A stretch of DNA of 61,693 bases from Actinomycetota bacterium (GTDB lineage Bacteria > Actinomycetota > Acidimicrobiia > Acidimicrobiales > Ilumatobacteraceae). Below the pieces are notes generated by a model. The model made no database searches and was not told the DNA's origin. It worked only from the letters and a program-made list of their open reading frames with translations. The stretch spans positions 1-61,693 of the forward strand of contig WLIV01000020.1 of assembly GCA_009702045.1 (NCBI GenBank), read 5' to 3'. The position numbers and the translations under genes are program-made. Within the stretch, counting starts at the first letter, position 1, and every line of letters begins with the position of its first letter. Below, one piece after another: positions 1 through 61,693 of the stretch.

Positions 1-1
1 C

Positions 2-169
2 AAGAATGCTGCGCCGGTCAAGAAGGCTGCGCCGGTCAAGAAGGCTGCGCCGGTCAAGAAGGCTGCGCCGGTCAAGAAGGCTGCGCCGGTCAAGAAGGCT
101 GCGCCGGTCAAGAAGGCTGCGCCAGCGAAGAAGGCTGCTCCGGTCAAGAAGGCTGCGCCCTCGGCGTGA
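2..169 (+). CDS. C-terminal tail of a lysine/alanine/proline-rich protein (5' truncated by window)
   Basis: Only the last 55 codons lie in the window, so the start and main domain are unseen. The tail is a tandem hexapeptide: one KNAAPV, five KKAAPV, one KKAAPA, one more KKAAPV, then a closing KKAAPSA before TGA at 167-169. Such basic Lys-Ala-Pro tails occur on histone H1-like proteins and on mycobacterial HupB, where they bind DNA or RNA. That role is inferred from composition only. The stop codon overlaps the GTG start of tlyA (GTGA), so the two genes are probably co-translated. Confidence 0.6.
   Translation, partial: KNAAPVKKAAPVKKAAPVKKAAPVKKAAPVKKAAPVKKAAPAKKAAPVKKAAPSA
20..166 (+). repeat. 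18-bp tandem coding repeat (Lys-Lys-Ala-Ala-Pro-Val units)
   Basis: An 18-base unit reading aagaaggctgcgccggtc repeats with near-identity and stays in frame. The last units vary slightly (gcgccagcg, gctgct, ccctcg). Nucleotide identity across units is higher than the protein needs, which suggests recent slippage expansion. Copy number may differ between strains. Confidence 0.85.
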
Positions 170-930
170 GCACGCCGCGTCGCCAGCGGCTGGACGCGGA
201 GATGGTTCGGCGAAAGCTGGTCGCAAGTCGCACCGACGCGGCGCGAGCCATCGACGACGCCCGGGTTCTCGTCAACGGTGCCATCGCCGACAAGGCCTCG
301 CGGCTCGTGCACGCTGGCGACGCTGTCGTCGTCACTGGCGGGCGCGCACGTTTCGTCAGCCGCGGTGGGGACAAACTCGACAGCGCGCTGGAGGCGTTTA
401 ACCTCGATGTCAGTGGTATGCGTGTGCTCGACGCTGGCGCCAGCACCGGCGGTTTCACGGACTGCCTGCTGCAGCGGGGGGCTGCGCAGGTCGTCGCGCT
501 CGATGTCGGGCACGGACAGCTACATCCGCGAATCCGCGGAGATCGACGCGTCCAGGTGCTGGAGCGTTTTCACATTCGCAACGCGATACCCGAGGCGATC
601 GGTGGTGTCGTCGAGTTGGTCACGGCCGATCTGTCGTTCATCTCCATCACTCGCGTCTTGCCGGCGCTGGTGGGTGCATGTCGACCCGAAGGCCATTTGG
701 TGCTGCTCGTGAAACCGCAGTTCGAGGCGGGCAAAGTGGAAGTGTCGCGAGGTCACGGTGTGATCACCGACCCGGAGATCCACGAACGCGTGCGCACGGA
801 AGTGCATGCGGCGCTCGAAGCGCACGGGTGCACAGTGCTCGGCTGGATCGATTCGCCGATCACCGGTGGCGATGGCAACCGCGAATTCCTTGTACATGCA
901 CTCACGCCGCGGCAAGGATCTGCGACGTGA
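166..930 (+). CDS. tlyA: TlyA-type 2'-O-ribose rRNA methyltransferase
   Basis: 254 aa. An S4 RNA-binding domain (about residues 8-66) precedes an FtsJ/RrmJ-like Rossmann methyltransferase. Visible motifs are the SRGGDKLDSAL linker, the SAM-binding VLDAGASTGGFTDCLL (about 87-102), ADLSFIS, and VKPQFEAG (about 183-190), which carries one of the catalytic lysines. Mycobacterial TlyA methylates 16S and 23S rRNA, and its loss gives capreomycin resistance. The GTG start overlaps the stop of the upstream gene and fits the S4 domain. It is followed by nadK and recN, the same order as Rv1694-Rv1696 of M. tuberculosis. Confidence 0.93.
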   Translation: MSTPRRQRLDAEMVRRKLVASRTDAARAIDDARVLVNGAIADKASRLVHAGDAVVVTGGRARFVSRGGDKLDSALEAFNLDVSGMRVLDAGASTGGFTDCLLQRGAAQVVALDVGHGQLHPRIRGDRRVQVLERFHIRNAIPEAIGGVVELVTADLSFISITRVLPALVGACRPEGHLVLLVKPQFEAGKVEVSRGHGVITDPEIHERVRTEVHAALEAHGCTVLGWIDSPITGGDGNREFLVHALTPRQGSAT

Positions 931-1790
931 GTTCTGTATTGCTGGTCGCCCATCACGAACGCGCCGAGGCGGGAGTGCTCGCGCGCACTGCCGCCGAGTG
1001 GTTGCGTGGCAACGGGCACCACGTGTGGGTGCTCGACGCAGACGCACAAGCTCTCGGCCTGGACGACCTGTCCGCCGTTCGCGATCCGGCAGAGGCCGAC
1101 CTCGTGGTCACCCTCGGCGGCGACGGAACGATGCTGCGAGCAGTGCAACTTCTGAACGGCGTGGCGGTACCAGTGATCGGCGTGAACGTCGGCATGCTGG
1201 GGTATCTGACCGAGGTTGAGCCGGAAGCACTTGGGCACTCGCTTGAGCGTTGGTTCGCTGGGCCAGCGGCGGGGCATTGGCAGATCGATGAGCGAATGCT
1301 GCTCGACCTGATGCTCTGTCGCTCCGACGGCACACCTGCCGGACGATGGACCGCGCTGAACGAAGGTGTTATCGAGAAGCTCGAGTCCGGCCACACCGTA
1401 CGTCTGCAGGTGTCGATCGACGATGCGCCGTTCACGTCGTACGCCGCGGACGGGCTGATCCTGTCTACTCCGACGGGCTCGACGGCGTACTCGTTGTCGG
1501 CGCGTGGTCCGGTGTTGTCGCCGCGGATGCGCGCAGTGCTGCTCACCCCCGTGTCGCCGCACCAGTTGTTCGACCGCTCGTTGGTGCTCGACCCCACCGA
1601 AGCGATCGAGGTGGAGTTGCTAGGTCACCGCGCCGCCACGCTGTCGGTGGACGGTCAGCCGGCGGCGACGCTGGCGGAAGGTGACAAGGTGTCAGTCGTG
1701 CCGTCTCAGCAGGTGGCGCGGTTCGTTCGCTTCGGCGAGCGTCGCTTCCACCAGATTCTGAAGGCCAAGTTCGGGTTGACGGATCGCTGA
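927..1790 (+). CDS. nadK: NAD kinase
   Basis: 287 aa from the GTG at 927, which overlaps the tlyA stop as GTGA. A longer in-frame reading upstream would run through tlyA and is rejected. The enzyme phosphorylates NAD to NADP in the cytosol. The GGDGT motif is at residues 64-68, followed by VIGVNVGMLGYLTE and, in the all-beta C-terminal domain, the conserved TPTGSTAYSLSARGP segment. Length is normal for the family. It forms part of the tlyA-nadK-recN coupled operon. Confidence 0.95.
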   Translation: MSSVLLVAHHERAEAGVLARTAAEWLRGNGHHVWVLDADAQALGLDDLSAVRDPAEADLVVTLGGDGTMLRAVQLLNGVAVPVIGVNVGMLGYLTEVEPEALGHSLERWFAGPAAGHWQIDERMLLDLMLCRSDGTPAGRWTALNEGVIEKLESGHTVRLQVSIDDAPFTSYAADGLILSTPTGSTAYSLSARGPVLSPRMRAVLLTPVSPHQLFDRSLVLDPTEAIEVELLGHRAATLSVDGQPAATLAEGDKVSVVPSQQVARFVRFGERRFHQILKAKFGLTDR

Positions 1791-3380
1791 ATGTTGCTGG
1801 AGTTGCACATCGAATCGCTCGGGGTGATCGAGCATCTCGACCTCGTGCTCGGGGCCGGCCTTACCGCGCTGACGGGTGAGACCGGCGCAGGCAAGACCAT
1901 GTTGGTCGAGGCGATCAGCTTGCTGGTGGGTGGCCGCGCCGACGCAACCATGGTGCGCCCCGGCGCTGCTGAGGCACGAGTGGAAGGCCGTTTCGTGGTC
2001 GCTGACGAGGAGTACATCGTCGCCCGGGTGATACCGGCGGACGGTCGTTCGCGCGCCTATGTGAACGGCCGGCTGGCGACGGTGGGCAACCTTGTCGATC
2101 TCGGACAACGCTGTGTCGATATCCATGGTCAGCACTCTCATCAGAGCCTGCTGTCGGCGCCTGATCAACGAGAAGCGCTCGACCGCTTCTGCCGTACGGA
2201 TCTGCAGCCGTTGCGCGCGGCGCGGGCTCACCTCACCGAGCTCGCTGCCGCGCTCGCGGCGTTGGGTGGTGACAGCCGGTCGCGCGTGCGTGAAGTCGAC
2301 CTGTTGCGCTTCCAGGTGCAGGAACTGCAGTCTGCGGCGATCACCGGTGCCGAGGAGGACCGGCAGCTCGACGCTGAACTCGATGTGCTCGCTGGGGCGT
2401 TGGAACATCGCGAGGCGGGGATGATCGCGGTCGCTGCGCTCGCTGATGACGACGGCGGGTTGGACGCGGTGGGCATCGCACTACGTGCGCTTGCTGGACG
2501 AGCGCCGTTCGCCGATCTCGAGGGCCGTCTGCACGCGCTGTCTGCTGAGATGTCCGACGTCGTCGCTGAACTGCGAACGCGTGCGGATGGCATCGAAGAG
2601 GATCCGGAGCGGTTGGCCGCGGTCCGTGATCGGTTGCAACTGCTACGCGACCTGCGACGCAAATACGGAGAGACACTGCTGGACGTTCTGGCGTTCCAGG
2701 ATGAAGTGGAGACGAGACTCGCCGAGCTCGAGGGCTACGAACTGCGGGTGGAGCAACTCGAGCACGAGCGTGCGCTGGCCGAGACGGAGGAACGACGCGC
2801 TGCTGCTGCGGTCGCTGCCACTCGGCGCGGTGGTGCGGGTGCCCTAGCCGCTGCGGTGCAGGAACATCTGCGCGCTCTGGCCATGCCGCACGCGTCGGTG
2901 GCGGTGACGGTTGGCGACCATGATCCCGGCGACGAGGTGGCATTCCTACTTGCGGCCAACCCAGGGTCACCGCTGTTGCCGCTGGCGCGGGTTGCCAGCG
3001 GCGGCGAATTGGCTCGATCGATGCTCGCGCTCCGACTGGTGCTCACCGAGGCCCCCGACACGCTGGTGTTCGACGAAGTGGACGCGGGCATCGGTGGATC
3101 GGCGGCGGTCGCGGTCGGGAGCAAGCTGGCCCAACTCGGAACGCGGCATCAGGTCCTCGTGGTCACCCACCTTGCGCAGGTGGCGGCGTTCGCCGACTGC
3201 CACATCGTGGTCAGCAAGCAGGTGAGGGGTGAACTCACCGTGGCGGCGGCATCCGCCGTGTCCGGCGACGATCGGGTCGAGGAGGTGGCGCGGATGCTCT
3301 CCGGCGACCAACTGGGCGAATCGGCACGCCGGCATGCGGCTGATCTGCTGGAGCGTCGTCCGGAACGATCACGGCCGTGA
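1791..3380 (+). CDS. recN: DNA repair ATPase RecN
   Basis: 529 aa SMC-like ATPase for double-strand break repair. Walker A is GETGAGKT (residues 29-36). A central coiled-coil region is rich in Leu, Glu and Arg (about 150-360). The ABC signature ASGGELAR lies near residue 400, Walker B is TLVFDEVDAGIGG, and the family HQVLVVTHLAQVAAFAD segment follows. The ATG follows the nadK stop with no gap. The protein is slightly shorter than typical RecN (about 550-590 aa), mainly in the coiled coil, but all ATPase motifs are intact. Confidence 0.95.
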   Translation: MLLELHIESLGVIEHLDLVLGAGLTALTGETGAGKTMLVEAISLLVGGRADATMVRPGAAEARVEGRFVVADEEYIVARVIPADGRSRAYVNGRLATVGNLVDLGQRCVDIHGQHSHQSLLSAPDQREALDRFCRTDLQPLRAARAHLTELAAALAALGGDSRSRVREVDLLRFQVQELQSAAITGAEEDRQLDAELDVLAGALEHREAGMIAVAALADDDGGLDAVGIALRALAGRAPFADLEGRLHALSAEMSDVVAELRTRADGIEEDPERLAAVRDRLQLLRDLRRKYGETLLDVLAFQDEVETRLAELEGYELRVEQLEHERALAETEERRAAAAVAATRRGGAGALAAAVQEHLRALAMPHASVAVTVGDHDPGDEVAFLLAANPGSPLLPLARVASGGELARSMLALRLVLTEAPDTLVFDEVDAGIGGSAAVAVGSKLAQLGTRHQVLVVTHLAQVAAFADCHIVVSKQVRGELTVAAASAVSGDDRVEEVARMLSGDQLGESARRHAADLLERRPERSRP

Positions 3381-4999
3381 TCAGGATCGCCGTCGACGCA
3401 GGAGTCACCGCTCAGGGGCCGGACGTCACAACCGGGATGCGCCGTGACACTGCGCTCGTGTCGCTGTGCACGTTGTTCTCGCGCATGACCGGCTTCGCCC
3501 GCGTGGTCACAACCGCAGCAGTGCTGGGGAGCGGTGTGCTCGCCGATGTGTACCAAACAGCGAACATGATCCCGAACCTGCTGTTCGACCTCGTGGCTGG
3601 CGGTGTGTTGCAGGCGGTGTTGCTGCCGTCGTTTATCGCCGCTCGGCGACTCGGTGGGAACGCTGCGTTGAGCGCGGCCACCCGCGCCACCGCTGGGGTG
3701 ATCGTCGGCGGCCTGGGGCTGGTGGCGTTGCTGGGCATGCTGCTGTCCCCGCTGATCGCCCGAATGATGGTGGTCGCCGAACCAAACGCAGCCATCTCCG
3801 ACGAGAAGATCCGGCTGATGGTGCCGATGGTCTTGGTGTTCATTCCGCAACTGGTGTGTTACGGGGTAGCGACGGCGACCAGTGCAGCGCTCAACGCCCG
3901 CGGGCGCTACGTCGCCGCTGCGCTGTCGCCAGCCGTGAACAACGTCATCGTGGTGGTCGCGTGCGTGTTGTTCAGGGCGTCGCGTCACGGTGCGGTTGCC
4001 GACCTGCATCTCAGCACGTTCCAGTTCGTGCTGATCGCCGGCGGCACGACCCTCGGTGTGCTTGCGTTCAGCGTGACTCCCGCGCTCGCGCTGACTCGCG
4101 CTGGCGTGCGGTGGTGGCCGACGTGGAGCCCTGAGCATCCGGCCGTGCGCAGTATGCGCAGTTCGTTCGGTTGGGCGTCGTTGTCGATCGTCGGCACCCT
4201 GGTGCCCACCGCTGCGGCAATCGCTCTCGGCAACGGCGCCGCCGGTGGTGTGGCCGTGTTCGTGTATGCGTTCGCCTTCTTCGTGCTGCCCCACGCACTC
4301 ATCGCCGTCACGGTGGCGACGACGTTGGCGCCGCGAGTGGCCGAGGGCTGGCAGGCCGGGCATACGCGAGAAGTGCGGGTGGCGATCGACTCGGCGATGA
4401 AGGGCTCGGTGCCGCTGCTGGCCCTCGCAGGTGCCGGCTTGATGGCACTGGCATGGCCGCTCACTCGGATGGTGGCGGCGGTTGGTCAGACGGCCAGTCA
4501 AGGGCAGGCTCCCATCGCCCACACTCTGGCTGCGTTCGGCCCAGGTCTGCTGGGTTACGGCGTCGCGTTCGTGATGATCCGGGTGCTGTTCTCGCTGGGC
4601 GATGTACGCCAGGCTTCGTTGCTGATGATCGCCGGTGCTGTCGTCGGAGTGGTCGTGATGGTGGTGGCGTCATTGATGATGCCGGACAGCCAGCGTGCGG
4701 CCGCGCTCGCCATCGGATACGGCGCGTCGCAGACCGTCGCCGCGCTGCTCCTGGGAGCGCGGGTGCATCGGCTGACCCGAGCGATGGGACCCAGCCGCTC
4801 GGCTGGTCTGCTGCTCGAGTCGGGTATTGCTGCGGCCGCTGCATGGTTCGCGATGTGGCAAGTGCAACGGTTGTTCAGCACGGACAGAGTGCAGGCCCCG
4901 GTGGCCTTCGTGGTCGGCGGAATGGCTGGGGTCACCGTGTTCGCCGGGGTGATGGCGATGACGCGCGGACGCGACCTGTGGGGCCGGCGGCGCCCGTAA
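3377..4999 (+). CDS. murJ: MurJ/MviN-family lipid II flippase
   Basis: 540 aa polytopic membrane protein of the MOP flippase superfamily, with about 14 hydrophobic segments. The N-terminal region, with LCTLFSRMTGFARVV, ADVYQTANMIPNLLFDL and GVLQAVLLPSF, is typical of MurJ, which flips lipid II for peptidoglycan synthesis. The GTG at 3377 overlaps the recN stop (GTGA). An in-frame ATG at 3437, just before the conserved part, is an alternative start. In M. tuberculosis this slot after recN holds steA and steB, which are absent here. It could instead flip another polyprenyl-linked glycan. Confidence 0.85.
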   Translation: MIRIAVDAGVTAQGPDVTTGMRRDTALVSLCTLFSRMTGFARVVTTAAVLGSGVLADVYQTANMIPNLLFDLVAGGVLQAVLLPSFIAARRLGGNAALSAATRATAGVIVGGLGLVALLGMLLSPLIARMMVVAEPNAAISDEKIRLMVPMVLVFIPQLVCYGVATATSAALNARGRYVAAALSPAVNNVIVVVACVLFRASRHGAVADLHLSTFQFVLIAGGTTLGVLAFSVTPALALTRAGVRWWPTWSPEHPAVRSMRSSFGWASLSIVGTLVPTAAAIALGNGAAGGVAVFVYAFAFFVLPHALIAVTVATTLAPRVAEGWQAGHTREVRVAIDSAMKGSVPLLALAGAGLMALAWPLTRMVAAVGQTASQGQAPIAHTLAAFGPGLLGYGVAFVMIRVLFSLGDVRQASLLMIAGAVVGVVVMVVASLMMPDSQRAAALAIGYGASQTVAALLLGARVHRLTRAMGPSRSAGLLLESGIAAAAAWFAMWQVQRLFSTDRVQAPVAFVVGGMAGVTVFAGVMAMTRGRDLWGRRRP

Positions 5000-5002
5000 C
5001 GT

Positions 5003-5884
5003 TTACGCCGTGAGCGGCGCACCAACGTCGTCGGTGTCACCGACTGCGGAGCGGGACCGGCCTCGGTCGACGAGCCGCAGCAACAGCAGGGCCGAGACGA
5101 GGATCACCACGCCGCCCGCTGCGTCGAGGAAGTAGTGGTTGGCGGTAACGACGACAGCGAACAAGGTGATCGCCGGATAGATGATCCCGAACCAGCGCAT
5201 CGTTCGGCGGGCGGCAAACTTCCACAGGACGATGCCGCACCACAGTGCCCAACCGAAGTGCAGACTGGGCATTGCTGCGTACTGGTTGGCGACTGCCTTG
5301 GCGACGGCGGATTTGTAGCTCCACAATCCACCGACCTTTTCGAGTGTGTCGACGAAACATGTCGGTCGCACGAGGCCACCCTCGTGACCCATCACTGGGA
5401 TGTCGCCGCCGCACTCGAGGTACAACCGGGGCGGTGCCAACGGGAACGACCAGTAGCCGACAATGGCCAAGGCGGTGGTGAGACCAAGGAGATTACGCAT
5501 TGCCCGGTAGGCGTCGTGCCGCTTGATGTACAGCCAGATCAGCAATCCAACAGTGACGACGAAGTGCAACGTGCCGTAATAGATGTTCATCAGCCGAATG
5601 AACCATTCGCCACCGAGGAAGGCGTGCTGGATGGCTTGCTCACGGAAAATGAACAGGTCCTTCTCCCATCCCACCAGCCATCCTGCGTTGCGGTAGGCGC
5701 GGCTCTTGCTGTTGCCGTGGTCAGCGAGGCCGCGGATCGTCTGGTACAGGTAATAAAAGCCGCCGACGAGCGCGACCTCACGCAGCCAACCGTGCCGTGA
5801 CGGTCGCTCGAGGCGATCTGCCGCGGTTGGCGACGGCTCGTCGGCGGACCGCAGGCCAGCTTCCGTGTCGGCCGTCGAACTCAT
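5003..5884 (-). CDS. PAP2-superfamily membrane phosphatase/transferase (PAP2_3, AUR1-like)
   Basis: 293 aa, about six membrane helices. The PAP2 catalytic signatures are YAAMPSLHFGWA and ANHYFLDAAGG (His plus Asp of the third motif). The arrangement matches the PAP2_3 branch, which includes inositol phosphorylceramide synthase-like proteins. The substrate cannot be told from sequence; lipid phosphates or polyprenyl phosphates are likely. I start at the ATG at 5884 because a TAACAT box lies 7 nt upstream. A GTG two codons earlier (5890) is possible. It ends 3 bp from the convergent murJ. A PAP2 protein dephosphorylates DPPR in mycobacteria, so a link to the DPA genes at 17.5-22 kb is possible but unsupported by position. 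Confidence 0.8.
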   Translation of the reverse strand: MSSTADTEAGLRSADEPSPTAADRLERPSRHGWLREVALVGGFYYLYQTIRGLADHGNSKSRAYRNAGWLVGWEKDLFIFREQAIQHAFLGGEWFIRLMNIYYGTLHFVVTVGLLIWLYIKRHDAYRAMRNLLGLTTALAIVGYWSFPLAPPRLYLECGGDIPVMGHEGGLVRPTCFVDTLEKVGGLWSYKSAVAKAVANQYAAMPSLHFGWALWCGIVLWKFAARRTMRWFGIIYPAITLFAVVVTANHYFLDAAGGVVILVSALLLLRLVDRGRSRSAVGDTDDVGAPLTA

Positions 5885-5891
5885 CCTCACG

Positions 5892-5897
5892 ATGTTA
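5892..5897 (-). promoter_or_regulatory. -10 box TAACAT, leaderless-type, for the PAP2 gene
   Basis: Minus-strand TAACAT ends 7 nt before the ATG at 5884, so the predicted transcript begins at or next to the start codon. No purine-rich ribosome site is present. Confidence 0.45.
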
Positions 5898-5905
5898 GCC
5901 GTCGT

Positions 5906-7354
5906 TCACCCGCCGGTGGCGTGGCCCCCAGCGCACTCGGCACCCTGCAGCCACCACACGACGTAGCCCTCGAACCGGGTGGCGACATAGCTGCGGCTGG
6001 CGAACTCGGACAACTGCGCATTTGACGACATCGGGAACGTGCCGTACCCCAGCCCGGGAACGCCGGAGGTATCGATGAGCGCGGCTGGCGGGTGTGCTCG
6101 CAGGTCGGCCATCATCCGTTCCTGGGCGCCGGGCGTCACCGAATCGGTGGCTGCCTGGCGGCCACCCGATCTGCCGGTGACGAAGTCGCTGTGCACGAGC
6201 GTCCCCGCTGTCGGCCGGTCGACGGCCACCAGCAACTCGGGGAAGGACCCCCAGACGAAGACGCGGTCGGTGGGTGCGGTGCATGAGTCGATGAGTGCGG
6301 CCACCGGAGCGGCATCACGGCGATCGCGAAACCACTGCGGGACGCACAGCGAGACGAATGAGAACGCGGCGGTGGCGGCGAGTGACCATCCCGCGAGCAG
6401 GCGCCATTTGGCGGTCCACGCAGCGATTGTCGGCCCGGCCAGCAGCGCCAATGGAGGCACGATCTGCAGCCAGTAGTGCCCGTAGAAGCGGAAACCGGCG
6501 GCGATCGACCCCAATCCGGTGAGGGTCCAGAGCCACAGGTCGAGCTGTCGGCGCAGTGTGTTCGCGAAACCGGCGAGCACGCCGCCGACTAGCGCCAGGT
6601 GGCGAAGCACGAACAACAACAACGACATCGTTCCGCGTCCGAATGCGGTGCCGATGCCGATTGCGGCGAACACGAACCCAGGGCTGCTCTTGAAGTTCCA
6701 GAACCAGTAGTCGCTCCACGGAGCCATCAGCGCCGCGGTGGATACGGCGGCACCGGCGCCGATGACGTAGAGCGCGACGCCGCGGTACCGCGCCGACATC
6801 CAGCACGACACGGCGCCGGCCGGAATTGCAAAGATCCAACTCTGGCGCGAGAGGATGGCAACGCCGAGGAGCACACCTCCGAGCAGCGGCCAGTTGCGGC
6901 CTCGGCGGCAGGCGATGATGGCGACGGTGGCCAGCGGTAACGCGAAGTGGGCGTAGTTGGCAGCGCCGGAGTCGGCCGGGGCGAGGGCCAACGAACCGCC
7001 CACGTACAGCGCTGCAGTCCAGAGTGCGACCCGCCGACCGTGGGTCCGGGCGACCTCCGCCGTCAGCGCGACAACCGCCAGCGCAAGCAGCAATGCAGCG
7101 ATCAGACGGGGTCCTCGCGGGTCGTTCGAGTTGGTGAGGTCGAACCACGCGGCATAGATGAACGGCGGGATCGGCGGTTTGCGGTCGGCCATGTCCACGT
7201 AGAGCCGACCTCCGGCCACGATGGTGCGTGCTTGTACAGCAATCGCCGCCTCGTCGGGGTCGTACCAGCGGCTGCTCAGCAGCGCCGGCAGTCGGAGCAA
7301 CACACAGGAGACACCCAGTGCCCACAGGTCGCGACGGCGGCACGGAGTGGGCAT
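5906..7354 (-). CDS. GT39-like polyprenyl-phosphate-sugar glycosyltransferase (GT-C)
   Basis: 482 aa integral membrane protein with about ten hydrophobic segments. The first extracytoplasmic loop has the acidic DPDEAAI motif, followed by MADRKPPIPP, as in ArnT/PMT-like GT39 enzymes that use polyprenyl-phosphate sugars outside the membrane. The C-terminal soluble part contains FVWGSFPELLVAVDR. The ATG at 7354 was chosen over an upstream in-frame GTG/ATG because a TAGGTT box sits 7 nt before it and the longer form would overlap the divergent HAD gene. Donor and acceptor are unknown. Confidence 0.75.
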   Translation of the reverse strand: MPTPCRRRDLWALGVSCVLLRLPALLSSRWYDPDEAAIAVQARTIVAGGRLYVDMADRKPPIPPFIYAAWFDLTNSNDPRGPRLIAALLLALAVVALTAEVARTHGRRVALWTAALYVGGSLALAPADSGAANYAHFALPLATVAIIACRRGRNWPLLGGVLLGVAILSRQSWIFAIPAGAVSCWMSARYRGVALYVIGAGAAVSTAALMAPWSDYWFWNFKSSPGFVFAAIGIGTAFGRGTMSLLLFVLRHLALVGGVLAGFANTLRRQLDLWLWTLTGLGSIAAGFRFYGHYWLQIVPPLALLAGPTIAAWTAKWRLLAGWSLAATAAFSFVSLCVPQWFRDRRDAAPVAALIDSCTAPTDRVFVWGSFPELLVAVDRPTAGTLVHSDFVTGRSGGRQAATDSVTPGAQERMMADLRAHPPAALIDTSGVPGLGYGTFPMSSNAQLSEFASRSYVATRFEGYVVWWLQGAECAGGHATGG

Positions 7355-7361
7355 GGCTGCC

Positions 7362-7367
7362 AACCTA
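7362..7367 (-). promoter_or_regulatory. -10 box TAGGTT, leaderless-type, for the GT39 gene at 7354
   Basis: AACCTA on the plus strand reads TAGGTT on the minus strand and lies 7 nt upstream of the ATG at 7354. It supports that start. Confidence 0.5.
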
Positions 7368-7409
7368 GCAATGCCAGCGCGCCAGGGGCCGGGCGAGCAG
7401 ACTGTACGG

Positions 7410-8072
7410 GTGGTGATCCGTGCCGTGCTGTTCGACTTCGGCAACACCTTGTTCGCCCATGCTCCGTTGCATGAGGTGATCGAGATCGAGGCGACCGCGC
7501 TCGGGTACCCGGTCGCTCAGGACTGGGCGCGTGCGCTTGCCGAGCGCGTGCAGCACGACGCCCACACGCCGCAGGAGTTGGCGCTCCAGCGCGACCTCGA
7601 TGCGCGGGTGTGGGCGGAGCGCTGGCCGGTGCTGTACGCGGCGGGTGACGATGTGGTTCCCGGCCTCGGTGCTGCCGTGTACCGCTCGATGCACGCCGCC
7701 GCCGAGTGGGTGCCCTACGTCGACACGGTTGCCACCTTGGCGACGCTCTCCGCCCTCGGAATTCCGGTGGGAATCGTGTCGAACACCGGCTGGGATGTAC
7801 GCACCGTGTTCGTCCAGTACGACGTCGCTCGCCACGTCGACGTGTTCGTGCTGTCGTGTGAGGTGGGCCTGGTGAAGCCGGCGGCCGAGATCTTCCGGAG
7901 CGCGTGCGCGGCACTCGGCGCCGACCCGGCAATGACGTTGATGGTGGGCGACGACCCGGTGGCCGATGCTGGTGCGGTGCGCGCCGGGCTGGTCACCCTG
8001 TTGGTACCCCCGATGCTGCCCGGGGCACGTAACGGGGTCGATGCCGCGCAAAGAATCGCGAACGTTGGCTGA
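7410..8072 (+). CDS. HAD-superfamily (subfamily IA) hydrolase
   Basis: 220 aa. Motif I is FDFGNTLF, with Asn-Thr in place of the common Asp-Gly-Thr ending, so the second catalytic Asp is replaced by Gly-Asn. This variant is common in HAD-IA proteins of uncertain activity. Motif II is GIVSNTGWD, motif III the Lys of GLVKPAAEIF, and motif IV is MVGDDPVADAGA. The cap is inserted between motifs I and II. GTG codons at 7410 and 7413 are both possible starts. Longer in-frame readings would run into the divergent glycosyltransferase gene. The substrate is unknown. Confidence 0.75.
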   Translation: MVIRAVLFDFGNTLFAHAPLHEVIEIEATALGYPVAQDWARALAERVQHDAHTPQELALQRDLDARVWAERWPVLYAAGDDVVPGLGAAVYRSMHAAAEWVPYVDTVATLATLSALGIPVGIVSNTGWDVRTVFVQYDVARHVDVFVLSCEVGLVKPAAEIFRSACAALGADPAMTLMVGDDPVADAGAVRAGLVTLLVPPMLPGARNGVDAAQRIANVG

Positions 8073-8100
8073 GCATCCGCGCGCGCGGCTGTGAAGTGGG

Positions 8101-9802
<1,702 letters not shown>

Positions 9803-9809
9803 TCTCACA

Positions 9810-10388
9810 GTGAGTGAGCCTCCCGTCGGCGGCTTCCGGCACTTGGGCGATCGACAGATCTACCAAGGTCACCTGTGGCGGGTCGTTGTCGGCGAGTTCG
9901 CCGCGCCCGATGGTGAGACGTTCGAACGTGACATCGTGCGTTCGCCCGGCGCGGTGGGTGTGGTGCCGCTCTATCACGACGAGCATGGCCAGCCCAGAGT
10001 GCTGATGGTGCGTCAGTACCGATCTCCGCTCGACACGTGGGTGCTCGAGATACCGGCCGGGATGCGCGATGTTCCTGGCGAACCCACCGCGGTCACTGCC
10101 GAGCGGGAGTTGGTGGAAGAGGTCGGCATGAAGGCTGGCCGGTTGGAGCACCTCACCGACATGTACCCCGCATCGGGAATGACCGACTCGGTGCTCACCA
10201 TCTACCTCGCCACCGAACTGACCGATGTGGGGCGCGAGGTGCACGGCCCGGAAGAGACGCACATGGAAGTGCTCGATCTGTCGCTTGGCGAGGCGGTCGA
10301 GATGGTGCTGCGAGGCGACATTCACGATTCGAAGACGATCATCGGCCTGCTGATGGTGGAGCGGCGGCTGGGCCTGGAACGGTCGTGA
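9810..10388 (+). CDS. NUDIX ADP-ribose pyrophosphatase
   Basis: 192 aa from the GTG at 9810, 7 bp after pyrG. Longer in-frame readings overlap pyrG and lack homology. The NUDIX box runs from GMRDVPGE to RELVEEVGM. It has one extra residue between the first Gly and Glu compared with MutT, a spacing I recall from Rv1700-type ADP-ribose pyrophosphatases. The segment around PLDTWVLEIPAG and DMYPASGMTDS is also typical of these. It likely hydrolyses ADP-ribose to AMP and ribose-5-phosphate. It is coupled to xerD by a GTGA overlap. Confidence 0.88.
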   Translation: MSEPPVGGFRHLGDRQIYQGHLWRVVVGEFAAPDGETFERDIVRSPGAVGVVPLYHDEHGQPRVLMVRQYRSPLDTWVLEIPAGMRDVPGEPTAVTAERELVEEVGMKAGRLEHLTDMYPASGMTDSVLTIYLATELTDVGREVHGPEETHMEVLDLSLGEAVEMVLRGDIHDSKTIIGLLMVERRLGLERS

Positions 10389-11323
10389 CCGGAGCCGCAC
10401 TGCCGATCGAGCAACTGCCCGCGGCTGTCGAGGAGTTCCTGTCGTGGATGGCCAGTGAACGCGGCCGATCGGTGAACACGCTGTCGGCCTATCGCCGCGA
10501 CCTCTCGACGTACTCGGCGTGGCTCGCCGCGCATGCCACCACGTTGGAACGCGTCGGACGAGAAGCGCTCGACGCGTTCGTCCAGGAGCGACGCGCCACG
10601 GGCGCAGCCCCGTCCAGCGTCGCCCGACAGCTGGCTGCAATACGCATGCTGCATCGCTTTCTCGCCGAGGAGGGGCTGCGTGCCGACAACCCTGCGGCTG
10701 ATGTGGAGGGCGTACGCGTGCCGGCGGGTATCCCGCACCCGCTCAGCGAGGCCGAGGTGGTGCAGCTGCTGAGTGCCGTGGTGGGCACTGATCCCGCGTC
10801 GCTCCGCGACCAGGCACTGCTGGAGTTCCTCTATGCCACCGGTGCCCGGATCAGCGAGGCCTGCGGGTTGTCGCTGGGCGATCTGGATCGGGCGAACCGG
10901 CTCGTGCGGCTCTTCGGCAAAGGCGCGAAGGAGCGCATCGTGCCATTCGGGCGGACGGCAGCCGCAGCGATGGACGAGTGGCTGACGACCGGTCGCGAAC
11001 ACCTCGAGCCGGTGCGCTGGGCGCGGCGCGGCGACCAAGATGCCGTCTTCTTGAACACCCGCGGCGCGCGGCTGTCGCGGCAAGCGGCGTGGGCCGTGGT
11101 GAAGAAGTACGGCGACCGTGTGGGGCTGAGTGAGCGGCTCTCACCGCACGTCCTGCGCCACTCGTGCGCCACGCATCTGCTCGATCACGGCGCCGATCTG
11201 CGCATCGTGCAAGAAATGCTGGGCCATGCCTCGATCTCCACGACGCAGGTGTACACGAAGGTGAGTCAGGAGCGGTTGTGGCAGGTGTATCTGCAGGCCC
11301 ATCCACGAGCGGAGCAGCGATGA
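10385..11323 (+). CDS. xerD: Site-specific tyrosine recombinase XerD
   Basis: 312 aa. A SAM-like N-terminal core-binding domain (about 10-95) is followed by the catalytic domain. Catalytic residues seen are Arg155 (GARISEACGL), Lys in GKGAKERIVP, Arg258 with the HVLRH motif, the His of LGHASISTTQ, and nucleophile Tyr290 in QVYTKV. XerC and XerD resolve chromosome dimers at dif. Synteny with Rv1700-Rv1701 and the lack of phage genes argue for the housekeeping recombinase rather than an integrase. The GTG start overlaps the NUDIX stop. Confidence 0.92.
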   Translation: MTGAALPIEQLPAAVEEFLSWMASERGRSVNTLSAYRRDLSTYSAWLAAHATTLERVGREALDAFVQERRATGAAPSSVARQLAAIRMLHRFLAEEGLRADNPAADVEGVRVPAGIPHPLSEAEVVQLLSAVVGTDPASLRDQALLEFLYATGARISEACGLSLGDLDRANRLVRLFGKGAKERIVPFGRTAAAAMDEWLTTGREHLEPVRWARRGDQDAVFLNTRGARLSRQAAWAVVKKYGDRVGLSERLSPHVLRHSCATHLLDHGADLRIVQEMLGHASISTTQVYTKVSQERLWQVYLQAHPRAEQR

Positions 11324-11760
11324 CGTCGCTCGTTCACCTTGCCCGTCGTTTCGCGACGTCGTTGACCGGACGCGAGCCGGCGGCAGCCGAGCGCGACTGG
11401 GCGCACGCGCAGCTACTGGTCGAGGAGGCCGCGCTGTGGGACCGGATGGTGGTGCAGGACCGCCGCCATTCGCTGTTGGTGGCTCGACGCTTCGAGCAGC
11501 TGGCGGTCAACCCCTCGCGTGAGGCGCTCGCGGCTGCACTGCTGCACGACATCGGCAAGACGGCTGCTGGGATGGGCACGTGGGCTCGGGTGTTGGCCAC
11601 CGTGGTGGGTCCGCGGACCTCCCGGTTCCGGCAGTATCACGACCACGAACGGATCGGTGCCGAGTTGCTGCGCTCCGCCGGTTCTCACCCTGCGACGGTC
11701 GAGCTGGTGCTCGGCCGGGGGCCGCTGGCCGCAACGCTGCGTAGTGCCGACAACGTCTGA
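11320..11760 (+). CDS. Small HD-domain protein
   Basis: 146 aa from the ATG at 11320, which overlaps the xerD stop (ATGA). The HD metal-binding motif is visible as RRHSLLVARRF (first His), LLHDIGK (His-Asp) and YHDHERIGAELL, with later residues less clear. HD-domain proteins are metal-dependent phosphohydrolases, often acting on nucleotides, but the substrate cannot be named. It takes the place that parA has in the mycobacterial order. Confidence 0.7.
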   Translation: MTSLVHLARRFATSLTGREPAAAERDWAHAQLLVEEAALWDRMVVQDRRHSLLVARRFEQLAVNPSREALAAALLHDIGKTAAGMGTWARVLATVVGPRTSRFRQYHDHERIGAELLRSAGSHPATVELVLGRGPLAATLRSADNV

Positions 11761-11787
11761 GTCGGCTCGTGAGCGTGCGCTACCGGG

Positions 11788-12774
11788 TCAGGCCGGCAGC
11801 ATGCCGATCGAGTGCTGTGCGCGGGCGAGCGTGGCGGAGGCCACGCCACGTGCCTTGGTGGCCCCGATGCGTAACAGCGATTGGAGCTGACCTCGGTCGG
11901 TCATCAGCTCGTGGTAGCGGGCCTGGATGGGCCGCAGCGTCTCGACGACCGCCTCGCCGGTGTCCACCTTCAGCGTGCCGTATTGCGTGTACTTCGCCGC
12001 CAGTGCCTCGGGTGTTTCACCGGTACACGCGGCCAGGATCTCGAGCAGGTTGCTGATTCCGGGTTTCTCGGCGCGGTCGAAGCGCACCTCGGTGTCGCTA
12101 TCGGTGACCGCCCGCTTGAACTTCTTCATGATTGCCGCCGGGTCTTCCAGCATGCTGATCAGACCGGTATCGGTGGCGGACGACTTGCTCATCTTCGACG
12201 TGGGGTCCTGCAGGTCCATCACCCGGGCACCGGCCTTGGGCATGACCGCTGTGGGGATCACGAAGGTTTCGCCGAAACGATGGTTGAAGCGGATGGCGAT
12301 GTCGCGGGTGATCTCGAGATGTTGACGCTGATCTTCGCCGACGGGCACTTCGTCGGTGTCGTAGAGCAGGATGTCGGCCGCCATCAGGGCGGGGTAGCTG
12401 AACAGGCCTGCGGAGAGGAAGTCGTGTTCGCGTTTGGCCGACTTGTCCTTGAACTGGGTCATGCGGCTGAGCTCACCGAAACTGACCTGGCACTCCATGA
12501 TCCAGCCGAGTTGGCTGTGTTCGGGCACGTGGCTCTGCACGAACACCGTGGTGACGGCCGGGTCGAGGCCGACGGCGAACAACATGGCCGCGAGTTGCAG
12601 CGACGACTGGCCGACGATGTCGGGTGTCTCGGTGATGGTGAGCGCATGGAGGTCGACGATGCCGTGGAATGCGTCCTTCTCGTGCTGCCCGGCGACCCAG
12701 TTGCGCAGTGCCCCCAGGTAGTTGCCGAGGTGGACGTCGCCCGTGGGCTGGATGCAGGAGAGCACGCGTGTCAC
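11788..12774 (-). CDS. trpS: Tryptophanyl-tRNA synthetase
   Basis: 328 aa class I aminoacyl-tRNA synthetase that charges tRNA-Trp. The HIGH-type motif appears as PTGDVHLGNYLG (HLGN at 15-18) and KMSKS is exact at about 193-197. VPVGEDQRQHLEITRDIA is the typical TrpRS segment. The GTG at 12774 has a TAGCCT box 6 nt upstream, consistent with a leaderless mRNA. It converges on the HD gene with a 27-bp gap in which I see no obvious terminator. Confidence 0.95.
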   Translation of the reverse strand: MTRVLSCIQPTGDVHLGNYLGALRNWVAGQHEKDAFHGIVDLHALTITETPDIVGQSSLQLAAMLFAVGLDPAVTTVFVQSHVPEHSQLGWIMECQVSFGELSRMTQFKDKSAKREHDFLSAGLFSYPALMAADILLYDTDEVPVGEDQRQHLEITRDIAIRFNHRFGETFVIPTAVMPKAGARVMDLQDPTSKMSKSSATDTGLISMLEDPAAIMKKFKRAVTDSDTEVRFDRAEKPGISNLLEILAACTGETPEALAAKYTQYGTLKVDTGEAVVETLRPIQARYHELMTDRGQLQSLLRIGATKARGVASATLARAQHSIGMLPA

Positions 12775-12780
12775 GGCGGC

Positions 12781-12786
12781 AGGCTA
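12781..12786 (-). promoter_or_regulatory. -10 box TAGCCT, leaderless-type, for trpS
   Basis: Minus-strand TAGCCT lies 6 nt before the GTG at 12774. Confidence 0.45.
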
Positions 12787-12814
12787 CCGGCCAGGTGGCG
12801 GCCCCCCGAAGTGC

Positions 12815-12935
12815 TTTCCCCGTCGCGTGTGAAGGCGCAACCGCACAGGGTGCGGGTACCCCTTCAAACGGGTTCCCCGTCGGGTCGCGTGTGAAGGCCG
12901 AACCGCCCCGGGTGCGGTTACCCCTTCAAACGGTG
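12815..12935. repeat. Two tandem hairpin units between trpS and scpA
   Basis: Two imperfect direct copies about 62 bp apart share cgcgtgtgaagg on the left and accccttcaaacgg on the right. Within each copy the ends are inverted repeats: CGTGTGAAGG pairs with CCTTCAAACG with one mismatch. An inner stem also forms, CCGCAC/GTGCGG in copy 1 (12841-12846 with 12850-12855) and AACCGC/GCGGTT in copy 2 (12901-12906 with 12914-12919). The centres differ in sequence but both still pair. No T-run follows, so a simple terminator is unlikely. Function unknown. Confidence 0.75.
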
Positions 12936-12953
12936 GAGGGGCGGGGGAGGCGG

Positions 12954-12959
12954 TACGAT
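12954..12959 (+). promoter_or_regulatory. -10 box TACGAT, leaderless-type, for scpA
   Basis: TACGAT ends 8 nt before the ATG at 12968, immediately downstream of the tandem hairpins. Confidence 0.5.
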
Positions 12960-12967
12960 CGCTGGCC

Positions 12968-13747
12968 ATGGCCGTTGACGTCTCCACCTCTGTGTATGAG
13001 GGACCGTTCGACCTGCTGCTGCACCTGATTCTGAAAGAGCAGGTGGACCTGTACGAGGTCTCGCTCAGCCGGATCGTGGACGCCTATCTCCAGGAGATTG
13101 AGCACCTGCAGTCGATCGACCTCGACCTGGCCACTGAGTTCCTGCTGATCGCCTCCACGCTGGTGGAACTGAAGGCGCGGCGCCTGCTGCCCGGTCGTGA
13201 CGACGTCGATCTGGACGATGAGCTGGCCCTGTGGGAAGAGCGCGACCTGCTCTTGGCCCGGCTGCTGGAGTGCAAGACGTTCAAGGATGTAGCCGGTGTG
13301 TTCAGCCGCCTCGCCGACGAGTCCGACCGCTCGTTCCCGCGTGCCGCCGGTGCCGACGATCGTTTCGTCGAGTTGATGCCCGACCTGATGGAGGGCGTCA
13401 CCCCGCACCGTCTCCACCGTGCCTTCATGAAGGCGATCACCCCCAAGCCGGTGCCCCGGATCGATCTGTTCCACGTAGCACCGGTGCGGGTGAGCGTCGC
13501 CGATGCCTTGGTCGAACTCGTCGATGAGCTGCCCCGTATCGGGCGGATCTCGTTCCGTCGGCTCACCAGCGGCATGGTCGAGCGGCTGGAGGTCATCGTC
13601 CGCTTCCTCGCGCTGCTGGAACTGTTCAAACAGGGTCTGGTCGAACTCGATCAGGCCGAACGCTTCGGCGATATCGACATCGTCTGGATCGGCGGCGACG
13701 CTGCCACCCACCTGGACGACCTTCCCATCGACGACTACGAAGGATGA
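12968..13747 (+). CDS. scpA: Segregation and condensation protein ScpA (kleisin)
   Basis: 259 aa. The N-terminal VYEGPFDLLLHLILKEQVDLYEV segment and the following helical region with LATEFLLIASTLVELKARRLLP are characteristic of ScpA. The C-terminal winged-helix region has RISFRRLTSG and VIVRFLALLELFKQGLVEL. ScpA bridges the SMC heads and works with ScpB in chromosome condensation and segregation. It is coupled to scpB by an ATGA overlap. The order scpA-scpB-rluB matches Rv1709-Rv1711. Confidence 0.95.
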   Translation: MAVDVSTSVYEGPFDLLLHLILKEQVDLYEVSLSRIVDAYLQEIEHLQSIDLDLATEFLLIASTLVELKARRLLPGRDDVDLDDELALWEERDLLLARLLECKTFKDVAGVFSRLADESDRSFPRAAGADDRFVELMPDLMEGVTPHRLHRAFMKAITPKPVPRIDLFHVAPVRVSVADALVELVDELPRIGRISFRRLTSGMVERLEVIVRFLALLELFKQGLVELDQAERFGDIDIVWIGGDAATHLDDLPIDDYEG

Positions 13748-14367
13748 TTCCCTTGTCCGCTCACGAAGACGGCCAGCCCAGCCCCCTCGATGCCGAGACG
13801 GTGCGCGCCATCGAGGCGATCATTCTGGTCGCGGTCGAGCCGGTACCTGCCGAAACGCTGGCCCAGTTGCTCGAACAACCGGTGGTGATGATCGAGCGGC
13901 TGTGTGCGGAGCTGGCCGACGCCTACGCGGAAGCCGGTCACGGCTTTCAGTTGATGAAGGTGGCCGGTGGGTGGCGGTACCAGACGCACCCCGAGCTGTC
14001 GCCCTACGTCGAGCGGTTCTTGCTGGATGGCCAGCGGGCCCGCATGAGCGGTGCTGCGTTGGAGACGTTGGCAATCGTGGCGTACAAGCAGCCGTTGTCG
14101 CGCGCGCAGATCGCCAGCATCCGCGGCGTCGACCCCGACGGCGTGCTGCGCACGTTGCAGGCCCGCGGCTACGTCACCGAAGTGGGGCGCGATAGCGGTC
14201 CTGGCCAGGCGATCTTGTTCGGTACCACGCCCGCATTCCTCGAGAAGTTGGGTGTCAACAGCCTGGCCGACCTTCCCCCGATCGCGGAGTTCGTGCCGTC
14301 GGCCGATGTCGTGGAAGCGCTCGAGTATGGTCTGCGGATCGACCCGCCGGCCGAGCAGCGGTCCTGA
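13744..14367 (+). CDS. scpB: Segregation and condensation protein ScpB
   Basis: 207 aa. Two winged-helix domains are recognisable: AIEAIILVAVEPVPAETLAQLL near the N-terminus, and ALETLAIVAYKQPLSRAQIASIRGVDPD followed by LLxRGYV-like sequence in the second. The family end is seen as LFGTTPAFLEKLGVNSLADLPP. It forms the kleisin accessory dimer of SMC-ScpAB. The start codon overlaps the scpA stop and one base separates its stop from rluB. Confidence 0.94.
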   Translation: MIPLSAHEDGQPSPLDAETVRAIEAIILVAVEPVPAETLAQLLEQPVVMIERLCAELADAYAEAGHGFQLMKVAGGWRYQTHPELSPYVERFLLDGQRARMSGAALETLAIVAYKQPLSRAQIASIRGVDPDGVLRTLQARGYVTEVGRDSGPGQAILFGTTPAFLEKLGVNSLADLPPIAEFVPSADVVEALEYGLRIDPPAEQRS

Positions 14368-14368
14368 G

Positions 14369-15172
14369 ATGACCGACAGCCACGACCATCCGCGAGTGGT
14401 GGAGCCTCCGCTGTGGGAGCAGTGGGCGGCGAAGTCGGCCGAGCTGCCCCAGGGTGAGCGGTTGCAGAAGGTGCTGGCGGTGCGCGGCTGGGGGAGCCGT
14501 CGTGTCTGCGAGGACATGATCAGCGCCAACCGCGTCACGGTGAATGGTGAGATCGCCGTGCTCGGCCGCCGAGTGGACACCGAACACGACACCGTTGAAG
14601 TGGATGGTGTGCCGATTGGCCTCAAACCGGGGCTCGTGTATTACCTGCTCAACAAACCCGAGGGTGTGGTGACCACCGCGCACGACCCGCAGGGTCGGCC
14701 CACCGTCGTGCAGTTGGTGCCGGAGGAACCGCGGGTGTACCCAGTGGGACGCCTCGATCAGGGCACCGAAGGTTTGTTGCTGATGACCAACGATGGCGAT
14801 CTCGCGCATCGGCTGGCACACCCCAGCCATGGTGTCGAGAAGGAATACCTGGCCGAGGTCGAGGGCGCCCCCGGGCAGGGCGCAGTGCGCCGTCTGCGGG
14901 AGGGGATCGAGCTCGAAGATGGGATGACGGCCCCGGCGAAGGTGAGCCAGCCAAGTCCGGGTGTGTTGCGCATCACTATCCACGAGGGCCGCAACCGCCA
15001 GGTGCGGCGGATGTGTGAGGCCATCGGACACCCCGTGAATCGCCTGGTCAGAGTACGGATCGGGCCCCTCCGGGATGCAGCGCTGGCACCCGGGAAGTGG
15101 CGGGAACTGACCCAGGCCGAGGTCAACGCCCTGGTGGAAGCGGCCTCTGAGGGTGGTCGGCCAGTAGCCTGA
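14369..15172 (+). CDS. rluB: 23S rRNA pseudouridine synthase, RluB/RsuA family
   Basis: 267 aa from the ATG at 14369. Longer in-frame readings run through scpB. An S4 domain (LQKVLAVRGWGSRRVCEDMI) precedes the pseudouridine synthase domain. The catalytic Asp130 is in GRLDQGTEGLLLMTNDG. YYLLNKPEGVVTT and IHEGRNRQVRRMCEAIGHPV are family signatures. It modifies a uridine in 23S rRNA, by homology near the peptidyl transferase centre. It is transcribed with scpAB. Confidence 0.93.
   Translation: MTDSHDHPRVVEPPLWEQWAAKSAELPQGERLQKVLAVRGWGSRRVCEDMISANRVTVNGEIAVLGRRVDTEHDTVEVDGVPIGLKPGLVYYLLNKPEGVVTTAHDPQGRPTVVQLVPEEPRVYPVGRLDQGTEGLLLMTNDGDLAHRLAHPSHGVEKEYLAEVEGAPGQGAVRRLREGIELEDGMTAPAKVSQPSPGVLRITIHEGRNRQVRRMCEAIGHPVNRLVRVRIGPLRDAALAPGKWRELTQAEVNALVEAASEGGRPVA
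15165..15170 (+). promoter_or_regulatory. -10 box TAGCCT for tyrA, inside the rluB stop region
   Basis: TAGCCT overlaps the last codons of rluB and ends 8 nt before the GTG at 15179. It could give tyrA its own leaderless transcript besides read-through from scpAB-rluB. Confidence 0.4.
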
Positions 15173-15178
15173 TCCGTC

Positions 15179-16243
15179 GTGTCAACGGCGCGACGAGCGA
15201 ACATCGCAGGCCTCGGCCTCATCGGTGGGTCCATTGCCCGCGCACTCACCGACCGCGGTTGGCACGTCAGTGGCGACGACCAGGTCGCAGATCGACTCGA
15301 ACGGGCGCTGGAGATGGGAATCGTGCAGCGCGCTGGGCTCGATCCCGAGGCCGAGATCACGTTCGTCTGCACGCCGGTTCTGACGCTCGTCGACCAAGTG
15401 CGCCGCGCACTGGCGGCGACGAAGGGCCTCGTCACCGACGTTGGCAGTGTGAAGGGTTCGCTGGCGGCGGCCATTTCCGATCCCCGGTTCGTGGGTGGCC
15501 ACCCGATGGCCGGGAGCGAACTGGAAGGACTCGACGGAGCCGACGGCAGCATGTTCGAGGGCGCCGTGTGGGTGCTCACGCCCAGCGGGCACACCGCCGA
15601 CGACACGTTCTCTGCTGTGGCCTCGATCGTCGCCGAACTTGGTGCCGATGTGGTGGCACTCTCGGCCGACCGCCACGATCAGGTGGTTGCAGTGATCAGC
15701 CACGTGCCGCATCTCACAGCGGCGACGCTCATGGGCTTGGCCTCGGACCGGGCTGAGGAGCACGCTGCACTTCTGCGCTTGGCAGCCGGCGGCTTTCGTG
15801 ACATGACCCGCATCGCCAGCGGACATCCGGCGATCTGGCTCGACATCTGCGCGGAGAACCGCGACGCGATCCTGTCGGCGCTGGATGGAATGATCGAGGG
15901 TCTGACGGAGATGCGCGAGGTGGTGAACAGCGACGACCGTGTCGAGCTGCAACGGCGTCTCACCAAGGCTCGCGAGGCACGTTCGAACCTGCCCAGCCGT
16001 GTCAATCAGCCGAGCGACCTTGCGGAGATCCGCATTCCGATCCTCGATCGCCCAGGATCTGCCGCTGAGGTGTTCACCCTGGCAGCTGAACTGGGGGTCA
16101 ACATCGACAGTTTCGAGGTCGTGCACAGCGCCGAGGGCACACGTGGTGTGGCCGTCGTACTGGTCGACGCGACGATGGCCGACACGTTCCGCGGTGGTCT
16201 CCTGGCTCGTGGTTACCGTCCCTCCGTACAGCGGTTGAGCTGA
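15179..16243 (+). CDS. tyrA: Prephenate dehydrogenase with C-terminal ACT domain
   Basis: 354 aa. The Rossmann motif is GLGLIGGSIARAL near residues 10-22. The catalytic region includes FVGGHPMAGSELEG and AVISHVPHLTAATLM. A C-terminal ACT domain (about 285-354; IPILDRPGSAAEVFTLAAELGVNI) suggests allosteric feedback by an aromatic amino acid. The enzyme oxidatively decarboxylates prephenate in tyrosine synthesis. It sits 3 bp upstream of aroA, so the pair forms an aromatic amino acid operon. Confidence 0.93.
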   Translation: MSTARRANIAGLGLIGGSIARALTDRGWHVSGDDQVADRLERALEMGIVQRAGLDPEAEITFVCTPVLTLVDQVRRALAATKGLVTDVGSVKGSLAAAISDPRFVGGHPMAGSELEGLDGADGSMFEGAVWVLTPSGHTADDTFSAVASIVAELGADVVALSADRHDQVVAVISHVPHLTAATLMGLASDRAEEHAALLRLAAGGFRDMTRIASGHPAIWLDICAENRDAILSALDGMIEGLTEMREVVNSDDRVELQRRLTKAREARSNLPSRVNQPSDLAEIRIPILDRPGSAAEVFTLAAELGVNIDSFEVVHSAEGTRGVAVVLVDATMADTFRGGLLARGYRPSVQRLS

Positions 16244-16246
16244 CCG

Positions 16247-17515
16247 ATGGACGTCTACCGGGTGGCCCCGCTGGGTGCGCCGATCGATGCCGTCGTCGAG
16301 GTGCCGGGCTCCAAGAGCATCGCCAACCGCGCGCTGGTGTGTGCCGCGCTCGCCGATGGTGAGAGTGTGCTGCGCGGGGTGCCCGGCGGCGACGACACCG
16401 AGGCGATGCTCGACTGTCTGAAGGTGCTCGGACTCGAGTTCGAGCGTCAGGACGGTGATGTCACGATCACCGGCGGGCTGGGTTCGTTTCGTCGTGGTCC
16501 ACTGACGCTGCATTGCCGTCTGGCGGGCACTACCTCCCGGTTCATCACCGCGGTGGCGGCGCTTGGACCGGGGCCGTACACGATCGACGGCCTGCCGCCG
16601 CTGCGGGCACGCCCGATGGCACCACTTCATGACGCGATGGTCGCCATGGGCGCGCAGGTGCACTCCGCCGAAGGGCCCGGCACCCTGCCCGTCAGCGTGC
16701 ATGGTCCGCTCGATCCGTCGGTCGAGGAGGTGTCGCTGCGCGGCGACATCAGCAGTCAGTACCTCACGGCGCTGATGCTGATCGCTCCGTACCTGCCGAA
16801 CGGGTTGCGCTTCGTACTCACCACACCGCTCGTGTCGCGTCCCTACGTGCGCATCACGGCTGCGGTGATGGCTTCGTTCGGTGTGCCCGGGGTGGAACTC
16901 GGCGATCGCATCATCACGGTTCCGCCGGGTCGCTACCAACCGTGCGACTACACCGTCGAACCCGATGCCAGTTCCGCCAGCTACCCGCTGGCGGCAGCGG
17001 CGATCTGCGGTGGCACCGTGCGGGTGCCAGGACTCACCGCTACTTCGGTGCAGGGTGACGCCGGGTTCTGTCACGTGCTGGAGCGCATGGGCTGTGAAGT
17101 GACCCAGGACGAGATGGGTACCACGGTGACCCGGCGAGGCCCGCTGCACGGTATCGAGATCAACATGGTCGATCTCTCCGACCTGGTGCCGACGCTGGCG
17201 GCGGTGGCTGTGTTCGCCGACGGTCCGGTGCTGATCCATGGGGTTGGCTTCATCCGCAAGAAGGAGAGCGATCGACTCTCCGACCTCTGCGACGAGCTGC
17301 GCAAGGCCGGAGTCGATGCCACCGACGACGCCGACGGTTTGGTCGTGCAGCCGGGAACCGCGCACACCGCGACATTGGGCACGCACCACGATCATCGATT
17401 GGCGATGTCGTTCGCGTTGGTGGGCCTCGGTGCGAGTGGCATCATCATTGAGGATCCCGATGTGGTCAGCAAAAGTTGGCCACACTTCTGGGACATGATC
17501 GAGGGACTGCGATGA
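16247..17515 (+). CDS. aroA: 3-phosphoshikimate 1-carboxyvinyltransferase (EPSP synthase)
   Basis: 422 aa. It transfers enolpyruvyl from PEP to shikimate-3-phosphate. Signature segments are PGSKSIANRALVCAALADG near the N-terminus, LAGTTSRFITAVAALGPG, SSQYLTALMLIAP, DASSASYPLAAAAICGG and RKKESDRLSDLCDEL. The second segment has LAGTTSRF where the common form is NAGTAxR, a class difference that can affect glyphosate binding, though I cannot judge sensitivity. The ATG follows tyrA by 3 bp. Confidence 0.95.
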   Translation: MDVYRVAPLGAPIDAVVEVPGSKSIANRALVCAALADGESVLRGVPGGDDTEAMLDCLKVLGLEFERQDGDVTITGGLGSFRRGPLTLHCRLAGTTSRFITAVAALGPGPYTIDGLPPLRARPMAPLHDAMVAMGAQVHSAEGPGTLPVSVHGPLDPSVEEVSLRGDISSQYLTALMLIAPYLPNGLRFVLTTPLVSRPYVRITAAVMASFGVPGVELGDRIITVPPGRYQPCDYTVEPDASSASYPLAAAAICGGTVRVPGLTATSVQGDAGFCHVLERMGCEVTQDEMGTTVTRRGPLHGIEINMVDLSDLVPTLAAVAVFADGPVLIHGVGFIRKKESDRLSDLCDELRKAGVDATDDADGLVVQPGTAHTATLGTHHDHRLAMSFALVGLGASGIIIEDPDVVSKSWPHFWDMIEGLR

Positions 17516-18168
17516 CGCCGGAGGACAAGGGTGCCGGCCACGAAGTAGTTGCGGCGTTCGACGTCGACGGCACGTTGACGGTGCGCGACTGCGTGCGTCC
17601 GTTCCTACTGCGCGTCGGTGGCTACCAAGGTGTGATGACGGCGCTGATGCGCAAGCCGGTCGCCTCGGCCGGTGCGGCGCTGCATCGCGATCGCGACCGT
17701 TTCAAGGAACTGATCGTCGGCGGTGTGCTCCGCGGTCGCAAAGTGCAACAGGTCGAGGCGTTGGGTGAGGAGTTCGCTGCACAGGTGGCGGATGGTTGGC
17801 TGCGTGCCGACACCGTCGAGCGCTTGCGGTGGCACCAACGTGCCGGGCATCGCATCGTGCTGGTGTCCGCATCGCTCGGGCCGTACCTGCGCCCGTTGGG
17901 CCGCCGCCTCGGTGTCGACGATGTGTTGTGCGCCGAACCACTCACCGCGGGTGATGAGTTTGGTGATGGTCTGCAGGGTGCCAACTGTCGGCGTGCCGAG
18001 AAGGTGCGCCGTCTCGATGCGTGGCTGAAGGCGCGCCGTATCGAGGACGCCACCGTCTGGGCGTATGGCGACAGCGACGGCGACCGCGAGTTGCTGGCAC
18101 GGGCCGACCATCCCTTGCTGGTGAAGGGCACCACCGTGCCGCCGGTACCAGTGGGGTTCGACGCGTGA
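17512..18168 (+). CDS. HAD-IB phosphatase, candidate DPPR phosphatase
   Basis: 218 aa, SerB-like HAD subfamily IB. Motif I is AFDVDGTLTVRD with Asp17 and Asp19, motif II is IVLVSASLGPYL, the Lys motif includes RRAEKVRRL, and motif IV is YGDSDGDRELL. The ATG overlaps the aroA stop, and its own stop overlaps the GTG of the DPPR synthase gene. HAD-IB domains are known to be fused or adjacent to UbiA-type DPPR synthases. From this context I infer that it removes the 5-phosphate of decaprenylphosphoryl-5-phosphoribose. The alternative is a generic small-molecule phosphatase. Confidence 0.75.
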   Translation: MTPEDKGAGHEVVAAFDVDGTLTVRDCVRPFLLRVGGYQGVMTALMRKPVASAGAALHRDRDRFKELIVGGVLRGRKVQQVEALGEEFAAQVADGWLRADTVERLRWHQRAGHRIVLVSASLGPYLRPLGRRLGVDDVLCAEPLTAGDEFGDGLQGANCRRAEKVRRLDAWLKARRIEDATVWAYGDSDGDRELLARADHPLLVKGTTVPPVPVGFDA

Positions 18169-19031
18169 TCAAGGGGTTGCTGCGAGAAGCACGCCCCAAG
18201 CAGTGGGCCAAGAACGTGCTCGTGTTCGCCGCGCCAGGTGCCGGCGGCGTGCTGAATGATTGGCACTTCCTCTGGCGCTCGCTGGCTGCCTTCGTGGCGT
18301 TCTGCTTGGTCAGCAGTGGTACGTACTACTGGAACGACATCCATGATGTGGAGGCCGACCGGAACCACCCGAAGAAGTCGAAGCGGCCGATCGCGGCCGG
18401 CATCGTCTCGGTGGGTGTGGCGAAGGTGGTCGGAACTGCCCTGCTGGGTGGTGGCATCGGGCTGGGGTTCGCACTGAGTTGGAAACTCGGTCTGGTGATT
18501 GTCGGGTACGTCACCATCACCACGTTGTACAGCACCGTGCTCAAGCACGTTGCTGTCATCGACCTCGTTGCGGTGGCCAGTGGTTTCGTGCTGCGCGCGA
18601 TCGCCGGCGCAGTAGTGGACGATGTGCGGATGAGCACGTGGTTCCTGCTCACCACGTCGTTCGGTTCGTTGTTCATCGTCACTGGTAAGCGCTACGCCGA
18701 GTTGCGCGAGATGGGCGATCAGGTGAATACGCGCTCGACACTGGAGGACTACACCACAGGGTTCTTGCGCATCGTGTTGTCGGTCAGCGTGGGGGCCACG
18801 CTGGTGACGTATTGCATGTGGGCGTTCGAGGGGCGTGAGGTGTCGGGCAGTTCGTGGCCGTTCTACGAGCTTTCGATCCTGCCGATGCTCACCGCATTGT
18901 TGCGCTACGTCTTGATCCTCGAGCAGGGTCACGGTGCAGCGCCGGAAGAAATCTTCTTGTCGGACCGATGGTTACAAGCCCTCGGCCTGGCATGGATCGT
19001 GGTGTTCGGACTAGGGGTGTATGTGGGATGA
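18165..19031 (+). CDS. Decaprenyl-phosphate phosphoribosyltransferase (DPPR synthase, UbiA family)
   Basis: 288 aa, about eight membrane helices. It should transfer phosphoribose from PRPP to decaprenyl phosphate, the first committed step to DPA. The N-terminal RPKQWAKNVLVFAAP matches Rv3806c-type enzymes. The Asp-rich motif is NDIHDVEADRNHPKKSKRPIAAG. The second conserved region includes FGSLFIVTGKRYAEL, typical of the DPPR branch rather than menaquinone or heme O prenyltransferases. The GTG overlaps the HAD stop (GTGA) and the stop overlaps the methyltransferase ATG. Confidence 0.9.
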   Translation: MIKGLLREARPKQWAKNVLVFAAPGAGGVLNDWHFLWRSLAAFVAFCLVSSGTYYWNDIHDVEADRNHPKKSKRPIAAGIVSVGVAKVVGTALLGGGIGLGFALSWKLGLVIVGYVTITTLYSTVLKHVAVIDLVAVASGFVLRAIAGAVVDDVRMSTWFLLTTSFGSLFIVTGKRYAELREMGDQVNTRSTLEDYTTGFLRIVLSVSVGATLVTYCMWAFEGREVSGSSWPFYELSILPMLTALLRYVLILEQGHGAAPEEIFLSDRWLQALGLAWIVVFGLGVYVG

Positions 19032-19780
19032 CTGAGAACCGTTCGTACCAGCAGCTGTTGGAAGCAGTCAAAGATGTCGATGGCTGGATGAGTCCCGATC
19101 AGGCCGAGCGCCTGTTCCGGGCAGCGTCCGGCACGCGCGACGGCGACACGATCGTCGAGATCGGCAGTTTCCGTGGGCGCAGCACGATTGTGCTCGCCGG
19201 CGCCGCGAAACCGGGTGTACGGATTATTGCAATCGATCCGCACGCCGGCAACGACCGTGGGCCCCAGGAGATCGAGGGGTTCGCCGACGAGGCGAACGAC
19301 GACAATCGCATCTTCAACGCCAACCTCGCTGCTGCCGGTGTCGCCGATCTGGTACAGCACCTGCGGGTGTTCAGCGACAAGGCCCATGCCGATGTCGAGG
19401 GCGACGTCGCCGTGCTGTACATCGACGGAGCGCACCGCTATGCACCGGCGCGCACCGACATTCGCGACTGGGGTGCACGTGTTGCCCCCGGCGGCACGAT
19501 GCTGATCCACGACTCGTTCAGTTCGCTCGGCGTCACGCTGGCGATCCTGCGCGAGCTCGTGTTCGGCACCCGTTTCCGGTATGTCGGTCGTGCCCGATCG
19601 ATGACCGAGTACCGCGCCGACCTCGACGGCAGCCTTGGCTCGCGCGTGGCGAACGCCGGCAAGCAGTTGCTGCAGTTGCCGTGGTTCGCCAAGAACCTGC
19701 TGGTGAAGGTGCTGATCACCGTCAAGCTCGGCGGTCTGCTGAAGAAGCTCACCGGCACCGAACCGGAATGGCCCTACTGA
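19028..19780 (+). CDS. Class I SAM-dependent methyltransferase (Methyltransf_24 type)
   Basis: 250 aa from the ATG at 19028 (ATGA overlap with the DPPR synthase stop). The SAM motif is IVEIGSFRGRSTIVLAGAA, the acidic motif II is IIAIDPHAGNDRG, and VLYIDGAHRYAPARTDIRDW plus GGTMLIHDSFSSLGV are typical of this group, often linked to sugar or glycan modification. The C-terminus is basic and hydrophobic (LLVKVLITVKLGGLLKKL) and may contact the membrane. The acceptor is unknown. Its place inside the DPA genes suggests a polysaccharide or lipid-linked sugar substrate. Confidence 0.75.
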   Translation: MTENRSYQQLLEAVKDVDGWMSPDQAERLFRAASGTRDGDTIVEIGSFRGRSTIVLAGAAKPGVRIIAIDPHAGNDRGPQEIEGFADEANDDNRIFNANLAAAGVADLVQHLRVFSDKAHADVEGDVAVLYIDGAHRYAPARTDIRDWGARVAPGGTMLIHDSFSSLGVTLAILRELVFGTRFRYVGRARSMTEYRADLDGSLGSRVANAGKQLLQLPWFAKNLLVKVLITVKLGGLLKKLTGTEPEWPY

Positions 19781-19825
19781 CCCATCGCCAGAGCTGACAG
19801 TGCGGGGCGCCTGCAGGGCTGAGGA

Positions 19826-19831
19826 TAGGCT
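19826..19831 (+). promoter_or_regulatory. -10 box TAGGCT for dprE1
   Basis: TAGGCT ends 10 nt before the GTG at 19842. It lies in the 61-bp gap after the methyltransferase gene, so dprE1-dprE2 may also have their own transcript. Confidence 0.4.
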
Positions 19832-19841
19832 CTGACCTGCT

Positions 19842-21218
19842 GTGAGGAACCTTCGACGAGCACTGACCGGGTGGGGGCGCAACAACGCCACGGTTGCCGA
19901 AGTACGTGAGTTGCCGAACCACGAAGTGGCGGCGGCACTGCACGACATCGGCCCGCGTGGTGCGTTGGCTCGCGGTCTGGGTCGCTGCTACGGAGATGCT
20001 GCGCAGAACGGTGGGGGACTGGTGCTGCGCCTGCTCGGCGCCGGGCACGAAGCGGTGTTGCATCCCGAGGACGGCACCGTCACTGTGCCCGCTGGCGTCA
20101 GCATGGACGACCTGCTGCGAATACTGGTACCACGCGGTTGGTTCGTGCCGGTCACCGCGGGCACGCGTTACGTCACCATCGGCGGGGCGATTGCCAGCGA
20201 CATTCACGGCAAGAACCACCACGTCGAGGGTTCCTTCGGTAGCCATGTGGTCACGCTCGACCTGATGCTCGCCGACGGCAGCCTTGTCACGGTTGGTCCC
20301 AACGTGCAGCCCGACCTGTTCTGGGCGACGGTCGGTGGGCAGGGTCTCACCGGCATCATCATGTCGGCGACGTTCCGGCTGCTCCCGATCGACACGAGCA
20401 TGATGACGGTCGATACGAACCGCATCCCCAACCTTGAGGTGCTGTTCGCCGCGATGGACGAGGGCGATGATCGGTATCGCTACAGCGTCGCCTGGATCGA
20501 CCTGACGGCTCGGGGTGGCAACCTCGGTCGCAGCGTGCTCACCCGTGGCGACCATGCCCCACTCGACGCGCTCGAGGGACGTGCGGCGCTCGATCCGACG
20601 GCCTATGCGCCCAGGGTGCTGGCGTCGGTGCCGCCGGTCATCCCGCCGCAGGGTCTACTGAACAAGCTCAGCGTGGCGGCGTTCAACGAACTGTGGTTCC
20701 GCAAGGCGCCGGTGGAGCGTGTCGACGAGGTGCAGTCGATTGCTGCGTTCTTCCACCCACTCGACATGCTCGCCAAGTGGAACTTGCTGTACGGCACACG
20801 CGGTCTGGTGCAGTACCAGTTCGTCGTGCCCTTCGGTGCGGAGGAGACGCTGCGGGCGATCATCGAACGCATCTCCTCGGCCGGAGTCACCAGCTTCCTT
20901 GCTGTGCTGAAGCGCTTCGGCGCAGCGAATCCGGCACCGCTCAGTTTCCCGACACCGGGTTGGACCTTGGCGCTCGACGTGCCCGGTGCGGTCAGTTCAC
21001 TGGGGCCGTTGCTGCACGAACTCGATCACATGGTGCTCGCTGTCGGCGGGCGTCACTACTTGGCCAAGGACGGCGTGACGACGCCGGAAATGATCCGTGC
21101 CGGCTACCCGCGCCTGCCCGAATGGCAGGCCGTTCAGCGGCGGGTCGACCCCGAGGGCCATTGGCAGAGCGATCTTGCTCGCCGTCTGCAGCTGACCGCA
21201 CCAGGAGGAAATTCGTGA
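19842..21218 (+). CDS. dprE1: Decaprenylphosphoryl-beta-D-ribose oxidase
   Basis: 458 aa VAO-type FAD oxidoreductase. With DprE2 it epimerises DPR to DPA. The FAD-binding part has LARGLGRCYGDAAQNGGG and ASDIHGKNHHVEGSFGSHV, the latter nearly the mycobacterial sequence. The substrate domain has LAVLKRFGAANPAPLSFP and GGRHYLAKDGVTT with the active-site Lys. The residue equivalent to Cys387 of M. tuberculosis DprE1, the benzothiazinone target, is Ala377 here (PGWTLALD against, from memory, PGWNICVD). The GTG start has a TAGGCT box upstream. Coupled to dprE2. Confidence 0.93.
   Translation: MRNLRRALTGWGRNNATVAEVRELPNHEVAAALHDIGPRGALARGLGRCYGDAAQNGGGLVLRLLGAGHEAVLHPEDGTVTVPAGVSMDDLLRILVPRGWFVPVTAGTRYVTIGGAIASDIHGKNHHVEGSFGSHVVTLDLMLADGSLVTVGPNVQPDLFWATVGGQGLTGIIMSATFRLLPIDTSMMTVDTNRIPNLEVLFAAMDEGDDRYRYSVAWIDLTARGGNLGRSVLTRGDHAPLDALEGRAALDPTAYAPRVLASVPPVIPPQGLLNKLSVAAFNELWFRKAPVERVDEVQSIAAFFHPLDMLAKWNLLYGTRGLVQYQFVVPFGAEETLRAIIERISSAGVTSFLAVLKRFGAANPAPLSFPTPGWTLALDVPGAVSSLGPLLHELDHMVLAVGGRHYLAKDGVTTPEMIRAGYPRLPEWQAVQRRVDPEGHWQSDLARRLQLTAPGGNS
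21203..21208 (+). promoter_or_regulatory. Perfect Shine-Dalgarno AGGAGG for dprE2
   Basis: AGGAGG inside the end of dprE1 lies 6 nt before the GTG at 21215. It fixes that start against the long upstream reading frame. Confidence 0.7.
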
Positions 21219-21976
21219 ACAATGCAGTGGGCGAAGCCCAAACGATCGTGCTGCTCGGTGGCAACAGCGAGATCGGCGTCGCAGTGGTGAAGGCGGCCCT
21301 CCAGCCGTTCACCCGCACCGTCGTGCTGGCATGTCGCCACGTGGCCAAGGGGCAGCAGGTGGCGGCAACGCTGCAGCGCGAGGGTCTCACGGTGGACGTC
21401 GTCGAGTTCGATGGGGCCGACACCGCGTCACACCAACGCGTCATCGACTCCATCGCCGAGCGTCACGGCGACCTGGATCTTGTCGTGGTTGCGTTCGGTG
21501 CGCTCGGCGACGCAGAGGTCACTCGCGTGGACATCGCCGCTGCCGTCGAGTTGGCGCACGTCAACTTCACCGGCGCGGTGAGCTCCATCGTCGCCACCTG
21601 CAACCGCCTGCGCTCGCAGGGGCACGGCGCGCTGGTGGTGCTCAGCAGCGTTGCTGGCGAGCGGGTCCGGGCAGCAAACCCGGTCTATGGCGCCACGAAA
21701 GCCGGTCTCGACGGGTTCTGCCAGGGGTACGGCGACTGGCTGGTCGGCCAGGGTGTGCGCATGCTGGTCGTGCGCCCCGGGTTCGTGCGCACTGCGATGA
21801 CTCAGGGGATGAAAGCGGCACCGTTCGCAACCACGCCCGAGAAGGTGGCTGAGGTGACAGTGAAGGCACTGCGCGGCACGCGCCGCACCGTGTGGGCGCC
21901 GCCCATCCTGCAGGTCGTGTTCTCCGTGTTGCGGCACGTGCCCGGTCCGGTGTGGCGGCGGCTACCCCTCGGCTGA
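21215..21976 (+). CDS. dprE2: Decaprenylphosphoryl-D-2-keto-erythropentose reductase
   Basis: 253 aa short-chain dehydrogenase/reductase. The NAD(P)-binding motif is VLLGGNSEIGVAV, close to the mycobacterial LLGGTSEIG. LVVLSSVAGERVRAANPVYGATKAGL holds the catalytic Ser and the Tyr158-x3-Lys162 pair. It reduces the keto intermediate made by DprE1 to DPA, the only known arabinofuranose donor for cell-wall arabinan in mycobacteria. The start overlaps the dprE1 stop (GTGA). The last 15 bp overlap the convergent glycosyltransferase gene. Confidence 0.92.
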   Translation: MNNAVGEAQTIVLLGGNSEIGVAVVKAALQPFTRTVVLACRHVAKGQQVAATLQREGLTVDVVEFDGADTASHQRVIDSIAERHGDLDLVVVAFGALGDAEVTRVDIAAAVELAHVNFTGAVSSIVATCNRLRSQGHGALVVLSSVAGERVRAANPVYGATKAGLDGFCQGYGDWLVGQGVRMLVVRPGFVRTAMTQGMKAAPFATTPEKVAEVTVKALRGTRRTVWAPPILQVVFSVLRHVPGPVWRRLPLG

Positions 21977-23806
21977 GCGTCGAGCTCGTTGCTCTTCCAG
22001 GATGCGCAGGCGATCGGGTCCCATCCCCAGCGTCCACGGCTCGACGCCATCGCCCGCGTCGCAGCGCTGGTACAGCAGCACGAGCGCATTCTCATAGTTG
22101 CCGACGAGGCAGAAATGGTCGGCAACGACAGTGTTGGGCACATTGGAGCCGTAGTCGGCAGAGGTGTTCGGCTCGTACCAGCCGGTCCAGAAGTTGGTGA
22201 GCACCAGCCAGTCGGCTGATTCGACATCGCTCGCCAACCGGGAGCCCGCCAGGTTGGCGATACCCGGGTCGAGTTCGATGAAGTAGGTCGACGGAGTGAG
22301 CTCGGGGAACAGGTAGTAGAAGAACGGGTCGTCGTAGACCGTGCGCCGCAGGTCGGCCGGGCCGACGAACAGCCGCTGCCCTGGCTGCGACGATGCGGCC
22401 AGTTGATCGATCGCTGCTTGCGCAGCCGCCTGCTGATCGAGACCGTTGAGGTAAAAGTGCCGATCGCCACGGGTGACCTCGACGCCCAGGGGCAGGTTGC
22501 CGGCCGACACTCGGCTCATCGCCAGGTACGGCCGGAACGTCCAGAACGGGCAGACGACGAGCATCAGCGCCACTACCACGGCAGCAGGTGCTGACACGCT
22601 GAGCCACCGGCGGGCAGCGACAGCGGGGCCCAGTCGGCCGCGAGCAGCACGGCGACGCAACCATTCGGCCACGAGCACCGGGATCAGCGCTGCGCTGACG
22701 ACCCAGCCCCAGGCAAGGTGCGTGCTGTCTGGGCGTTGCAACGCCTGCCCGGTGAGCCCGAGACCGAACAGGCTGGCAGTCAGTAACCCCACACCTCGGG
22801 GGGTGGCGCCATCGCGACGCAGCCACAGGGCACACACGATCGCCGTGCCGATGTTGATGATGAGCACGACGAAGAACCAGATGAACAGCTGATGGGACGC
22901 GGCCAAAGCCGGCAGCCGCCACCACGGCGTGGGGAATGGCCGCTCGTTGAGCGCCTGCAGCGCGCCGTCGATGAAGTGCCACGACGGCGGTCGTGGCAGG
23001 TTGCGTCCCGGTCGAAGCTCGAACAGCGGGTCGCTGACCATGCCGCGCCATGCGGTGGGAACGCCCACCTGTGCCAGGTGCACCCACATGGGGGTGAGCC
23101 CGACAGCAGCCGCAGCGAGCGGCTTCCACGACCAACGATGGCGAGACCACAGGAAACCCCACGCCAGCGCGAGCGCAAGGACTAGATCGGGGCGGTAGGA
23201 GAGTGCCAGGCCGACGAGGAATCCGGCAGCGAGCAGGTGACGGGTTCGTGAGGCGCCTTCGACGTGGAGCGCCCGCAGGCCGAACACCAGGCTCCACAGG
23301 CCGAGGGCCACAGCGCCGGGCCAGGCGAGCGCTGCCGGGCCGGTAGGGAGCAACACGAGCAGGATGGCAAGAAGCGTCGAGTAGGTGGCGATGCGGCGCC
23401 CAAAGGGACGCACGAGGGTGAAGAGCGCAGTGACGGTGAACAGGTGCTGCAGCACGCCGAATGACCGCTCTGCGAACAGTGATGCGCCGAACAGTCGGTA
23501 CCACCCGGCAAGCACGTGCAGCGAGCCCGGCCCGTAGAGGTGGAGGAAGTCCTGATTCGGCAGATCCCCCTTCAACAACCGGCCCGGGAACACGAGCATC
23601 AACGCTTCGTCCATGCTGCCGCCGACGCTGAACAGGCCCCGTAGCGGAATCGCAAAGGCAATGGCGATCACCGACCACGCGGCGACGGCGGCTCGGGTAG
23701 GCCTCCGAAACCATGGCCCACCGTGTACGAAGCACCCGGCCGCTGCGGCCTCGGGGAGGTCGACCTCAGGTGCGGTGATCGGCTCGTGGCTGGGCTCGTT
23801 GGACAC
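21962..23806 (-). CDS. GT-C family membrane glycosyltransferase
   Basis: 614 aa with about ten or more hydrophobic segments. The first extracytoplasmic loop carries SMDEALMLVFPGRLLKGDLP and NQDFLHLYGPGSL, the acidic loop layout of GT-C enzymes that use polyprenyl-phosphate sugars. A soluble C-terminal part (after about residue 430) contains GQRLFVGPADLRR and VVADHFCLVGNYENALV. The tail-to-tail position with dprE2 makes an arabinose donor possible, but I see no AftA, AftB, AftC or Emb signature. The GTG at 23806 has a TAGTGT box 8 nt upstream. Confidence 0.7.
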   Translation of the reverse strand: MSNEPSHEPITAPEVDLPEAAAAGCFVHGGPWFRRPTRAAVAAWSVIAIAFAIPLRGLFSVGGSMDEALMLVFPGRLLKGDLPNQDFLHLYGPGSLHVLAGWYRLFGASLFAERSFGVLQHLFTVTALFTLVRPFGRRIATYSTLLAILLVLLPTGPAALAWPGAVALGLWSLVFGLRALHVEGASRTRHLLAAGFLVGLALSYRPDLVLALALAWGFLWSRHRWSWKPLAAAAVGLTPMWVHLAQVGVPTAWRGMVSDPLFELRPGRNLPRPPSWHFIDGALQALNERPFPTPWWRLPALAASHQLFIWFFVVLIINIGTAIVCALWLRRDGATPRGVGLLTASLFGLGLTGQALQRPDSTHLAWGWVVSAALIPVLVAEWLRRRAARGRLGPAVAARRWLSVSAPAAVVVALMLVVCPFWTFRPYLAMSRVSAGNLPLGVEVTRGDRHFYLNGLDQQAAAQAAIDQLAASSQPGQRLFVGPADLRRTVYDDPFFYYLFPELTPSTYFIELDPGIANLAGSRLASDVESADWLVLTNFWTGWYEPNTSADYGSNVPNTVVADHFCLVGNYENALVLLYQRCDAGDGVEPWTLGMGPDRLRILEEQRARRSAEG

Positions 23807-23814
23807 GGTTGATC

Positions 23815-23820
23815 ACACTA
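23815..23820 (-). promoter_or_regulatory. -10 box TAGTGT, leaderless-type, for the GT-C gene at 23806
   Basis: Minus-strand TAGTGT lies 8 nt upstream of the GTG at 23806. It faces away from the promoter at 23844. Confidence 0.45.
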
Positions 23821-23843
23821 GTGAGGACCTGCCCTCTGTTGCG

Positions 23844-23849
23844 TACACT
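23844..23849 (+). promoter_or_regulatory. -10 box TACACT, leaderless-type, for the GT4 gene
   Basis: TACACT ends 8 nt before the GTG at 23858. Confidence 0.5.
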
Positions 23850-23857
23850 GACCCGTC

Positions 23858-25027
23858 GTGTCTGTCACCGTCCCGCCGTCTGTTGCCGAAGTGGCAGAAG
23901 AGCTGCAACGTTCGGGGATCCGTCGTATCCATGTGCTCGCTTGGCGCGACTTGGCCGACGCCGACGCCGGTGGAAGTGAACTGCATGCCGACGAGTTCAG
24001 CCGTCGGTGGGCGGATCTCGGGTTCGAGGTCACTCATCGCACCTCCGGACTCAGCGGCGACAGCGTGGTACATGAACGCAACGGCTATCGAGTGGTCAGT
24101 CGCGGTGGTCGCATGTCGGTGTTCCCGCGCACGATCATGTCCGAGATCATGCGCCGTGAAGGGAGCTACGACGCGCTGGTCGAGGTATGGAACGGAGTGC
24201 CCTGGTTCTCGCCGATCTGGGCTCGACGGCCTCGTCTCACGTTCTTGCATCACGTGCATGGCCCGATGTGGGATCAGATTCTGCCCAAGCCGGCCGCGTC
24301 GCTGGGGCGTGTACTCGAGAAGCGCCTCGCTCCGCCGTTCTACCGGCGCACGTTGGTGCTGACGCCCAGCGATGCCACGCGCGACGAGTTGCTCGAGCTG
24401 GGCTTCCGGCCGGACAGAGTGCAGGCCATACCGAACGGGGTCGACTCGAGCTTCCATCCCGGTGGGACTCGCGCTCCGTACCCGCTCATCGTGTCAGTCG
24501 GGCGTTTGGCCCCGGTCAAACGCTTCGACGAACTCATCGCCGCGGCGGCAACCGCCCGACGGCGGGTGCCTGGGTTGCAGCTGCACATCGTCGGGACAGG
24601 CCCGATGGAGGCTGCGCTTCGTCAGCAAGTGGCACTCCTCGGCGCCGAAGAGTGGGTCCGGTTCCTTGGCCGCATTGAACACGAGCATCTCGTCGACCTC
24701 TATCGGTCTGCGTGGTTGGTCACGAGTGCCTCACTTGCCGAGGGCTGGGGCCTGACGCTGACAGAGGCCGCCGCGTGTGCGACGCCTGCGGTGGCGAGTG
24801 ACATCCGCGGTCACCGGAGCAGTGTGGTCGACGGTGAGACGGGTGTCCTGGTGCCGGTCGAACGGATGGGCGACACGATCGCCGATGTACTGCTGGACGA
24901 GAACCGACGTACTGCGCTCGGTGGTGCCGCACGGGAGCGGGCCACCACCCTCACGTGGGATCGAGTGGCCGATGACATGCTGCGCGCGTTGGCCGGTGAA
25001 GCCATGCGGCACAGACCGCGCCGGTAG
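23858..25027 (+). CDS. GT4-family glycosyltransferase (GT-B fold)
   Basis: 389 aa, no membrane segment, so probably cytosolic. The N-terminal acceptor domain has WRDLADADAGGSELHADEF. The C-terminal donor domain has VSVGRLAPVKRFDELI, ALGTGP-like IVGTGPMEAAL, and the GT4 motif SLAEGWGLTLTEAAACATPAVAS with the conserved Glu residues. It retains the sugar from a nucleotide-sugar donor with expected retention of anomeric configuration. Donor and acceptor are unknown. It is followed after 11 bp by a polyprenol-phosphate sugar synthase, which suggests a role in lipid-linked glycan or mannoside synthesis. Confidence 0.82.
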   Translation: MSVTVPPSVAEVAEELQRSGIRRIHVLAWRDLADADAGGSELHADEFSRRWADLGFEVTHRTSGLSGDSVVHERNGYRVVSRGGRMSVFPRTIMSEIMRREGSYDALVEVWNGVPWFSPIWARRPRLTFLHHVHGPMWDQILPKPAASLGRVLEKRLAPPFYRRTLVLTPSDATRDELLELGFRPDRVQAIPNGVDSSFHPGGTRAPYPLIVSVGRLAPVKRFDELIAAAATARRRVPGLQLHIVGTGPMEAALRQQVALLGAEEWVRFLGRIEHEHLVDLYRSAWLVTSASLAEGWGLTLTEAAACATPAVASDIRGHRSSVVDGETGVLVPVERMGDTIADVLLDENRRTALGGAARERATTLTWDRVADDMLRALAGEAMRHRPRR

Positions 25028-25030
25028 TCT
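25025..25030 (+). promoter_or_regulatory. -10 box TAGTCT, leaderless-type, for the GT2 gene at 25039
   Basis: TAGTCT includes the stop codon of the GT4 gene (TAG, 25025-25027) and ends 8 nt before the GTG at 25039. Confidence 0.4.
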
Positions 25031-25038
25031 GGCACACC

Positions 25039-25782
25039 GTGCGCACCGCCATCGTTTCCCCCACCTACAACGAACGAGAGAACGTGGAGTGGTTCCTCCG
25101 CAACGTTCGCGAGCAGTTGCCGAATGCACACATCTTCATCGTCGACGACAACAGCCCCGACGGAACGGGCGTGGAGGCAGATCGGCTGACAGCCGAGATC
25201 AGCGAGGTGACGGTCGTGCACCGCGCCACCAAGGACGGACTCGGGAGCGCGTATCGCCACGGCTTCGACGTCGCTCGGGCTGCGGGTTACGAGATGATCG
25301 TGTCGATGGATGTAGATCGGTCACACGATCCGTCAGTCCTGCCGGCGCTGGTCGGAGCGGTGAACGACGGTGCCGACATCGCCATCGGGTCACGTTACGT
25401 ACCCGGTGGCGGCACCGCCAACTGGCCGCTCCACCGTCGACTGCTGTCGGCGTGGGGGAACCGCTATACGGCGTTCGTAGTCGGGCTGCAGGTGCACGAC
25501 TGCACGTCTGCGTACCGCGCGTACCGGGCGACGGCGCTTGAGGCGATCGACCCGTCGTCCACACGTGCCGACGGCTATGCGTTTTTGACTGAGTTGATGC
25601 GTCGTGCTGCGCGTTCGGGGCTGACGGTTGCCGAGGTCCCGATTGTGTTCGTCGACCGCCAGTACGGCAAGTCGAAGATGAGCGGTCGCATCGTGGTCGA
25701 GTCGATGCTGCTGGTCACTGCGTGGGGAGTACGAGATCGCCTTCATCGGCTGAAGTCGCTGCTTGCCCGACGCCGCGCCTGA
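25039..25782 (+). CDS. Polyprenol-phosphate mannosyltransferase-like GT2 (DPM1/Ppm1 type)
   Basis: 247 aa soluble GT2 domain without the C-terminal membrane part of some homologues. Motifs are VSPTYNERENVEWFL, IVDDNSPDGTG, the DxD-type SMDVDRSHDPSVLP, and VDRQYGKSKMSG, all typical of dolichol/polyprenol-phosphate mannose synthases. It would load a sugar, most likely mannose from GDP-mannose, onto polyprenyl phosphate as donor for GT-C enzymes such as those encoded nearby. The last 68 bp overlap the 3' end of the convergent GT39 gene. Confidence 0.85.
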   Translation: MRTAIVSPTYNERENVEWFLRNVREQLPNAHIFIVDDNSPDGTGVEADRLTAEISEVTVVHRATKDGLGSAYRHGFDVARAAGYEMIVSMDVDRSHDPSVLPALVGAVNDGADIAIGSRYVPGGGTANWPLHRRLLSAWGNRYTAFVVGLQVHDCTSAYRAYRATALEAIDPSSTRADGYAFLTELMRRAARSGLTVAEVPIVFVDRQYGKSKMSGRIVVESMLLVTAWGVRDRLHRLKSLLARRRA

Positions 25783-27895
25783 CCCACCGGACGCGCGCGA
25801 GGTCGAACAGGTACACCGCACCGATCGCTGCCAGCACACACAGGATCGGCTCGAATGGCGCGCGGAAGCGCAACGTGCCGTAGGCGTATGCGGCGGTCAG
25901 GGTGACTGCGAGCGCATGCGTCCACAACGGCCACGAGAGTGTTCGCCGACGGCGGAGTGAGAGCGTCCCCGGGATCGCCAACAGCATCATCGCGTAGTAC
26001 ATGTCCTGACCTGCGGCGACACCGCCCTTCGGTCGGTTCTCGACGAACGCGAAGTCGATCGTCTGCCATGGTCGGAACAACTCCCACTGTCGTCCCACCC
26101 GGGCCAGGACCACCTTGGGTAGGCGCGAGAGGTGTTCGCGTGCGTAGGTGAACGCGAGGCTGCGCCAGAACACGGATCGCTGCGCAAGGTCTCCCGGGGG
26201 GTCGCCGAACTCGTCTCGGTACCGCGTCTGACAAGAGAACGACCAGAAGCCGATGGATGGGCCGATGTATGCGTCGGGACAGTTGGCGTAGAAGAGCACC
26301 TCGTTGCTGTTGGTGGACAGCGGGACGAAGACCTCGAAACGGGTGGAGTTGTAGATCATCCACGGCATGAGTACGGCACAGAAGACTGCAGCACCGATCA
26401 GGAGCTGCCGCCAGCGTTCGCTGCGCGCCAGATCCTTGGCGCGTAGGACCAGTGGTGCAAGCAGTAGGACGACGAGCAGGATCGCCTCGCCGCGTGTGAG
26501 CGCGGCCAGGCCGATGCAGAGCCCGAGCATGACGATCGCTCGCCGACGGTGGTCGTGGTGCCAGCGGTAGGCGTACCACGTAGCCATCGTGGTGAAGAAC
26601 GCCATCAGTCCTTCGACGAACATCGTGCCGTCGGTGATCCAGATGTTCGGGTAGGCGGCCGCGAGCAGCCCGGCCACGAGCGCCGCACGACGTCCGGCGA
26701 TCAGTCGGGTGAGGGCAATGACAGCCGCAACCTGGGTGACGCCGAGCAAGATGCTGGCCATTTGGTGGTCGAAGTAGCCCGTGCCGCCAAGTCGAGAGAA
26801 GAACGCCAGCGCCATCGGGAAGACGGGCCCATGCATCGCGCTGGCGAGTGGCCGGCCGTCCTGCACCCAGGTCACTTGATCCCAGAAGCCGTGACCGTGG
26901 GCGAGCAAGTTGCCGGTGACGTGGTAGAAGACCGGGTCGCCGCCATCACGGCGGAAGTCGTTGTAGGTCATCAACATCACGATGCGCAGCAGTGTTGCGC
27001 CGGTGACAATGCCGATGGCCGCCGGTGCGAACGCGGTGACGGATGTCGGCGGTCGCCGCCGGGCGAGGCTGATGACTGCCTGCGCGACGACGGCGCACAG
27101 CAGTCCGACGCCTCCAGCGAGGACGATGATCCACAATGCCAAGGGAACCACGGGACCGAGCACCCGAAGTACCTGACCCTGTTGCGCGATTCGGTCGGGG
27201 GAGTGTCGGGCGATGACCGACAACGACCCCGACGACAGGGCGAGTAATCCGGCGGCGGCGCCGGTGAGGGCTGGCAGCAGCGTGTCGGGAAGACGTGGGA
27301 AGGACCGCTCGCTGCGCTGGGCGTGACCCGCGGCGACATGACCGAGTGCGAGCGCGGCCACCAGCGACACGACGAGCGCTACCTCGGTCTGGTGAGCAGC
27401 GAGGACCGAGCCGACGATCGTGAACGCAATGGCTGCGGTACAGACCCAGCGACGGGGTACACGCAGTAGGGCGGCGCTTGCTCCGGCGAAACCGAGGCTG
27501 CCGCCCGCATAGGCCAGCAACAGTGCGGCGCAGGTCAACCACGTGGGTGTGCCGAGCGGCGCAATGATTCCTAGGCCCGCTGGATCGGGCCACTGGCTGC
27601 CGGTGACGCCATGCCACGCGGCCGCAAGCGCCACCGGAGCGATGAGCAGGATCAACCCGGTGCAGCGGCGCAGCAGCGTGGGTGCGTTCGGCGCAAGACG
27701 GGTGCCGAGCCAGCCTGCGGCAGCGACCAGCATCAGCGGAGGAAGGGTCGAGGCGGCCCATACCTCACCAACCGACGACGTCCACAGTGCGCTGCGGGCA
27801 ACGAGGACGAATGGCCACAGCAACGCAGCCGACAGGGCGAACAGCACGGCCTCGCGCTGCAGGCGGGCGGAAGTGGGCGAGACGGTGTCGGTCAT
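25715..27895 (-). CDS. GT39-like membrane glycosyltransferase
   Basis: 726 aa. About eight N-terminal hydrophobic segments (to about residue 290) precede a GT39/ArnT-like catalytic module: TYNDFRRDGGDPVFYHVTGNLLAHGHGF, then SAMHGPVFPMALAFFSRLG and AAYPNIWITDGTMFVEGL. The extra N-terminal membrane half makes it longer than most relatives. The ATG at 27895 is preferred over an in-frame GTG at 27946, which lies inside the divergent gene. Its catalytic part resembles the product of 42164-43462. Donor and acceptor unknown. Its 3' end overlaps the GT2 gene by 68 bp. Confidence 0.75.
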   Translation of the reverse strand: MTDTVSPTSARLQREAVLFALSAALLWPFVLVARSALWTSSVGEVWAASTLPPLMLVAAAGWLGTRLAPNAPTLLRRCTGLILLIAPVALAAAWHGVTGSQWPDPAGLGIIAPLGTPTWLTCAALLLAYAGGSLGFAGASAALLRVPRRWVCTAAIAFTIVGSVLAAHQTEVALVVSLVAALALGHVAAGHAQRSERSFPRLPDTLLPALTGAAAGLLALSSGSLSVIARHSPDRIAQQGQVLRVLGPVVPLALWIIVLAGGVGLLCAVVAQAVISLARRRPPTSVTAFAPAAIGIVTGATLLRIVMLMTYNDFRRDGGDPVFYHVTGNLLAHGHGFWDQVTWVQDGRPLASAMHGPVFPMALAFFSRLGGTGYFDHQMASILLGVTQVAAVIALTRLIAGRRAALVAGLLAAAYPNIWITDGTMFVEGLMAFFTTMATWYAYRWHHDHRRRAIVMLGLCIGLAALTRGEAILLVVLLLAPLVLRAKDLARSERWRQLLIGAAVFCAVLMPWMIYNSTRFEVFVPLSTNSNEVLFYANCPDAYIGPSIGFWSFSCQTRYRDEFGDPPGDLAQRSVFWRSLAFTYAREHLSRLPKVVLARVGRQWELFRPWQTIDFAFVENRPKGGVAAGQDMYYAMMLLAIPGTLSLRRRRTLSWPLWTHALAVTLTAAYAYGTLRFRAPFEPILCVLAAIGAVYLFDLARVRWVRRGVGQAATSADEGDLVLPTQ

Positions 27896-27918
27896 AGAGC
27901 AGGAAGACAGCGTCGGTA

Positions 27919-27928
27919 AGACTAGGTT
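27919..27928. promoter_or_regulatory. Overlapping divergent -10 boxes sharing CTAG
   Basis: Plus-strand TAGGTT (27923-27928) ends 6 nt before the GTG at 27935. Minus-strand TAGTCT (27919-27924) would serve the GT39 gene with a 23-nt leader. The two boxes share two bases, so RNA polymerase could occupy only one at a time. Confidence 0.4.
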
Positions 27929-27934
27929 GTCGGC

Positions 27935-28540
27935 GTGTCGAGTCACGCCATCGGTGCCCTTCGCGGTTCACTTCGCCGTCCTTCACGCCGCACGGCGATC
28001 TTCGCCGTGGCGAGCGTCGCAGCTGTCGGGTGGTACCTGTGGCCTGCCGTGCAGCACGAGCACAGTGCGGTTGCTGTGATCACCGACGGCTCCTGGTCTG
28101 CAATCACGGATCACGTCACCACCGAGGTTCGGGTGCGTGGCCGTGCTGTCAGCGACCTGGGCACCGTGAGCGACTGGTGCTCCTTGGCTGCGAGTGTGCC
28201 CTCGTTGACGATCGACGCAGACGTCGGCTTCGTGGTGGTTGCCATCGAGACGCGAGGCGACTGTGCCGGCGACCCGGAGACCGCTGCCCTGCGTGCGCTG
28301 AGCGGTCGGTCAATCGCCCCCGTGGTTGTGCTCGACACCGCTGCGTCAGCGCCCTCCGCCGATGTGCGTACCGTTCCGATTGAGCAACTGCTCGGCTCCG
28401 CAGGCACACGAGCAATGTCGTGTCAGTGGTGGGAGGACTGCCCGCAGAGCGGGCGCGTCGATGTGCGCAACGCCGATGGTTCACTCACCGACCTCGGCGC
28501 TGATCGTGTGGCGCGGATGGTGGCCTCGGCCATCGGCTAG
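27935..28540 (+). CDS. Membrane-anchored or secreted protein of unknown function, SGNH-like C-terminus
   Basis: 201 aa. One N-terminal hydrophobic segment (about residues 20-38) follows an Arg-rich stretch, so the rest likely lies outside the membrane. I do not recognise the family. The C-terminus, with CQWWEDCPQSG, a short DG motif, then LTDLGADRVARMVASAI, resembles the end of SGNH domains in AT3 acyltransferases, but the catalytic His is absent (DGSLT where DGxHLT is usual) and no GDS motif is found. It could be a decayed or non-catalytic partner of the AT3-SGNH gene 16 bp away on the other strand. Confidence 0.55.
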   Translation: MSSHAIGALRGSLRRPSRRTAIFAVASVAAVGWYLWPAVQHEHSAVAVITDGSWSAITDHVTTEVRVRGRAVSDLGTVSDWCSLAASVPSLTIDADVGFVVVAIETRGDCAGDPETAALRALSGRSIAPVVVLDTAASAPSADVRTVPIEQLLGSAGTRAMSCQWWEDCPQSGRVDVRNADGSLTDLGADRVARMVASAIG

Positions 28541-28556
28541 GAAGGGCTAGGTACTG

Positions 28557-30521
28557 CTAGGAGCAGGTACCGGCCGGGTTGTTGAAGCGCGGTTCGCTCG
28601 TCCAGGTGCCGCCGGCCCAGTCGGCGGCCGGGGCGGGCGTGACGCCGGCGAACAGGTCGGCGAACTGGTACACCAACCAGTTGCCGAGCAGGGCGCTGCC
28701 CTGCGGGCAGACGTGCACCCCGTCCTTCTTGCGGTCGGGCACGCCGTCGCCGGTGATGTCGTACGCGAACGTGCCCCACAACTGTTGATTGGCGTCGAGT
28801 ACGAACACGTCGTTCGGTCGGGTGCGGTGCAGGTCTTGCGCGAGGCCCAGCATGTAGGCGTAGTCGGTGGTCACCTTGGCCGGGTCGCCGGGAGGCATCG
28901 TCACGAACACCAGCGCTGCGCCGCTGCCGAGGATGGCGTCGGTGTAGGTGGTGAACGCAGCCTGTTGCTCGGCCTCGGGGAAGTCGCTGTCCCAGCCGGA
29001 GAACTGCAGCATCACCACGTCGGGATGCTCGTCGAGTACTGGTTGGATGAAGATCGCGTGGGTGTCGACACCCTTGCGGGGGGTGATGCCGGTGCCGACG
29101 AAGCCGTGGTAGCTGGCGGTCAGACCGGCGGCTTGAAATGCGGCGAGCACACCGGGTGCCGAATCGAACGCCACCGAGTCGCCCTCCCACATCACCGACT
29201 GGATGCTGCGCCTGGGCAACGTGCTGGTGGGGGCGACCGTGGTGTTGCCGGGGACTGTGGTGTCGCCCGGGATCGTGGTGGAGGTGGCGATCGGCGCGGC
29301 GGTCGTCGTCGGCAGCCCGATGGTTCTCGGGTCGAACGAGGCGACCTTGGTGGTGAGCGTCGGGGCGAGGACGACTGTGCCGATGATCGCGACGACCGCC
29401 ACCGCCAGGCCAGCGAGGGCCATGCGGTTCGTTGCCATCCACTGACGACGTCGGATCGGGGACTCGATCAGGTAGTACGAGGCGACGGCGGCGGCGAGCG
29501 AGGCGGACCAGCGGGCTCCGGTGAGTGCCCAGCCGTGCCAGCCCGTGTGCTCACTCGTCAACAGGATGTAGATCGGCCAGTGCCACAGGTACCAGCCGTA
29601 CGAGACTGCTCCGGCGCCGCGCAACGGAGCGATCGTGAGGACACGCTGCAAGGTGGTGGGCCAACTGGTGGCGAGCGTCGCCGCGAGCAGCGCCCCACCG
29701 GCCGAGTGCAGCAGAAAGCCGCCGTGTGCGAGGCCGCTGCTCGTGGCACCGTCGACGGTGAACCACGACCAGGCGATCGCGGCCACGATCGTCCACTGGA
29801 AGAGTTCGAGGGCCACTCGACGGGGGTGAAATCGTGAGCCATCACCGCGACCGAGGCGTTCGATGATCGCTGGCAGCCCGATGAGCGCCAGCAACGCACC
29901 CAGCAGGATCGAGGAGGCGCGGGTGTCGGTGCCCTCATACGCGCGGTTCGGGTTCGCCGGATCGTAGAGCACCCACATCAGTGCACCGGACGTGATGATG
30001 ATTGCGACACACGCGGCCGTCATGGTGAACAGCCAGCGGCGCACGCGAGACACCAGCAGGAACAGCGCCGGCCACACGACGTAGAACTGCTGCTCGACGG
30101 CCAAGCTCCACAGGTGGGTGAGCGGCGAGGGATCGGTGAACAGCGCCCAATAGTCGGCGCCCTGGAAGATCTCGTGCCAGTTGGCGACGTAGAGCAATGC
30201 CGGGATGACGGCGTGCTTGGCCGAGCTGAGCTGCGGGGGGCTGCCCCACAGGTACATCATCGGCACGACCGCCACCAGCAACGCCAGCACGGCTGGCAGC
30301 AGCCGACGGAACCGCCGCTCCCAGAACCGCAGCACGTTCACGGTGCCCGTGCGCCGCACCTCATCGATCAGCAGTCCGGTGATGAGGAAGCCCGAGAGCG
30401 CGAAGAACAGATCGACGCCGAGGAAACCGCCGCTGAGGCGTCCGTCGTGGAAGAAGAGCACGCCGATGACGGCGAGGCCGCGCAACCCGTCGAGGGCGAG
30501 AACCCGGTCGTTCTGTTTCAT
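28557..30521 (-). CDS. AT3-SGNH O-acyltransferase
   Basis: 654 aa. Residues 1 to about 350 form an acyltransferase-3 membrane domain with the R-x10-H motif (Arg14, His25 in LRGLAVIGVLFFH). An SGNH domain follows outside the membrane with the GDS block at Asp448 and DGVH at Asp600/His603. Such proteins take acyl groups across the membrane and transfer them to glycans. It is the last gene of the leftward glycan operon. The ATG at 30521 was chosen because the R-x10-H motif starts directly after it, and the longer frame overlaps the upstream gene. TAAGGT 11 nt upstream could be a weak -10 box. Confidence 0.87.
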   Translation of the reverse strand: MKQNDRVLALDGLRGLAVIGVLFFHDGRLSGGFLGVDLFFALSGFLITGLLIDEVRRTGTVNVLRFWERRFRRLLPAVLALLVAVVPMMYLWGSPPQLSSAKHAVIPALLYVANWHEIFQGADYWALFTDPSPLTHLWSLAVEQQFYVVWPALFLLVSRVRRWLFTMTAACVAIIITSGALMWVLYDPANPNRAYEGTDTRASSILLGALLALIGLPAIIERLGRGDGSRFHPRRVALELFQWTIVAAIAWSWFTVDGATSSGLAHGGFLLHSAGGALLAATLATSWPTTLQRVLTIAPLRGAGAVSYGWYLWHWPIYILLTSEHTGWHGWALTGARWSASLAAAVASYYLIESPIRRRQWMATNRMALAGLAVAVVAIIGTVVLAPTLTTKVASFDPRTIGLPTTTAAPIATSTTIPGDTTVPGNTTVAPTSTLPRRSIQSVMWEGDSVAFDSAPGVLAAFQAAGLTASYHGFVGTGITPRKGVDTHAIFIQPVLDEHPDVVMLQFSGWDSDFPEAEQQAAFTTYTDAILGSGAALVFVTMPPGDPAKVTTDYAYMLGLAQDLHRTRPNDVFVLDANQQLWGTFAYDITGDGVPDRKKDGVHVCPQGSALLGNWLVYQFADLFAGVTPAPAADWAGGTWTSEPRFNNPAGTCS

Positions 30522-30535
30522 ATCGGCGACCGACC

Positions 30536-33043
30536 TTATCCCTTGTCGACCGCCGCGATGGCCTCGGCCAGCAGGGCGGGGAAGTCGCGCGAGAGATCGG
30601 TGGGCCAGTCGTAGGCGAAGTGCGCGCCGTCGGGCCGCAGGCGCAGGTCGGTCTGGCGCGACTGCATCCACGTGGCGAGATCGAGGTTGGTGACCCAGCC
30701 GGGGAACTCGGAGGGCATCGAGCGGATGATGGTGTTCAGCGCGGCGACCCGCTCGGGTTGGCGGCCTTCACGCACATCCGGTGCCACGTCGCGAACGGCG
30801 TCGTTGTTGAACTCGGGGCAGGTGAGCCAGACGATGGTCTGTACGCCGCCAGCGATAAGCACCTGGGCTGCGCGTCGGTATGAGTCGCGGATGACCGCGT
30901 CCATCTCGGGTGTGCCGACGTGGGCGTCCTTCTTGCCGGGTAGATCGTACGACACCAGTTCCCACTGGCACGACAGCACCAGCGCGATGTCGGTGGGGTG
31001 GGAAGCGAGTACCTCCGCCCAGTGGGCAAGGGTGCCGGGGCATCTGCTGTTCTCGATCAGTCCGCACCCCATGATGCTGGCGTCACCGGCGTAGGTGATC
31101 TGTTCGGGGATCTGGCGGATCATCAGGAGTGCGAGCGTGAGCGAGGCGGAATCGCCGAACGTGCCGATGCGACCGGTCTTGGCCGACGGCACCACGTCGG
31201 TCTGAGTGGACGGCGCCGCCTTCGCGGCCTCAATCGCAGTAGCCAACAGTGTCGGCAGCGCTGCCGACAAGGAAGATGCAGACGAGTACTCGAAGTGCAC
31301 GCCGTCGGGCCGGATGGACGCGTCGTCCACCTTCCCGGTCATCCATGTGGCCAGGTCGAGTACGTGCATGTGACCGGGGTGCTCATCGACAACGCTGCGG
31401 ATGATGGTGTTGAGCGCATTCACGCGCTGTGGGTCTCGGGAGGCGACGATCTCCGGCAGGGCCTGATCTCCGGTGACGTTCGACATCGGCGGGCACAGGA
31501 CCCACGACACCTGACCCACACCGGCGGCGAGCAGCTGATCGGCCCGCTCCGTGTACGCGTCGTGGATCGCTCGATCAATCTCGAGCTGGCCGACGATTTG
31601 CTGACCGACACCCGGCACGTCGTGTGCGAGCACATCCCACTGGCACGACATGACCACGGCGAGGTCGACCACGTGTGCGTGGAGGAACGACGACCATTGG
31701 TCGGGGACGTCCTTGCAGCGCGCTGATTCGAGGGAGGTGATGAGGCCACATCCGAGTTTCGATGCGGTGCCCACCAGGTTGATCGTGGTGGAGGGGACCT
31801 GGCGTTCGATGAGCAGTCCCAACGACTTGGCGCTGGAGTCGCCGAACACCGCCACCCGTGGCTGACCGGCGACCGGCTTCACATCCGTCGCTGACGCGTC
31901 GGCCTCCAGCGCCGCCAGGTATTGACGCGCGCGCGGTGGGGTCAACTGTGTGCCAACGATCGTCAGTGCGACGACCATGACGCCCACCCAAACACGCCAC
32001 CGCATCGGGCCGGGGGCACGGCGAATAGGTCGTTCGATGAAGCGCACGATGGGCTGGCCGATGACGATGGCACCGACGAGTGCGATGAGGAACGTCAGGC
32101 CCGCAGGAACTCCATGGCGCTGGAGGATGACGATGATCGGCCAGTGCAACAGGTAGATCGGGTAGCTGAGGTCGCCGAGGAACGTGCTGAGTCGCCAGCC
32201 GAGCACCCCGCCGAGCACCTTGGGTGTGCTGACCGCGCTGTGGATCAGGACTGTGGAGAGCAACGCCACCAGCGGGAGCAGCCCGCGACGGACGAACTCA
32301 TCCCCCGGTCCGACCATGAGGGAGACTGCGATCAGCCCGGCGAGCGTTACCGAGGTGAGTACGTTGCCCCAGCGCAGCGACATGGCCCGCGGGATGAGGC
32401 CCTGGCGGTGGACAATGGCCAGCGCCACGCCCACCAGGATCTCGCCGGCCCGGGTGTCGGTGCCGTAGTACGTGCGGGCCACCGACATACCGGCCACGAG
32501 CGGCAACACGAACGACACCACGATGAGCAGCAGTACCGTGCCGAGCTGGGCGCGCCCGCGCCACAGCCGCGACGTCAGCCACAACAGCAGCGGCAGCACC
32601 AGGTACACCTGCTGCTCGATACCGAGGCTCCAGTAGTGCACCATCATGTCGGCCTGCTGGAACAGGGCCGCATAGCTGGTGCCCTGTTGCAGCTGGAACC
32701 AGTTGCCGAATCCGCCGGCAATGGCCCACAATCGGTGGGCCGGATTCAGGGGTGTGTTCCCGGTGGCGGCTTCGTAGGCGACGATGCCGGCCAGCACGGT
32801 CCATGCCGCTGGCAGGATGCGCCGCCAGCGGCCACCCCAATAGTTGACGATGGCATGGCGGTCGATCGGGCGCGAGAGGAGACGATCGGTGAGCAGGTAG
32901 CCGGAGATGGTGAAGAACACCGACACGCCGATGTAGCCGCCGGTGACGCCGAGGAACTGCGAGTGGAACAACAGCACGAGCAGCACGCTGAACGCGCGCA
33001 GGCCATCGAGGTTGGGGAGTCGTGTGCGCGGTGTTTCAGCCAT
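30536..33043 (-). CDS. AT3 acyltransferase with two tandem SGNH domains
   Basis: 835 aa. The N-terminal AT3 membrane domain has R-x10-H at Arg16/His27 and about ten helices. Two SGNH domains follow. Copy 1 has the GDS block at Asp402 and DGVH at Asp580/His583. Copy 2 has Asp631 and DGAH at Asp805/His808. Both share CQW, an ALNTIIRS helix, LDLATWM and RPDGxHF, so this is an internal duplication, and both look catalytically complete. Usual AT3-SGNH proteins have one such domain. The ATG at 33043 overlaps the end of the AftD-like gene by 8 bp, indicating coupling. The acceptor is probably the glycan made by this operon. Confidence 0.88.
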   Translation of the reverse strand: MAETPRTRLPNLDGLRAFSVLLVLLFHSQFLGVTGGYIGVSVFFTISGYLLTDRLLSRPIDRHAIVNYWGGRWRRILPAAWTVLAGIVAYEAATGNTPLNPAHRLWAIAGGFGNWFQLQQGTSYAALFQQADMMVHYWSLGIEQQVYLVLPLLLWLTSRLWRGRAQLGTVLLLIVVSFVLPLVAGMSVARTYYGTDTRAGEILVGVALAIVHRQGLIPRAMSLRWGNVLTSVTLAGLIAVSLMVGPGDEFVRRGLLPLVALLSTVLIHSAVSTPKVLGGVLGWRLSTFLGDLSYPIYLLHWPIIVILQRHGVPAGLTFLIALVGAIVIGQPIVRFIERPIRRAPGPMRWRVWVGVMVVALTIVGTQLTPPRARQYLAALEADASATDVKPVAGQPRVAVFGDSSAKSLGLLIERQVPSTTINLVGTASKLGCGLITSLESARCKDVPDQWSSFLHAHVVDLAVVMSCQWDVLAHDVPGVGQQIVGQLEIDRAIHDAYTERADQLLAAGVGQVSWVLCPPMSNVTGDQALPEIVASRDPQRVNALNTIIRSVVDEHPGHMHVLDLATWMTGKVDDASIRPDGVHFEYSSASSLSAALPTLLATAIEAAKAAPSTQTDVVPSAKTGRIGTFGDSASLTLALLMIRQIPEQITYAGDASIMGCGLIENSRCPGTLAHWAEVLASHPTDIALVLSCQWELVSYDLPGKKDAHVGTPEMDAVIRDSYRRAAQVLIAGGVQTIVWLTCPEFNNDAVRDVAPDVREGRQPERVAALNTIIRSMPSEFPGWVTNLDLATWMQSRQTDLRLRPDGAHFAYDWPTDLSRDFPALLAEAIAAVDKG

Positions 33044-36000
33044 CGATCGGGTCGTCCGGCCATTCGTGGGGGTCCTCATCCGCGGCGAGCGTCACGAGAA
33101 GCAGGAAGATGAGGAACAGGCCGGCCTTGTGGGTGTGCTCGAAGAAGCTGGGCCAGCCGCCACCTGCGGCGAAGCGGTTGGCGTGTTGCCGATACACGAT
33201 GTAGGCGGCGATACCGCTGATCCCCACCAGCGCGGCAACACCGGCCAGGCGGGGCCGCCGCACGATGATGATGGCGGCGGCGATCACGAGTGCGCCGAGC
33301 GCCCACCAGAGACTGACGAACGCGAGGCACGCTCCCACGAGCAGCGCAGCTCCTCCGGCAGAGCGACGCCTCGTGGTGGTGTGCCAGGGCGCGACGAGTG
33401 CCGGCAGTTGGTACGGCGATGGGTCGGCGGCGGGTACAGGTCGGCCGGCCCGCAGTCGTCGTCGCCCGAGCGGCCAGAGGGCGAGGCCCAGGCAGCACAC
33501 TGTCGCCACCGCCGACAACCCGAGGGCGAGGTTGAGCTTCGTCTGAGGCGTGAAGTGGATCGAGACCTGTGTGGGCTGGTCGCTCGGCGCCAACTGCCAG
33601 CCGTTGGCGCCGCCGCTGACGGGCCTGGGCGCCGAGAGCGTGCGGCCATCGACACTGGCCTCCCAGCCCTTGTTGTAGCCCTCACCGAAGATCAGCCAAC
33701 AACCCTTCGGGCAGGGCGCGACGGTGACGGTGGCAGATGTGGCGCCGAAGGAGTCGAGGTGGACATCAACGCTGCCGGTGGAGACGGCTGCCGGTTCGGC
33801 GGCCGTGGGGATCAGCGTCGCTCCATCGACGTCGATGCCAGTAACCACTCCGGGTGCGCTGAGCAGATGATGCTCACCGGGTGCGAGGCGCAGCGTGCTG
33901 CCCGCACATGGCGCGGCGGTGATGGCCTCGCCGGCGCTGAGTGCTGCGGCGTCCACCTGCAACGGCACCGGCGCGCCGTCGAGCGTGAGCAGATCGCTGC
34001 GGCAGGTGTTGGGTGCCACCGTGGTTGCTGCGATGGGCAGACCGGTGATCTCGCTGATGGCCGCCGGGAGCAAGGCGAACTGCCCATACCTTCGCTCGGT
34101 GGTGGTGCGCTCCGCCACCGCCGTGATCTCGACAGTGAGTGAGTCTCCCGAGGCTGCCGGGAACGAGATTGTGCTGGCGCCAGCGGTATCTGCTGCGGGA
34201 ACTGCGACCGTCGTGTCGTGCCCGTCGATACTGACCCTGACCTCGGTGATGGGGGAGAGCTGCACATCATTCGGTTGCATCATCTCGAACGACGAGACGG
34301 TGGAGCCTGGTTGTAGCGGCACAGTGATGGAGCTACCGACAGCGATGTTGAACGGAGTGACCCAACGAGTTGAGCTGTCGCCGTCGAACGCTGCCGAGGC
34401 GCGTGCGCTGGGAACACCAGCGAGCCGACGGTTCGACGTCGCTGTGTGGACCTCGCCTGCCAGCGCGTCGAGCGCCGAGTCGGCAGCGCGTGGGGAGAGC
34501 CGCAAGGTGACGCTGAAACGACCGTCGATGGCGGTGGTGAGTGAGAGCGCTCGAGCCAGCGTGGGCTCGGGGTCGCTGCGCCAGCGGTCGGTGGCACGGA
34601 CGCGTTCGCGATGGAGCACGAGTGCGGTCGGCGAACCGGCCGGCGCCTTGGTGAGCGCTTGTGTCGGCGGGCGGACCCACTCCTGCGCCACGGGTCCGAT
34701 CTCGGCGAAGCCGACCCACCACTCGCCGTACTGCGGCGCGCCGGGTCGGTCAGCAACCTCGGTGACGGTGATCGCGACCGACGTCCCGAGGGGAATCGCC
34801 ACCGTCTGTCCCGCGCCGGTCAACGATTTCGGACCGAGCTCGACTCGCTGGTGGTGGCCATCGACAGCGATATCGACGGCGGTGATCTGGCGCTTCAGTT
34901 GTGCGCCCTGCAGTTGCAGTAGGTGGAGTTCGCCGGTGTTCGCTCCGGTGAGGGTGAACGTCTCGCCGATGGGGTTCCAGTGCTGACCGAAACGCCACCC
35001 AGTCGAGGTGTCGCCGTCAACCGCCATCGCGGCACGGTCTTCAGGAAGATACGCGAACGGTTCGCCGTACGCCGTGGCCTGCACCGTGAGGCCGTGATCG
35101 AGCGTGGCGATGGTCTCACCCGCCGGGTCGGCGTTCTCGAAGATCGGCAGCCGTTGCGCGCTGGCGGTGGTGTGTACCCCGTCCTGCGATGGTCCGCCTG
35201 ACTCAGTCATGCCAAGGGTGTCCTGCGAACCGCGCCATTGCTGTTCGCGATCGCGGTTCGAGTCGGTGATCAGCACCACCGTTCCAGATGGCAGTGATGC
35301 CCAGTCGGCGGCGGTGAGGTCGTTGGCGTAACGGACGAGTTCGTCGCCGTGCAACAGGCCGGCGGCAGCAGAATCGACGACGCCGTCACCGCTGCCATCG
35401 ACGACCACGATGCGGGTCTGTGCTCGCACGATCGACACGGGATCCTCGACCGGCACCAGCATGACCGGAGCAATCGGTGTGCCGATCCGTGGATCGGAGA
35501 CGGACTGTTCGTCGATCATCGGGACGGCGGGCCGGTTGACGGTCGGCGTGCCGTAGGCGATGGGGACGCCGAGGCCGGTGGCGGGCGTGCGGAAGAGATC
35601 GGCGAAGACTTCTGGCCGTGGCGTGCGGAAACGGTCGAACGCCAGGTCATTGGTGACCCAGATCTGATCAGCCGCCAGCAGACGGGCAACGGGAGCGATC
35701 GAGGCAGGGTCGAGGGAATCAGTTTGCACTCGGTTGTCGAGTGCGTAGAGCAGGTCCATCAACTGGCTGCTGCCGAGGGGCAGCAGGTCGCGGGTGAGCA
35801 GTGCCTTTTGGGTGATACCGGCCACGGGTTGATCGACAGTGAAACCCCAGCGGAAGGCGCCGAACTCAGCTCCCGGAAGCTGCAGCACCCTCGATGTGGT
35901 GGTGCTGGCGTCGAGTGCTGCTGCCGCGTCCATCCATGCGGCTGGCGGACGTTGGTCGCGTTGTAACGCTGGGTCGACCAGGTGGGCTGTCCACAGCGAT

Positions 36001-37223
36001 GGAAGTTGGGCCGCGATCAGCAGCACGACTGCTCCGGCTACCCAGGTGCCGAGCCGGGGCCGGAGATGACGAACCGAGACGACGAGGGCTGCAGCACCGA
36101 GGCCGAGTCCCAGTGAGAGCAGTGGCAGTGCGCGGGTGCTGCTGCGCAACGCGAGGCCGAGTCCGGTGTCGCGGATGAGCGCCGGCAGCGGTGACGGATG
36201 CTCGAACGGGTGCACCCCCACTGACAGCACGAGGCCGACGATGACGAGCGAGGTGGCGAACCGTCGCTGAGCAAAGCGAGTGATGACCAGCCCGAGCAGG
36301 CAGGTCAGCAACAAGAGGAACCCAATGATGATCAGTCGGGCCGACTCTTGATACGGGATGGAGGCTGTGGTGGATGCCGCGAACGGGTCGCGCACGTAGA
36401 ACAGCCAGTAGCCCAGGCTGCGCATGACTTCGGTACTCGACGCAGTGTGCGAGACGGCCTCGAGTGTCTCGCTGTAGGCCAGCACATCGGCGCCGAAGTT
36501 GCCCTGGATGGAGAGCATCGCCACCCACCATGCGGACACACCGGCGCTGAGAATTCCGATTCGCGCAGCGGCGCCGAGCACCTGTCGTCGATCGACACGC
36601 TGGCCGTGCCATTCGTAGAGCGCCCACAGGATGGGCCCGGGGAGAATGGTGGCGAAGGCGGTGGCATTGACCGACGAGACCGTGAGCACGACCAGCGCAA
36701 GGAGTGCCGGGTAGCGCCAACCGCCGCGGTGGACTGCCCGCATCGTGAGCAGGGTCATCCAGCCGAGCGACGCCCACGGCAGCAACATCACTGACGTGCG
36801 GCTGATGTACGGAAGGATGTACGGCGACAGTTGATACACCAGGGCGGCGACGGCAGCGCCGAGGGTTGCCATGCCGAGCGCCCGCGAAAGGCGCATCACG
36901 CCGAGGCCGCCGAGGAACAGGATGGTGGCGATCCATAGGCGATGCGCCACCCAGTCGGGTGCCCCGATCCGGTCGAAGCACCAGAACCACGGGCCGGAGG
37001 GCCACAGGTAGGCGATCATCTGGTGCGGAACCCAGCCGCCCATCTGGCTGGGGTCCCAGGTCTTGGGCGCCTGGCTGATCAGTCGACCTGGGTCGAGGTA
37101 CAGGTAGAGCTTGGTGTCGGAGGGCATCTTGCCGGGGGACGACAACAACGCCGGTAGGTAGGCGATGGTGGCCAGCAGTGCGGCGACCCGTCGGTCGGGG
37201 GTGAGACGCGGTCGGGTCGTCAT
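33036..37223 (-). CDS. AftD-like alpha-(1->3)-arabinofuranosyltransferase, copy 1
   Basis: 1395 aa, matching the usual AftD size of about 1,400. The N-terminal GT-C domain (to about residue 430) has the first-loop acidic residues Asp36 and Asp44 in PSDTKLYLYLDPGRL, then YLWPSGPWFW and GAPDWVAHRLWIA, as in mycobacterial AftD (DUF3367). The outer part carries two F5/8-type C (discoidin/CBM32-like) signatures, AMAVDGDTSTGWR near 731 and AAFDGDSSTRW near 941. The C-terminus has further membrane helices. In mycobacteria AftD uses DPA to branch arabinan. Start: ATG 37223, 13 bp after the previous stop; an ATG at 37244 is possible. Confidence 0.88.
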   Translation of the reverse strand: MTTRPRLTPDRRVAALLATIAYLPALLSSPGKMPSDTKLYLYLDPGRLISQAPKTWDPSQMGGWVPHQMIAYLWPSGPWFWCFDRIGAPDWVAHRLWIATILFLGGLGVMRLSRALGMATLGAAVAALVYQLSPYILPYISRTSVMLLPWASLGWMTLLTMRAVHRGGWRYPALLALVVLTVSSVNATAFATILPGPILWALYEWHGQRVDRRQVLGAAARIGILSAGVSAWWVAMLSIQGNFGADVLAYSETLEAVSHTASSTEVMRSLGYWLFYVRDPFAASTTASIPYQESARLIIIGFLLLLTCLLGLVITRFAQRRFATSLVIVGLVLSVGVHPFEHPSPLPALIRDTGLGLALRSSTRALPLLSLGLGLGAAALVVSVRHLRPRLGTWVAGAVVLLIAAQLPSLWTAHLVDPALQRDQRPPAAWMDAAAALDASTTTSRVLQLPGAEFGAFRWGFTVDQPVAGITQKALLTRDLLPLGSSQLMDLLYALDNRVQTDSLDPASIAPVARLLAADQIWVTNDLAFDRFRTPRPEVFADLFRTPATGLGVPIAYGTPTVNRPAVPMIDEQSVSDPRIGTPIAPVMLVPVEDPVSIVRAQTRIVVVDGSGDGVVDSAAAGLLHGDELVRYANDLTAADWASLPSGTVVLITDSNRDREQQWRGSQDTLGMTESGGPSQDGVHTTASAQRLPIFENADPAGETIATLDHGLTVQATAYGEPFAYLPEDRAAMAVDGDTSTGWRFGQHWNPIGETFTLTGANTGELHLLQLQGAQLKRQITAVDIAVDGHHQRVELGPKSLTGAGQTVAIPLGTSVAITVTEVADRPGAPQYGEWWVGFAEIGPVAQEWVRPPTQALTKAPAGSPTALVLHRERVRATDRWRSDPEPTLARALSLTTAIDGRFSVTLRLSPRAADSALDALAGEVHTATSNRRLAGVPSARASAAFDGDSSTRWVTPFNIAVGSSITVPLQPGSTVSSFEMMQPNDVQLSPITEVRVSIDGHDTTVAVPAADTAGASTISFPAASGDSLTVEITAVAERTTTERRYGQFALLPAAISEITGLPIAATTVAPNTCRSDLLTLDGAPVPLQVDAAALSAGEAITAAPCAGSTLRLAPGEHHLLSAPGVVTGIDVDGATLIPTAAEPAAVSTGSVDVHLDSFGATSATVTVAPCPKGCWLIFGEGYNKGWEASVDGRTLSAPRPVSGGANGWQLAPSDQPTQVSIHFTPQTKLNLALGLSAVATVCCLGLALWPLGRRRLRAGRPVPAADPSPYQLPALVAPWHTTTRRRSAGGAALLVGACLAFVSLWWALGALVIAAAIIIVRRPRLAGVAALVGISGIAAYIVYRQHANRFAAGGGWPSFFEHTHKAGLFLIFLLLVTLAADEDPHEWPDDPIDG

Positions 37224-37236
37224 CGCAGGAGAGAGT

Positions 37237-40200
37237 CTAAACATCGTCATGTTCGCGGACAGCGTCGCCAGCGGATCCGCTGATCGGCTCATCATCACCG
37301 GTGAAGATCGTGACCACCATCAACAACAGCAGGAACATCCCGGCCCGGTGAATGCGTTCGAAGTGGCTCGGCCACCCGCCGTCGCCGGCATAGCGCTGGT
37401 AGACCTCGACCGCGGTGATGAGGACACCGAGCGCCCCAATGCCGAGCACCGATGCCACGCCGGCCATACGCAGGCGACGGCCGGTGAGCAGGACGGCGGC
37501 GACGAGCAGTGCACCGACGGCCCACCACAGGCTGACGAATGCGGCCGTGGCGACGACGAGCACGGCTGCGGCACTGCGTGCTGCGCGAGGAGTGCTGCGG
37601 TGCCATGGGGCCACGAATCTGGCTGTCTGTTCGTGTTCGGCGGCGCGTGTCGGCGTGTCGGTGGGGCGGCGGCGGCGAAGCAGCGGTACGACGAGCAGTG
37701 CGATGCACATGGCGGTCGCCACGGCGGACACGCCGAGCGCCAGATTCAGCGTGCGTTGCGGCTGGAACCGGATCTGTACGTGTGTCGGTGCGGTGGAGGC
37801 CGGGAGGAACCAACCGTTGGCGCCGCCGCTGACCGGCTGGGACTGCGGCAACGTCGTGCCGTCCGCGGTGGCGGTCCAGCCCGAACTCTGACCCTGTCCG
37901 AAGATCAGCCAACAACCGCGAACGCACGGCTCGACCGTGAGCGTTGCCGACGTGTCGTCCTGGGCGTCGATGTGGACGGTTGCGGTGGGCGCGCTGGCCG
38001 TCGGTGCCTGGGCGCTCGTCGGCACCACGGAGAGCGAATTGAGATCAATGCCGGTGGCGGATCCGGCCGTGCTAAGGAAGCGGTGTTCGCCAGGAGCGAG
38101 TGAGAGCGCAGCGCCGTCGCACAGCGTGGCCTTCGCGGTCTCGCCGGTGGCGAGGGCTGCCGTGTCGACCTGCAACGGCACGGGCCTGCCGTCGATGGTG
38201 AGCAGATCAGTGCGGCACGCGGCCGACGATGTGCCCTGCTGTTGTGCGAGTGGCAGACCGCTGATCTCACTGATGGCCACGGGAAGGCTGGTGAGGTCGC
38301 CGTAGCGCCGGTCGCGTGTGGTTTCCCGGCGTACTCCGGTGACCTCCAACTGCAGGTGATCACCGGTGGCGGCTGGGAACGTGATGGTACTGAATCCATC
38401 GGCGCCCGCCGGTGGCACCTCGACATCGGCAGACATGGGGCCCACGTGGACGGTGACCGACGTGATGGTGGAGAGATCGGGGGATGTCGGCTGCTGCAGT
38501 CTCAGCGATGAGACGTTGCTATCGGGGAGCAACGGCACGCTGATGACGCTGCCGGCCGCTGTGTCGAATGGTGAGGTCCAGCGCGTGCTCGGGTCGCCGT
38601 CGAATGCCCTGCTGGCACGAGCATCGGCCACACCGGTGAGGCGCCGGTTCGAGGTGGGCGCGTCGGTCAGCGCGCTCAGCCCGTCGAGTGAGGAGTCGCC
38701 CGCACGATCGGAACGATGCAGCGACACAGTGAGCGTGCCGTCGATTGGGTGCGAGAGCGAGACCACCCGGGCCAACACCGGCTCGGGATCGCTGCGCCAG
38801 CGGTTGGTCGAGCGGACCCACTCGCGGGTGAACACAAGGGCCACCGGGGTGTTGGCGGTGGCGAACGCGAGCGCCGTGGTGGGTGGACGCACCCATTCCT
38901 GGGCCGTGGGACCGACCTCGGCGAAGCCGACCCACGCTTGGCCGGTGGCGGGTGCGCCAGGTCGTGGCCCGACACCAGCGATGGTGATGTGCACCTCGGA
39001 ACCCGACGGGATCGTGACGTCTTGACCTGTGCCGCTGAGCGACGATGCATCCAGCACTGCGTGTTGGCGGTGGCCGTCGACAGCGATGTCGACCGCCGTG
39101 ATCATCATCGTCAGGTCGGGGGCTTGCGCTTGCAGCAGGTGCAATGTCGTGGTGGCGGCCCCGGCGATCGTCAGCGTCTCGCCCACGGGTTGCCACATCA
39201 CTCGCCACGACGTGGCTGGATTCCCGTCGACGGCCATGGCCGCGCGGTACTCGGGCTGGTACGCATACGGCTCGCCGTAGGCGGTGGCCTGCACGGTGAG
39301 GCCGTGGTCGAGCGTGGCCACAGTCTGTGTGGCTGCGGTGCCATTGCCGGTGAAGATCGGGAGCCGCTGTGCGCTCTCGTCGATGCGGACACCGTCGTTG
39401 CCTGAACCGCCGCTCTCGGTCATGCCGATGGTGTCTTGCGAGCCGCGCCACTGTGCGGCGCGGTCGCGATTCGAATCGGTGACCACGACGACAGTGCCGG
39501 TTGGCAGGGCCGCCCAGTCGGCAGCGGTGAGGTCGTTGACGTAGCGCAGCACCTCGTCACCCAGCAGCACACCTGCGGCGGAGGCATCGACGACACCGTC
39601 GCCGCTGCCGTCGAGCACCACCACGCGACCGCCGACGCGGATGAGTTGCGGCGCGTCCTTCACCGGTACCAGTAGCACCGGTGGTCGTGCGCTTCCCACG
39701 GTGGGGTCGGACAACGACTGCTCGTCGATCATCGGGATGTCGGGTCGGTTGACGGTCGGGGTGCCGTAGGCAACTGCTGCGCCGAGGCCGGTACGCGGTG
39801 CGATGAACAGGTCGGCGAACGCTTCCGGTCGTGGTGTGCGGAAGCGGTCGAAGGACAGGTCGTTCGCGATCCACAACTGGTTGACGGCTAGGTAGCGGGC
39901 GACAGGCGCGATGGAGTCCGATTGCAGCGAGCCGTTCTGCACTCGGTTGTCGAGCGCATACAGCAGGTCCATCAGTTGCGGGCTGCCCAGCGGCAGCAGA
40001 TCTCGCGTCACCACCGGTACCGATGTCAGCCCCGACAGCGGCTGGTCGACGGTGTAGCCCCAGCGGAACGCCCCGAACTCCGCACCGGGAATCTGCAGCA
40101 CACGCGAACCTGTTGAACTGCGGTCGAGTGCGGCAGCTGCCTCGCGCCACGCAGCCGGAGGTGCCTGGTCGCGCGAGAGCGCTGGATCGACGAGATCGGC

Positions 40201-41436
40201 GGTCCACAACGACGGCAGGTTGAGCGCCACCAGGCCCACCACAACCAGCGCCGCAACCCTGCCGTGCCGTGGGCGATGACGGTGTATCGCCACCACGAAC
40301 GCAGCGACACCGAACGCCATCCCCAGCGACAGCAGTGGCAACGCACGTGTGCTGCTGCGCAGCGCCAGTCCGAGGCCGGTGTCGCGGATGAGCGATGGCA
40401 ACGGTGCTGGGTCTGCGTACGGGTGCACGCCCACCGACAGCACGAGCCCGGTGAGGACGAGCGCAATCGCGTACCGGCGATGGCGGAAGCGTGTGAGCGC
40501 CAGACCTGCGAGGCAGAGCAGCGCGAGGGCGAACCCGACCACGATCAGCCACGCAGACTCCTGATATGGGATCGACGACGTAGTGGCTGCGGCATACGGG
40601 TCGCGGATGTAGAACAGCCAATACCCAAGGCTGCGCACTACCTCGGTGCTGGATGCCGTGCCGGACACCGCTTGCAAGGTCTCGCTGTAGGCCAGTACGT
40701 CGGCGCCGTAGCGGCCTTGGATCGAGAGCATCACGATCCACCACACCGACACCGGCACTGCGAGGACGGCGATCCGCGCGGTGGCGGACACGACCTGTCG
40801 GCGTGTGACCCGACGGGCATGCCATTCGAACAGCACCCACAGCATGGGTCCGGGGAGGATGGTGGCGAAGGCCGTGGCGTTCACCGATGAGACGGTGAGG
40901 ACCACAAGCGCCAGCAGCGCCGGGTAGCGCCAACCCCCGCGCTGCACCGAGCGCATGGTGAGCAATGTGAGCCAGCCCAACGCTGCCCACGGCAGCAACA
41001 TGACGGACGTGCGGCTGATGTACGGCAGTACGTAGGGCGACAACTGGTACACCAGGGCCGAGATGGCGGCGCCGAGCAGCGGCAGGCGCAGCGCGCGAGC
41101 GAGAGCGAAGACACCGAGGCCGCCCAGGAACAAGATGGTGGCGATCCAGAGTCGGTGCGCTACCCAGTCGGGCGCGCCGACCTGCTCGCACATCCAGAAC
41201 CATGGGCCCGAGGGCCACAGGTAGGCGATCATCTGGTGGGGCACCCACCCGCCGTACAGGCTGGGATCCCAGGTCTTACTTGACGTGCTGAGCAGGCGGC
41301 CCGGGTCGAGGTACAGGTAGAGCTTGGTGTCACTCGGCATTCGGCCGGGCGACGACAGCAGTGCCGGGATGTACGCGATCGCCGCAAGGAGCGCGGCGAA
41401 CGGTCGCGGTGTTCTCACGACTGCCCGGACGTTCAC
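37237..41436 (-). CDS. AftD-like alpha-(1->3)-arabinofuranosyltransferase, copy 2
   Basis: 1399 aa, a close paralogue of the next gene over its whole length. The GT-C part has PSDTKLYLYLDPGRLL, GGWVPHQMIAYLWP and the same long run around the RTSVMLLPWA segment. Two discoidin-like signatures are AMAVDGNPATSWR near 735 and RAFDGDPSTRWT near 945. C-terminal helices end with DDV. Similarity is strongest in the first 400 residues and weaker in the outer domains, so the copies may use the same donor but bind different acceptors. GTG at 41436 lies 5 nt after the GT2 stop; GTG 41418 is an alternative. Confidence 0.88.
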   Translation of the reverse strand: MNVRAVVRTPRPFAALLAAIAYIPALLSSPGRMPSDTKLYLYLDPGRLLSTSSKTWDPSLYGGWVPHQMIAYLWPSGPWFWMCEQVGAPDWVAHRLWIATILFLGGLGVFALARALRLPLLGAAISALVYQLSPYVLPYISRTSVMLLPWAALGWLTLLTMRSVQRGGWRYPALLALVVLTVSSVNATAFATILPGPMLWVLFEWHARRVTRRQVVSATARIAVLAVPVSVWWIVMLSIQGRYGADVLAYSETLQAVSGTASSTEVVRSLGYWLFYIRDPYAAATTSSIPYQESAWLIVVGFALALLCLAGLALTRFRHRRYAIALVLTGLVLSVGVHPYADPAPLPSLIRDTGLGLALRSSTRALPLLSLGMAFGVAAFVVAIHRHRPRHGRVAALVVVGLVALNLPSLWTADLVDPALSRDQAPPAAWREAAAALDRSSTGSRVLQIPGAEFGAFRWGYTVDQPLSGLTSVPVVTRDLLPLGSPQLMDLLYALDNRVQNGSLQSDSIAPVARYLAVNQLWIANDLSFDRFRTPRPEAFADLFIAPRTGLGAAVAYGTPTVNRPDIPMIDEQSLSDPTVGSARPPVLLVPVKDAPQLIRVGGRVVVLDGSGDGVVDASAAGVLLGDEVLRYVNDLTAADWAALPTGTVVVVTDSNRDRAAQWRGSQDTIGMTESGGSGNDGVRIDESAQRLPIFTGNGTAATQTVATLDHGLTVQATAYGEPYAYQPEYRAAMAVDGNPATSWRVMWQPVGETLTIAGAATTTLHLLQAQAPDLTMMITAVDIAVDGHRQHAVLDASSLSGTGQDVTIPSGSEVHITIAGVGPRPGAPATGQAWVGFAEVGPTAQEWVRPPTTALAFATANTPVALVFTREWVRSTNRWRSDPEPVLARVVSLSHPIDGTLTVSLHRSDRAGDSSLDGLSALTDAPTSNRRLTGVADARASRAFDGDPSTRWTSPFDTAAGSVISVPLLPDSNVSSLRLQQPTSPDLSTITSVTVHVGPMSADVEVPPAGADGFSTITFPAATGDHLQLEVTGVRRETTRDRRYGDLTSLPVAISEISGLPLAQQQGTSSAACRTDLLTIDGRPVPLQVDTAALATGETAKATLCDGAALSLAPGEHRFLSTAGSATGIDLNSLSVVPTSAQAPTASAPTATVHIDAQDDTSATLTVEPCVRGCWLIFGQGQSSGWTATADGTTLPQSQPVSGGANGWFLPASTAPTHVQIRFQPQRTLNLALGVSAVATAMCIALLVVPLLRRRRPTDTPTRAAEHEQTARFVAPWHRSTPRAARSAAAVLVVATAAFVSLWWAVGALLVAAVLLTGRRLRMAGVASVLGIGALGVLITAVEVYQRYAGDGGWPSHFERIHRAGMFLLLLMVVTIFTGDDEPISGSAGDAVREHDDV

Positions 41437-41441
41437 GGACG

Positions 41442-42167
41442 TCAGTGGCGTCGGTTGAAGCGTTCGCCGACCGGGCTGTACTTGACGATGCACACGATCG
41501 CCCGCACACCGTCGCGCCAGCCGATCTTCTTACCTTCGTCGTAGGTGCGGCCGTCGTAGGAGATGCCGACCTCGTAGATGCGCAGCTTCAGGCGGGCGAG
41601 CTTGGCGGTGATCTCGGGTTCGAACCCGAATCGGTTCTCCTCGATCGTGATGCCTTGGATGATCTCGCGGCGGAACACCTTGTAGCAGGTCTCCATGTCG
41701 GTGAGGTTGAGGTCGGTGAACATGTTGGACGCGAGCGTCAGCAACTTGTTGCCGACCGAGTGCCAGAAGTAGAGCACCCGGTGCGGGCGACTGCCGGCGA
41801 ACCGTGAGCCGAACACCACATCGGCGACGTCCGTCTCCAGCGGTTCCAGCAGCACTGGGTACTCCTCGGGGGAGTACTCCAGATCGGCGTCTTGGACGAC
41901 GACGTATTCAGCAGTTGCATGGCTGAAACCGGTGCGCAACGCTGCGCCCTTTCCCATGTTCTGCGGCTGCAGCACCACCTTCACCCGACTGTCGGTGACC
42001 GTGGCCAGCAGTTCGCGCGAACGGTCCTTGGAACCGTCGTCCACCACCACCACCTGGGCAACCCAGGGGGACACGAGCACGCGCTCAAGCAGCGTGATGA
42101 TGGTGGCTTCTTCGTTGTAGCACGGCACCACGACCGTGAGGCATTTGCGTGGCTTGCGTTGCGTCAT
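41442..42167 (-). CDS. GT2 polyprenyl-phosphate sugar synthase-like glycosyltransferase
   Basis: 241 aa. Motifs are VVVPCYNEEATIITLL, VVVDDGSKDRS, LQPQNMGKGAALRTGF and QDADLEYSPEEYP, the set found in DPM1/DPG synthase-like GT2 proteins. The C-terminal ISYDGRTYDEGKKIGWRDG segment is typical of the same group. It probably charges polyprenyl phosphate with a hexose to supply the GT-C enzymes of this operon. The ATG at 42167 overlaps the previous stop (ATGA). The longer in-frame reading overlaps that gene and has no homology. Confidence 0.85.
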   Translation of the reverse strand: MTQRKPRKCLTVVVPCYNEEATIITLLERVLVSPWVAQVVVVDDGSKDRSRELLATVTDSRVKVVLQPQNMGKGAALRTGFSHATAEYVVVQDADLEYSPEEYPVLLEPLETDVADVVFGSRFAGSRPHRVLYFWHSVGNKLLTLASNMFTDLNLTDMETCYKVFRREIIQGITIEENRFGFEPEITAKLARLKLRIYEVGISYDGRTYDEGKKIGWRDGVRAIVCIVKYSPVGERFNRRH

Positions 42168-43462
42168 AAGTTCGTTGATGTTAGCCGGGTCGACTCGTCG
42201 TCGCCCGGTGTGGTGCGGCCTTCTCGTAGCCACCCGGTCAGTGCCGCTGCCGCCAAGAGCACCAGTGATGGCTCGAGTGGGGCACGCAATCGGTGGCTTC
42301 CGTAGAACGCCACCGTGGTGGCGAACACGATTGCCACCGGCACGAGCACGACCGCCCGATCGCGGCGGCGCAGGCGCCGTACACCCCAGCACGCCAGCGG
42401 AGCCAGGATCCACCAACAGACGATGCCGGCCCACACGGCGGTCCGTTGCTGATCCTCGCCGACGTCACCGTGCACCACGTCGTGGAGGCCGTACAGGTCG
42501 AGCGCCCGGGCGACGCGCGCGACCACGATGCCCGGCAACTGCGACACGTGCTGACGCGCGTACGACAGGGCCCACCGACGCTGTTGCGCCGACCGCACCG
42601 AGTCGTCACCCGACGGCTCTGGGCCGCCGAGCACGCAGAACAGCGACCACCCGCCCTTGTCGCCGCCGGAGAAGACATCATCGCAGTAGGAGCCGAGCAG
42701 TGTGGTCCCATCGTTGGTGGTGAGCAGCACCGGCGAATCGAAGCGAGCAACGTTGACCACCGTCCAGGGCAGGAGCACCGCCGCAGTGACCAACGCCATC
42801 GCTGCGGCACGCAGCACGGCGGCACGCGAGCGCGAGTGCCACACGACAGCGACGAGCCCGGCAACGGCCAACAAACCGAGTTCGCTGCGAGTCAACGCGG
42901 CCAGTCCGGCGAGCGCTCCGACCAGCGCGGCGCGTCGCCACGTGGGTCGGTCGAGCAGATGCAGCACGGCCAACATCCAGCCCACGATGAGCACCATCGC
43001 GATCGATTCGGCCATCACCAGCCCGTCGTGTGTCCACAGGTTTGGGTACACCGCGGCGATCGCCGCCGCGATGAGGCCCATAGTGGGCCCGCCGATACGT
43101 CGGCCGAGCAGCCCGATGAGGGCCACGAGTGCGATACCGAACAACGTGGTGGTCAGCCGTTGTCCCTGTACTGGATCGGACAGGAAGCTGAGTGGGGCCA
43201 TCAACACCGCCGCCAGCGGAGGGTGCTCGGCCGTAGGGCCTCCGGTAAGGATCGAGTGGAAGAAGCGTCCGTGGCGCAACCCGGTGGCCGTAAAGCTGTA
43301 CCACAAGGAGTCGTTCATCCTCAGCGGACGCCCCCACCGATACGCCAGCACCACTGAGCGCAGCAGCGCGCCAGCGATGACGATCGCGGTCAGGCGACTG
43401 CGAAAGCTGCGCAGGCTCCACCAGGTGGCGTTCCTGGCAGCGTCGCCATCGAGCGTTCTCAA
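42164..43462 (-). CDS. GT39-like membrane glycosyltransferase with TTG start
   Basis: 432 aa. GT-C protein with about nine helices. First-loop features are PLRMNDSLWYSFTATGLRHG and PTAEHPPLAAVLM. Later come AAVYPNLWTHDGLVMAESIA and ALTRSELGLL, similar to the GT39 gene at 25715-27895. I place the start at TTG 43462, where TTGA overlaps the TGA stop of the upstream gene. The longer frame (from 43792) would overlap that gene by 330 bp with a low-complexity Arg/Ala sequence. Donor is probably a polyprenyl-phosphate sugar made by the adjacent GT2. Confidence 0.75.
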   Translation of the reverse strand: MRTLDGDAARNATWWSLRSFRSRLTAIVIAGALLRSVVLAYRWGRPLRMNDSLWYSFTATGLRHGRFFHSILTGGPTAEHPPLAAVLMAPLSFLSDPVQGQRLTTTLFGIALVALIGLLGRRIGGPTMGLIAAAIAAVYPNLWTHDGLVMAESIAMVLIVGWMLAVLHLLDRPTWRRAALVGALAGLAALTRSELGLLAVAGLVAVVWHSRSRAAVLRAAAMALVTAAVLLPWTVVNVARFDSPVLLTTNDGTTLLGSYCDDVFSGGDKGGWSLFCVLGGPEPSGDDSVRSAQQRRWALSYARQHVSQLPGIVVARVARALDLYGLHDVVHGDVGEDQQRTAVWAGIVCWWILAPLACWGVRRLRRRDRAVVLVPVAIVFATTVAFYGSHRLRAPLEPSLVLLAAAALTGWLREGRTTPGDDESTRLTSTNL

Positions 43463-44688
43463 GGTACGGCTGCGTTGACGCCGTAGAGCGCCGTGAGGGT
43501 GACGAGGCCGACCGCACAGCAGGACAGCAGCCACGGCCACCAGTGCGGCTTCTCGCGCTCGAACCACGCTGCGGCCGGTATCAGCAGTGGGAAGGCGGTG
43601 AAGATGAAGCGAGGCCGAGCGGTGACGGTCTCGGGCAGCAGCATCAACGCCACCACCACGATGCTGTACGCCGTCATCATCAACGGCAGTCGGTAGCGCC
43701 GCAGCATCCAGAACAGCACCACCAGCGTCAGCACGGATACTGCCGTGATCGTGTTGGTCGGCGAGGTCATCGGGCGGATGAATGCCTGCCACGTGCGGCG
43801 CAAGGCGGTGCTCCCGAAACTGGTGCCTTCGCCCCAGGCCTCAGACTGCACTCGGAACCACACCATGGTCTCGTGCGTGTGTCGGCCGAGCCACAACTGG
43901 AATCCGAGGAAGCCCAATGGTGCGATCGCCGGCGCTGCCAATGCTCGCCACTCGCGGTTGGTGCGGATGGCGATCCATGCCGCGACGGCGCATGCGGCAA
44001 CGAGCGCAACTCCGTTGGGGCGCGTGGCGGTTCCCAGGGCGGCCACCAGACCTGCGGTCCACCACTGGTGACGCATCAGCAACAAGAAGGTGGCAGCTGC
44101 CAAGACCAGCAGCAGCGCCTCTGTGTACGCGAAGGACAGCACAAAACTGCCGGGGAACAGCGCCGTGAGGATCATCGCCCGTTGGGCGACCTGAACATCG
44201 AAGAGTGACCGTGCGAGTAGTCCCACCAGCCACACGACAAGGGCACCCAGAACGAAGTTGACGAACAGTGACGCGAGGTCGGCACCACCGGGGAGGATCG
44301 TGTCGAACGCCTTGACCAAGATCGGGTAGGTGGGGAAGAAGGCGGCGCGGGCATCAGGGACGTCGTAGGTGACCTTGGCCTGCACGATTGCGGGGTAGCC
44401 GTGTTTGACGATGCGGAGATACCACACGCCGTCCCAGCCGGTGAGCACATCGATCATCGGCCGCAGTGCGTTCTTCGGGATCGGTTTGCCGGCGTAGTAG
44501 GGCGACGCCCAACGGGCCCACGGGAACTTCTCGACGCGCAGGTTCTCGTCGGCCCGAAGCCCAGCGGCGACGATGGCGGCGCCGACCGCTACGCACACGC
44601 GTGAGAACAGGTAGACGAGGCCCGCTGTGGTGAGCGCTCGCCGCCATACGGCAGGAGGTGCAGGCTGGGGTTCGATCAGGTCGGTCAT
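43459..44688 (-). CDS. PIG-V-like GT-C mannosyltransferase-type membrane protein
   Basis: 409 aa with about ten hydrophobic segments. The first loop has GWDGVWYLRIVKHGYP and then FFPTYPILVKAF, the pattern of PIG-V-type (Mannosyl_trans2) GT-C proteins. ALFPGSFVLSFAYTEALLLVL and TATRPNGVALVAAC are further family features. Eukaryotic relatives add mannose from a lipid-phosphate donor. Here the sugar is unknown. It starts at ATG 44688, 45 bp after the alkA-like gene, and its stop is joined to the next start as TTGA. Confidence 0.78.
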   Translation of the reverse strand: MTDLIEPQPAPPAVWRRALTTAGLVYLFSRVCVAVGAAIVAAGLRADENLRVEKFPWARWASPYYAGKPIPKNALRPMIDVLTGWDGVWYLRIVKHGYPAIVQAKVTYDVPDARAAFFPTYPILVKAFDTILPGGADLASLFVNFVLGALVVWLVGLLARSLFDVQVAQRAMILTALFPGSFVLSFAYTEALLLVLAAATFLLLMRHQWWTAGLVAALGTATRPNGVALVAACAVAAWIAIRTNREWRALAAPAIAPLGFLGFQLWLGRHTHETMVWFRVQSEAWGEGTSFGSTALRRTWQAFIRPMTSPTNTITAVSVLTLVVLFWMLRRYRLPLMMTAYSIVVVALMLLPETVTARPRFIFTAFPLLIPAAAWFEREKPHWWPWLLSCCAVGLVTLTALYGVNAAVP

Positions 44689-44733
44689 GGCACAGTGCGC
44701 GTTGCGAGCGCGCTGGACGTTACACGCACGTGG

Positions 44734-45606
44734 TCACCACCGCTGGATTGGCAGTACTCGCTGTCGTGGGCCGAACTTGGGGGCAGCGGCGCCGTTGAGC
44801 AGGAGCAGCGCCACAGCCCGCCCGCGCTGGGATGCATATGGCGCCAGCAGATCCATCATCTCCTTGTCGGTGCCACGAGCCCGTCCGGTCAGTGCGTGCA
44901 CCACCACGTTCTTCAGATGGAAGTCGCCGACCGCCACGGCGTCGGGGTTGCCGAACGCTGTGCGCAACACGCACCCGATGGTCCATTCGCCCACACCAGG
45001 GAGCAGCGCCAACTTCTCCGCCGCATCGCCGGGCAGCAGCGTCGACCATTCGGCCAGGTGTGTGGCTCGTCGGCCGATCTCTTTCAGGATGGCGGCCCGC
45101 TTGCCCTCGATGCCCAATGGGTGGAACCACCAGGTGGGGCGGCTGGCCAGGTCGTCGGGTTCTGGCGGCAGCGTCAGTTCGCCGGGGCCAGGCGCAGGAC
45201 GTCCGAGTTCGCGGACCAGACGGTGCCACTGCGACGTCGCCTCACCGGCGGTGATTCGTTGGCCCAGCACGGTGGGGAGCAGTTCGTGGTACAGCGTGCC
45301 ACTGGCGCCGAACCGCACATCGGGGTACCGGCGCTGGGCTGCGAGTAACGCCGGATGACCCTCGGTGAACACGTGCCCCGGGTCGAGTGCTCCCGTCATC
45401 GCTGGCACGTGCGCCAACAGCCACTCGCCGCCCGGACCCCACGCCTCGGCGCGCAGACTGCCGCCGCTCCAGTCAAGGTGCAGCGTGCCGGCGCCATCGG
45501 GGGTCAGCGTCGCTCGCCAAAACTCGCTGGGAGTCACCCGCGTGGTGGGATCGCCGGCTCCGTACCGGTAGATCTGCAGCGGATTGCCTGGTCCACCCGA
45601 ACGCAC
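44734..45606 (-). CDS. DNA-3-methyladenine glycosylase/HhH-GPD protein (AlkA-like)
   Basis: 290 aa. The HhH-GPD core is LLPGVGEWTIGCVLRTAFG followed by AVAVGDFHLKN, with the catalytic Asp228. The preceding TLYHELLPTVLGQRITAGEA segment is also typical. It excises alkylated bases in base excision repair. The N-terminal 100 residues form the AlkA-type beta domain. It appears to be the first gene of the leftward operon, although it has no clear link to glycan synthesis. GTG 45606 has a TAGAAT box 6 nt upstream. Confidence 0.87.
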   Translation of the reverse strand: MRSGGPGNPLQIYRYGAGDPTTRVTPSEFWRATLTPDGAGTLHLDWSGGSLRAEAWGPGGEWLLAHVPAMTGALDPGHVFTEGHPALLAAQRRYPDVRFGASGTLYHELLPTVLGQRITAGEATSQWHRLVRELGRPAPGPGELTLPPEPDDLASRPTWWFHPLGIEGKRAAILKEIGRRATHLAEWSTLLPGDAAEKLALLPGVGEWTIGCVLRTAFGNPDAVAVGDFHLKNVVVHALTGRARGTDKEMMDLLAPYASQRGRAVALLLLNGAAAPKFGPRQRVLPIQRW

Positions 45607-45612
45607 CGTCGC

Positions 45613-45618
45613 ATTCTA
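45613..45618 (-). promoter_or_regulatory. -10 box TAGAAT, leaderless-type, heading the leftward operon
   Basis: Minus-strand TAGAAT is close to the TATAAT consensus and lies 6 nt before the GTG at 45606. It may drive alkA and the glycan genes behind it. Confidence 0.5.
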
Positions 45619-45652
45619 ACTCGCAGCTCCCTTTCGCCTGTGCGGGCCTCGG

Positions 45653-45658
45653 TAGGAT
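45653..45658 (+). promoter_or_regulatory. -10 box TAGGAT upstream of the mini-ORF and AT3 gene
   Basis: TAGGAT ends 9 nt before the GTG at 45668, so the predicted transcript starts at or next to the mini-ORF rather than at the AT3 start 20 nt further down. Confidence 0.45.
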
Positions 45659-45667
45659 CCCCGACCT

Positions 45668-45691
45668 GTGAGGCACCGGGTGACGCAGTGA
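45668..45691 (+). CDS. Seven-codon mini-ORF coupled to the AT3 gene
   Basis: GTG AGG CAC CGG GTG ACG CAG TGA encodes MRHRVTQ. Its stop codon overlaps the GTG start of the AT3 gene (GTGA at 45688-45691). With the -10 box at 45653 the mini-ORF would be the first, leaderless, reading frame. Ribosomes ending there could restart on the AT3 gene, which has no visible ribosome site of its own. This is inference from layout only. Confidence 0.35.
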   Translation: MRHRVTQ

Positions 45692-47661
45692 GCCAGCAGG
45701 CGGAGCCGAGGGGCAACGACGCGTTCGGGTATCAACCGGCGCTCGATGGTCTGCGTGCCGTCGCCGTCGTGGTGGTGCTGCTCTTCCACCAGGGATTCAC
45801 CTGGATGACCGGCGGCTACGTCGGCGTGTCGGTCTTCTTCACGCTGTCGGGGTATCTGATCACCTCGCTGCTGGTACTCGAGCACCGGTCCACCGGCCGT
45901 GTCGCGCTCGGTGCCTTCTACCGGCGCCGGGTGAAGCGACTCATGCCCGCCAGTCTGTTGTGCTTGTCCGGTGTGTCCGTGCTGGCATGGGCGGGGCGAT
46001 ATCCCAACGCAACTGCGCTGCGCGGTGATGTCGTCGGTGCTGCGTTGCAGGTGGCGAACTGGAGAGCGCTCACCCGTGGCGTGTCGTACGCACAACTGAT
46101 CCAGGGCGGCGCGAGTCCCGTCGACCACTTCTGGTCGCTGGCGGTGGAGGAGCAGTTCTACTGGGTGTGGCCGCTGGCGTTCATGGGGCTCGCGTACGTA
46201 TCGCGGCGTCGAGGTTCGATGCTGGTAGCCGTCACGGCCATCGCCGCTGCGGCCGTGGTGGCGGCACCGTTGATTGCTGCGCACTGGGGACCCGATGTCG
46301 CCTATTGGTCGACCCCAGCCCGGCTCGGCGAGATTCTGGTCGGCGCTGCGTTGGCGGTGTGGCTCGACCGTTGGCGTGCCCGGCCCACCTGGTGGCGTTG
46401 GATCGCATGGCCGTCGCTGGCGCTCGTGCTGTGGGCTGCGGTCGCGCTTCCCATCGACCACGGGCTCGCGTACCAAGGCTGGTTCGGCGCAGGTTCGCTG
46501 ATCACGGCGGCACTGATCCTTGGATTACAGACGCATGGTGTGTTGCGGACCCTGCTCTCTACTGCGCCGTTGGTGTGGCTGGGGCGGCTCAGCTACGGGG
46601 TGTACCTGTACCACTGGCCGATCTACCTGCTGCTCGACGAGCGCACGGTGGGGCGCCACGGTGTGGTGCTGTTTGCGTTGCGGGCGGCGTGCACCATGGT
46701 CGTGGCGCTGTGTTCGTACGTGCTGGTCGAGTCGCCGGTGCGCAGAAGTGCGTTGCCCATGCCGGTGGTGGCATGGACCGCGGGGCTCGCCACCGCAGCC
46801 GTGCTGGTGGCGGCATTGCTGATGGTGCCGGTGTCTGCGAACGGCTTCGGCGCGGACGACGACCTGGCCGGGAAGGTCAGCATCGCTGCGACCACCGGTC
46901 CGTTGCCGACGTTCCTGCCCGTGGAAACGTGGGGCGACGACGGATCGTCGGCCAGCACCGTGCTCCCGGCCTTGGGCCGACCAGTCCGCATTCTGATGCT
47001 GGGCGACTCCACCGCGGAGGCGTTGTCGGCAGGTGTGATGCGGTGGGCTGCCGAGCACCCCGACCTGGCCCAGGTCGACTCGTTGGCCCAAGCCGGCTGT
47101 GGCTTCATCCGCGCCGAGGGGATGGAAGGGGACGACACGGGGGCGTTCGAGGCGAACTGCCGCCAGATGTTGGCCACCGATCTGCCGGTCGTCCTGCGCG
47201 ATCGTCGACCCGATCTGGTGGTGATCCTCGTGACGTTGCCGGATGTGCTGGATCGTCAGTGGTCGCCGAGCGAAGGCCTGCTGCACTCGACGGACACCCG
47301 CTACGCGCAGCGACAGTTGCACGACTACGGCGCCTTGGCCGAGACCTTGATGGCGGTGCCCGATCTGCGTGTCGCGTGGCTGACCGCCGCGCCGCCAGCG
47401 TCGTGGTGCGTGTGTGACGTGCGTGGCTACACGGTGTCGATGTGGGCCGGACAGACAGCTGCGATTGATGCCCAGGTGGCCGCGTACCCCGGTCGGATCG
47501 AGCGTGTGAACTTCCGAGACTGGATCACCAACGACGAGCTAGACGGTTCGCGCGTCGATCGTCCTGATGGGCTTCATCTCGCCGCGACGTCGGCGCTGGT
47601 GCTGATGGACGAACGCCTGGCACGGGCGCTGCTGCAGATCGCAGCGGGTTCCTTCGGCTGA
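45688..47661 (+). CDS. AT3-SGNH O-acyltransferase
   Basis: 657 aa from the GTG at 45688. The longer frame has no homology and crosses the divergent alkA-like gene. The AT3 membrane domain has R-x10-H at Arg23/His34 (LRAVAVVVVLLFH), then GGYVGVSVFFTLSGYLIT and VEEQFYWVWPLAF. The SGNH domain has the GDS block at Asp440 (MLGDSTAEAL) and DGLH at Asp627/His630. It likely moves an acyl group, such as acetyl or succinyl, onto an envelope glycan. It is divergent from the glycan operon, so it may modify the same polymer. Confidence 0.88.
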   Translation: MSQQAEPRGNDAFGYQPALDGLRAVAVVVVLLFHQGFTWMTGGYVGVSVFFTLSGYLITSLLVLEHRSTGRVALGAFYRRRVKRLMPASLLCLSGVSVLAWAGRYPNATALRGDVVGAALQVANWRALTRGVSYAQLIQGGASPVDHFWSLAVEEQFYWVWPLAFMGLAYVSRRRGSMLVAVTAIAAAAVVAAPLIAAHWGPDVAYWSTPARLGEILVGAALAVWLDRWRARPTWWRWIAWPSLALVLWAAVALPIDHGLAYQGWFGAGSLITAALILGLQTHGVLRTLLSTAPLVWLGRLSYGVYLYHWPIYLLLDERTVGRHGVVLFALRAACTMVVALCSYVLVESPVRRSALPMPVVAWTAGLATAAVLVAALLMVPVSANGFGADDDLAGKVSIAATTGPLPTFLPVETWGDDGSSASTVLPALGRPVRILMLGDSTAEALSAGVMRWAAEHPDLAQVDSLAQAGCGFIRAEGMEGDDTGAFEANCRQMLATDLPVVLRDRRPDLVVILVTLPDVLDRQWSPSEGLLHSTDTRYAQRQLHDYGALAETLMAVPDLRVAWLTAAPPASWCVCDVRGYTVSMWAGQTAAIDAQVAAYPGRIERVNFRDWITNDELDGSRVDRPDGLHLAATSALVLMDERLARALLQIAAGSFG

Positions 47662-47664
47662 CGG

Positions 47665-48690
47665 TCAGCTGCTGCGAACTGCGACCGGTGCCTCGCCGCC
47701 GATGAGCGGGTGGTGGCAGGCGACGAAGTGCCCGTCGCCGACCTTGCGCAGTTGCGGTTCTTCGGCACGGCAGCGATCGTCGGCGGCGGGGCAACGCGGA
47801 TTGAAGCGGCAGCCCGGCGGGGGAGCGACGGGGGAGGGCGGTTCGCCCTCGATCGCCACCTGGTGCACCGCAACCTCGGGATCGGGCACCGGAATCGAGT
47901 CGATGAGCACCTTGGTGTAGTGGTGTGCCGGCGACGTGTACAGGTCGTTCGAGGGAGCGACCTCGCAGATCTTGCCGAGGTACATCACCTGGATGCGGTC
48001 GCTGATGTTCTTCACCACGGCCAGGTCGTGGGCGATGAACACGAGCGTGAGGCCGTGCGTGGCCTTGAGGTCTTCCAGCAGGTTGAGCACCTGCGCCTGC
48101 ACGCTGACGTCGAGTGCGCTGACTGGTTCGTCGCAGATGATCAACGTCGGGTCGAGTACCAGCGATCGGGCGATGGAGATGCGCTGACACATACCGCCGG
48201 AGAACTCGTGCGGGCGACTGTCGGCGGCGCGTTGTGGGTCGATGCCCACTTCCTCCAGCAATGCGTCGACCTTTGCCAACTGTTCTTGGTGGCTGCCCCG
48301 CTTCCAGATGACCAACGGCTCGCGCACGATGTCGCGCACCTTGCGTCGGGGGTTGAGCGACGAGATGGGATCCTGGAAGATCATCTGCATGCGGGTACGC
48401 GCGGCGCGCATGTCGTCGGCCTTCAACGCCGTGAGTTCGGTACCTTCGAACACCACCGAACCGCTGGTGGGTTTCGGCAGCATCATCATCGCCTTGCCGG
48501 TGGTGCTCTTGCCGCAGCCGCTCTCGCCGACTACACCGAGCGTCTCTCCGCGCAGTACGTCGAAGCTGATGCCGCTGACTGCGTGCACTTTCAAGCCGGT
48601 GTGCCCGACGGGGAATTCCATCACCAGATCTTCGACACGGAGAATGATGTCGCCCTCGGTGCGCAGGTGCGCCTTGCCGCTGCCAGCCAT
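47665..48690 (-). CDS. Oligopeptide/dipeptide ABC transporter ATP-binding protein (DppF/OppF type)
   Basis: 341 aa. Walker A is VVGESGCGKSTTGKA, the signature is EFSGGMCQRISIARSL (SGGMC instead of SGGQ), and Walker B is LIICDEPVSALDV. The C-terminal oligo_HPY domain has CRFNPRCPAADDRC. It is one of two ATPases of the importer encoded from 53564 down. The ATG at 48690 shares a base with the previous stop (TGATG). The stop is 3 bp from the convergent AT3 gene. Confidence 0.93.
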   Translation of the reverse strand: MAGSGKAHLRTEGDIILRVEDLVMEFPVGHTGLKVHAVSGISFDVLRGETLGVVGESGCGKSTTGKAMMMLPKPTSGSVVFEGTELTALKADDMRAARTRMQMIFQDPISSLNPRRKVRDIVREPLVIWKRGSHQEQLAKVDALLEEVGIDPQRAADSRPHEFSGGMCQRISIARSLVLDPTLIICDEPVSALDVSVQAQVLNLLEDLKATHGLTLVFIAHDLAVVKNISDRIQVMYLGKICEVAPSNDLYTSPAHHYTKVLIDSIPVPDPEVAVHQVAIEGEPPSPVAPPPGCRFNPRCPAADDRCRAEEPQLRKVGDGHFVACHHPLIGGEAPVAVRSS

Positions 48691-49775
48691 CAGTGCGCTC
48701 CGCTCATGGCCGCAGCGAGTTCAGCGGTGCGTGCTCGGTGGCTGGGCGAGCCGACTGGGTACCAGCACGCGTACACGTGATCGGGGTGCTCGGCGGTGAT
48801 CAGCGGGGGTACCTCTGTGCGGCAACGATCCTGGGCGAACGAGCAGCGTGGTGCGAAGCTGCATCCTGGCGGCGGGTTGACGAGATCCGGTGGGCGACCG
48901 GGAATCACGCTCAACCGGGTGTGGCTGGGGTCCTCGATCTTCGGGATGCTCTTCAGCAGGGCCTCGGTGTAGGGCATCTTCATGCTGGCGAACAGCACGT
49001 TGGTCGGCGCCTTCTCCACCATCCGACCGCCGTACATCACCATGATGTCGTCGGTGTGGCCGGCGACCACGCCCAGGTCGTGGGTGACCAGGATCAACGA
49101 CATGTTGCGCTCGCGCTTCTGCACACCGATGAGTTCAAGGATCTGGGCCTGCACCGTGACGTCGAGTGCGGTGGTCGGTTCGTCGGCGAACAGCAGCGTC
49201 GGGCCGCACGACATTGCGAGGGCAATCATCACACGCTGACGCATGCCGCCGCTGAGTTCGAACGCGTACTGGTCGAGGCGCTTCTCCGGCTCGGGGATAC
49301 GCACTTCACGTAAGAGATGTAGCGATGTTGCTCGCGCATCTTCCTTCGACATTCCCAAGTGCAGCCGCAGTCCTTCGCCGATCTGCTTGCCGATGCGCAT
49401 CACCGGGTTCAGCGAGGTCATCGGATCTTGGAAGATCATCGACATCTCCCGACCCCAGATCTTGCGTCGGTCGGCCAAGGGTAGGTCGATGACTTCGCGG
49501 CCCTCGAACTTCACAGAGCCCGAGCGCTCGGTGTTGCGCTTCGGCAACAAGCCCATGATCGAGCGGGAGAGCACGGTCTTGCCCGAACCCGACTCGCCCA
49601 CGATGCCCAGCGAGCGCCCGCGATCTAGCGTGAAGCTGACACCATCGACCGACCGGACCAGACCTCGCTCGGTGCGGAAGTGCGTGCGCAGGTCGGTGAC
49701 TTCGAGCAGCGGACCCTCGAGTTGTCGGCTGGCGGCCTGGATGCTGTGAGCTGTATGCGCTGAGTGAGGGCTCAT
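48690..49775 (-). CDS. Oligopeptide/dipeptide ABC transporter ATP-binding protein (DppD/OppD type)
   Basis: 361 aa from the ATG at 49775. The longer frame lies in the permease gene. Walker A is GIVGESGSGKTVLSR, the signature is ELSGGMRQRVMIALAM, Walker B is LLFADEPTTALDV. The C-terminal oligo_HPY part has CSFAPRCSFAQDRC. It pairs with the other ATPase to power the permease dimer. Overlaps the permease gene by 4 bp (ATGA). Confidence 0.93.
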   Translation of the reverse strand: MSPHSAHTAHSIQAASRQLEGPLLEVTDLRTHFRTERGLVRSVDGVSFTLDRGRSLGIVGESGSGKTVLSRSIMGLLPKRNTERSGSVKFEGREVIDLPLADRRKIWGREMSMIFQDPMTSLNPVMRIGKQIGEGLRLHLGMSKEDARATSLHLLREVRIPEPEKRLDQYAFELSGGMRQRVMIALAMSCGPTLLFADEPTTALDVTVQAQILELIGVQKRERNMSLILVTHDLGVVAGHTDDIMVMYGGRMVEKAPTNVLFASMKMPYTEALLKSIPKIEDPSHTRLSVIPGRPPDLVNPPPGCSFAPRCSFAQDRCRTEVPPLITAEHPDHVYACWYPVGSPSHRARTAELAAAMSGAH

Positions 49776-50812
49776 CCGATGGCCTCCCGGCGGTTGAAGC
49801 GCTGAGCGAGCACATCGCCGAGCAAGTTGATCGCCAGCAACGTCAGGAACATCACGAGCGCAGGCATCAGCGAGATCCACCACACGCCGGCCCGCAGTCG
49901 CTCGGAACCGGCGGAGATCATTGCTCCCCATGTTGGGATGGGGACCTCCACCGACAGACCGAGGAAGGCGAGCGCACCCTCGGCGACGATCAACAGCGCC
50001 ATACCGGTGAGGGCGAACGAGAGCAGCGTAGGCACGATATTCGGCAGAATCTCGCGGAACAAGATGCGACTTCCCTTCGCTCCGAGGCTGCGGGCGGCAA
50101 CCACGAAGTCGCGTTGTGCGTAGGCGATCGTGTTGGCCCGCACGAGCCGCGTGAGCGGCGGAATGGACAAAATGACCAACGCCAAGATGATTGGCCACAG
50201 CGGTCGTGGCGCAGCCGATTCGGCGGTGTCTGGTTTGTTGAAGAACGTGACGAGGAAGATCGCGAGCAGCAGCGCAGGGAAGGCCAGCATCACGTTGGTG
50301 AGGTTGTCGATCACGGTGTCCACCCAGCCACGGAAGTAGCCGGCGACCATGCCCAAGAAGGTGCCGATGGCCAGACCGAAGGTGATCGCGAGACCGGCGA
50401 TCAGCAGTGAGTTGCGCGCTCCGAGCATCGCCCGAGCGAAGAGGTCGCGCCCGTTGCTGTCGGTGCCCATCAGGCCCGCGTGCGTGGCCTTGCCCGGCAG
50501 GGTCTTGTTGAGCGGTGTGGCCCATGTGGCCCAGGTGGGTGGCAACTCGCGCTTGCTGAGAATGTCGCCTACGAGCGCCGTGCTGCAGTTCGTCGTCGAC
50601 CCGCCAGGGCAGGAGTGCGAAATGTAGGGGAGCGAGTTGGCGCCGATGGCGCTGATGGTGATGAAGACCAGCCAGCCGATGGCCAGCCACTTGGTGATGC
50701 GGCCGCGTTTGCGCACCCGAACCTTGGCTGGTGCTCCTTGATCGATGAGCGGTACCTCGGGGGTGTGTTGGTGTGCAATCACGTCGATGTCGGTCATGTC
50801 GGTCTCGTTCAT
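49772..50812 (-). CDS. Oligopeptide/dipeptide ABC transporter permease (DppC/OppC type)
   Basis: 346 aa. An N-terminal helix follows a basic stretch (KVRKRGRITKWLAIGW), then a periplasmic loop with GTDSNGRDLFARAMLGARNSL, and five further helices. The EAA-like loop contains AARSLGAKGSRILFREILPN. The ending PTWGAMISAGSERLRAGVWW is typical. ATG 50812 is 4 bp after the DppB-like stop; ATG 50797 is an alternative. Confidence 0.92.
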   Translation of the reverse strand: MNETDMTDIDVIAHQHTPEVPLIDQGAPAKVRVRKRGRITKWLAIGWLVFITISAIGANSLPYISHSCPGGSTTNCSTALVGDILSKRELPPTWATWATPLNKTLPGKATHAGLMGTDSNGRDLFARAMLGARNSLLIAGLAITFGLAIGTFLGMVAGYFRGWVDTVIDNLTNVMLAFPALLLAIFLVTFFNKPDTAESAAPRPLWPIILALVILSIPPLTRLVRANTIAYAQRDFVVAARSLGAKGSRILFREILPNIVPTLLSFALTGMALLIVAEGALAFLGLSVEVPIPTWGAMISAGSERLRAGVWWISLMPALVMFLTLLAINLLGDVLAQRFNRREAIG

Positions 50813-50816
50813 GGCG

Positions 50817-51782
50817 TCAGCCCAGCGCTCGGCTGACACGGACGCGGGGGTCGATCCAGGCGTAGGCCAGGTCGACCAGGAAGTTGGTGAAGACGTAGAC
50901 GAGGGCCAGCACCACCACGCAGTACTGCACAGTCGGGTACTCGTGACGGAAGATGCTCTCCACTGTGAGGCGGCCCATACCGTTCAAGGTGAAGAACGTT
51001 TCGACGATGACCACGCCACCCATGAGGGCGCCGATCTGGACGGCGGCGGAAGTGACGATGGAGAACAGCGACGGGCGCAGCGCGTGTTTGAACAGCAGGG
51101 CCGGAGTGCTGACCCCCTTGGCCCGGGCGGTGGTGATGAAGTCGCTCTGCAGCGTGCCGATCATGTCGGCGCGCAGTACGCGCATGTAGCCAGCGTAGAG
51201 CGGGATGGCAATGGTAACCGTGGGCAGAACGAACGCCTTGAAGTGCTCGATCGGTGAATCCCACAGGCTGTGATAGGTGGCCGGGAACGGGATCCATTTG
51301 CGTTGCACGCTGAACAGCAGCACCAGCACCGGGGCGACGATGAAGTTGGGCACGGACAACATGCCGAATGCCGACGTCGTGGCAGCCCGGTCGAAGCGGG
51401 AGTTCTGCTTGTATGCCGACCACACGGCGGTGGGCACGGCCAATCCGAGCGCCACCAGTTGGGCATAGACCATCAAGTACGCCGATACGGGCACGGCCCG
51501 CTTCAACGCGCTGGCGATGGTCTCGTTGGTCTGGAACGTGAGTCCCCAGTTGCCGGTGATGAAGTCCTTGACCCACTTGAAATATTGGGACGGGATCGAC
51601 TTGTCGAGGCCAAGGTCTTTGATGACCTGTTGTGCCTGTTCCTTGGTCGCCCCTGGCCCCGCCTTGAGGCCGACGATGACGTCGTTCCCTCCCGGCAGGA
51701 ACCTCAGCGCGACGGCAGTGACGAAGGTGACCACCACCACAACGAACATGGTCTGCGCAAGTTTGCGGATCACATATCGCAT
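50817..51782 (-). CDS. Oligopeptide/dipeptide ABC transporter permease (DppB/OppB type)
   Basis: 321 aa, six helices. It begins RYVIRKLAQTMFVVVVVTF. The EAA-like loop is ARAKGVSTPALLFKHALRPS and the end has VIVETFFTLNGMGRLTVESI. The gap to the binding-protein gene is 60 bp and holds a hairpin. A GGGAAGGGA stretch about 10 nt upstream of the ATG could serve as ribosome site. Confidence 0.93.
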   Translation of the reverse strand: MRYVIRKLAQTMFVVVVVTFVTAVALRFLPGGNDVIVGLKAGPGATKEQAQQVIKDLGLDKSIPSQYFKWVKDFITGNWGLTFQTNETIASALKRAVPVSAYLMVYAQLVALGLAVPTAVWSAYKQNSRFDRAATTSAFGMLSVPNFIVAPVLVLLFSVQRKWIPFPATYHSLWDSPIEHFKAFVLPTVTIAIPLYAGYMRVLRADMIGTLQSDFITTARAKGVSTPALLFKHALRPSLFSIVTSAAVQIGALMGGVVIVETFFTLNGMGRLTVESIFRHEYPTVQYCVVVLALVYVFTNFLVDLAYAWIDPRVRVSRALG

Positions 51783-51822
51783 GTGTGGTGGTGGTCCCTT
51801 CCCATTGATGGTGTGTGTGTGT

Positions 51823-51840
51823 GACTGACGAGTGTCAGTC
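51823..51840 (-). terminator. Hairpin between binding-protein and permease genes
   Basis: GACTGAC-GAGT-GTCAGTC is a perfect 7-bp stem with a 4-nt loop, 2 bp beyond the binding-protein stop. No T-run follows in the direction of transcription; instead a (CA/TG)n stretch comes next. This fits a partial terminator or an mRNA 3'-end stabiliser that would give more binding protein than permease, as is common in ABC importers. Confidence 0.5.
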
Positions 51841-51842
51841 GA

Positions 51843-53564
51843 TCAGTGCTCGACCCAGAGGTTCATCGCGTAGAACGTGCCGGCGATGCCAGCACCGAAG
51901 GCGGTCTCCTTGCCATCGGGCAGCTCGAACACCACGGGACCATGGACGGTCGGCTTGGACATGATGCCCCAGATCGACCAGCTGCCCCACAGGTTGTAGC
52001 ACTCTTCGCCGAACAACTTGTTCACATCTTCGGCGATCTGCTTCTTCTCGGCCGCGTCGGCGCTGGCGCGGTTCCGGTCGAGGAGGGTGTCGAGCTTGGT
52101 GTCCTTGATGCGACCGAAGTTGAGGGCCAGTTCACCGACCGGCTTCGAACCCGATGAATGCCACCAGTAGTACTGCTGGTCGAGGTCGAACCCGCCGTGG
52201 TTGCGCCACTGGAACACCTGGAACTTGCCCAATGCTGCAGTGAGGATGTACTGGGCCTGGTCGATCTGGTCGATCGTGACCTCGTCGAAGCCGGCCTCCG
52301 TCCACCACTGCTGCTGTGCCTGAGCGGTCACCAAGTTGGTGTTGTCCTGGGTGGTGGCCAACGAGATGGTGAGCTTGCCCGGGTGGGCAGCCTTGTAGGC
52401 GGCGACCAGTTCCTTGGCCTTGGCCATGTCCTGCGTCATCGGGTAACCGGTCTCGGCGAGGTAGCCGACCTGCGTGGGCGAGAACGGCCCGTTGGCCTGC
52501 TTTGCCACACCGGCGCCGATCGTGTCGATCAGCCCCTTGTCATCGGTGGCGTAGGCCAATGCGCAGCGCAGGCTCTTGTCGGTGAGCGGCGAACCATCCT
52601 GGGTGACGTGCAGCAAGGAATACGCAGTCTCACCGTTGTTGGAAATCTCGGTGAGCTTGTTGGCGGTGTCCTTGCGGGCGTCAGCGATGGTCTGGCCGTT
52701 CGCCGAGTGCAGGATGTCGACGGTGCCGCTCAGCAGCGCCTCGCGCCGGCTGAGGGCATCAGGGATCGGACGGAACTCGATGGAGTCGAGATACGGGTAC
52801 GGCTTGTTCCAGTAGCTCGCGTTCTTCTTCATCGAGAAGACCTCGTTCGGTACGTATTTTTCGTACACGAACGGTCCGGTGCCGACCGGCTTCGACTTCA
52901 GTGTTGCGTCGGCGTCGCTGGCCTTCAACCATGTGGGCGAGGCCATGTAGCCGGACTGACCCATCATCGCGAACGGGAACGCAGCCCACGGCTTCTCGAC
53001 GGTGACCACTGCGGTCATCGGGTCGGCCGGGTCGATCGCGACCGTCGTGACCGAACGCAGGATGGCGCCGGTGGTGATGCCGTTCTTGGCGCGGGTGAGG
53101 TTCTCGACGATCGCTGCGCCGTCGAACGGTGTGCTGTCGTGGAACATGACGCCGGCGCGAGCCGTGATCTTCCACTCGGTGTAATCAGCGTTGGGTGTCA
53201 GCGACTCGGCGAGGTACGGGCTCCAGGAGCCGTCGCCGTTGGGCATCGCGAGCGTGTCGTAAATATTGCGGATGACCTGGTGACAGGCGATGGCGCAGAG
53301 CATTTCTGCGGGACGCCACGGGCTCGACGTGTCGGCCTCGATCGCCATCACCACGTTGCCACCGGGAACCGGCTGCTCTTCAGCTGCGGTCGTGGGCGGC
53401 GGGGCGGTGGTGGCCGGAGCCGTGCTGTCGGTGTTGCCAGTGGTGGTCTGGCTGGACTTGCTGTCGCCGCCGCCGCATGCAGCGGCGATTGCGCCGATGC
53501 TGAGGACGAGCGCCGCCAGGAGCCTGCCCGGTCGGCGTCGTGATGGCCTACTCGAATGACCCAT
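51843..53564 (-). CDS. Extracellular peptide-binding lipoprotein (SBP family 5)
   Basis: 573 aa. An Arg-rich N-terminus precedes a hydrophobic segment and lipobox IAAAC, so the mature protein is lipid-anchored at the Cys near residue 30. A Thr/Pro/Ala-rich linker follows (TTAPPPTTAA). The family 5 domain shows WSPYLAESLTPNADYTEWKI and VTVEKPWAAFPF. It delivers peptides, or another small solute such as nickel or sugars, to the DppBCDF-like importer. ATG 53564 is supported by GGGGGAAG upstream and by the signal peptide; the longer frame is not. Confidence 0.92.
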   Translation of the reverse strand: MGHSSRPSRRRPGRLLAALVLSIGAIAAACGGGDSKSSQTTTGNTDSTAPATTAPPPTTAAEEQPVPGGNVVMAIEADTSSPWRPAEMLCAIACHQVIRNIYDTLAMPNGDGSWSPYLAESLTPNADYTEWKITARAGVMFHDSTPFDGAAIVENLTRAKNGITTGAILRSVTTVAIDPADPMTAVVTVEKPWAAFPFAMMGQSGYMASPTWLKASDADATLKSKPVGTGPFVYEKYVPNEVFSMKKNASYWNKPYPYLDSIEFRPIPDALSRREALLSGTVDILHSANGQTIADARKDTANKLTEISNNGETAYSLLHVTQDGSPLTDKSLRCALAYATDDKGLIDTIGAGVAKQANGPFSPTQVGYLAETGYPMTQDMAKAKELVAAYKAAHPGKLTISLATTQDNTNLVTAQAQQQWWTEAGFDEVTIDQIDQAQYILTAALGKFQVFQWRNHGGFDLDQQYYWWHSSGSKPVGELALNFGRIKDTKLDTLLDRNRASADAAEKKQIAEDVNKLFGEECYNLWGSWSIWGIMSKPTVHGPVVFELPDGKETAFGAGIAGTFYAMNLWVEH

Positions 53565-53592
53565 TCTCGCTTCCCCCAATGTGTGAGTGACG

Positions 53593-53598
53593 TTCGTA
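53593..53598 (-). promoter_or_regulatory. Possible -10 region of the importer operon
   Basis: Minus-strand TACGAA is an imperfect TAnnnT box about 28 nt before the ATG. If used, the CRP-type site at 53622-53637 would be centred about 43 nt upstream of the transcription start, a class II activator position. Weak on its own. Confidence 0.3.
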
Positions 53599-53621
53599 GC
53601 TTCCCCGGTGCCGGCCGCCTG

Positions 53622-53637
53622 TGTGACGTCGATCACA
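53622..53637. promoter_or_regulatory. Perfect CRP/FNR-type site TGTGA-N6-TCACA
   Basis: TGTGACGTCGATCACA matches the consensus TGTGA-N6-TCACA on both arms. It lies in the 138-bp divergent gap between the peptide-importer operon and the DUF5522 gene, 57 bp before the binding-protein ATG. A cAMP-CRP-type regulator is the likely ligand, controlling the importer. Confidence 0.65.
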
Positions 53638-53689
53638 GTGAAGTGTTCGCACAATAGCCCTATAGATCGTGTCGGGGTCGACACGGAGG

Positions 53690-53695
53690 TACGGT
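53690..53695 (+). promoter_or_regulatory. -10 box TACGGT, leaderless-type, for the DUF5522 gene
   Basis: TACGGT ends 7 nt before the GTG at 53703. Confidence 0.45.
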
Positions 53696-53702
53696 CACCG
53701 CC

Positions 53703-53933
53703 GTGCCCATGCTCCGTCCCGACTTTCTCGAGGTACCGCTCGCCGAGCGTTGCTCGCCGAGGCATCGCCGGTTCGAGGAGATCATGGAGCGCCATCGCGC
53801 CGCGGTGGAGGCTGGCCTGCCGGCGTACTCCGATCCCACATCGGGGCTCACCGTGTTCACCGCATCCTTTCTCGCTGAGCGCGACTACTGCTGCGACAGC
53901 GGGTGTCGCCACTGCCCATACGAGCGGAACTGA
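53703..53933 (+). CDS. Small DUF5522 family protein
   Basis: 76 aa. The N-terminus is basic and Pro-rich. The C-terminus holds a Cys-rich cluster, DYCCDSGCRHCPY, which probably binds a metal. This matches what I recall of DUF5522, a short family with no known function. An in-frame ATG at 53709 is a second start option. Transcribed towards ppk2, 26 bp upstream of it. Confidence 0.7.
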   Translation: MPMLRPDFLEVPLAERCSPRHRRFEEIMERHRAAVEAGLPAYSDPTSGLTVFTASFLAERDYCCDSGCRHCPYERN

Positions 53934-53947
53934 CTCCTGAGGCGCAC

Positions 53948-53953
53948 TAGCGT
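53948..53953 (+). promoter_or_regulatory. -10 box TAGCGT, leaderless-type, for ppk2
   Basis: TAGCGT ends 6 nt before the ATG at 53960. Confidence 0.45.
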
Positions 53954-53959
53954 CGGATC

Positions 53960-54772
53960 ATGGCGAACGATCCGGTGAAATCTCTGAAGGTCGCACCTGG
54001 CAGCAAAGTACGTCTGCGATCGTTCGACACTGGCGACACGTTCGGCTGGCACAAGGAGTCGGCAGTCGCCGAACTCGAACAGGTGAAGCTCCGGCTCGAG
54101 GTCGTGCAGCAGCGGTTGTTCGGTGAGGAGCGCCGCAGCCTGTTGCTGGTTCTGCAGGCGATGGATGCGGCCGGCAAGGACGGCACGATCCGCTCGATCT
54201 TCTCCGGGATGAACCCGGCCGGCGTGACGGTCAGCAACTTCGGGGTGCCCAGCGACGAGGATGCCGCGCACGATTATCTGTGGCGAGCGCATGCGCACAC
54301 TCCGGCGAAGGGCCGCATCGGGGTGTTCAACCGCAGCTACTACGAGGATCTGTTGGTCGTACGGGTGAAGGGTTTCGTTCCTCGCCCCGTGTGGTCGAAG
54401 CGCTTCGACCACATCAACGCCTTTGAACAGTTGCTGGTCGACGAAGGCACGACGGTGGTGAAGGTCTTCTTGAACGTGTCCAAGGAGGTGCAGCGTCAGC
54501 GCCTCCAGGAGCGGCTGGATGATCCGGAGAAGCGATGGAAGTTCCGCAAGGGCGACTTGGACGATCGGAAGCTATGGCCGGAATACGCGCAGGCGTATGA
54601 GGATGTGCTGACGCGCACCTCGCAGGCTGATGCCCCCTGGTATGTCGTGCCTGCCGACCACAACTGGGTGCGCAACCTGGTGGTCGCCAAGGTCCTGTTG
54701 CATCACCTCGAGCGAATGAAACCTCGCCTGCCCGAGTCCGAAGAGGGGCTCGAAGGGCTGGTCGTCGAATGA
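53960..54772 (+). CDS. ppk2: Polyphosphate kinase 2 (PPK2 family)
   Basis: 270 aa, single PPK2 domain of normal length. Walker A is QAMDAAGKDGTI (Gly-Lys at 72-73), the Walker B-type motif is GVFNRSYYEDLLV, and the lid region includes RQRLQERLDDPEKRWKF. The enzyme uses polyphosphate to phosphorylate nucleotides (class I: NDP to NTP) or the reverse. The class cannot be fixed by eye with certainty; Asp and Gly around the Walker A suggest class I. Cytosolic. Confidence 0.9.
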   Translation: MANDPVKSLKVAPGSKVRLRSFDTGDTFGWHKESAVAELEQVKLRLEVVQQRLFGEERRSLLLVLQAMDAAGKDGTIRSIFSGMNPAGVTVSNFGVPSDEDAAHDYLWRAHAHTPAKGRIGVFNRSYYEDLLVVRVKGFVPRPVWSKRFDHINAFEQLLVDEGTTVVKVFLNVSKEVQRQRLQERLDDPEKRWKFRKGDLDDRKLWPEYAQAYEDVLTRTSQADAPWYVVPADHNWVRNLVVAKVLLHHLERMKPRLPESEEGLEGLVVE

Positions 54773-54833
54773 ATCCGCCGGCCGATATTTCGGGAATGCT
54801 GTGAGAACGATGCGAGTGATGACGCCGACAGAC

Positions 54834-54850
54834 CTTTACGAATTGTAAAG
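54834..54850. promoter_or_regulatory. Palindrome CTTTAC-GAATT-GTAAAG, candidate operator
   Basis: Perfect 6-bp arms with a 5-bp spacer directly upstream of the molybdenum hydroxylase operon. The right arm overlaps TAAAGT (54846-54851), a -10 box 9 nt before the ATG at 54861. A dimeric repressor binding here would block the promoter. Its AT-rich sequence stands out from the surrounding DNA. Confidence 0.5.
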
Positions 54851-54860
54851 TTCTTCCATC

Positions 54861-55700
54861 ATGTCCGTGATCGTTCCCACCACGTTGGCCGAAGCACTTG
54901 CCGCGCTCGCCGACTCACCCTCCGCGACGGTCGTCGCCGGCGGCACCGACGTCATGGTGGAGGTCAACTTTGGCCATCGCTCCGTGAGCGATGTCGTGAT
55001 GGTGAACCGGGTCGCTGAGTTGCGCACCTGGCGACGCGATGCCGATGTCCTGCACCTGGGTGCTGGTGTCACTTGGTCCGAGATCGAGGCCTCACCGATC
55101 GCCGAGTGGGTGCCGGCGCTTGCACAGGCGGCCCGCACGGTCGGCTCGCCACAGATCCGCCATGCGGGTACGGTCGGCGGCAACCTTGGCACCTGCTCGC
55201 CGGCGGGTGACGGCCTGCCCGTACTCGCGGCACTCGATGCCGTGGTGCACCTTGCATCGGCCGACAGCACCCGCTCGCTGTCGTTCGCCGAGTACATGGT
55301 CGGCCCGAAACGCACGGCACGCCGCCCCGGCGAACTCATCACCGGAGTGACACTCCCCATCGTGGACGGGTGGCAGGGCTATAGCAAGGTCGGCGTTCGC
55401 AATGCCATGGTCATCGCTACGGCCAGCGTTGCTCTCGTCGTTGATGCGGGGTCGGTGCGACTCGCGCTGGGCTCGGTCGGCCCCACGATCCTGCGCTGTC
55501 CCGAAGCCGAGGTCTTTGCTGCGAACAACGTGGACTTCACGTCCAGAGTGGCCAGCAGCGAGGTGGTTGCGCAGTTCGCCGAACTGGCGCGTGCCGCTGC
55601 TCGCCCGATCGACGACCATCGGTCCACCGCCGTCTATCGCCGTCATGCGGTCGGTGTGTTGGCCAGCCGTTTGCTGAGAAGGGCATTCCCCAATGAGTGA
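54861..55700 (+). CDS. Molybdenum hydroxylase FAD-binding medium subunit (CoxM/XdhB type)
   Basis: 279 aa. FAD-binding motifs are VVAGGTDVMVEVN and IRHAGTVGGNLGTCSPAGD, the second including the usual TxGG pattern. The C-terminal CO_deh_flav_C domain contains GYSKVGVRNAMVIATASVAL. It passes electrons from the iron-sulfur subunit to FAD. It overlaps the small subunit gene by 8 bp. Order medium-small-large is that of CO/xanthine dehydrogenase operons. Confidence 0.9.
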   Translation: MSVIVPTTLAEALAALADSPSATVVAGGTDVMVEVNFGHRSVSDVVMVNRVAELRTWRRDADVLHLGAGVTWSEIEASPIAEWVPALAQAARTVGSPQIRHAGTVGGNLGTCSPAGDGLPVLAALDAVVHLASADSTRSLSFAEYMVGPKRTARRPGELITGVTLPIVDGWQGYSKVGVRNAMVIATASVALVVDAGSVRLALGSVGPTILRCPEAEVFAANNVDFTSRVASSEVVAQFAELARAAARPIDDHRSTAVYRRHAVGVLASRLLRRAFPNE

Positions 55701-56172
55701 GATCTACCAGTTGCACGTCAACGGAGAATCGCGCGACGTACTCGATGCATCCCCGGGCGAGAGCCTGCTCTACGTGCTGCGCGAGCGTCTCGGACTGATG
55801 GGCAGCAAGGGCGCGTGCGAGCAGGGTGAGTGCGGTTCGTGCAGCGTGATGCTCGACGAACAGCTGGTATGCGGGTGTTTGGTACTGGCTGCTGGGGCCG
55901 TGGGTCAGCGCATCGTGACGATCGAGGGGATCGCACCTGTGGGCGCTCCCAGCGATGTGCAGCAGGCGTTCGTCGATGCCGGTGCGGTGCAGTGTGGGTT
56001 CTGCACGCCGGGCCTCATCATGGCGACCCACTCGTTGCTCGAGCGGTCGCCGTCGCCGAGCGAGATGGAGATCCGCGAAGAACTATCCGGCAATGTGTGC
56101 CGGTGCACTGGCTACGGCCGCATCATCGATGCCGTGCAGCGTGTCGCTGTGGCCCGCCGAGGTGTGTCATGA
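55693..56172 (+). CDS. Molybdenum hydroxylase 2Fe-2S small subunit (CoxS/XdhC-iron-sulfur type)
   Basis: 159 aa. The plant-type [2Fe-2S] cluster is formed by Cys42, Cys47, Cys50 and Cys62 (CEQGECGSC then VCGCL). The second, helical cluster uses CGFC (101, 104) and CRC (136, 138). It links the molybdenum site to the FAD subunit. ATG start overlaps the medium subunit gene, and its end overlaps the large subunit gene (ATGA). Confidence 0.93.
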   Translation: MSEIYQLHVNGESRDVLDASPGESLLYVLRERLGLMGSKGACEQGECGSCSVMLDEQLVCGCLVLAAGAVGQRIVTIEGIAPVGAPSDVQQAFVDAGAVQCGFCTPGLIMATHSLLERSPSPSEMEIREELSGNVCRCTGYGRIIDAVQRVAVARRGVS

Positions 56173-58475
56173 CCGACACTGACCTCGGCACCGCAGCCGC
56201 CACCTTCGACGGCACCCATTCCGGCCTTGCTGGTCGATTGGGCGACAGCGTTGCCCGCCCTGATGGCGTGCCCAAGGCGCAGGGTTCCTACCAGTTCTCG
56301 GGCGACCTCACGGCCGACGGCTTCCTGTGGGGCGCAACGCTGCGCTCACCACACCCGTACGCGCGCATCGTGCGCATCGACGTGTCGGGCGCCTGGAAGA
56401 TCGACGGTGTCGCCGCAGTCATCACCGCCGAGGATGTGCCGGGGAAGGCCACCTACGGGCTGATCAGCCAGGACCAACCGGTGTTCGCCAGCGACATCGT
56501 GCGTTTCCACGGCGAACCGGTTGCTGCCGTTGCCGCCGACCACCCGGAAACGTGTCGCCGCGCGCTCGCCGCAATCGTGGTCGAGTACGAGGTGCTGACA
56601 CCGCTCACCGACCCTGAGCAGGCGGTCGACGGTTCATTTCCGCCGATCCACCCCGATGGCAACATCGTGCGCCACCAACGCATCATCCGTGGCGATCAGT
56701 CCATCGAAGGCCCGATCATTGTCGAGGGCACGTACGAGATGGGCCGCCAGGATCAGGCGTTCCTCGGACTCGAGGCGGCCCTGGCGATCCCGGCACCCGG
56801 CGGCGCCGGTGTCGAGCTGTACGTGGCCACGCAGTGGCTGCACGAGGATCGCAAACAGATTGCTGCGTGTCTCGGCATGCCCGAGGACAACGTACGCCTG
56901 GTGCTGGGCGGTGTCGGCGGCGCGTTCGGAGCCCGTGAGGACATCAGCCTGCAGGTGCACACGTGCATGCTCGCGCTGCGCACCGGTCGGCCGGTGAAGA
57001 TCCAGTACGACCGCGCCGAGAGTTTCCACGGCCATGTCCACCGGCATCCGTGCACGGTGTGGATGCGGCACCATGCCGGCACCGATGGCCGTATCCGGCG
57101 CATCGAAGCTCGTTTCCTGTTCGACGGCGGCGCCTACGCCAGCACATCGTCCGCTGTGCTGATCAACGGCATCACGCACACACAGGGTCCCTACCAGTGC
57201 GAGAACGCCACGGTGCACGGCTGGGCGGTACGCACGAACAACCTGCCATCAGGCGCGATGCGCGGCTTCGGAGTCGTGCAGGCTGCGTTTGCTCACGAGG
57301 GCCAGATGGACAAACTCGCGGCAGCAGTCGGGGTCGACCCCGTCGAGATCCGGTTGCGCAACGCGATGCAACGCGGCGATCGCCTGATCACCGGGCAAGT
57401 GGTCGACAACGTGGCGCCGGTGGCGCGCCTCATCCGCGAGACGGCGGCGCTCCCGCTGCCCACGCAGCCGGTGGGCGGCACTGATCACGATCCGATGAGG
57501 CTGCCCGGCGGGGCCGGCCGCACGGCCGATGAACGGCACATCGTGCGCGGCATCGGCTGGGGCGTTGGTATCAAGAACCTGATGTACAGCGAGGCGTTCG
57601 ACGACTTCTCCACGGCGCGGGTGCGTCTGGCGGATGGTGTCGCCTCGGTGAAGTTCGCGACGGTGGAAGTTGGGCAAGGTTTCATCACCATTGTCGGGCA
57701 GATCGCCCGAACGGTGCTCGGCGTCGGTGAGGTAGTACTGGAGACGATCGACACGCAGATCGGTTCCGCCGGCTCCACCTCTGCCTCGCGGCAGACCTGG
57801 ATGAGCGGCGGTGCGGTCGACGGCGCGTGCCGTCTGGTGCGCGAGCGGTTGTTCGAGTTGGTCGCGGCCAAGTACCAACTCGCGGCGGTGCAACTCGAGA
57901 TCGACGGTACAGATGTCGTCGACACGCTCGGCACGCTGCGCATTCCGGTGGCGGAAGCGACTGCCGGGATTCTGATCGAGGAGACCTTCGAGCACCACCA
58001 TGTGCCGACAGAAGACCTCGACGAGGATGGCCAGGGCAACTGCCACACCGCGTTCGCGTTCGTCGCGCACCGTGCGGTGGTCGACGTCGATCCTGAGCTG
58101 GGTCTGGTGAAGGTGGTTCAGATCGCCACTGCGCAGGATGTCGGCCGGGCGCTCAACCCGCTCAGTGTCGTCGGCCAGATCGAGGGCGGTATCGCTCAGG
58201 GTGTGGGCCTGGCCGTCATGGAAGAACTGCTGCAGGTGAATGGCATCGTCAAGAACGCGACCTTCACCGATTATCTGTTGCCAACGTTCCTCGACATGCC
58301 GGATGTGGTCATCTCGCTGGTGGAAGAGCCCGACCCTCACGCTCCGATGGGCGCCAAGGGTGTCGGCGAACCGCCCACCGTGTCGTCTACACCGGCGGTC
58401 GTCGCTGCCATTCGAGATGCGCTCGGCAAAGACCTACACCGAGTGCCCGTCCGCCCCAGCGATATCTGTTTCTGA
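56169..58475 (+). CDS. Molybdopterin-binding large subunit, xanthine dehydrogenase type
   Basis: 768 aa from the ATG at 56169. The Mo-cofactor domains show GGVGGAFGAREDISLQVH, GAMRGFGVVQAAFAHE and, near the end, GAKGVGEPPT with the catalytic Glu. The form I CO dehydrogenase loop AYRCSFR is absent, so this is a purine or other N-heterocycle or aldehyde hydroxylase, not an aerobic CO dehydrogenase. The neighbour is a purine-type phosphoribosyltransferase, which favours a purine substrate. Longer in-frame reading overlaps the small subunit gene. Confidence 0.9.
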   Translation: MTDTDLGTAAATFDGTHSGLAGRLGDSVARPDGVPKAQGSYQFSGDLTADGFLWGATLRSPHPYARIVRIDVSGAWKIDGVAAVITAEDVPGKATYGLISQDQPVFASDIVRFHGEPVAAVAADHPETCRRALAAIVVEYEVLTPLTDPEQAVDGSFPPIHPDGNIVRHQRIIRGDQSIEGPIIVEGTYEMGRQDQAFLGLEAALAIPAPGGAGVELYVATQWLHEDRKQIAACLGMPEDNVRLVLGGVGGAFGAREDISLQVHTCMLALRTGRPVKIQYDRAESFHGHVHRHPCTVWMRHHAGTDGRIRRIEARFLFDGGAYASTSSAVLINGITHTQGPYQCENATVHGWAVRTNNLPSGAMRGFGVVQAAFAHEGQMDKLAAAVGVDPVEIRLRNAMQRGDRLITGQVVDNVAPVARLIRETAALPLPTQPVGGTDHDPMRLPGGAGRTADERHIVRGIGWGVGIKNLMYSEAFDDFSTARVRLADGVASVKFATVEVGQGFITIVGQIARTVLGVGEVVLETIDTQIGSAGSTSASRQTWMSGGAVDGACRLVRERLFELVAAKYQLAAVQLEIDGTDVVDTLGTLRIPVAEATAGILIEETFEHHHVPTEDLDEDGQGNCHTAFAFVAHRAVVDVDPELGLVKVVQIATAQDVGRALNPLSVVGQIEGGIAQGVGLAVMEELLQVNGIVKNATFTDYLLPTFLDMPDVVISLVEEPDPHAPMGAKGVGEPPTVSSTPAVVAAIRDALGKDLHRVPVRPSDICF

Positions 58476-58516
58476 GCCGTTCTCTGGGCGGTTCTCTGGG
58501 CCAGGCGAGGATCGGT

Positions 58517-58522
58517 TAGGTT
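58517..58522 (+). promoter_or_regulatory. -10 box TAGGTT, leaderless-type, for the phosphoribosyltransferase gene
   Basis: TAGGTT ends 7 nt before the GTG at 58530, which favours that start over an in-frame TTG at 58521. Confidence 0.45.
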
Positions 58523-58529
58523 GGCGAGC

Positions 58530-59024
58530 GTGGCGAACGATCGTGAAATTCTGACCTGGGAAACCTTCGGTGTGGCCTCTCGTGAGCTGGCTCAGCTGGT
58601 TGCCGACGACTACGAACCCGACATGATCCTGGCGATCGCTCGTGGCGGTCTGCTCATCGGTGGTGCACTCGGCTACGCACTCAGCGTGAAGAACGTGTAC
58701 ACGATGAACGTCGAGTTCTACACGGGTGTCGACGAGCGCCTTGAGGTGCCCCGCATTCTTCCGCCGGCCCCCGACTTCATGGACGTCAGCCACTTCAAGA
58801 TCTTGATCGCCGACGACGTTGCCGATACCGGGCACACGTTGCGCAGTGTGCAGGCGTTCTGCGAGGGCAAGGTTGCCGAGGTGCGCACAGCCGTCATCTA
58901 CGAGAAGAGCCATTCGGTCGTGAAGTGCGATTACGTCTGGAAGCGCACCGACGAATGGATCAACTTCCCCTGGAGCGACAAAGACCCGGTCGCCAAGCGC
59001 GACTGGTCCGTCAAGGACGCCTGA
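58530..59024 (+). CDS. Purine-type phosphoribosyltransferase (xanthine/guanine-like)
   Basis: 164 aa. The PRPP-binding loop is ILIADDVADTGHTL. A type I PRTase N-terminal segment, LAIARGGLLIGGALGYAL, supplies the other PRPP contacts, and VNVEF-like MNVEFYTG follows. The C-terminal DYVWKRTDEWINFPW resembles xanthine-guanine phosphoribosyltransferases. It would salvage a purine base to its nucleotide. It lies 54 bp after the Mo hydroxylase operon and 9 bp before the AT3 gene. Confidence 0.8.
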   Translation: MANDREILTWETFGVASRELAQLVADDYEPDMILAIARGGLLIGGALGYALSVKNVYTMNVEFYTGVDERLEVPRILPPAPDFMDVSHFKILIADDVADTGHTLRSVQAFCEGKVAEVRTAVIYEKSHSVVKCDYVWKRTDEWINFPWSDKDPVAKRDWSVKDA

Positions 59025-59033
59025 GTCTCCTCA

Positions 59034-61172
59034 GTGGTGCAACGCGATCGGGAGTTGCTGCCCGAGATCGAGGGTCTGCGCGCTCTCGCGGTCATCAGCG
59101 TCCTGCTCTACCACGCTGAGTTCGGCATTTCCGGTGGGTACATCGGCGTCGACGTGTTCTTCGTTGTCTCCGGTTTCCTGATCACGCGGTTACTGGTCCG
59201 CGAGCGCGTCGCTACCGGGCGGATCTCGTTGCGCACGTTCTACGCCCGCCGGGCACGTCGTCTGCTGCCCGCCGCCACCCTCGTGCTGGTAGCGGTCGTT
59301 GCCGCGTCGTATCTGCTGCTGAACCCACTGCGTGCCCACGACACGGCGGTGGACGCGTCGTGGGCGGCGGTGTTCGCCGCCAACATCCACTTCGCCAGGG
59401 TGGGCACGGATTACCTCGCGTCGTCGGCCGCGCCGTCGCTGTTGCAGCACTGGTGGTCGTTGGCCATCGAAGAGCAGTTCTACCTCGTGTGGCCCGGTGT
59501 GCTGGCGCTGGCATGGTGGGCCTGGCGGCGTGTGCACGCGGCGGCGCTCGTGGCGTGTGCCGTGGTGCTCGTGGGTTCGTTCGCGGTGGGCTGGTGGTTG
59601 GTCGATGACAACCCGGTGTGGGCCTACTTCGCCCCATGGGCGCGAGCCTGGGAGCTCGCGCTCGGCGGTCTGTGCACGCTGATCTGGTCGCGTCGCGATC
59701 GCATCTTTGGCCGAGCAGCCCTGGGCTGGGTCGGGATGGCCGCGATGGGGTTCAGCGCCGTGGTGTTCGATCGCAGCACCATGTTCCCGGGTGTCGCCGC
59801 GCTCCTCCCGGTGCTGGGCGCAGCAGCGGTGATCGTCTCCATCGGAGCGGTGGGTTCGCCCGGACGATTGCTCTCGCTGAAGCCATTGCAGTGGGTGGGT
59901 GGGCGCTCCTATGGCCTCTACCTGTGGCACTGGCCGCTGCTCGTGCTGGTGGAGGAGCGGTGGGGGCGAACTGCAGGCTGGCGCGGTGGTGCATTGGTGC
60001 TCTCGGTCGTGCTGGCGGCAGTCACGTACGTGCTGGTGGAGCAACCAGTTCGCCACCTGCCGGCGTTGCTGCGGTCTGCCTCGCGGTCGCTTGCGCTTGG
60101 CGTGTCGATGGTGCTGCTCACGGTTGCCGTCGCGTGGTGGTCGGCCGCGACGACGAGCGACGTGGAGTTGCACACCGGTTACGTCGCCCCGACGGTCGCC
60201 CCCACGGTGCCGGTGCCGGTGTCGGTGTCGGTGTCAGCTGGTACGCAGCCGGCAGGCGTTGGCTCAACCACATCAACCACCACACCACCCGACCCACTGG
60301 TGGTGCTGCAGCAGAAGGTGGCGAACGAACTTGAGCCGCTGATCCGCGAGTCGGCAGCACAGGATCTGGTGCCGGACAACATCACCCCGGCGATCAGTGA
60401 TCAGCACACCAACAGCCCGCGTGTGTGGGGAGATGGGTGTCTGGTCGGTTTCTTCGACGACACCAGCCCGGTGTGCGAGTACGGCGATCTGTCATCGCCG
60501 ATCACGGTTGCGCTGTACGGCGACAGTCACGTCGATCAGTGGTTCGACGCGGCGGAGGCGACTGCGCTGCGCAATCACTGGAAGCTGCTGGTGCTGTCGA
60601 AGTCGAAATGCGCGATCCTCGACATCGATGTCCTCTACGACGGGACGCGGCCGTACCCGCAGTGCACGCGTTGGCGGGCCGCGGCGCAGCAGCGGGTGCT
60701 GGCACCCGATGTGCAAGTAGTGCTGATCACACAGTGGCGGCAGCACTACCACGTACTCGACAAGGGTGCCGAGCGTCCCGTGTATGACCGCGAGTGGCGT
60801 GCTGCACTCGTTGAGACGGTGAGCACGCTGCAGGCCGCCGGGAAGCGGGTGATGTTGCTCGGCGACACGCCGTTCACCCACTTCGCACCCGATGAGTGCA
60901 TCGCGGACCATGCCCGCAGCCTCACCCACTGCAACCTCGCTCGCCCCACACACGTCGTCGAACGTGAGATCCAGTTAGAGCGCGAGGTCGCCGCCGAGGT
61001 GGGGGTTGAGTACTACGACACGAATGTGTGGTTCTGCGCCGACGATGTGTGCCCGGTGGTGGTCGGCAACATGGCGGTGTACCTCGACAGCCACCACATC
61101 AACCGCACGTACGGCCTGTTCCTCACGCCATACATGGAGTTGTTGATCCAGCACCTGCTCGTCGCACCCTAA
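59034..61172 (+). CDS. AT3-SGNH O-acyltransferase
   Basis: 712 aa. The AT3 domain has R-x10-H at Arg16/His27 (LRALAVISVLLYH), GGYIGVDVFFVVSGFLIT and IEEQFYLVWPG. A linker of PVPVSVSVS and Thr-rich sequence leads to an SGNH domain with GDS at Asp497 (YGDSHVDQW) and an Asp685-x-x-His688 pair. This layout resembles the classical OafA-like group. GTG codons at 59034 and 59037 are both possible starts. No glycan genes lie next to it. Confidence 0.86.
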   Translation: MVQRDRELLPEIEGLRALAVISVLLYHAEFGISGGYIGVDVFFVVSGFLITRLLVRERVATGRISLRTFYARRARRLLPAATLVLVAVVAASYLLLNPLRAHDTAVDASWAAVFAANIHFARVGTDYLASSAAPSLLQHWWSLAIEEQFYLVWPGVLALAWWAWRRVHAAALVACAVVLVGSFAVGWWLVDDNPVWAYFAPWARAWELALGGLCTLIWSRRDRIFGRAALGWVGMAAMGFSAVVFDRSTMFPGVAALLPVLGAAAVIVSIGAVGSPGRLLSLKPLQWVGGRSYGLYLWHWPLLVLVEERWGRTAGWRGGALVLSVVLAAVTYVLVEQPVRHLPALLRSASRSLALGVSMVLLTVAVAWWSAATTSDVELHTGYVAPTVAPTVPVPVSVSVSAGTQPAGVGSTTSTTTPPDPLVVLQQKVANELEPLIRESAAQDLVPDNITPAISDQHTNSPRVWGDGCLVGFFDDTSPVCEYGDLSSPITVALYGDSHVDQWFDAAEATALRNHWKLLVLSKSKCAILDIDVLYDGTRPYPQCTRWRAAAQQRVLAPDVQVVLITQWRQHYHVLDKGAERPVYDREWRAALVETVSTLQAAGKRVMLLGDTPFTHFAPDECIADHARSLTHCNLARPTHVVEREIQLEREVAAEVGVEYYDTNVWFCADDVCPVVVGNMAVYLDSHHINRTYGLFLTPYMELLIQHLLVAP

Positions 61173-61190
61173 CGACGCGGCCGGTGACCA

Positions 61191-61216
61191 TCCTGACCAC
61201 GCATCCGTGGAGGATA
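61191..61216 (+). terminator. Hairpin after the AT3 gene
   Basis: ATCC-tga-CCACG-CATC-CGTGG-a-GGAT forms a stem with two paired blocks and a 4-nt loop, 18 bp after the stop. No T-run follows, so it may be a Rho-independent signal only in part, or a 3'-end stabiliser between convergent genes. Confidence 0.4.
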
Positions 61217-61275
61217 AGGGCGCCCGACTGCGGCCGCGGGCATCCCGCATTCCACCGGTCATCCGGTTGCGGGCG

Positions 61276-61693
61276 TCAGGCCGCCGCCTGGGTTCGTGGT
61301 CGGGTGTGGATGGTGGTGCCGTCGATGAGTGTGAGTCGGAGGTCGTGGACGTCGCCGTGGATGGTGACGCCTGGGCGGTGTTTTTCGGTGTGGTGGTGTC
61401 GGCACAGCAGGATTAGGTTGTCGAGGTCGGTGGCACCGCCGTTCTCCCACGGAATCAAATGGTCGGCGTCGCACCATGGTGCGGGGATGTGGCAGCCGGT
61501 CCAGCGGCAGCCGCCATCGCGGGCGAGTAGCGCCTTGTATTGGGCGTCGGTGGCGTAGCGCACCTCTCGCCCGAGGTTCAGTACGTGTGAACCGGCGAGT
61601 AGCACGCGTTGCAGGTTGGCGTGTTCGGCCATGTGCCGCACGACGTGTGCGGGGATGCGTTCACCGTGTGCGGTGAGGCCAGGTTCGTCGCTG
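61276..61693 (-). CDS. DUF222/HNH endonuclease family protein (5' part beyond window)
   Basis: 139 codons are visible and the frame stays open to the window edge, so the start is off the sequence. The HNH domain is CDADHLIPWENGGATDLDNLILLCRHHH (shown in two parts: DADHLIPW and NLILLCRHHH), preceded by YKALLARDGGCRWTGCHIP, which supplies two zinc-binding Cys. This pattern is that of the 13E12/DUF222-HNH proteins that are multicopy in many actinomycetes. Their role is not established. Confidence 0.85.
   Translation of the reverse strand, partial: SDEPGLTAHGERIPAHVVRHMAEHANLQRVLLAGSHVLNLGREVRYATDAQYKALLARDGGCRWTGCHIPAPWCDADHLIPWENGGATDLDNLILLCRHHHTEKHRPGVTIHGDVHDLRLTLIDGTTIHTRPRTQAAA

Follow-up and report, generated by a model that had tools for sequence, protein, structure and literature searches.

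Tandem AftD relatives and nearby decaprenylphosphoryl-arabinose genes suggest an Emb-independent pathway for an acylated envelope glycan in an Ilumatobacteraceae bacterium

Results

Our analysis makes it fairly probable that Acidimicrobiia have a pathway, independent of Emb, whose putative product is an acylated envelope glycan with arabinofuranosyl residues. It started from a stretch of 61,693 nt, referred to as the window (assembly GCA_009702045.1, contig WLIV01000020.1, positions 1-61,693), from an Actinomycetota bacterium of the Ilumatobacteraceae (Acidimicrobiia; Acidimicrobiales), a lineage distant from the mycobacteria. The genome of the window (G000) is 99% complete, has a GC content of about 66%, and is one of the 37 genomes of its family. 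The genes, their families, packing and linkage, and the absence of profile matches are read directly from the DNA.

A close-packed run of eight genes

Eight minus-strand genes are located at 28557-45606, with spacings of at most 45 bp and three overlaps (Table 1), as an earlier note on this DNA had described; their starts were refined from the sequence, and their protein families were called with Pfam and NCBIfam profiles. The note's observation that GT-C glycosyltransferases and AT3 acyltransferases occur together in one close-packed run with start/stop overlaps was likewise borne out. Past the end of the run lies a plus-strand ORF (27935-28540). A scan for consensus promoters and terminators yielded one promoter-like and five terminator-like sites, both at the level of shuffled sequence and of little weight at about 66% GC, and a defence-system library gave no match among the seven proteins scanned.

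Table 1. Features of the eight-gene run and its surroundings, with coordinates in the window; scores are profile bits, with cut-offs where given.
Feature	Position	Strand	Evidence and context
PAP2_3 protein	5003-5890		another candidate 5-phosphate phosphatase, besides HAD
HAD phosphatase, candidate 5-phosphate phosphatase of DPA pathway	17476-18168	+	PF12710, 118.2
UbiA decaprenyl-phosphate phosphoribosyltransferase	18021-19031	+	NF008978, 344.7 (cut-off 207)
Methyltransf_24 protein within DPA group	19028-19780 (start approximate)	+	PF13578, 68.6 (26.3)
DprE1, decaprenylphosphoryl-ribose oxidase	19842-21218	+	NF053785, 577.3 (500)
DprE2, partner reductase of DprE1	21224-21976	+	NF053786, 299 (250)
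GT-C membrane glycosyltransferase converging on DprE2	21962-23806	-	no family over cut-off; GT-C fold in model
GT4 glycosyltransferase	23858-25027	+	PF00534, 118.9
Second GT2 polyprenyl-phosphate-sugar synthase-like protein	25039-25782	+	PF00535, 105.7
Second GT39-like GT-C glycosyltransferase	25715-27946	-	PF13231, 55.2 (26.1)
AT3 acyltransferase c, C-terminal DUF459/SGNH-like domain, 654 aa	28557-30521	-	14-bp gap; PF01757, 90.2; DUF459 28.8 (27.2) on C-terminal part, 24 on whole protein
AT3-SGNH acyltransferase b, 835 aa	30536-33043	-	8-bp overlap with AftD2; PF01757, 90.7; SGNH 37.8 (27)
AftD2, paralogue in tandem with AftD1, 1395 aa	33036-37223	-	13-bp gap after AftD1; PF11847
AftD1, arabinofuranosyltransferase D relative, 1399 aa	37237-41436	-	5-bp gap after GT2; PF11847
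GT2 polyprenyl-phosphate-sugar synthase-like protein	41442-42167	-	ATGA, 4-bp overlap with GT39-like; PF00535, 118.8
GT39-like (PMT_2) GT-C membrane glycosyltransferase	42164-43462	-	TTGA, 4-bp overlap with PIG-V-like; PF13231, 38.3 (26.1)
PIG-V/GT87-like GT-C membrane glycosyltransferase	43459-44688	-	45-bp gap after AlkA-like; PF04188, 25.4 (22.4)
AlkA-like protein of the HhH DNA glycosylase type, opening the run	44734-45606	-	weak profile matches
Divergent AT3 acyltransferase, SGNH-like C-terminus	about 45700-47661	+	at head of run; start from domain position and frame; PF01757, 102.9; SGNH 25.3, below cut-off 27

AftD1 and AftD2

By profile and alignment, both tandem genes encode full-length relatives of AftD. 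The N-terminal GT-C_AftD model (PF11847, cut-off 26) scores 290 bits in AftD1 and 269.3 bits in AftD2, and CBM_AftD (PF24607, cut-off 27) 30.5 and 29.5 bits, respectively. A profile of 20 AftD rows, from which five rows of L052, L054, and L056 were omitted, aligns to the solved mycobacterial AftD (PDB 6w98) over positions 4-1320 with 342.8 bits. The aspartate of the DTK/DSK motif, Asp36, which follows the first hydrophobic segment and lies in the first external loop, is invariant in all 20 rows and matches the DTK aspartate of 6w98; we take it to be the catalytic residue.

The two proteins are 64% identical overall, 73% over AftD1 residues 1-650 and 56% over the remainder. This difference resembled a divergence in acceptor binding but was rejected as peculiar to the paralogues, since the ratio of 0.77 is ordinary among 190 control pairs from the alignment (0.64-0.80 in pairs at least 60% identical in the GT-C part). 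In a FastTree tree of 48 rows, AftD1 pairs with the first copy of G009 and then with the G010 copy, and AftD2 pairs with the second copy of G009, indicating that the duplication predates the split between G000 and G009; the second copies of G016, G018, G022, G029, and G030 form a deeper paralogue clade. This tree is in effect unrooted, as two rows of family f58 (one a 378-residue fragment) are split apart and long branches meet. The second copy of G020 and the first AftD of L056 are absent from it, and three of its rows (L006b, L057b, and L075) are fragmentary.

Genes for the arabinose donor

Mycobacteria build their cell walls with decaprenylphosphoryl-D-arabinose (DPA) as arabinose donor, and it is from DPA that AftD transfers arabinofuranose, in alpha-1,3 linkage. 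The earlier note had placed donor synthesis within the run, which was not supported for the two AftDs, and had missed the DPA pathway genes HAD-UbiA-methyltransferase-DprE1-DprE2 at 17.5-22 kb, 6.6 kb past the end of the run. The donor of AftD1 and AftD2 is very probably made by these genes and not by the GT2 of the run. UbiA, DprE1, and DprE2 each score over their NCBIfam equivalog cut-offs, and UbiA is below those of two sister models (269.8 against 474 and 191.3 against 234 bits). In the PDB, UbiA matches 8j8j (E 1.7e-61) and DprE2 matches chain C of 21gq (E 2.3e-60); DprE1 conserves two residues of its M. tuberculosis counterpart, His132 and Lys418, and has alanine at the position of Cys387. 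The UbiA profile match begins at 18150, so that the start at 18021 is uncertain. The HAD gene adjoins UbiA in 16 of 20 fetched regions. MurJ, encoded at 3377-4999, is presumably the only member of the MATE superfamily among the window ORFs scanned.

AftD and a strong DprE1 occur together in 31 of the 37 family genomes, DprE1 alone in one, neither in five, and AftD alone in none; DprE1 is thus present in 31/31 AftD-positive genomes, counts that come from genomes of one family, which are not independent. Where both genes are on one contig, they lie at most 30 kb apart in 19/19 family genomes, with varying genes in between. In G022, one strand carries UbiA, methyltransferase, DprE1, DprE2, and AftD in succession, and the AftD match is separated from that of DprE2 by about 22 bp. 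Among 24 genomes from other families of the order, nine have both genes, five AftD alone, four DprE1 alone, and six neither (p = 0.22), and co-occurrence was therefore rejected as a rule for the whole order; in the two genomes outside the family with both on one contig, the distances are 366 and 81 kb. DprE1 is also lacking in 18 of 59 AftD-positive genomes of the phylum panel. This weak linkage beyond the family, together with the 18 genomes, indicates that DPA may not be the donor throughout the AftD family.

Absence of Emb, AftA, and UDP-galactopyranose mutase

No match to Emb (PF04602), AftA (PF12250), or UDP-galactopyranose mutase (GLF, PF03275) was found in G000, with models that all match in Corynebacterium glutamicum, the positive control. 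In the relatives panel of 61 genomes, Emb was found in two, AftA over cut-off in none (one weak match in G051), and GLF in six; all three are absent in 42 of the 45 AftD-positive panel genomes, G000 included. Across 396 genomes of the phylum, Emb is over cut-off in 15, of which 14 belong to one family. These results indicate that the system is not a mycobacterial arabinogalactan, that its acceptor is not mycobacterial galactan, and that the chain would be built without Emb. A literature search, with most subscription papers outside its coverage, found no account of arabinan synthesis in Acidimicrobiia. For one species of this class from another family, the accessible part of the description lists rhamnose, ribose, mannose, and galactose as whole-cell sugars, with arabinose unmentioned there (PMC12263773), a point against the arabinan reading.

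Conservation of gene order

The earlier note had proposed conservation of the eight-gene order in relatives as a check; the full order recurs at none of the 28 other AftD-positive family loci compared (28 of 30 genomes, G011 and G028 being left out). Neighbouring genes were recognised only by resemblance to a window protein (tblastn, E 1e-6), and the denominator of 28 retains three genomes whose contig ends before the PIG-V-like position (G006, G009, and G010) and two with no recognised AftD neighbour (G021 and G033). The closest locus, in G009, reads GT39-like-GT2-AftD1-AftD2 as far as its 6.6-kb contig extends. AftD has its most constant neighbour in the PIG-V-like gene, which is the first one recognised upstream in 19/28 relatives. 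In 13/28, AlkA, PIG-V-like, and AftD share a strand and come in this sequence, three of them with other genes between PIG-V-like and AftD. The GT2, GT39-like, and acyltransferase genes are arranged differently from one relative to the next. The stable core is PIG-V-like-AftD, often led by the AlkA-like gene.

The remaining enzymes of the run

The PIG-V-like protein is marginal for both of its families, exceeding the PF04188 cut-off narrowly and scoring 24.7 and 26.6 bits for GT87 in two scans (cut-off 25). Against GT-C folds, its AlphaFold model (pLDDT 80) reaches a Z of 21.4, and that of the GT-C protein at 21962-23806 (pLDDT 81) a Z of 19.8. The matches of both models include many GT-C enzymes, namely oligosaccharyltransferases, PMT, ArnT, ALG, Emb, AftA, AftB, AftD, and PimE, with the arabinosyltransferases reaching Z of 15.7 and 15.9, respectively, and so ranking below the best matches. 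Foldseek superposed the PIG-V-like model poorly (TM of 0.39-0.47 among the first 20 matches, except one at 0.49), and a PDB sequence search returned nothing useful for three GT-C proteins. Naming either enzyme from structure was rejected, because the matches show the GT-C fold and not the donor. The GT2 of the run has 241 residues after start refinement, not 330, and its best PDB matches are undecaprenyl-phosphate 4-deoxy-4-formamido-L-arabinose transferase and dolichol monophosphate mannose synthase.

In AT3 gene b, where the earlier note had counted two SGNH domains, no second one was found when the last 258 and the last 434 residues were scanned alone. The note's naming of the first gene as a DNA repair glycosylase (AlkA) held only at the level of superfamily resemblance: the GxGxW hairpin and the GD(F/Y)H aspartate stay unchanged across 12/12 aligned rows, and no profile is over cut-off (HhH-GPD 18.3 against 26.2 bits; AlkA model 22 against 229). 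Nothing was found that links this protein to glycan work.

Discussion

We propose that the run represents the half of an envelope glycan pathway that acts at the outer face of the membrane. UbiA would convert PRPP and polyprenyl phosphate to polyprenyl-phosphoryl-ribose-5-phosphate, HAD would presumably take off the 5-phosphate, and DprE1/DprE2 would invert C2 to give polyprenyl-phosphoryl-D-arabinofuranose. After flipping of this lipid-linked sugar, AftD1 and AftD2 would move arabinofuranose onto an acceptor glycan. The GT2 of the run may supply a second lipid-linked sugar for the GT39-like or the PIG-V-like GT-C enzyme, and the AT3 proteins may O-acylate the glycan product. In this scheme we infer the identity of the sugar, the acceptor, the type of linkage, the acyl group, and the donor of each small GT-C enzyme, as well as expression of the run as a single transcript.

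The AftD relatives might instead transfer another pentofuranose or a different kind of sugar, such as ribofuranose taken from polyprenyl-phosphoryl-ribose or the product of the run's GT2, with the DPA genes serving the GT-C enzyme at 21962-23806. In 10/20 fetched regions, the first recognised gene beyond DprE2 is this GT-C, on the opposite strand, and 5/45 AftD-positive genomes of the relatives panel have no strong DprE1; in G048 (100% complete, 2% contamination), 0.8 kb separates AftD from a UbiA that exceeds the phosphoribosyltransferase cut-off, and there is no DprE1-level match. A Citrobacter GT-C enzyme does use undecaprenyl-phosphoryl-ribofuranose as donor, according to the accessible text of PMC11127046. 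The presence of DprE1 in every AftD-positive family genome and the adjacency of DprE2 and AftD in G022 speak against such a change of sugar, which we consider unlikely here.

Another reading, somewhat unlikely in our judgement, is that the eight genes are no functional unit, the AlkA-like gene with or without others being a bystander of slow rearrangement and only PIG-V-like-AftD mattering. The lack of the full order in relatives fits this, as does the ABC-ATPase gene that still precedes AlkA in 11 of the 13 loci where AlkA, PIG-V, and AftD come in this order, a pattern that slow rearrangement would produce; the overlapping starts (TTGA, ATGA) that join PIG-V-like, GT39-like, and GT2 argue against it, and the recurrence of AT3, GT2, and GT39-like genes beside AftD in other arrangements suggests a common role. 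As to the product, a lipoarabinomannan-like lipoglycan in place of a wall-bound or capsular arabinan would agree with the missing UDP-galactopyranose mutase match, so that a galactan acceptor is probably lacking, and with the GT4, GT2, and GT39-like genes between the two loci, which are gene kinds of mannan pathways. Against it stand the absence of a PimA/PimB-level assignment and the low score of the GT4 with its best NCBIfam model, MshA (93 bits; cut-off 462.5); we regard it as quite unlikely.

More specifically, and only tentatively, an arabinan in Acidimicrobiia may be made without Emb and AftA, the AftDs together with the PIG-V/GT87-like and other GT-C enzymes priming and extending the polymer on a non-galactan acceptor and the AT3 proteins acylating it. 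To our knowledge, DPA and AftD have been studied almost only within the mycobacterial and corynebacterial wall. If true, this would be a second layout, older or parallel, of a DPA-dependent arabinan pathway outside the Mycobacteriales. A genome family that combines the DPA pathway and AftD with no match to Emb, AftA, or UDP-galactopyranose mutase makes the role of AftD itself testable in environmental organisms, and leads to the prediction that a little-studied actinobacterial class has arabinofuranose in its envelopes.

Comparison with known systems

The AT3 genes of the run share the AT3 membrane domain with SucT, a mycobacterial acyltransferase of cell envelope polysaccharides according to the accessible text of PMC10503756, and the SucT model is the sole NCBIfam match of both; they are far under its equivalog cut-off (60.8 bits for b and 86.2 for c, against 1275). 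With mycobacterial AftD (PDB 6w98 and 6wbx), the two relatives have in common a near full-length alignment, the GT-C domain, the carbohydrate-binding module, and the DTK-motif aspartate. Unlike it, they form a tandem duplicate, and no Emb, AftA, or GLF match is present in their genome; their PF11847 scores (290 and 269 bits) contrast with 894-954 bits in the 14 genomes of f58, the Emb-bearing family of the panel.

The donor genes resemble the mycobacterial and corynebacterial DPA pathway (Rv3806c, DprE1, DprE2), with UbiA, DprE1, and DprE2 over their cut-offs and adjacent. They depart from the mycobacterial pathway in the candidate HAD phosphatase beside UbiA, the extra Methyltransf_24 gene, and the alanine at DprE1 Cys387; mycobacteria use Rv3807c as phosphatase, which is unrelated to HAD phosphatases according to the accessible text of PMC11127046. 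The three-component systems of Citrobacter youngae O1/O2 (GT136), as described in the same text, have a single SDR epimerase in place of the DprE1/DprE2 pair, whereas here the transferase is of the AftD type and no MATE flippase was assigned. What both share is a HAD-type phosphatase, here a candidate, with a UbiA-type phosphoribosyltransferase, a lipid-linked pentofuranose, here predicted, and a GT-C enzyme with a carbohydrate-binding module.

Organisation of the gene run

The window corresponds to contig C13 of a genome that measures 3.65 Mb, is 99% complete and has about 66% GC. The earlier note had described a closely packed, partly overlapping leftward run of eight genes, and both points were borne out by the sequence and by Pfam/NCBIfam profiles: all eight genes are present on the minus strand, and the seven junctions read from the sequence span -8 to 45 bp, namely 45 bp for AlkA-like/PIG-V-like, -4 bp for PIG-V-like/GT39-like (TTGA overlap) and for GT39-like/GT2 (ATGA overlap), 5 bp for GT2/AftD1, 13 bp for AftD1/AftD2, and -8 and 14 bp for AftD2/AT3 b and AT3 b/AT3 c, the last two being acyltransferase genes. 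This reading placed the ORF-list starts of several genes too early; refined lengths are 241 aa for GT2, 432 aa for the GT39-like protein, and 835 and 654 aa for the AT3 proteins. For the divergent AT3 gene upstream of the run a start near 45700 is probable, because the full ORF would overlap the AlkA-like gene by 250 bp. The double SGNH domain proposed for one AT3 gene of the run was not recovered, as no second SGNH was found on a domain scan.

Features of the window, with profile scores in bits
Feature	Position	Strand	Observation
Tandem repeat	1-159		18-bp unit, 8.8 copies, 93% matches; inside an ORF that runs off the contig end
ORF, 513 aa	5906-7447		No Pfam match
DPA gene group	17.5-22 kb	+	HAD phosphatase, UbiA, Methyltransf_24, DprE1, DprE2
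UbiA	in 17.5-22 kb group	+	344.7; decaprenyl-phosphate phosphoribosyltransferase cut-off 207
Methyltransf_24	19028-19780	+	
DprE1	19842-21218	+	577.3; cut-off 500
DprE2	in 17.5-22 kb group	+	299; cut-off 250
GT-C protein	21962-23806		GT-C by fold of predicted structure; converges on DprE2
ORF, 201 aa	27935-28540		No Pfam match
Eight-gene run	45606-28557	-	AlkA-like to AT3 c
Further AT3-SGNH acyltransferase	59034-61172		Strong SGNH match (110.4); adjoins a phosphoribosyltransferase-domain gene

AftD1 and AftD2 score above the Pfam cut-offs for both the GT-C domain and the carbohydrate-binding module of AftD, and solved AftD chains were the sole matches at E 0.001 in a PDB search with AftD1 alone. 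A 20-row AftD profile aligned to positions 4-1320 of the solved mycobacterial AftD 6w98 with 342.8 bits, and the Asp of the DTK/DSK motif, past the first hydrophobic segment, is invariant in this profile and aligned to the corresponding Asp of 6w98. At E 0.001, the window's genome has no PF11847 match beyond these two proteins. The PIG-V-like protein lies narrowly over the PIG-V cut-off, scored 24.7 and 26.6 bits in two scans against GT87 (cut-off 25), the family holding AftC and PimE, and has a GT-C fold in its predicted structure.

The first gene had been read as a DNA repair glycosylase. Its profile scores are under the cut-offs, but the GxGxW hairpin and the Asp are invariant in 12 of 12 rows, and a scan revealed no membrane-length hydrophobic segment. 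The product resembles a functional HhH-type protein, and the gene seems to owe its place to inheritance; no role connected with the glycan is supported.

Gene order in relatives

Gene order was compared in 28 other AftD-bearing loci of the family, counting recognised genes as neighbours. In 19 loci the next one upstream of AftD is the PIG-V-like gene, at most 125 bp away and in the same orientation; other genes intervene in G007, G024 and G034 (G-numbers denote relatives' genomes), and the distance is 4.8 kb in G025. G021 and G033 lack a recognisable neighbour, and G006, G009 and G010 are cut by contig ends. An AlkA-like gene lies upstream of the PIG-V-like gene in 13 loci, 11 of which have an ABC-ATPase gene upstream of it. 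GT2 and GT39-like genes are at most 165 bp apart in nine (G002, G004, G005, G006, G008, G009, G012, G013, G029), divergently in all of these except G009 and G029, and in six (G007, G010, G014, G016, G025, G029) an AT3 gene comes immediately after AftD in the same orientation. Tandem AftD pairs occur in G009, G018, G020 and G030, the second copy of G018 and G030 belonging to a deeper paralogue clade in the AftD tree. By these counts the PIG-V-like gene and AftD form a stable core, around which the other genes are modular; conservation of the order, the check named in the earlier note, does not extend to all eight genes, as none of the 28 loci shows the full order.

Linkage of AftD to the DPA genes

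PDB matches (8j8j, DprE1 structures, the DprE2 chain of 21gq) agree with the UbiA, DprE1 and DprE2 assignments. His132 and Lys418 of the M. tuberculosis enzyme are kept in DprE1, and Ala stands in place of its Cys387, the covalent site of benzothiazinone drugs. Twenty regions surrounding DprE1 or UbiA were retrieved; HAD, UbiA and DprE1 run in this sequence on the same strand in 16, and in 15 of the 16 the methyltransferase lies between the last two. The G027 contig stops inside UbiA, and the gene arrangement differs in G038, G041 and G048, which belong to other families. Methyltransf_24 relatives lie near GT4 and AftD in G038, G048 and G053 (loci L060, L063, L072; other families), the latter two genomes lacking strong DprE1, a possible sign that the same glycan is methylated.

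Among 61 genomes searched with AftD1, window's included, AftD and strong DprE1 (at least 240 bits, our threshold) each occur in 45 (the G020 DprE1 copy has four stops): 40 have both, five AftD only, five DprE1 only and 11 neither. Within the family the counts are 31, 0, 1 and 5, the last five being 1.5-2.0 Mb in size; outside it (9, 5, 4 and 6) the association is not significant (p = 0.22), all these tests ignoring kinship. AftD and DprE1 are 0.8-29 kb apart in all 19 family genomes carrying both on one contig. In the remaining 12 they lie on separate, in many cases short, contigs; the AftD contig of G031 measures 52 kb, so the split there is not plainly explained. Outside the family, the distance is 366 and 81 kb in the two genomes where one contig carries both. 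Physical linkage is most direct in G022, where AftD lies about 22 bp past DprE2 on the same strand.

In a phylum panel of 396 genomes (AftD at E 0.001 or better, DprE1 at 1e-60, Emb over cut-off), AftD was found in 59 (57 over cut-off), DprE1 in 62, including 41 of the 59, and Emb in 15. AftD is present in 21 of the 29 genomes that represent the window's order, and 20 of the 21 also carry DprE1; DprE1 occurs as well in 6 of the 8 without AftD and therefore alone does not predict it.

Missing arabinogalactan enzymes and the nature of the sugar

Profile search of the window's genome gave zero matches to Emb (PF04602), AftA (PF12250) and UDP-galactopyranose mutase (GLF, PF03275), models that all match in the control, Corynebacterium glutamicum. 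Among the 45 AftD-bearing panel genomes, 43 lack Emb, 43 GLF, 44 any AftA match, and 42 all three. In the phylum panel, Emb does not reach its cut-off in 27 of the 41 genomes with AftD and DprE1, and in the window's order it is found in none of the 21 with AftD. G016 (1.8 Mb, family; contigs C74, C105, C56) is the sole genome of the 61 combining AftD and strong DprE1 with GLF and a match to Emb.

As a less likely alternative to the arabinofuranose reading given below, AftD relatives may use ribofuranose. Three observations speak against arabinofuranose and for this alternative: AftD occurs without strong DprE1 (5 of 45 AftD-bearing panel genomes; 18 of 59 in the phylum panel), UbiA adjoins AftD in G048 although DprE1 is missing there, and PMC12263773 lists ribose, and not arabinose, among the whole-cell sugars of one Acidimicrobiia species of another family. 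The G048 locus (L094, 1-6302), which also lacks DprE2, is possibly a ribofuranose version; a nearby SDR (9397-10350) matches generic short-chain dehydrogenase families.

In the favoured reading, with arabinofuranose, the window's 17.5-22 kb genes would make DPA, the presumed sugar donor, which would be flipped across the membrane and used by AftD1 and AftD2 on a putative acceptor. GT2 would make a second lipid-linked sugar feeding a small GT-C enzyme, and the AT3 proteins would add putative acyl groups to the product. In the pentofuranose pathways outlined in PMC11127046, a UbiA-type enzyme forms polyprenyl-phosphoryl-ribose-5-phosphate, the phosphate is removed by Rv3807c in mycobacteria or a HAD-family module in Citrobacter, epimerisation is carried out by DprE1/E2 in mycobacteria, and the transfer step falls to GT-C enzymes; the DPA gene group of the window follows the same logic.
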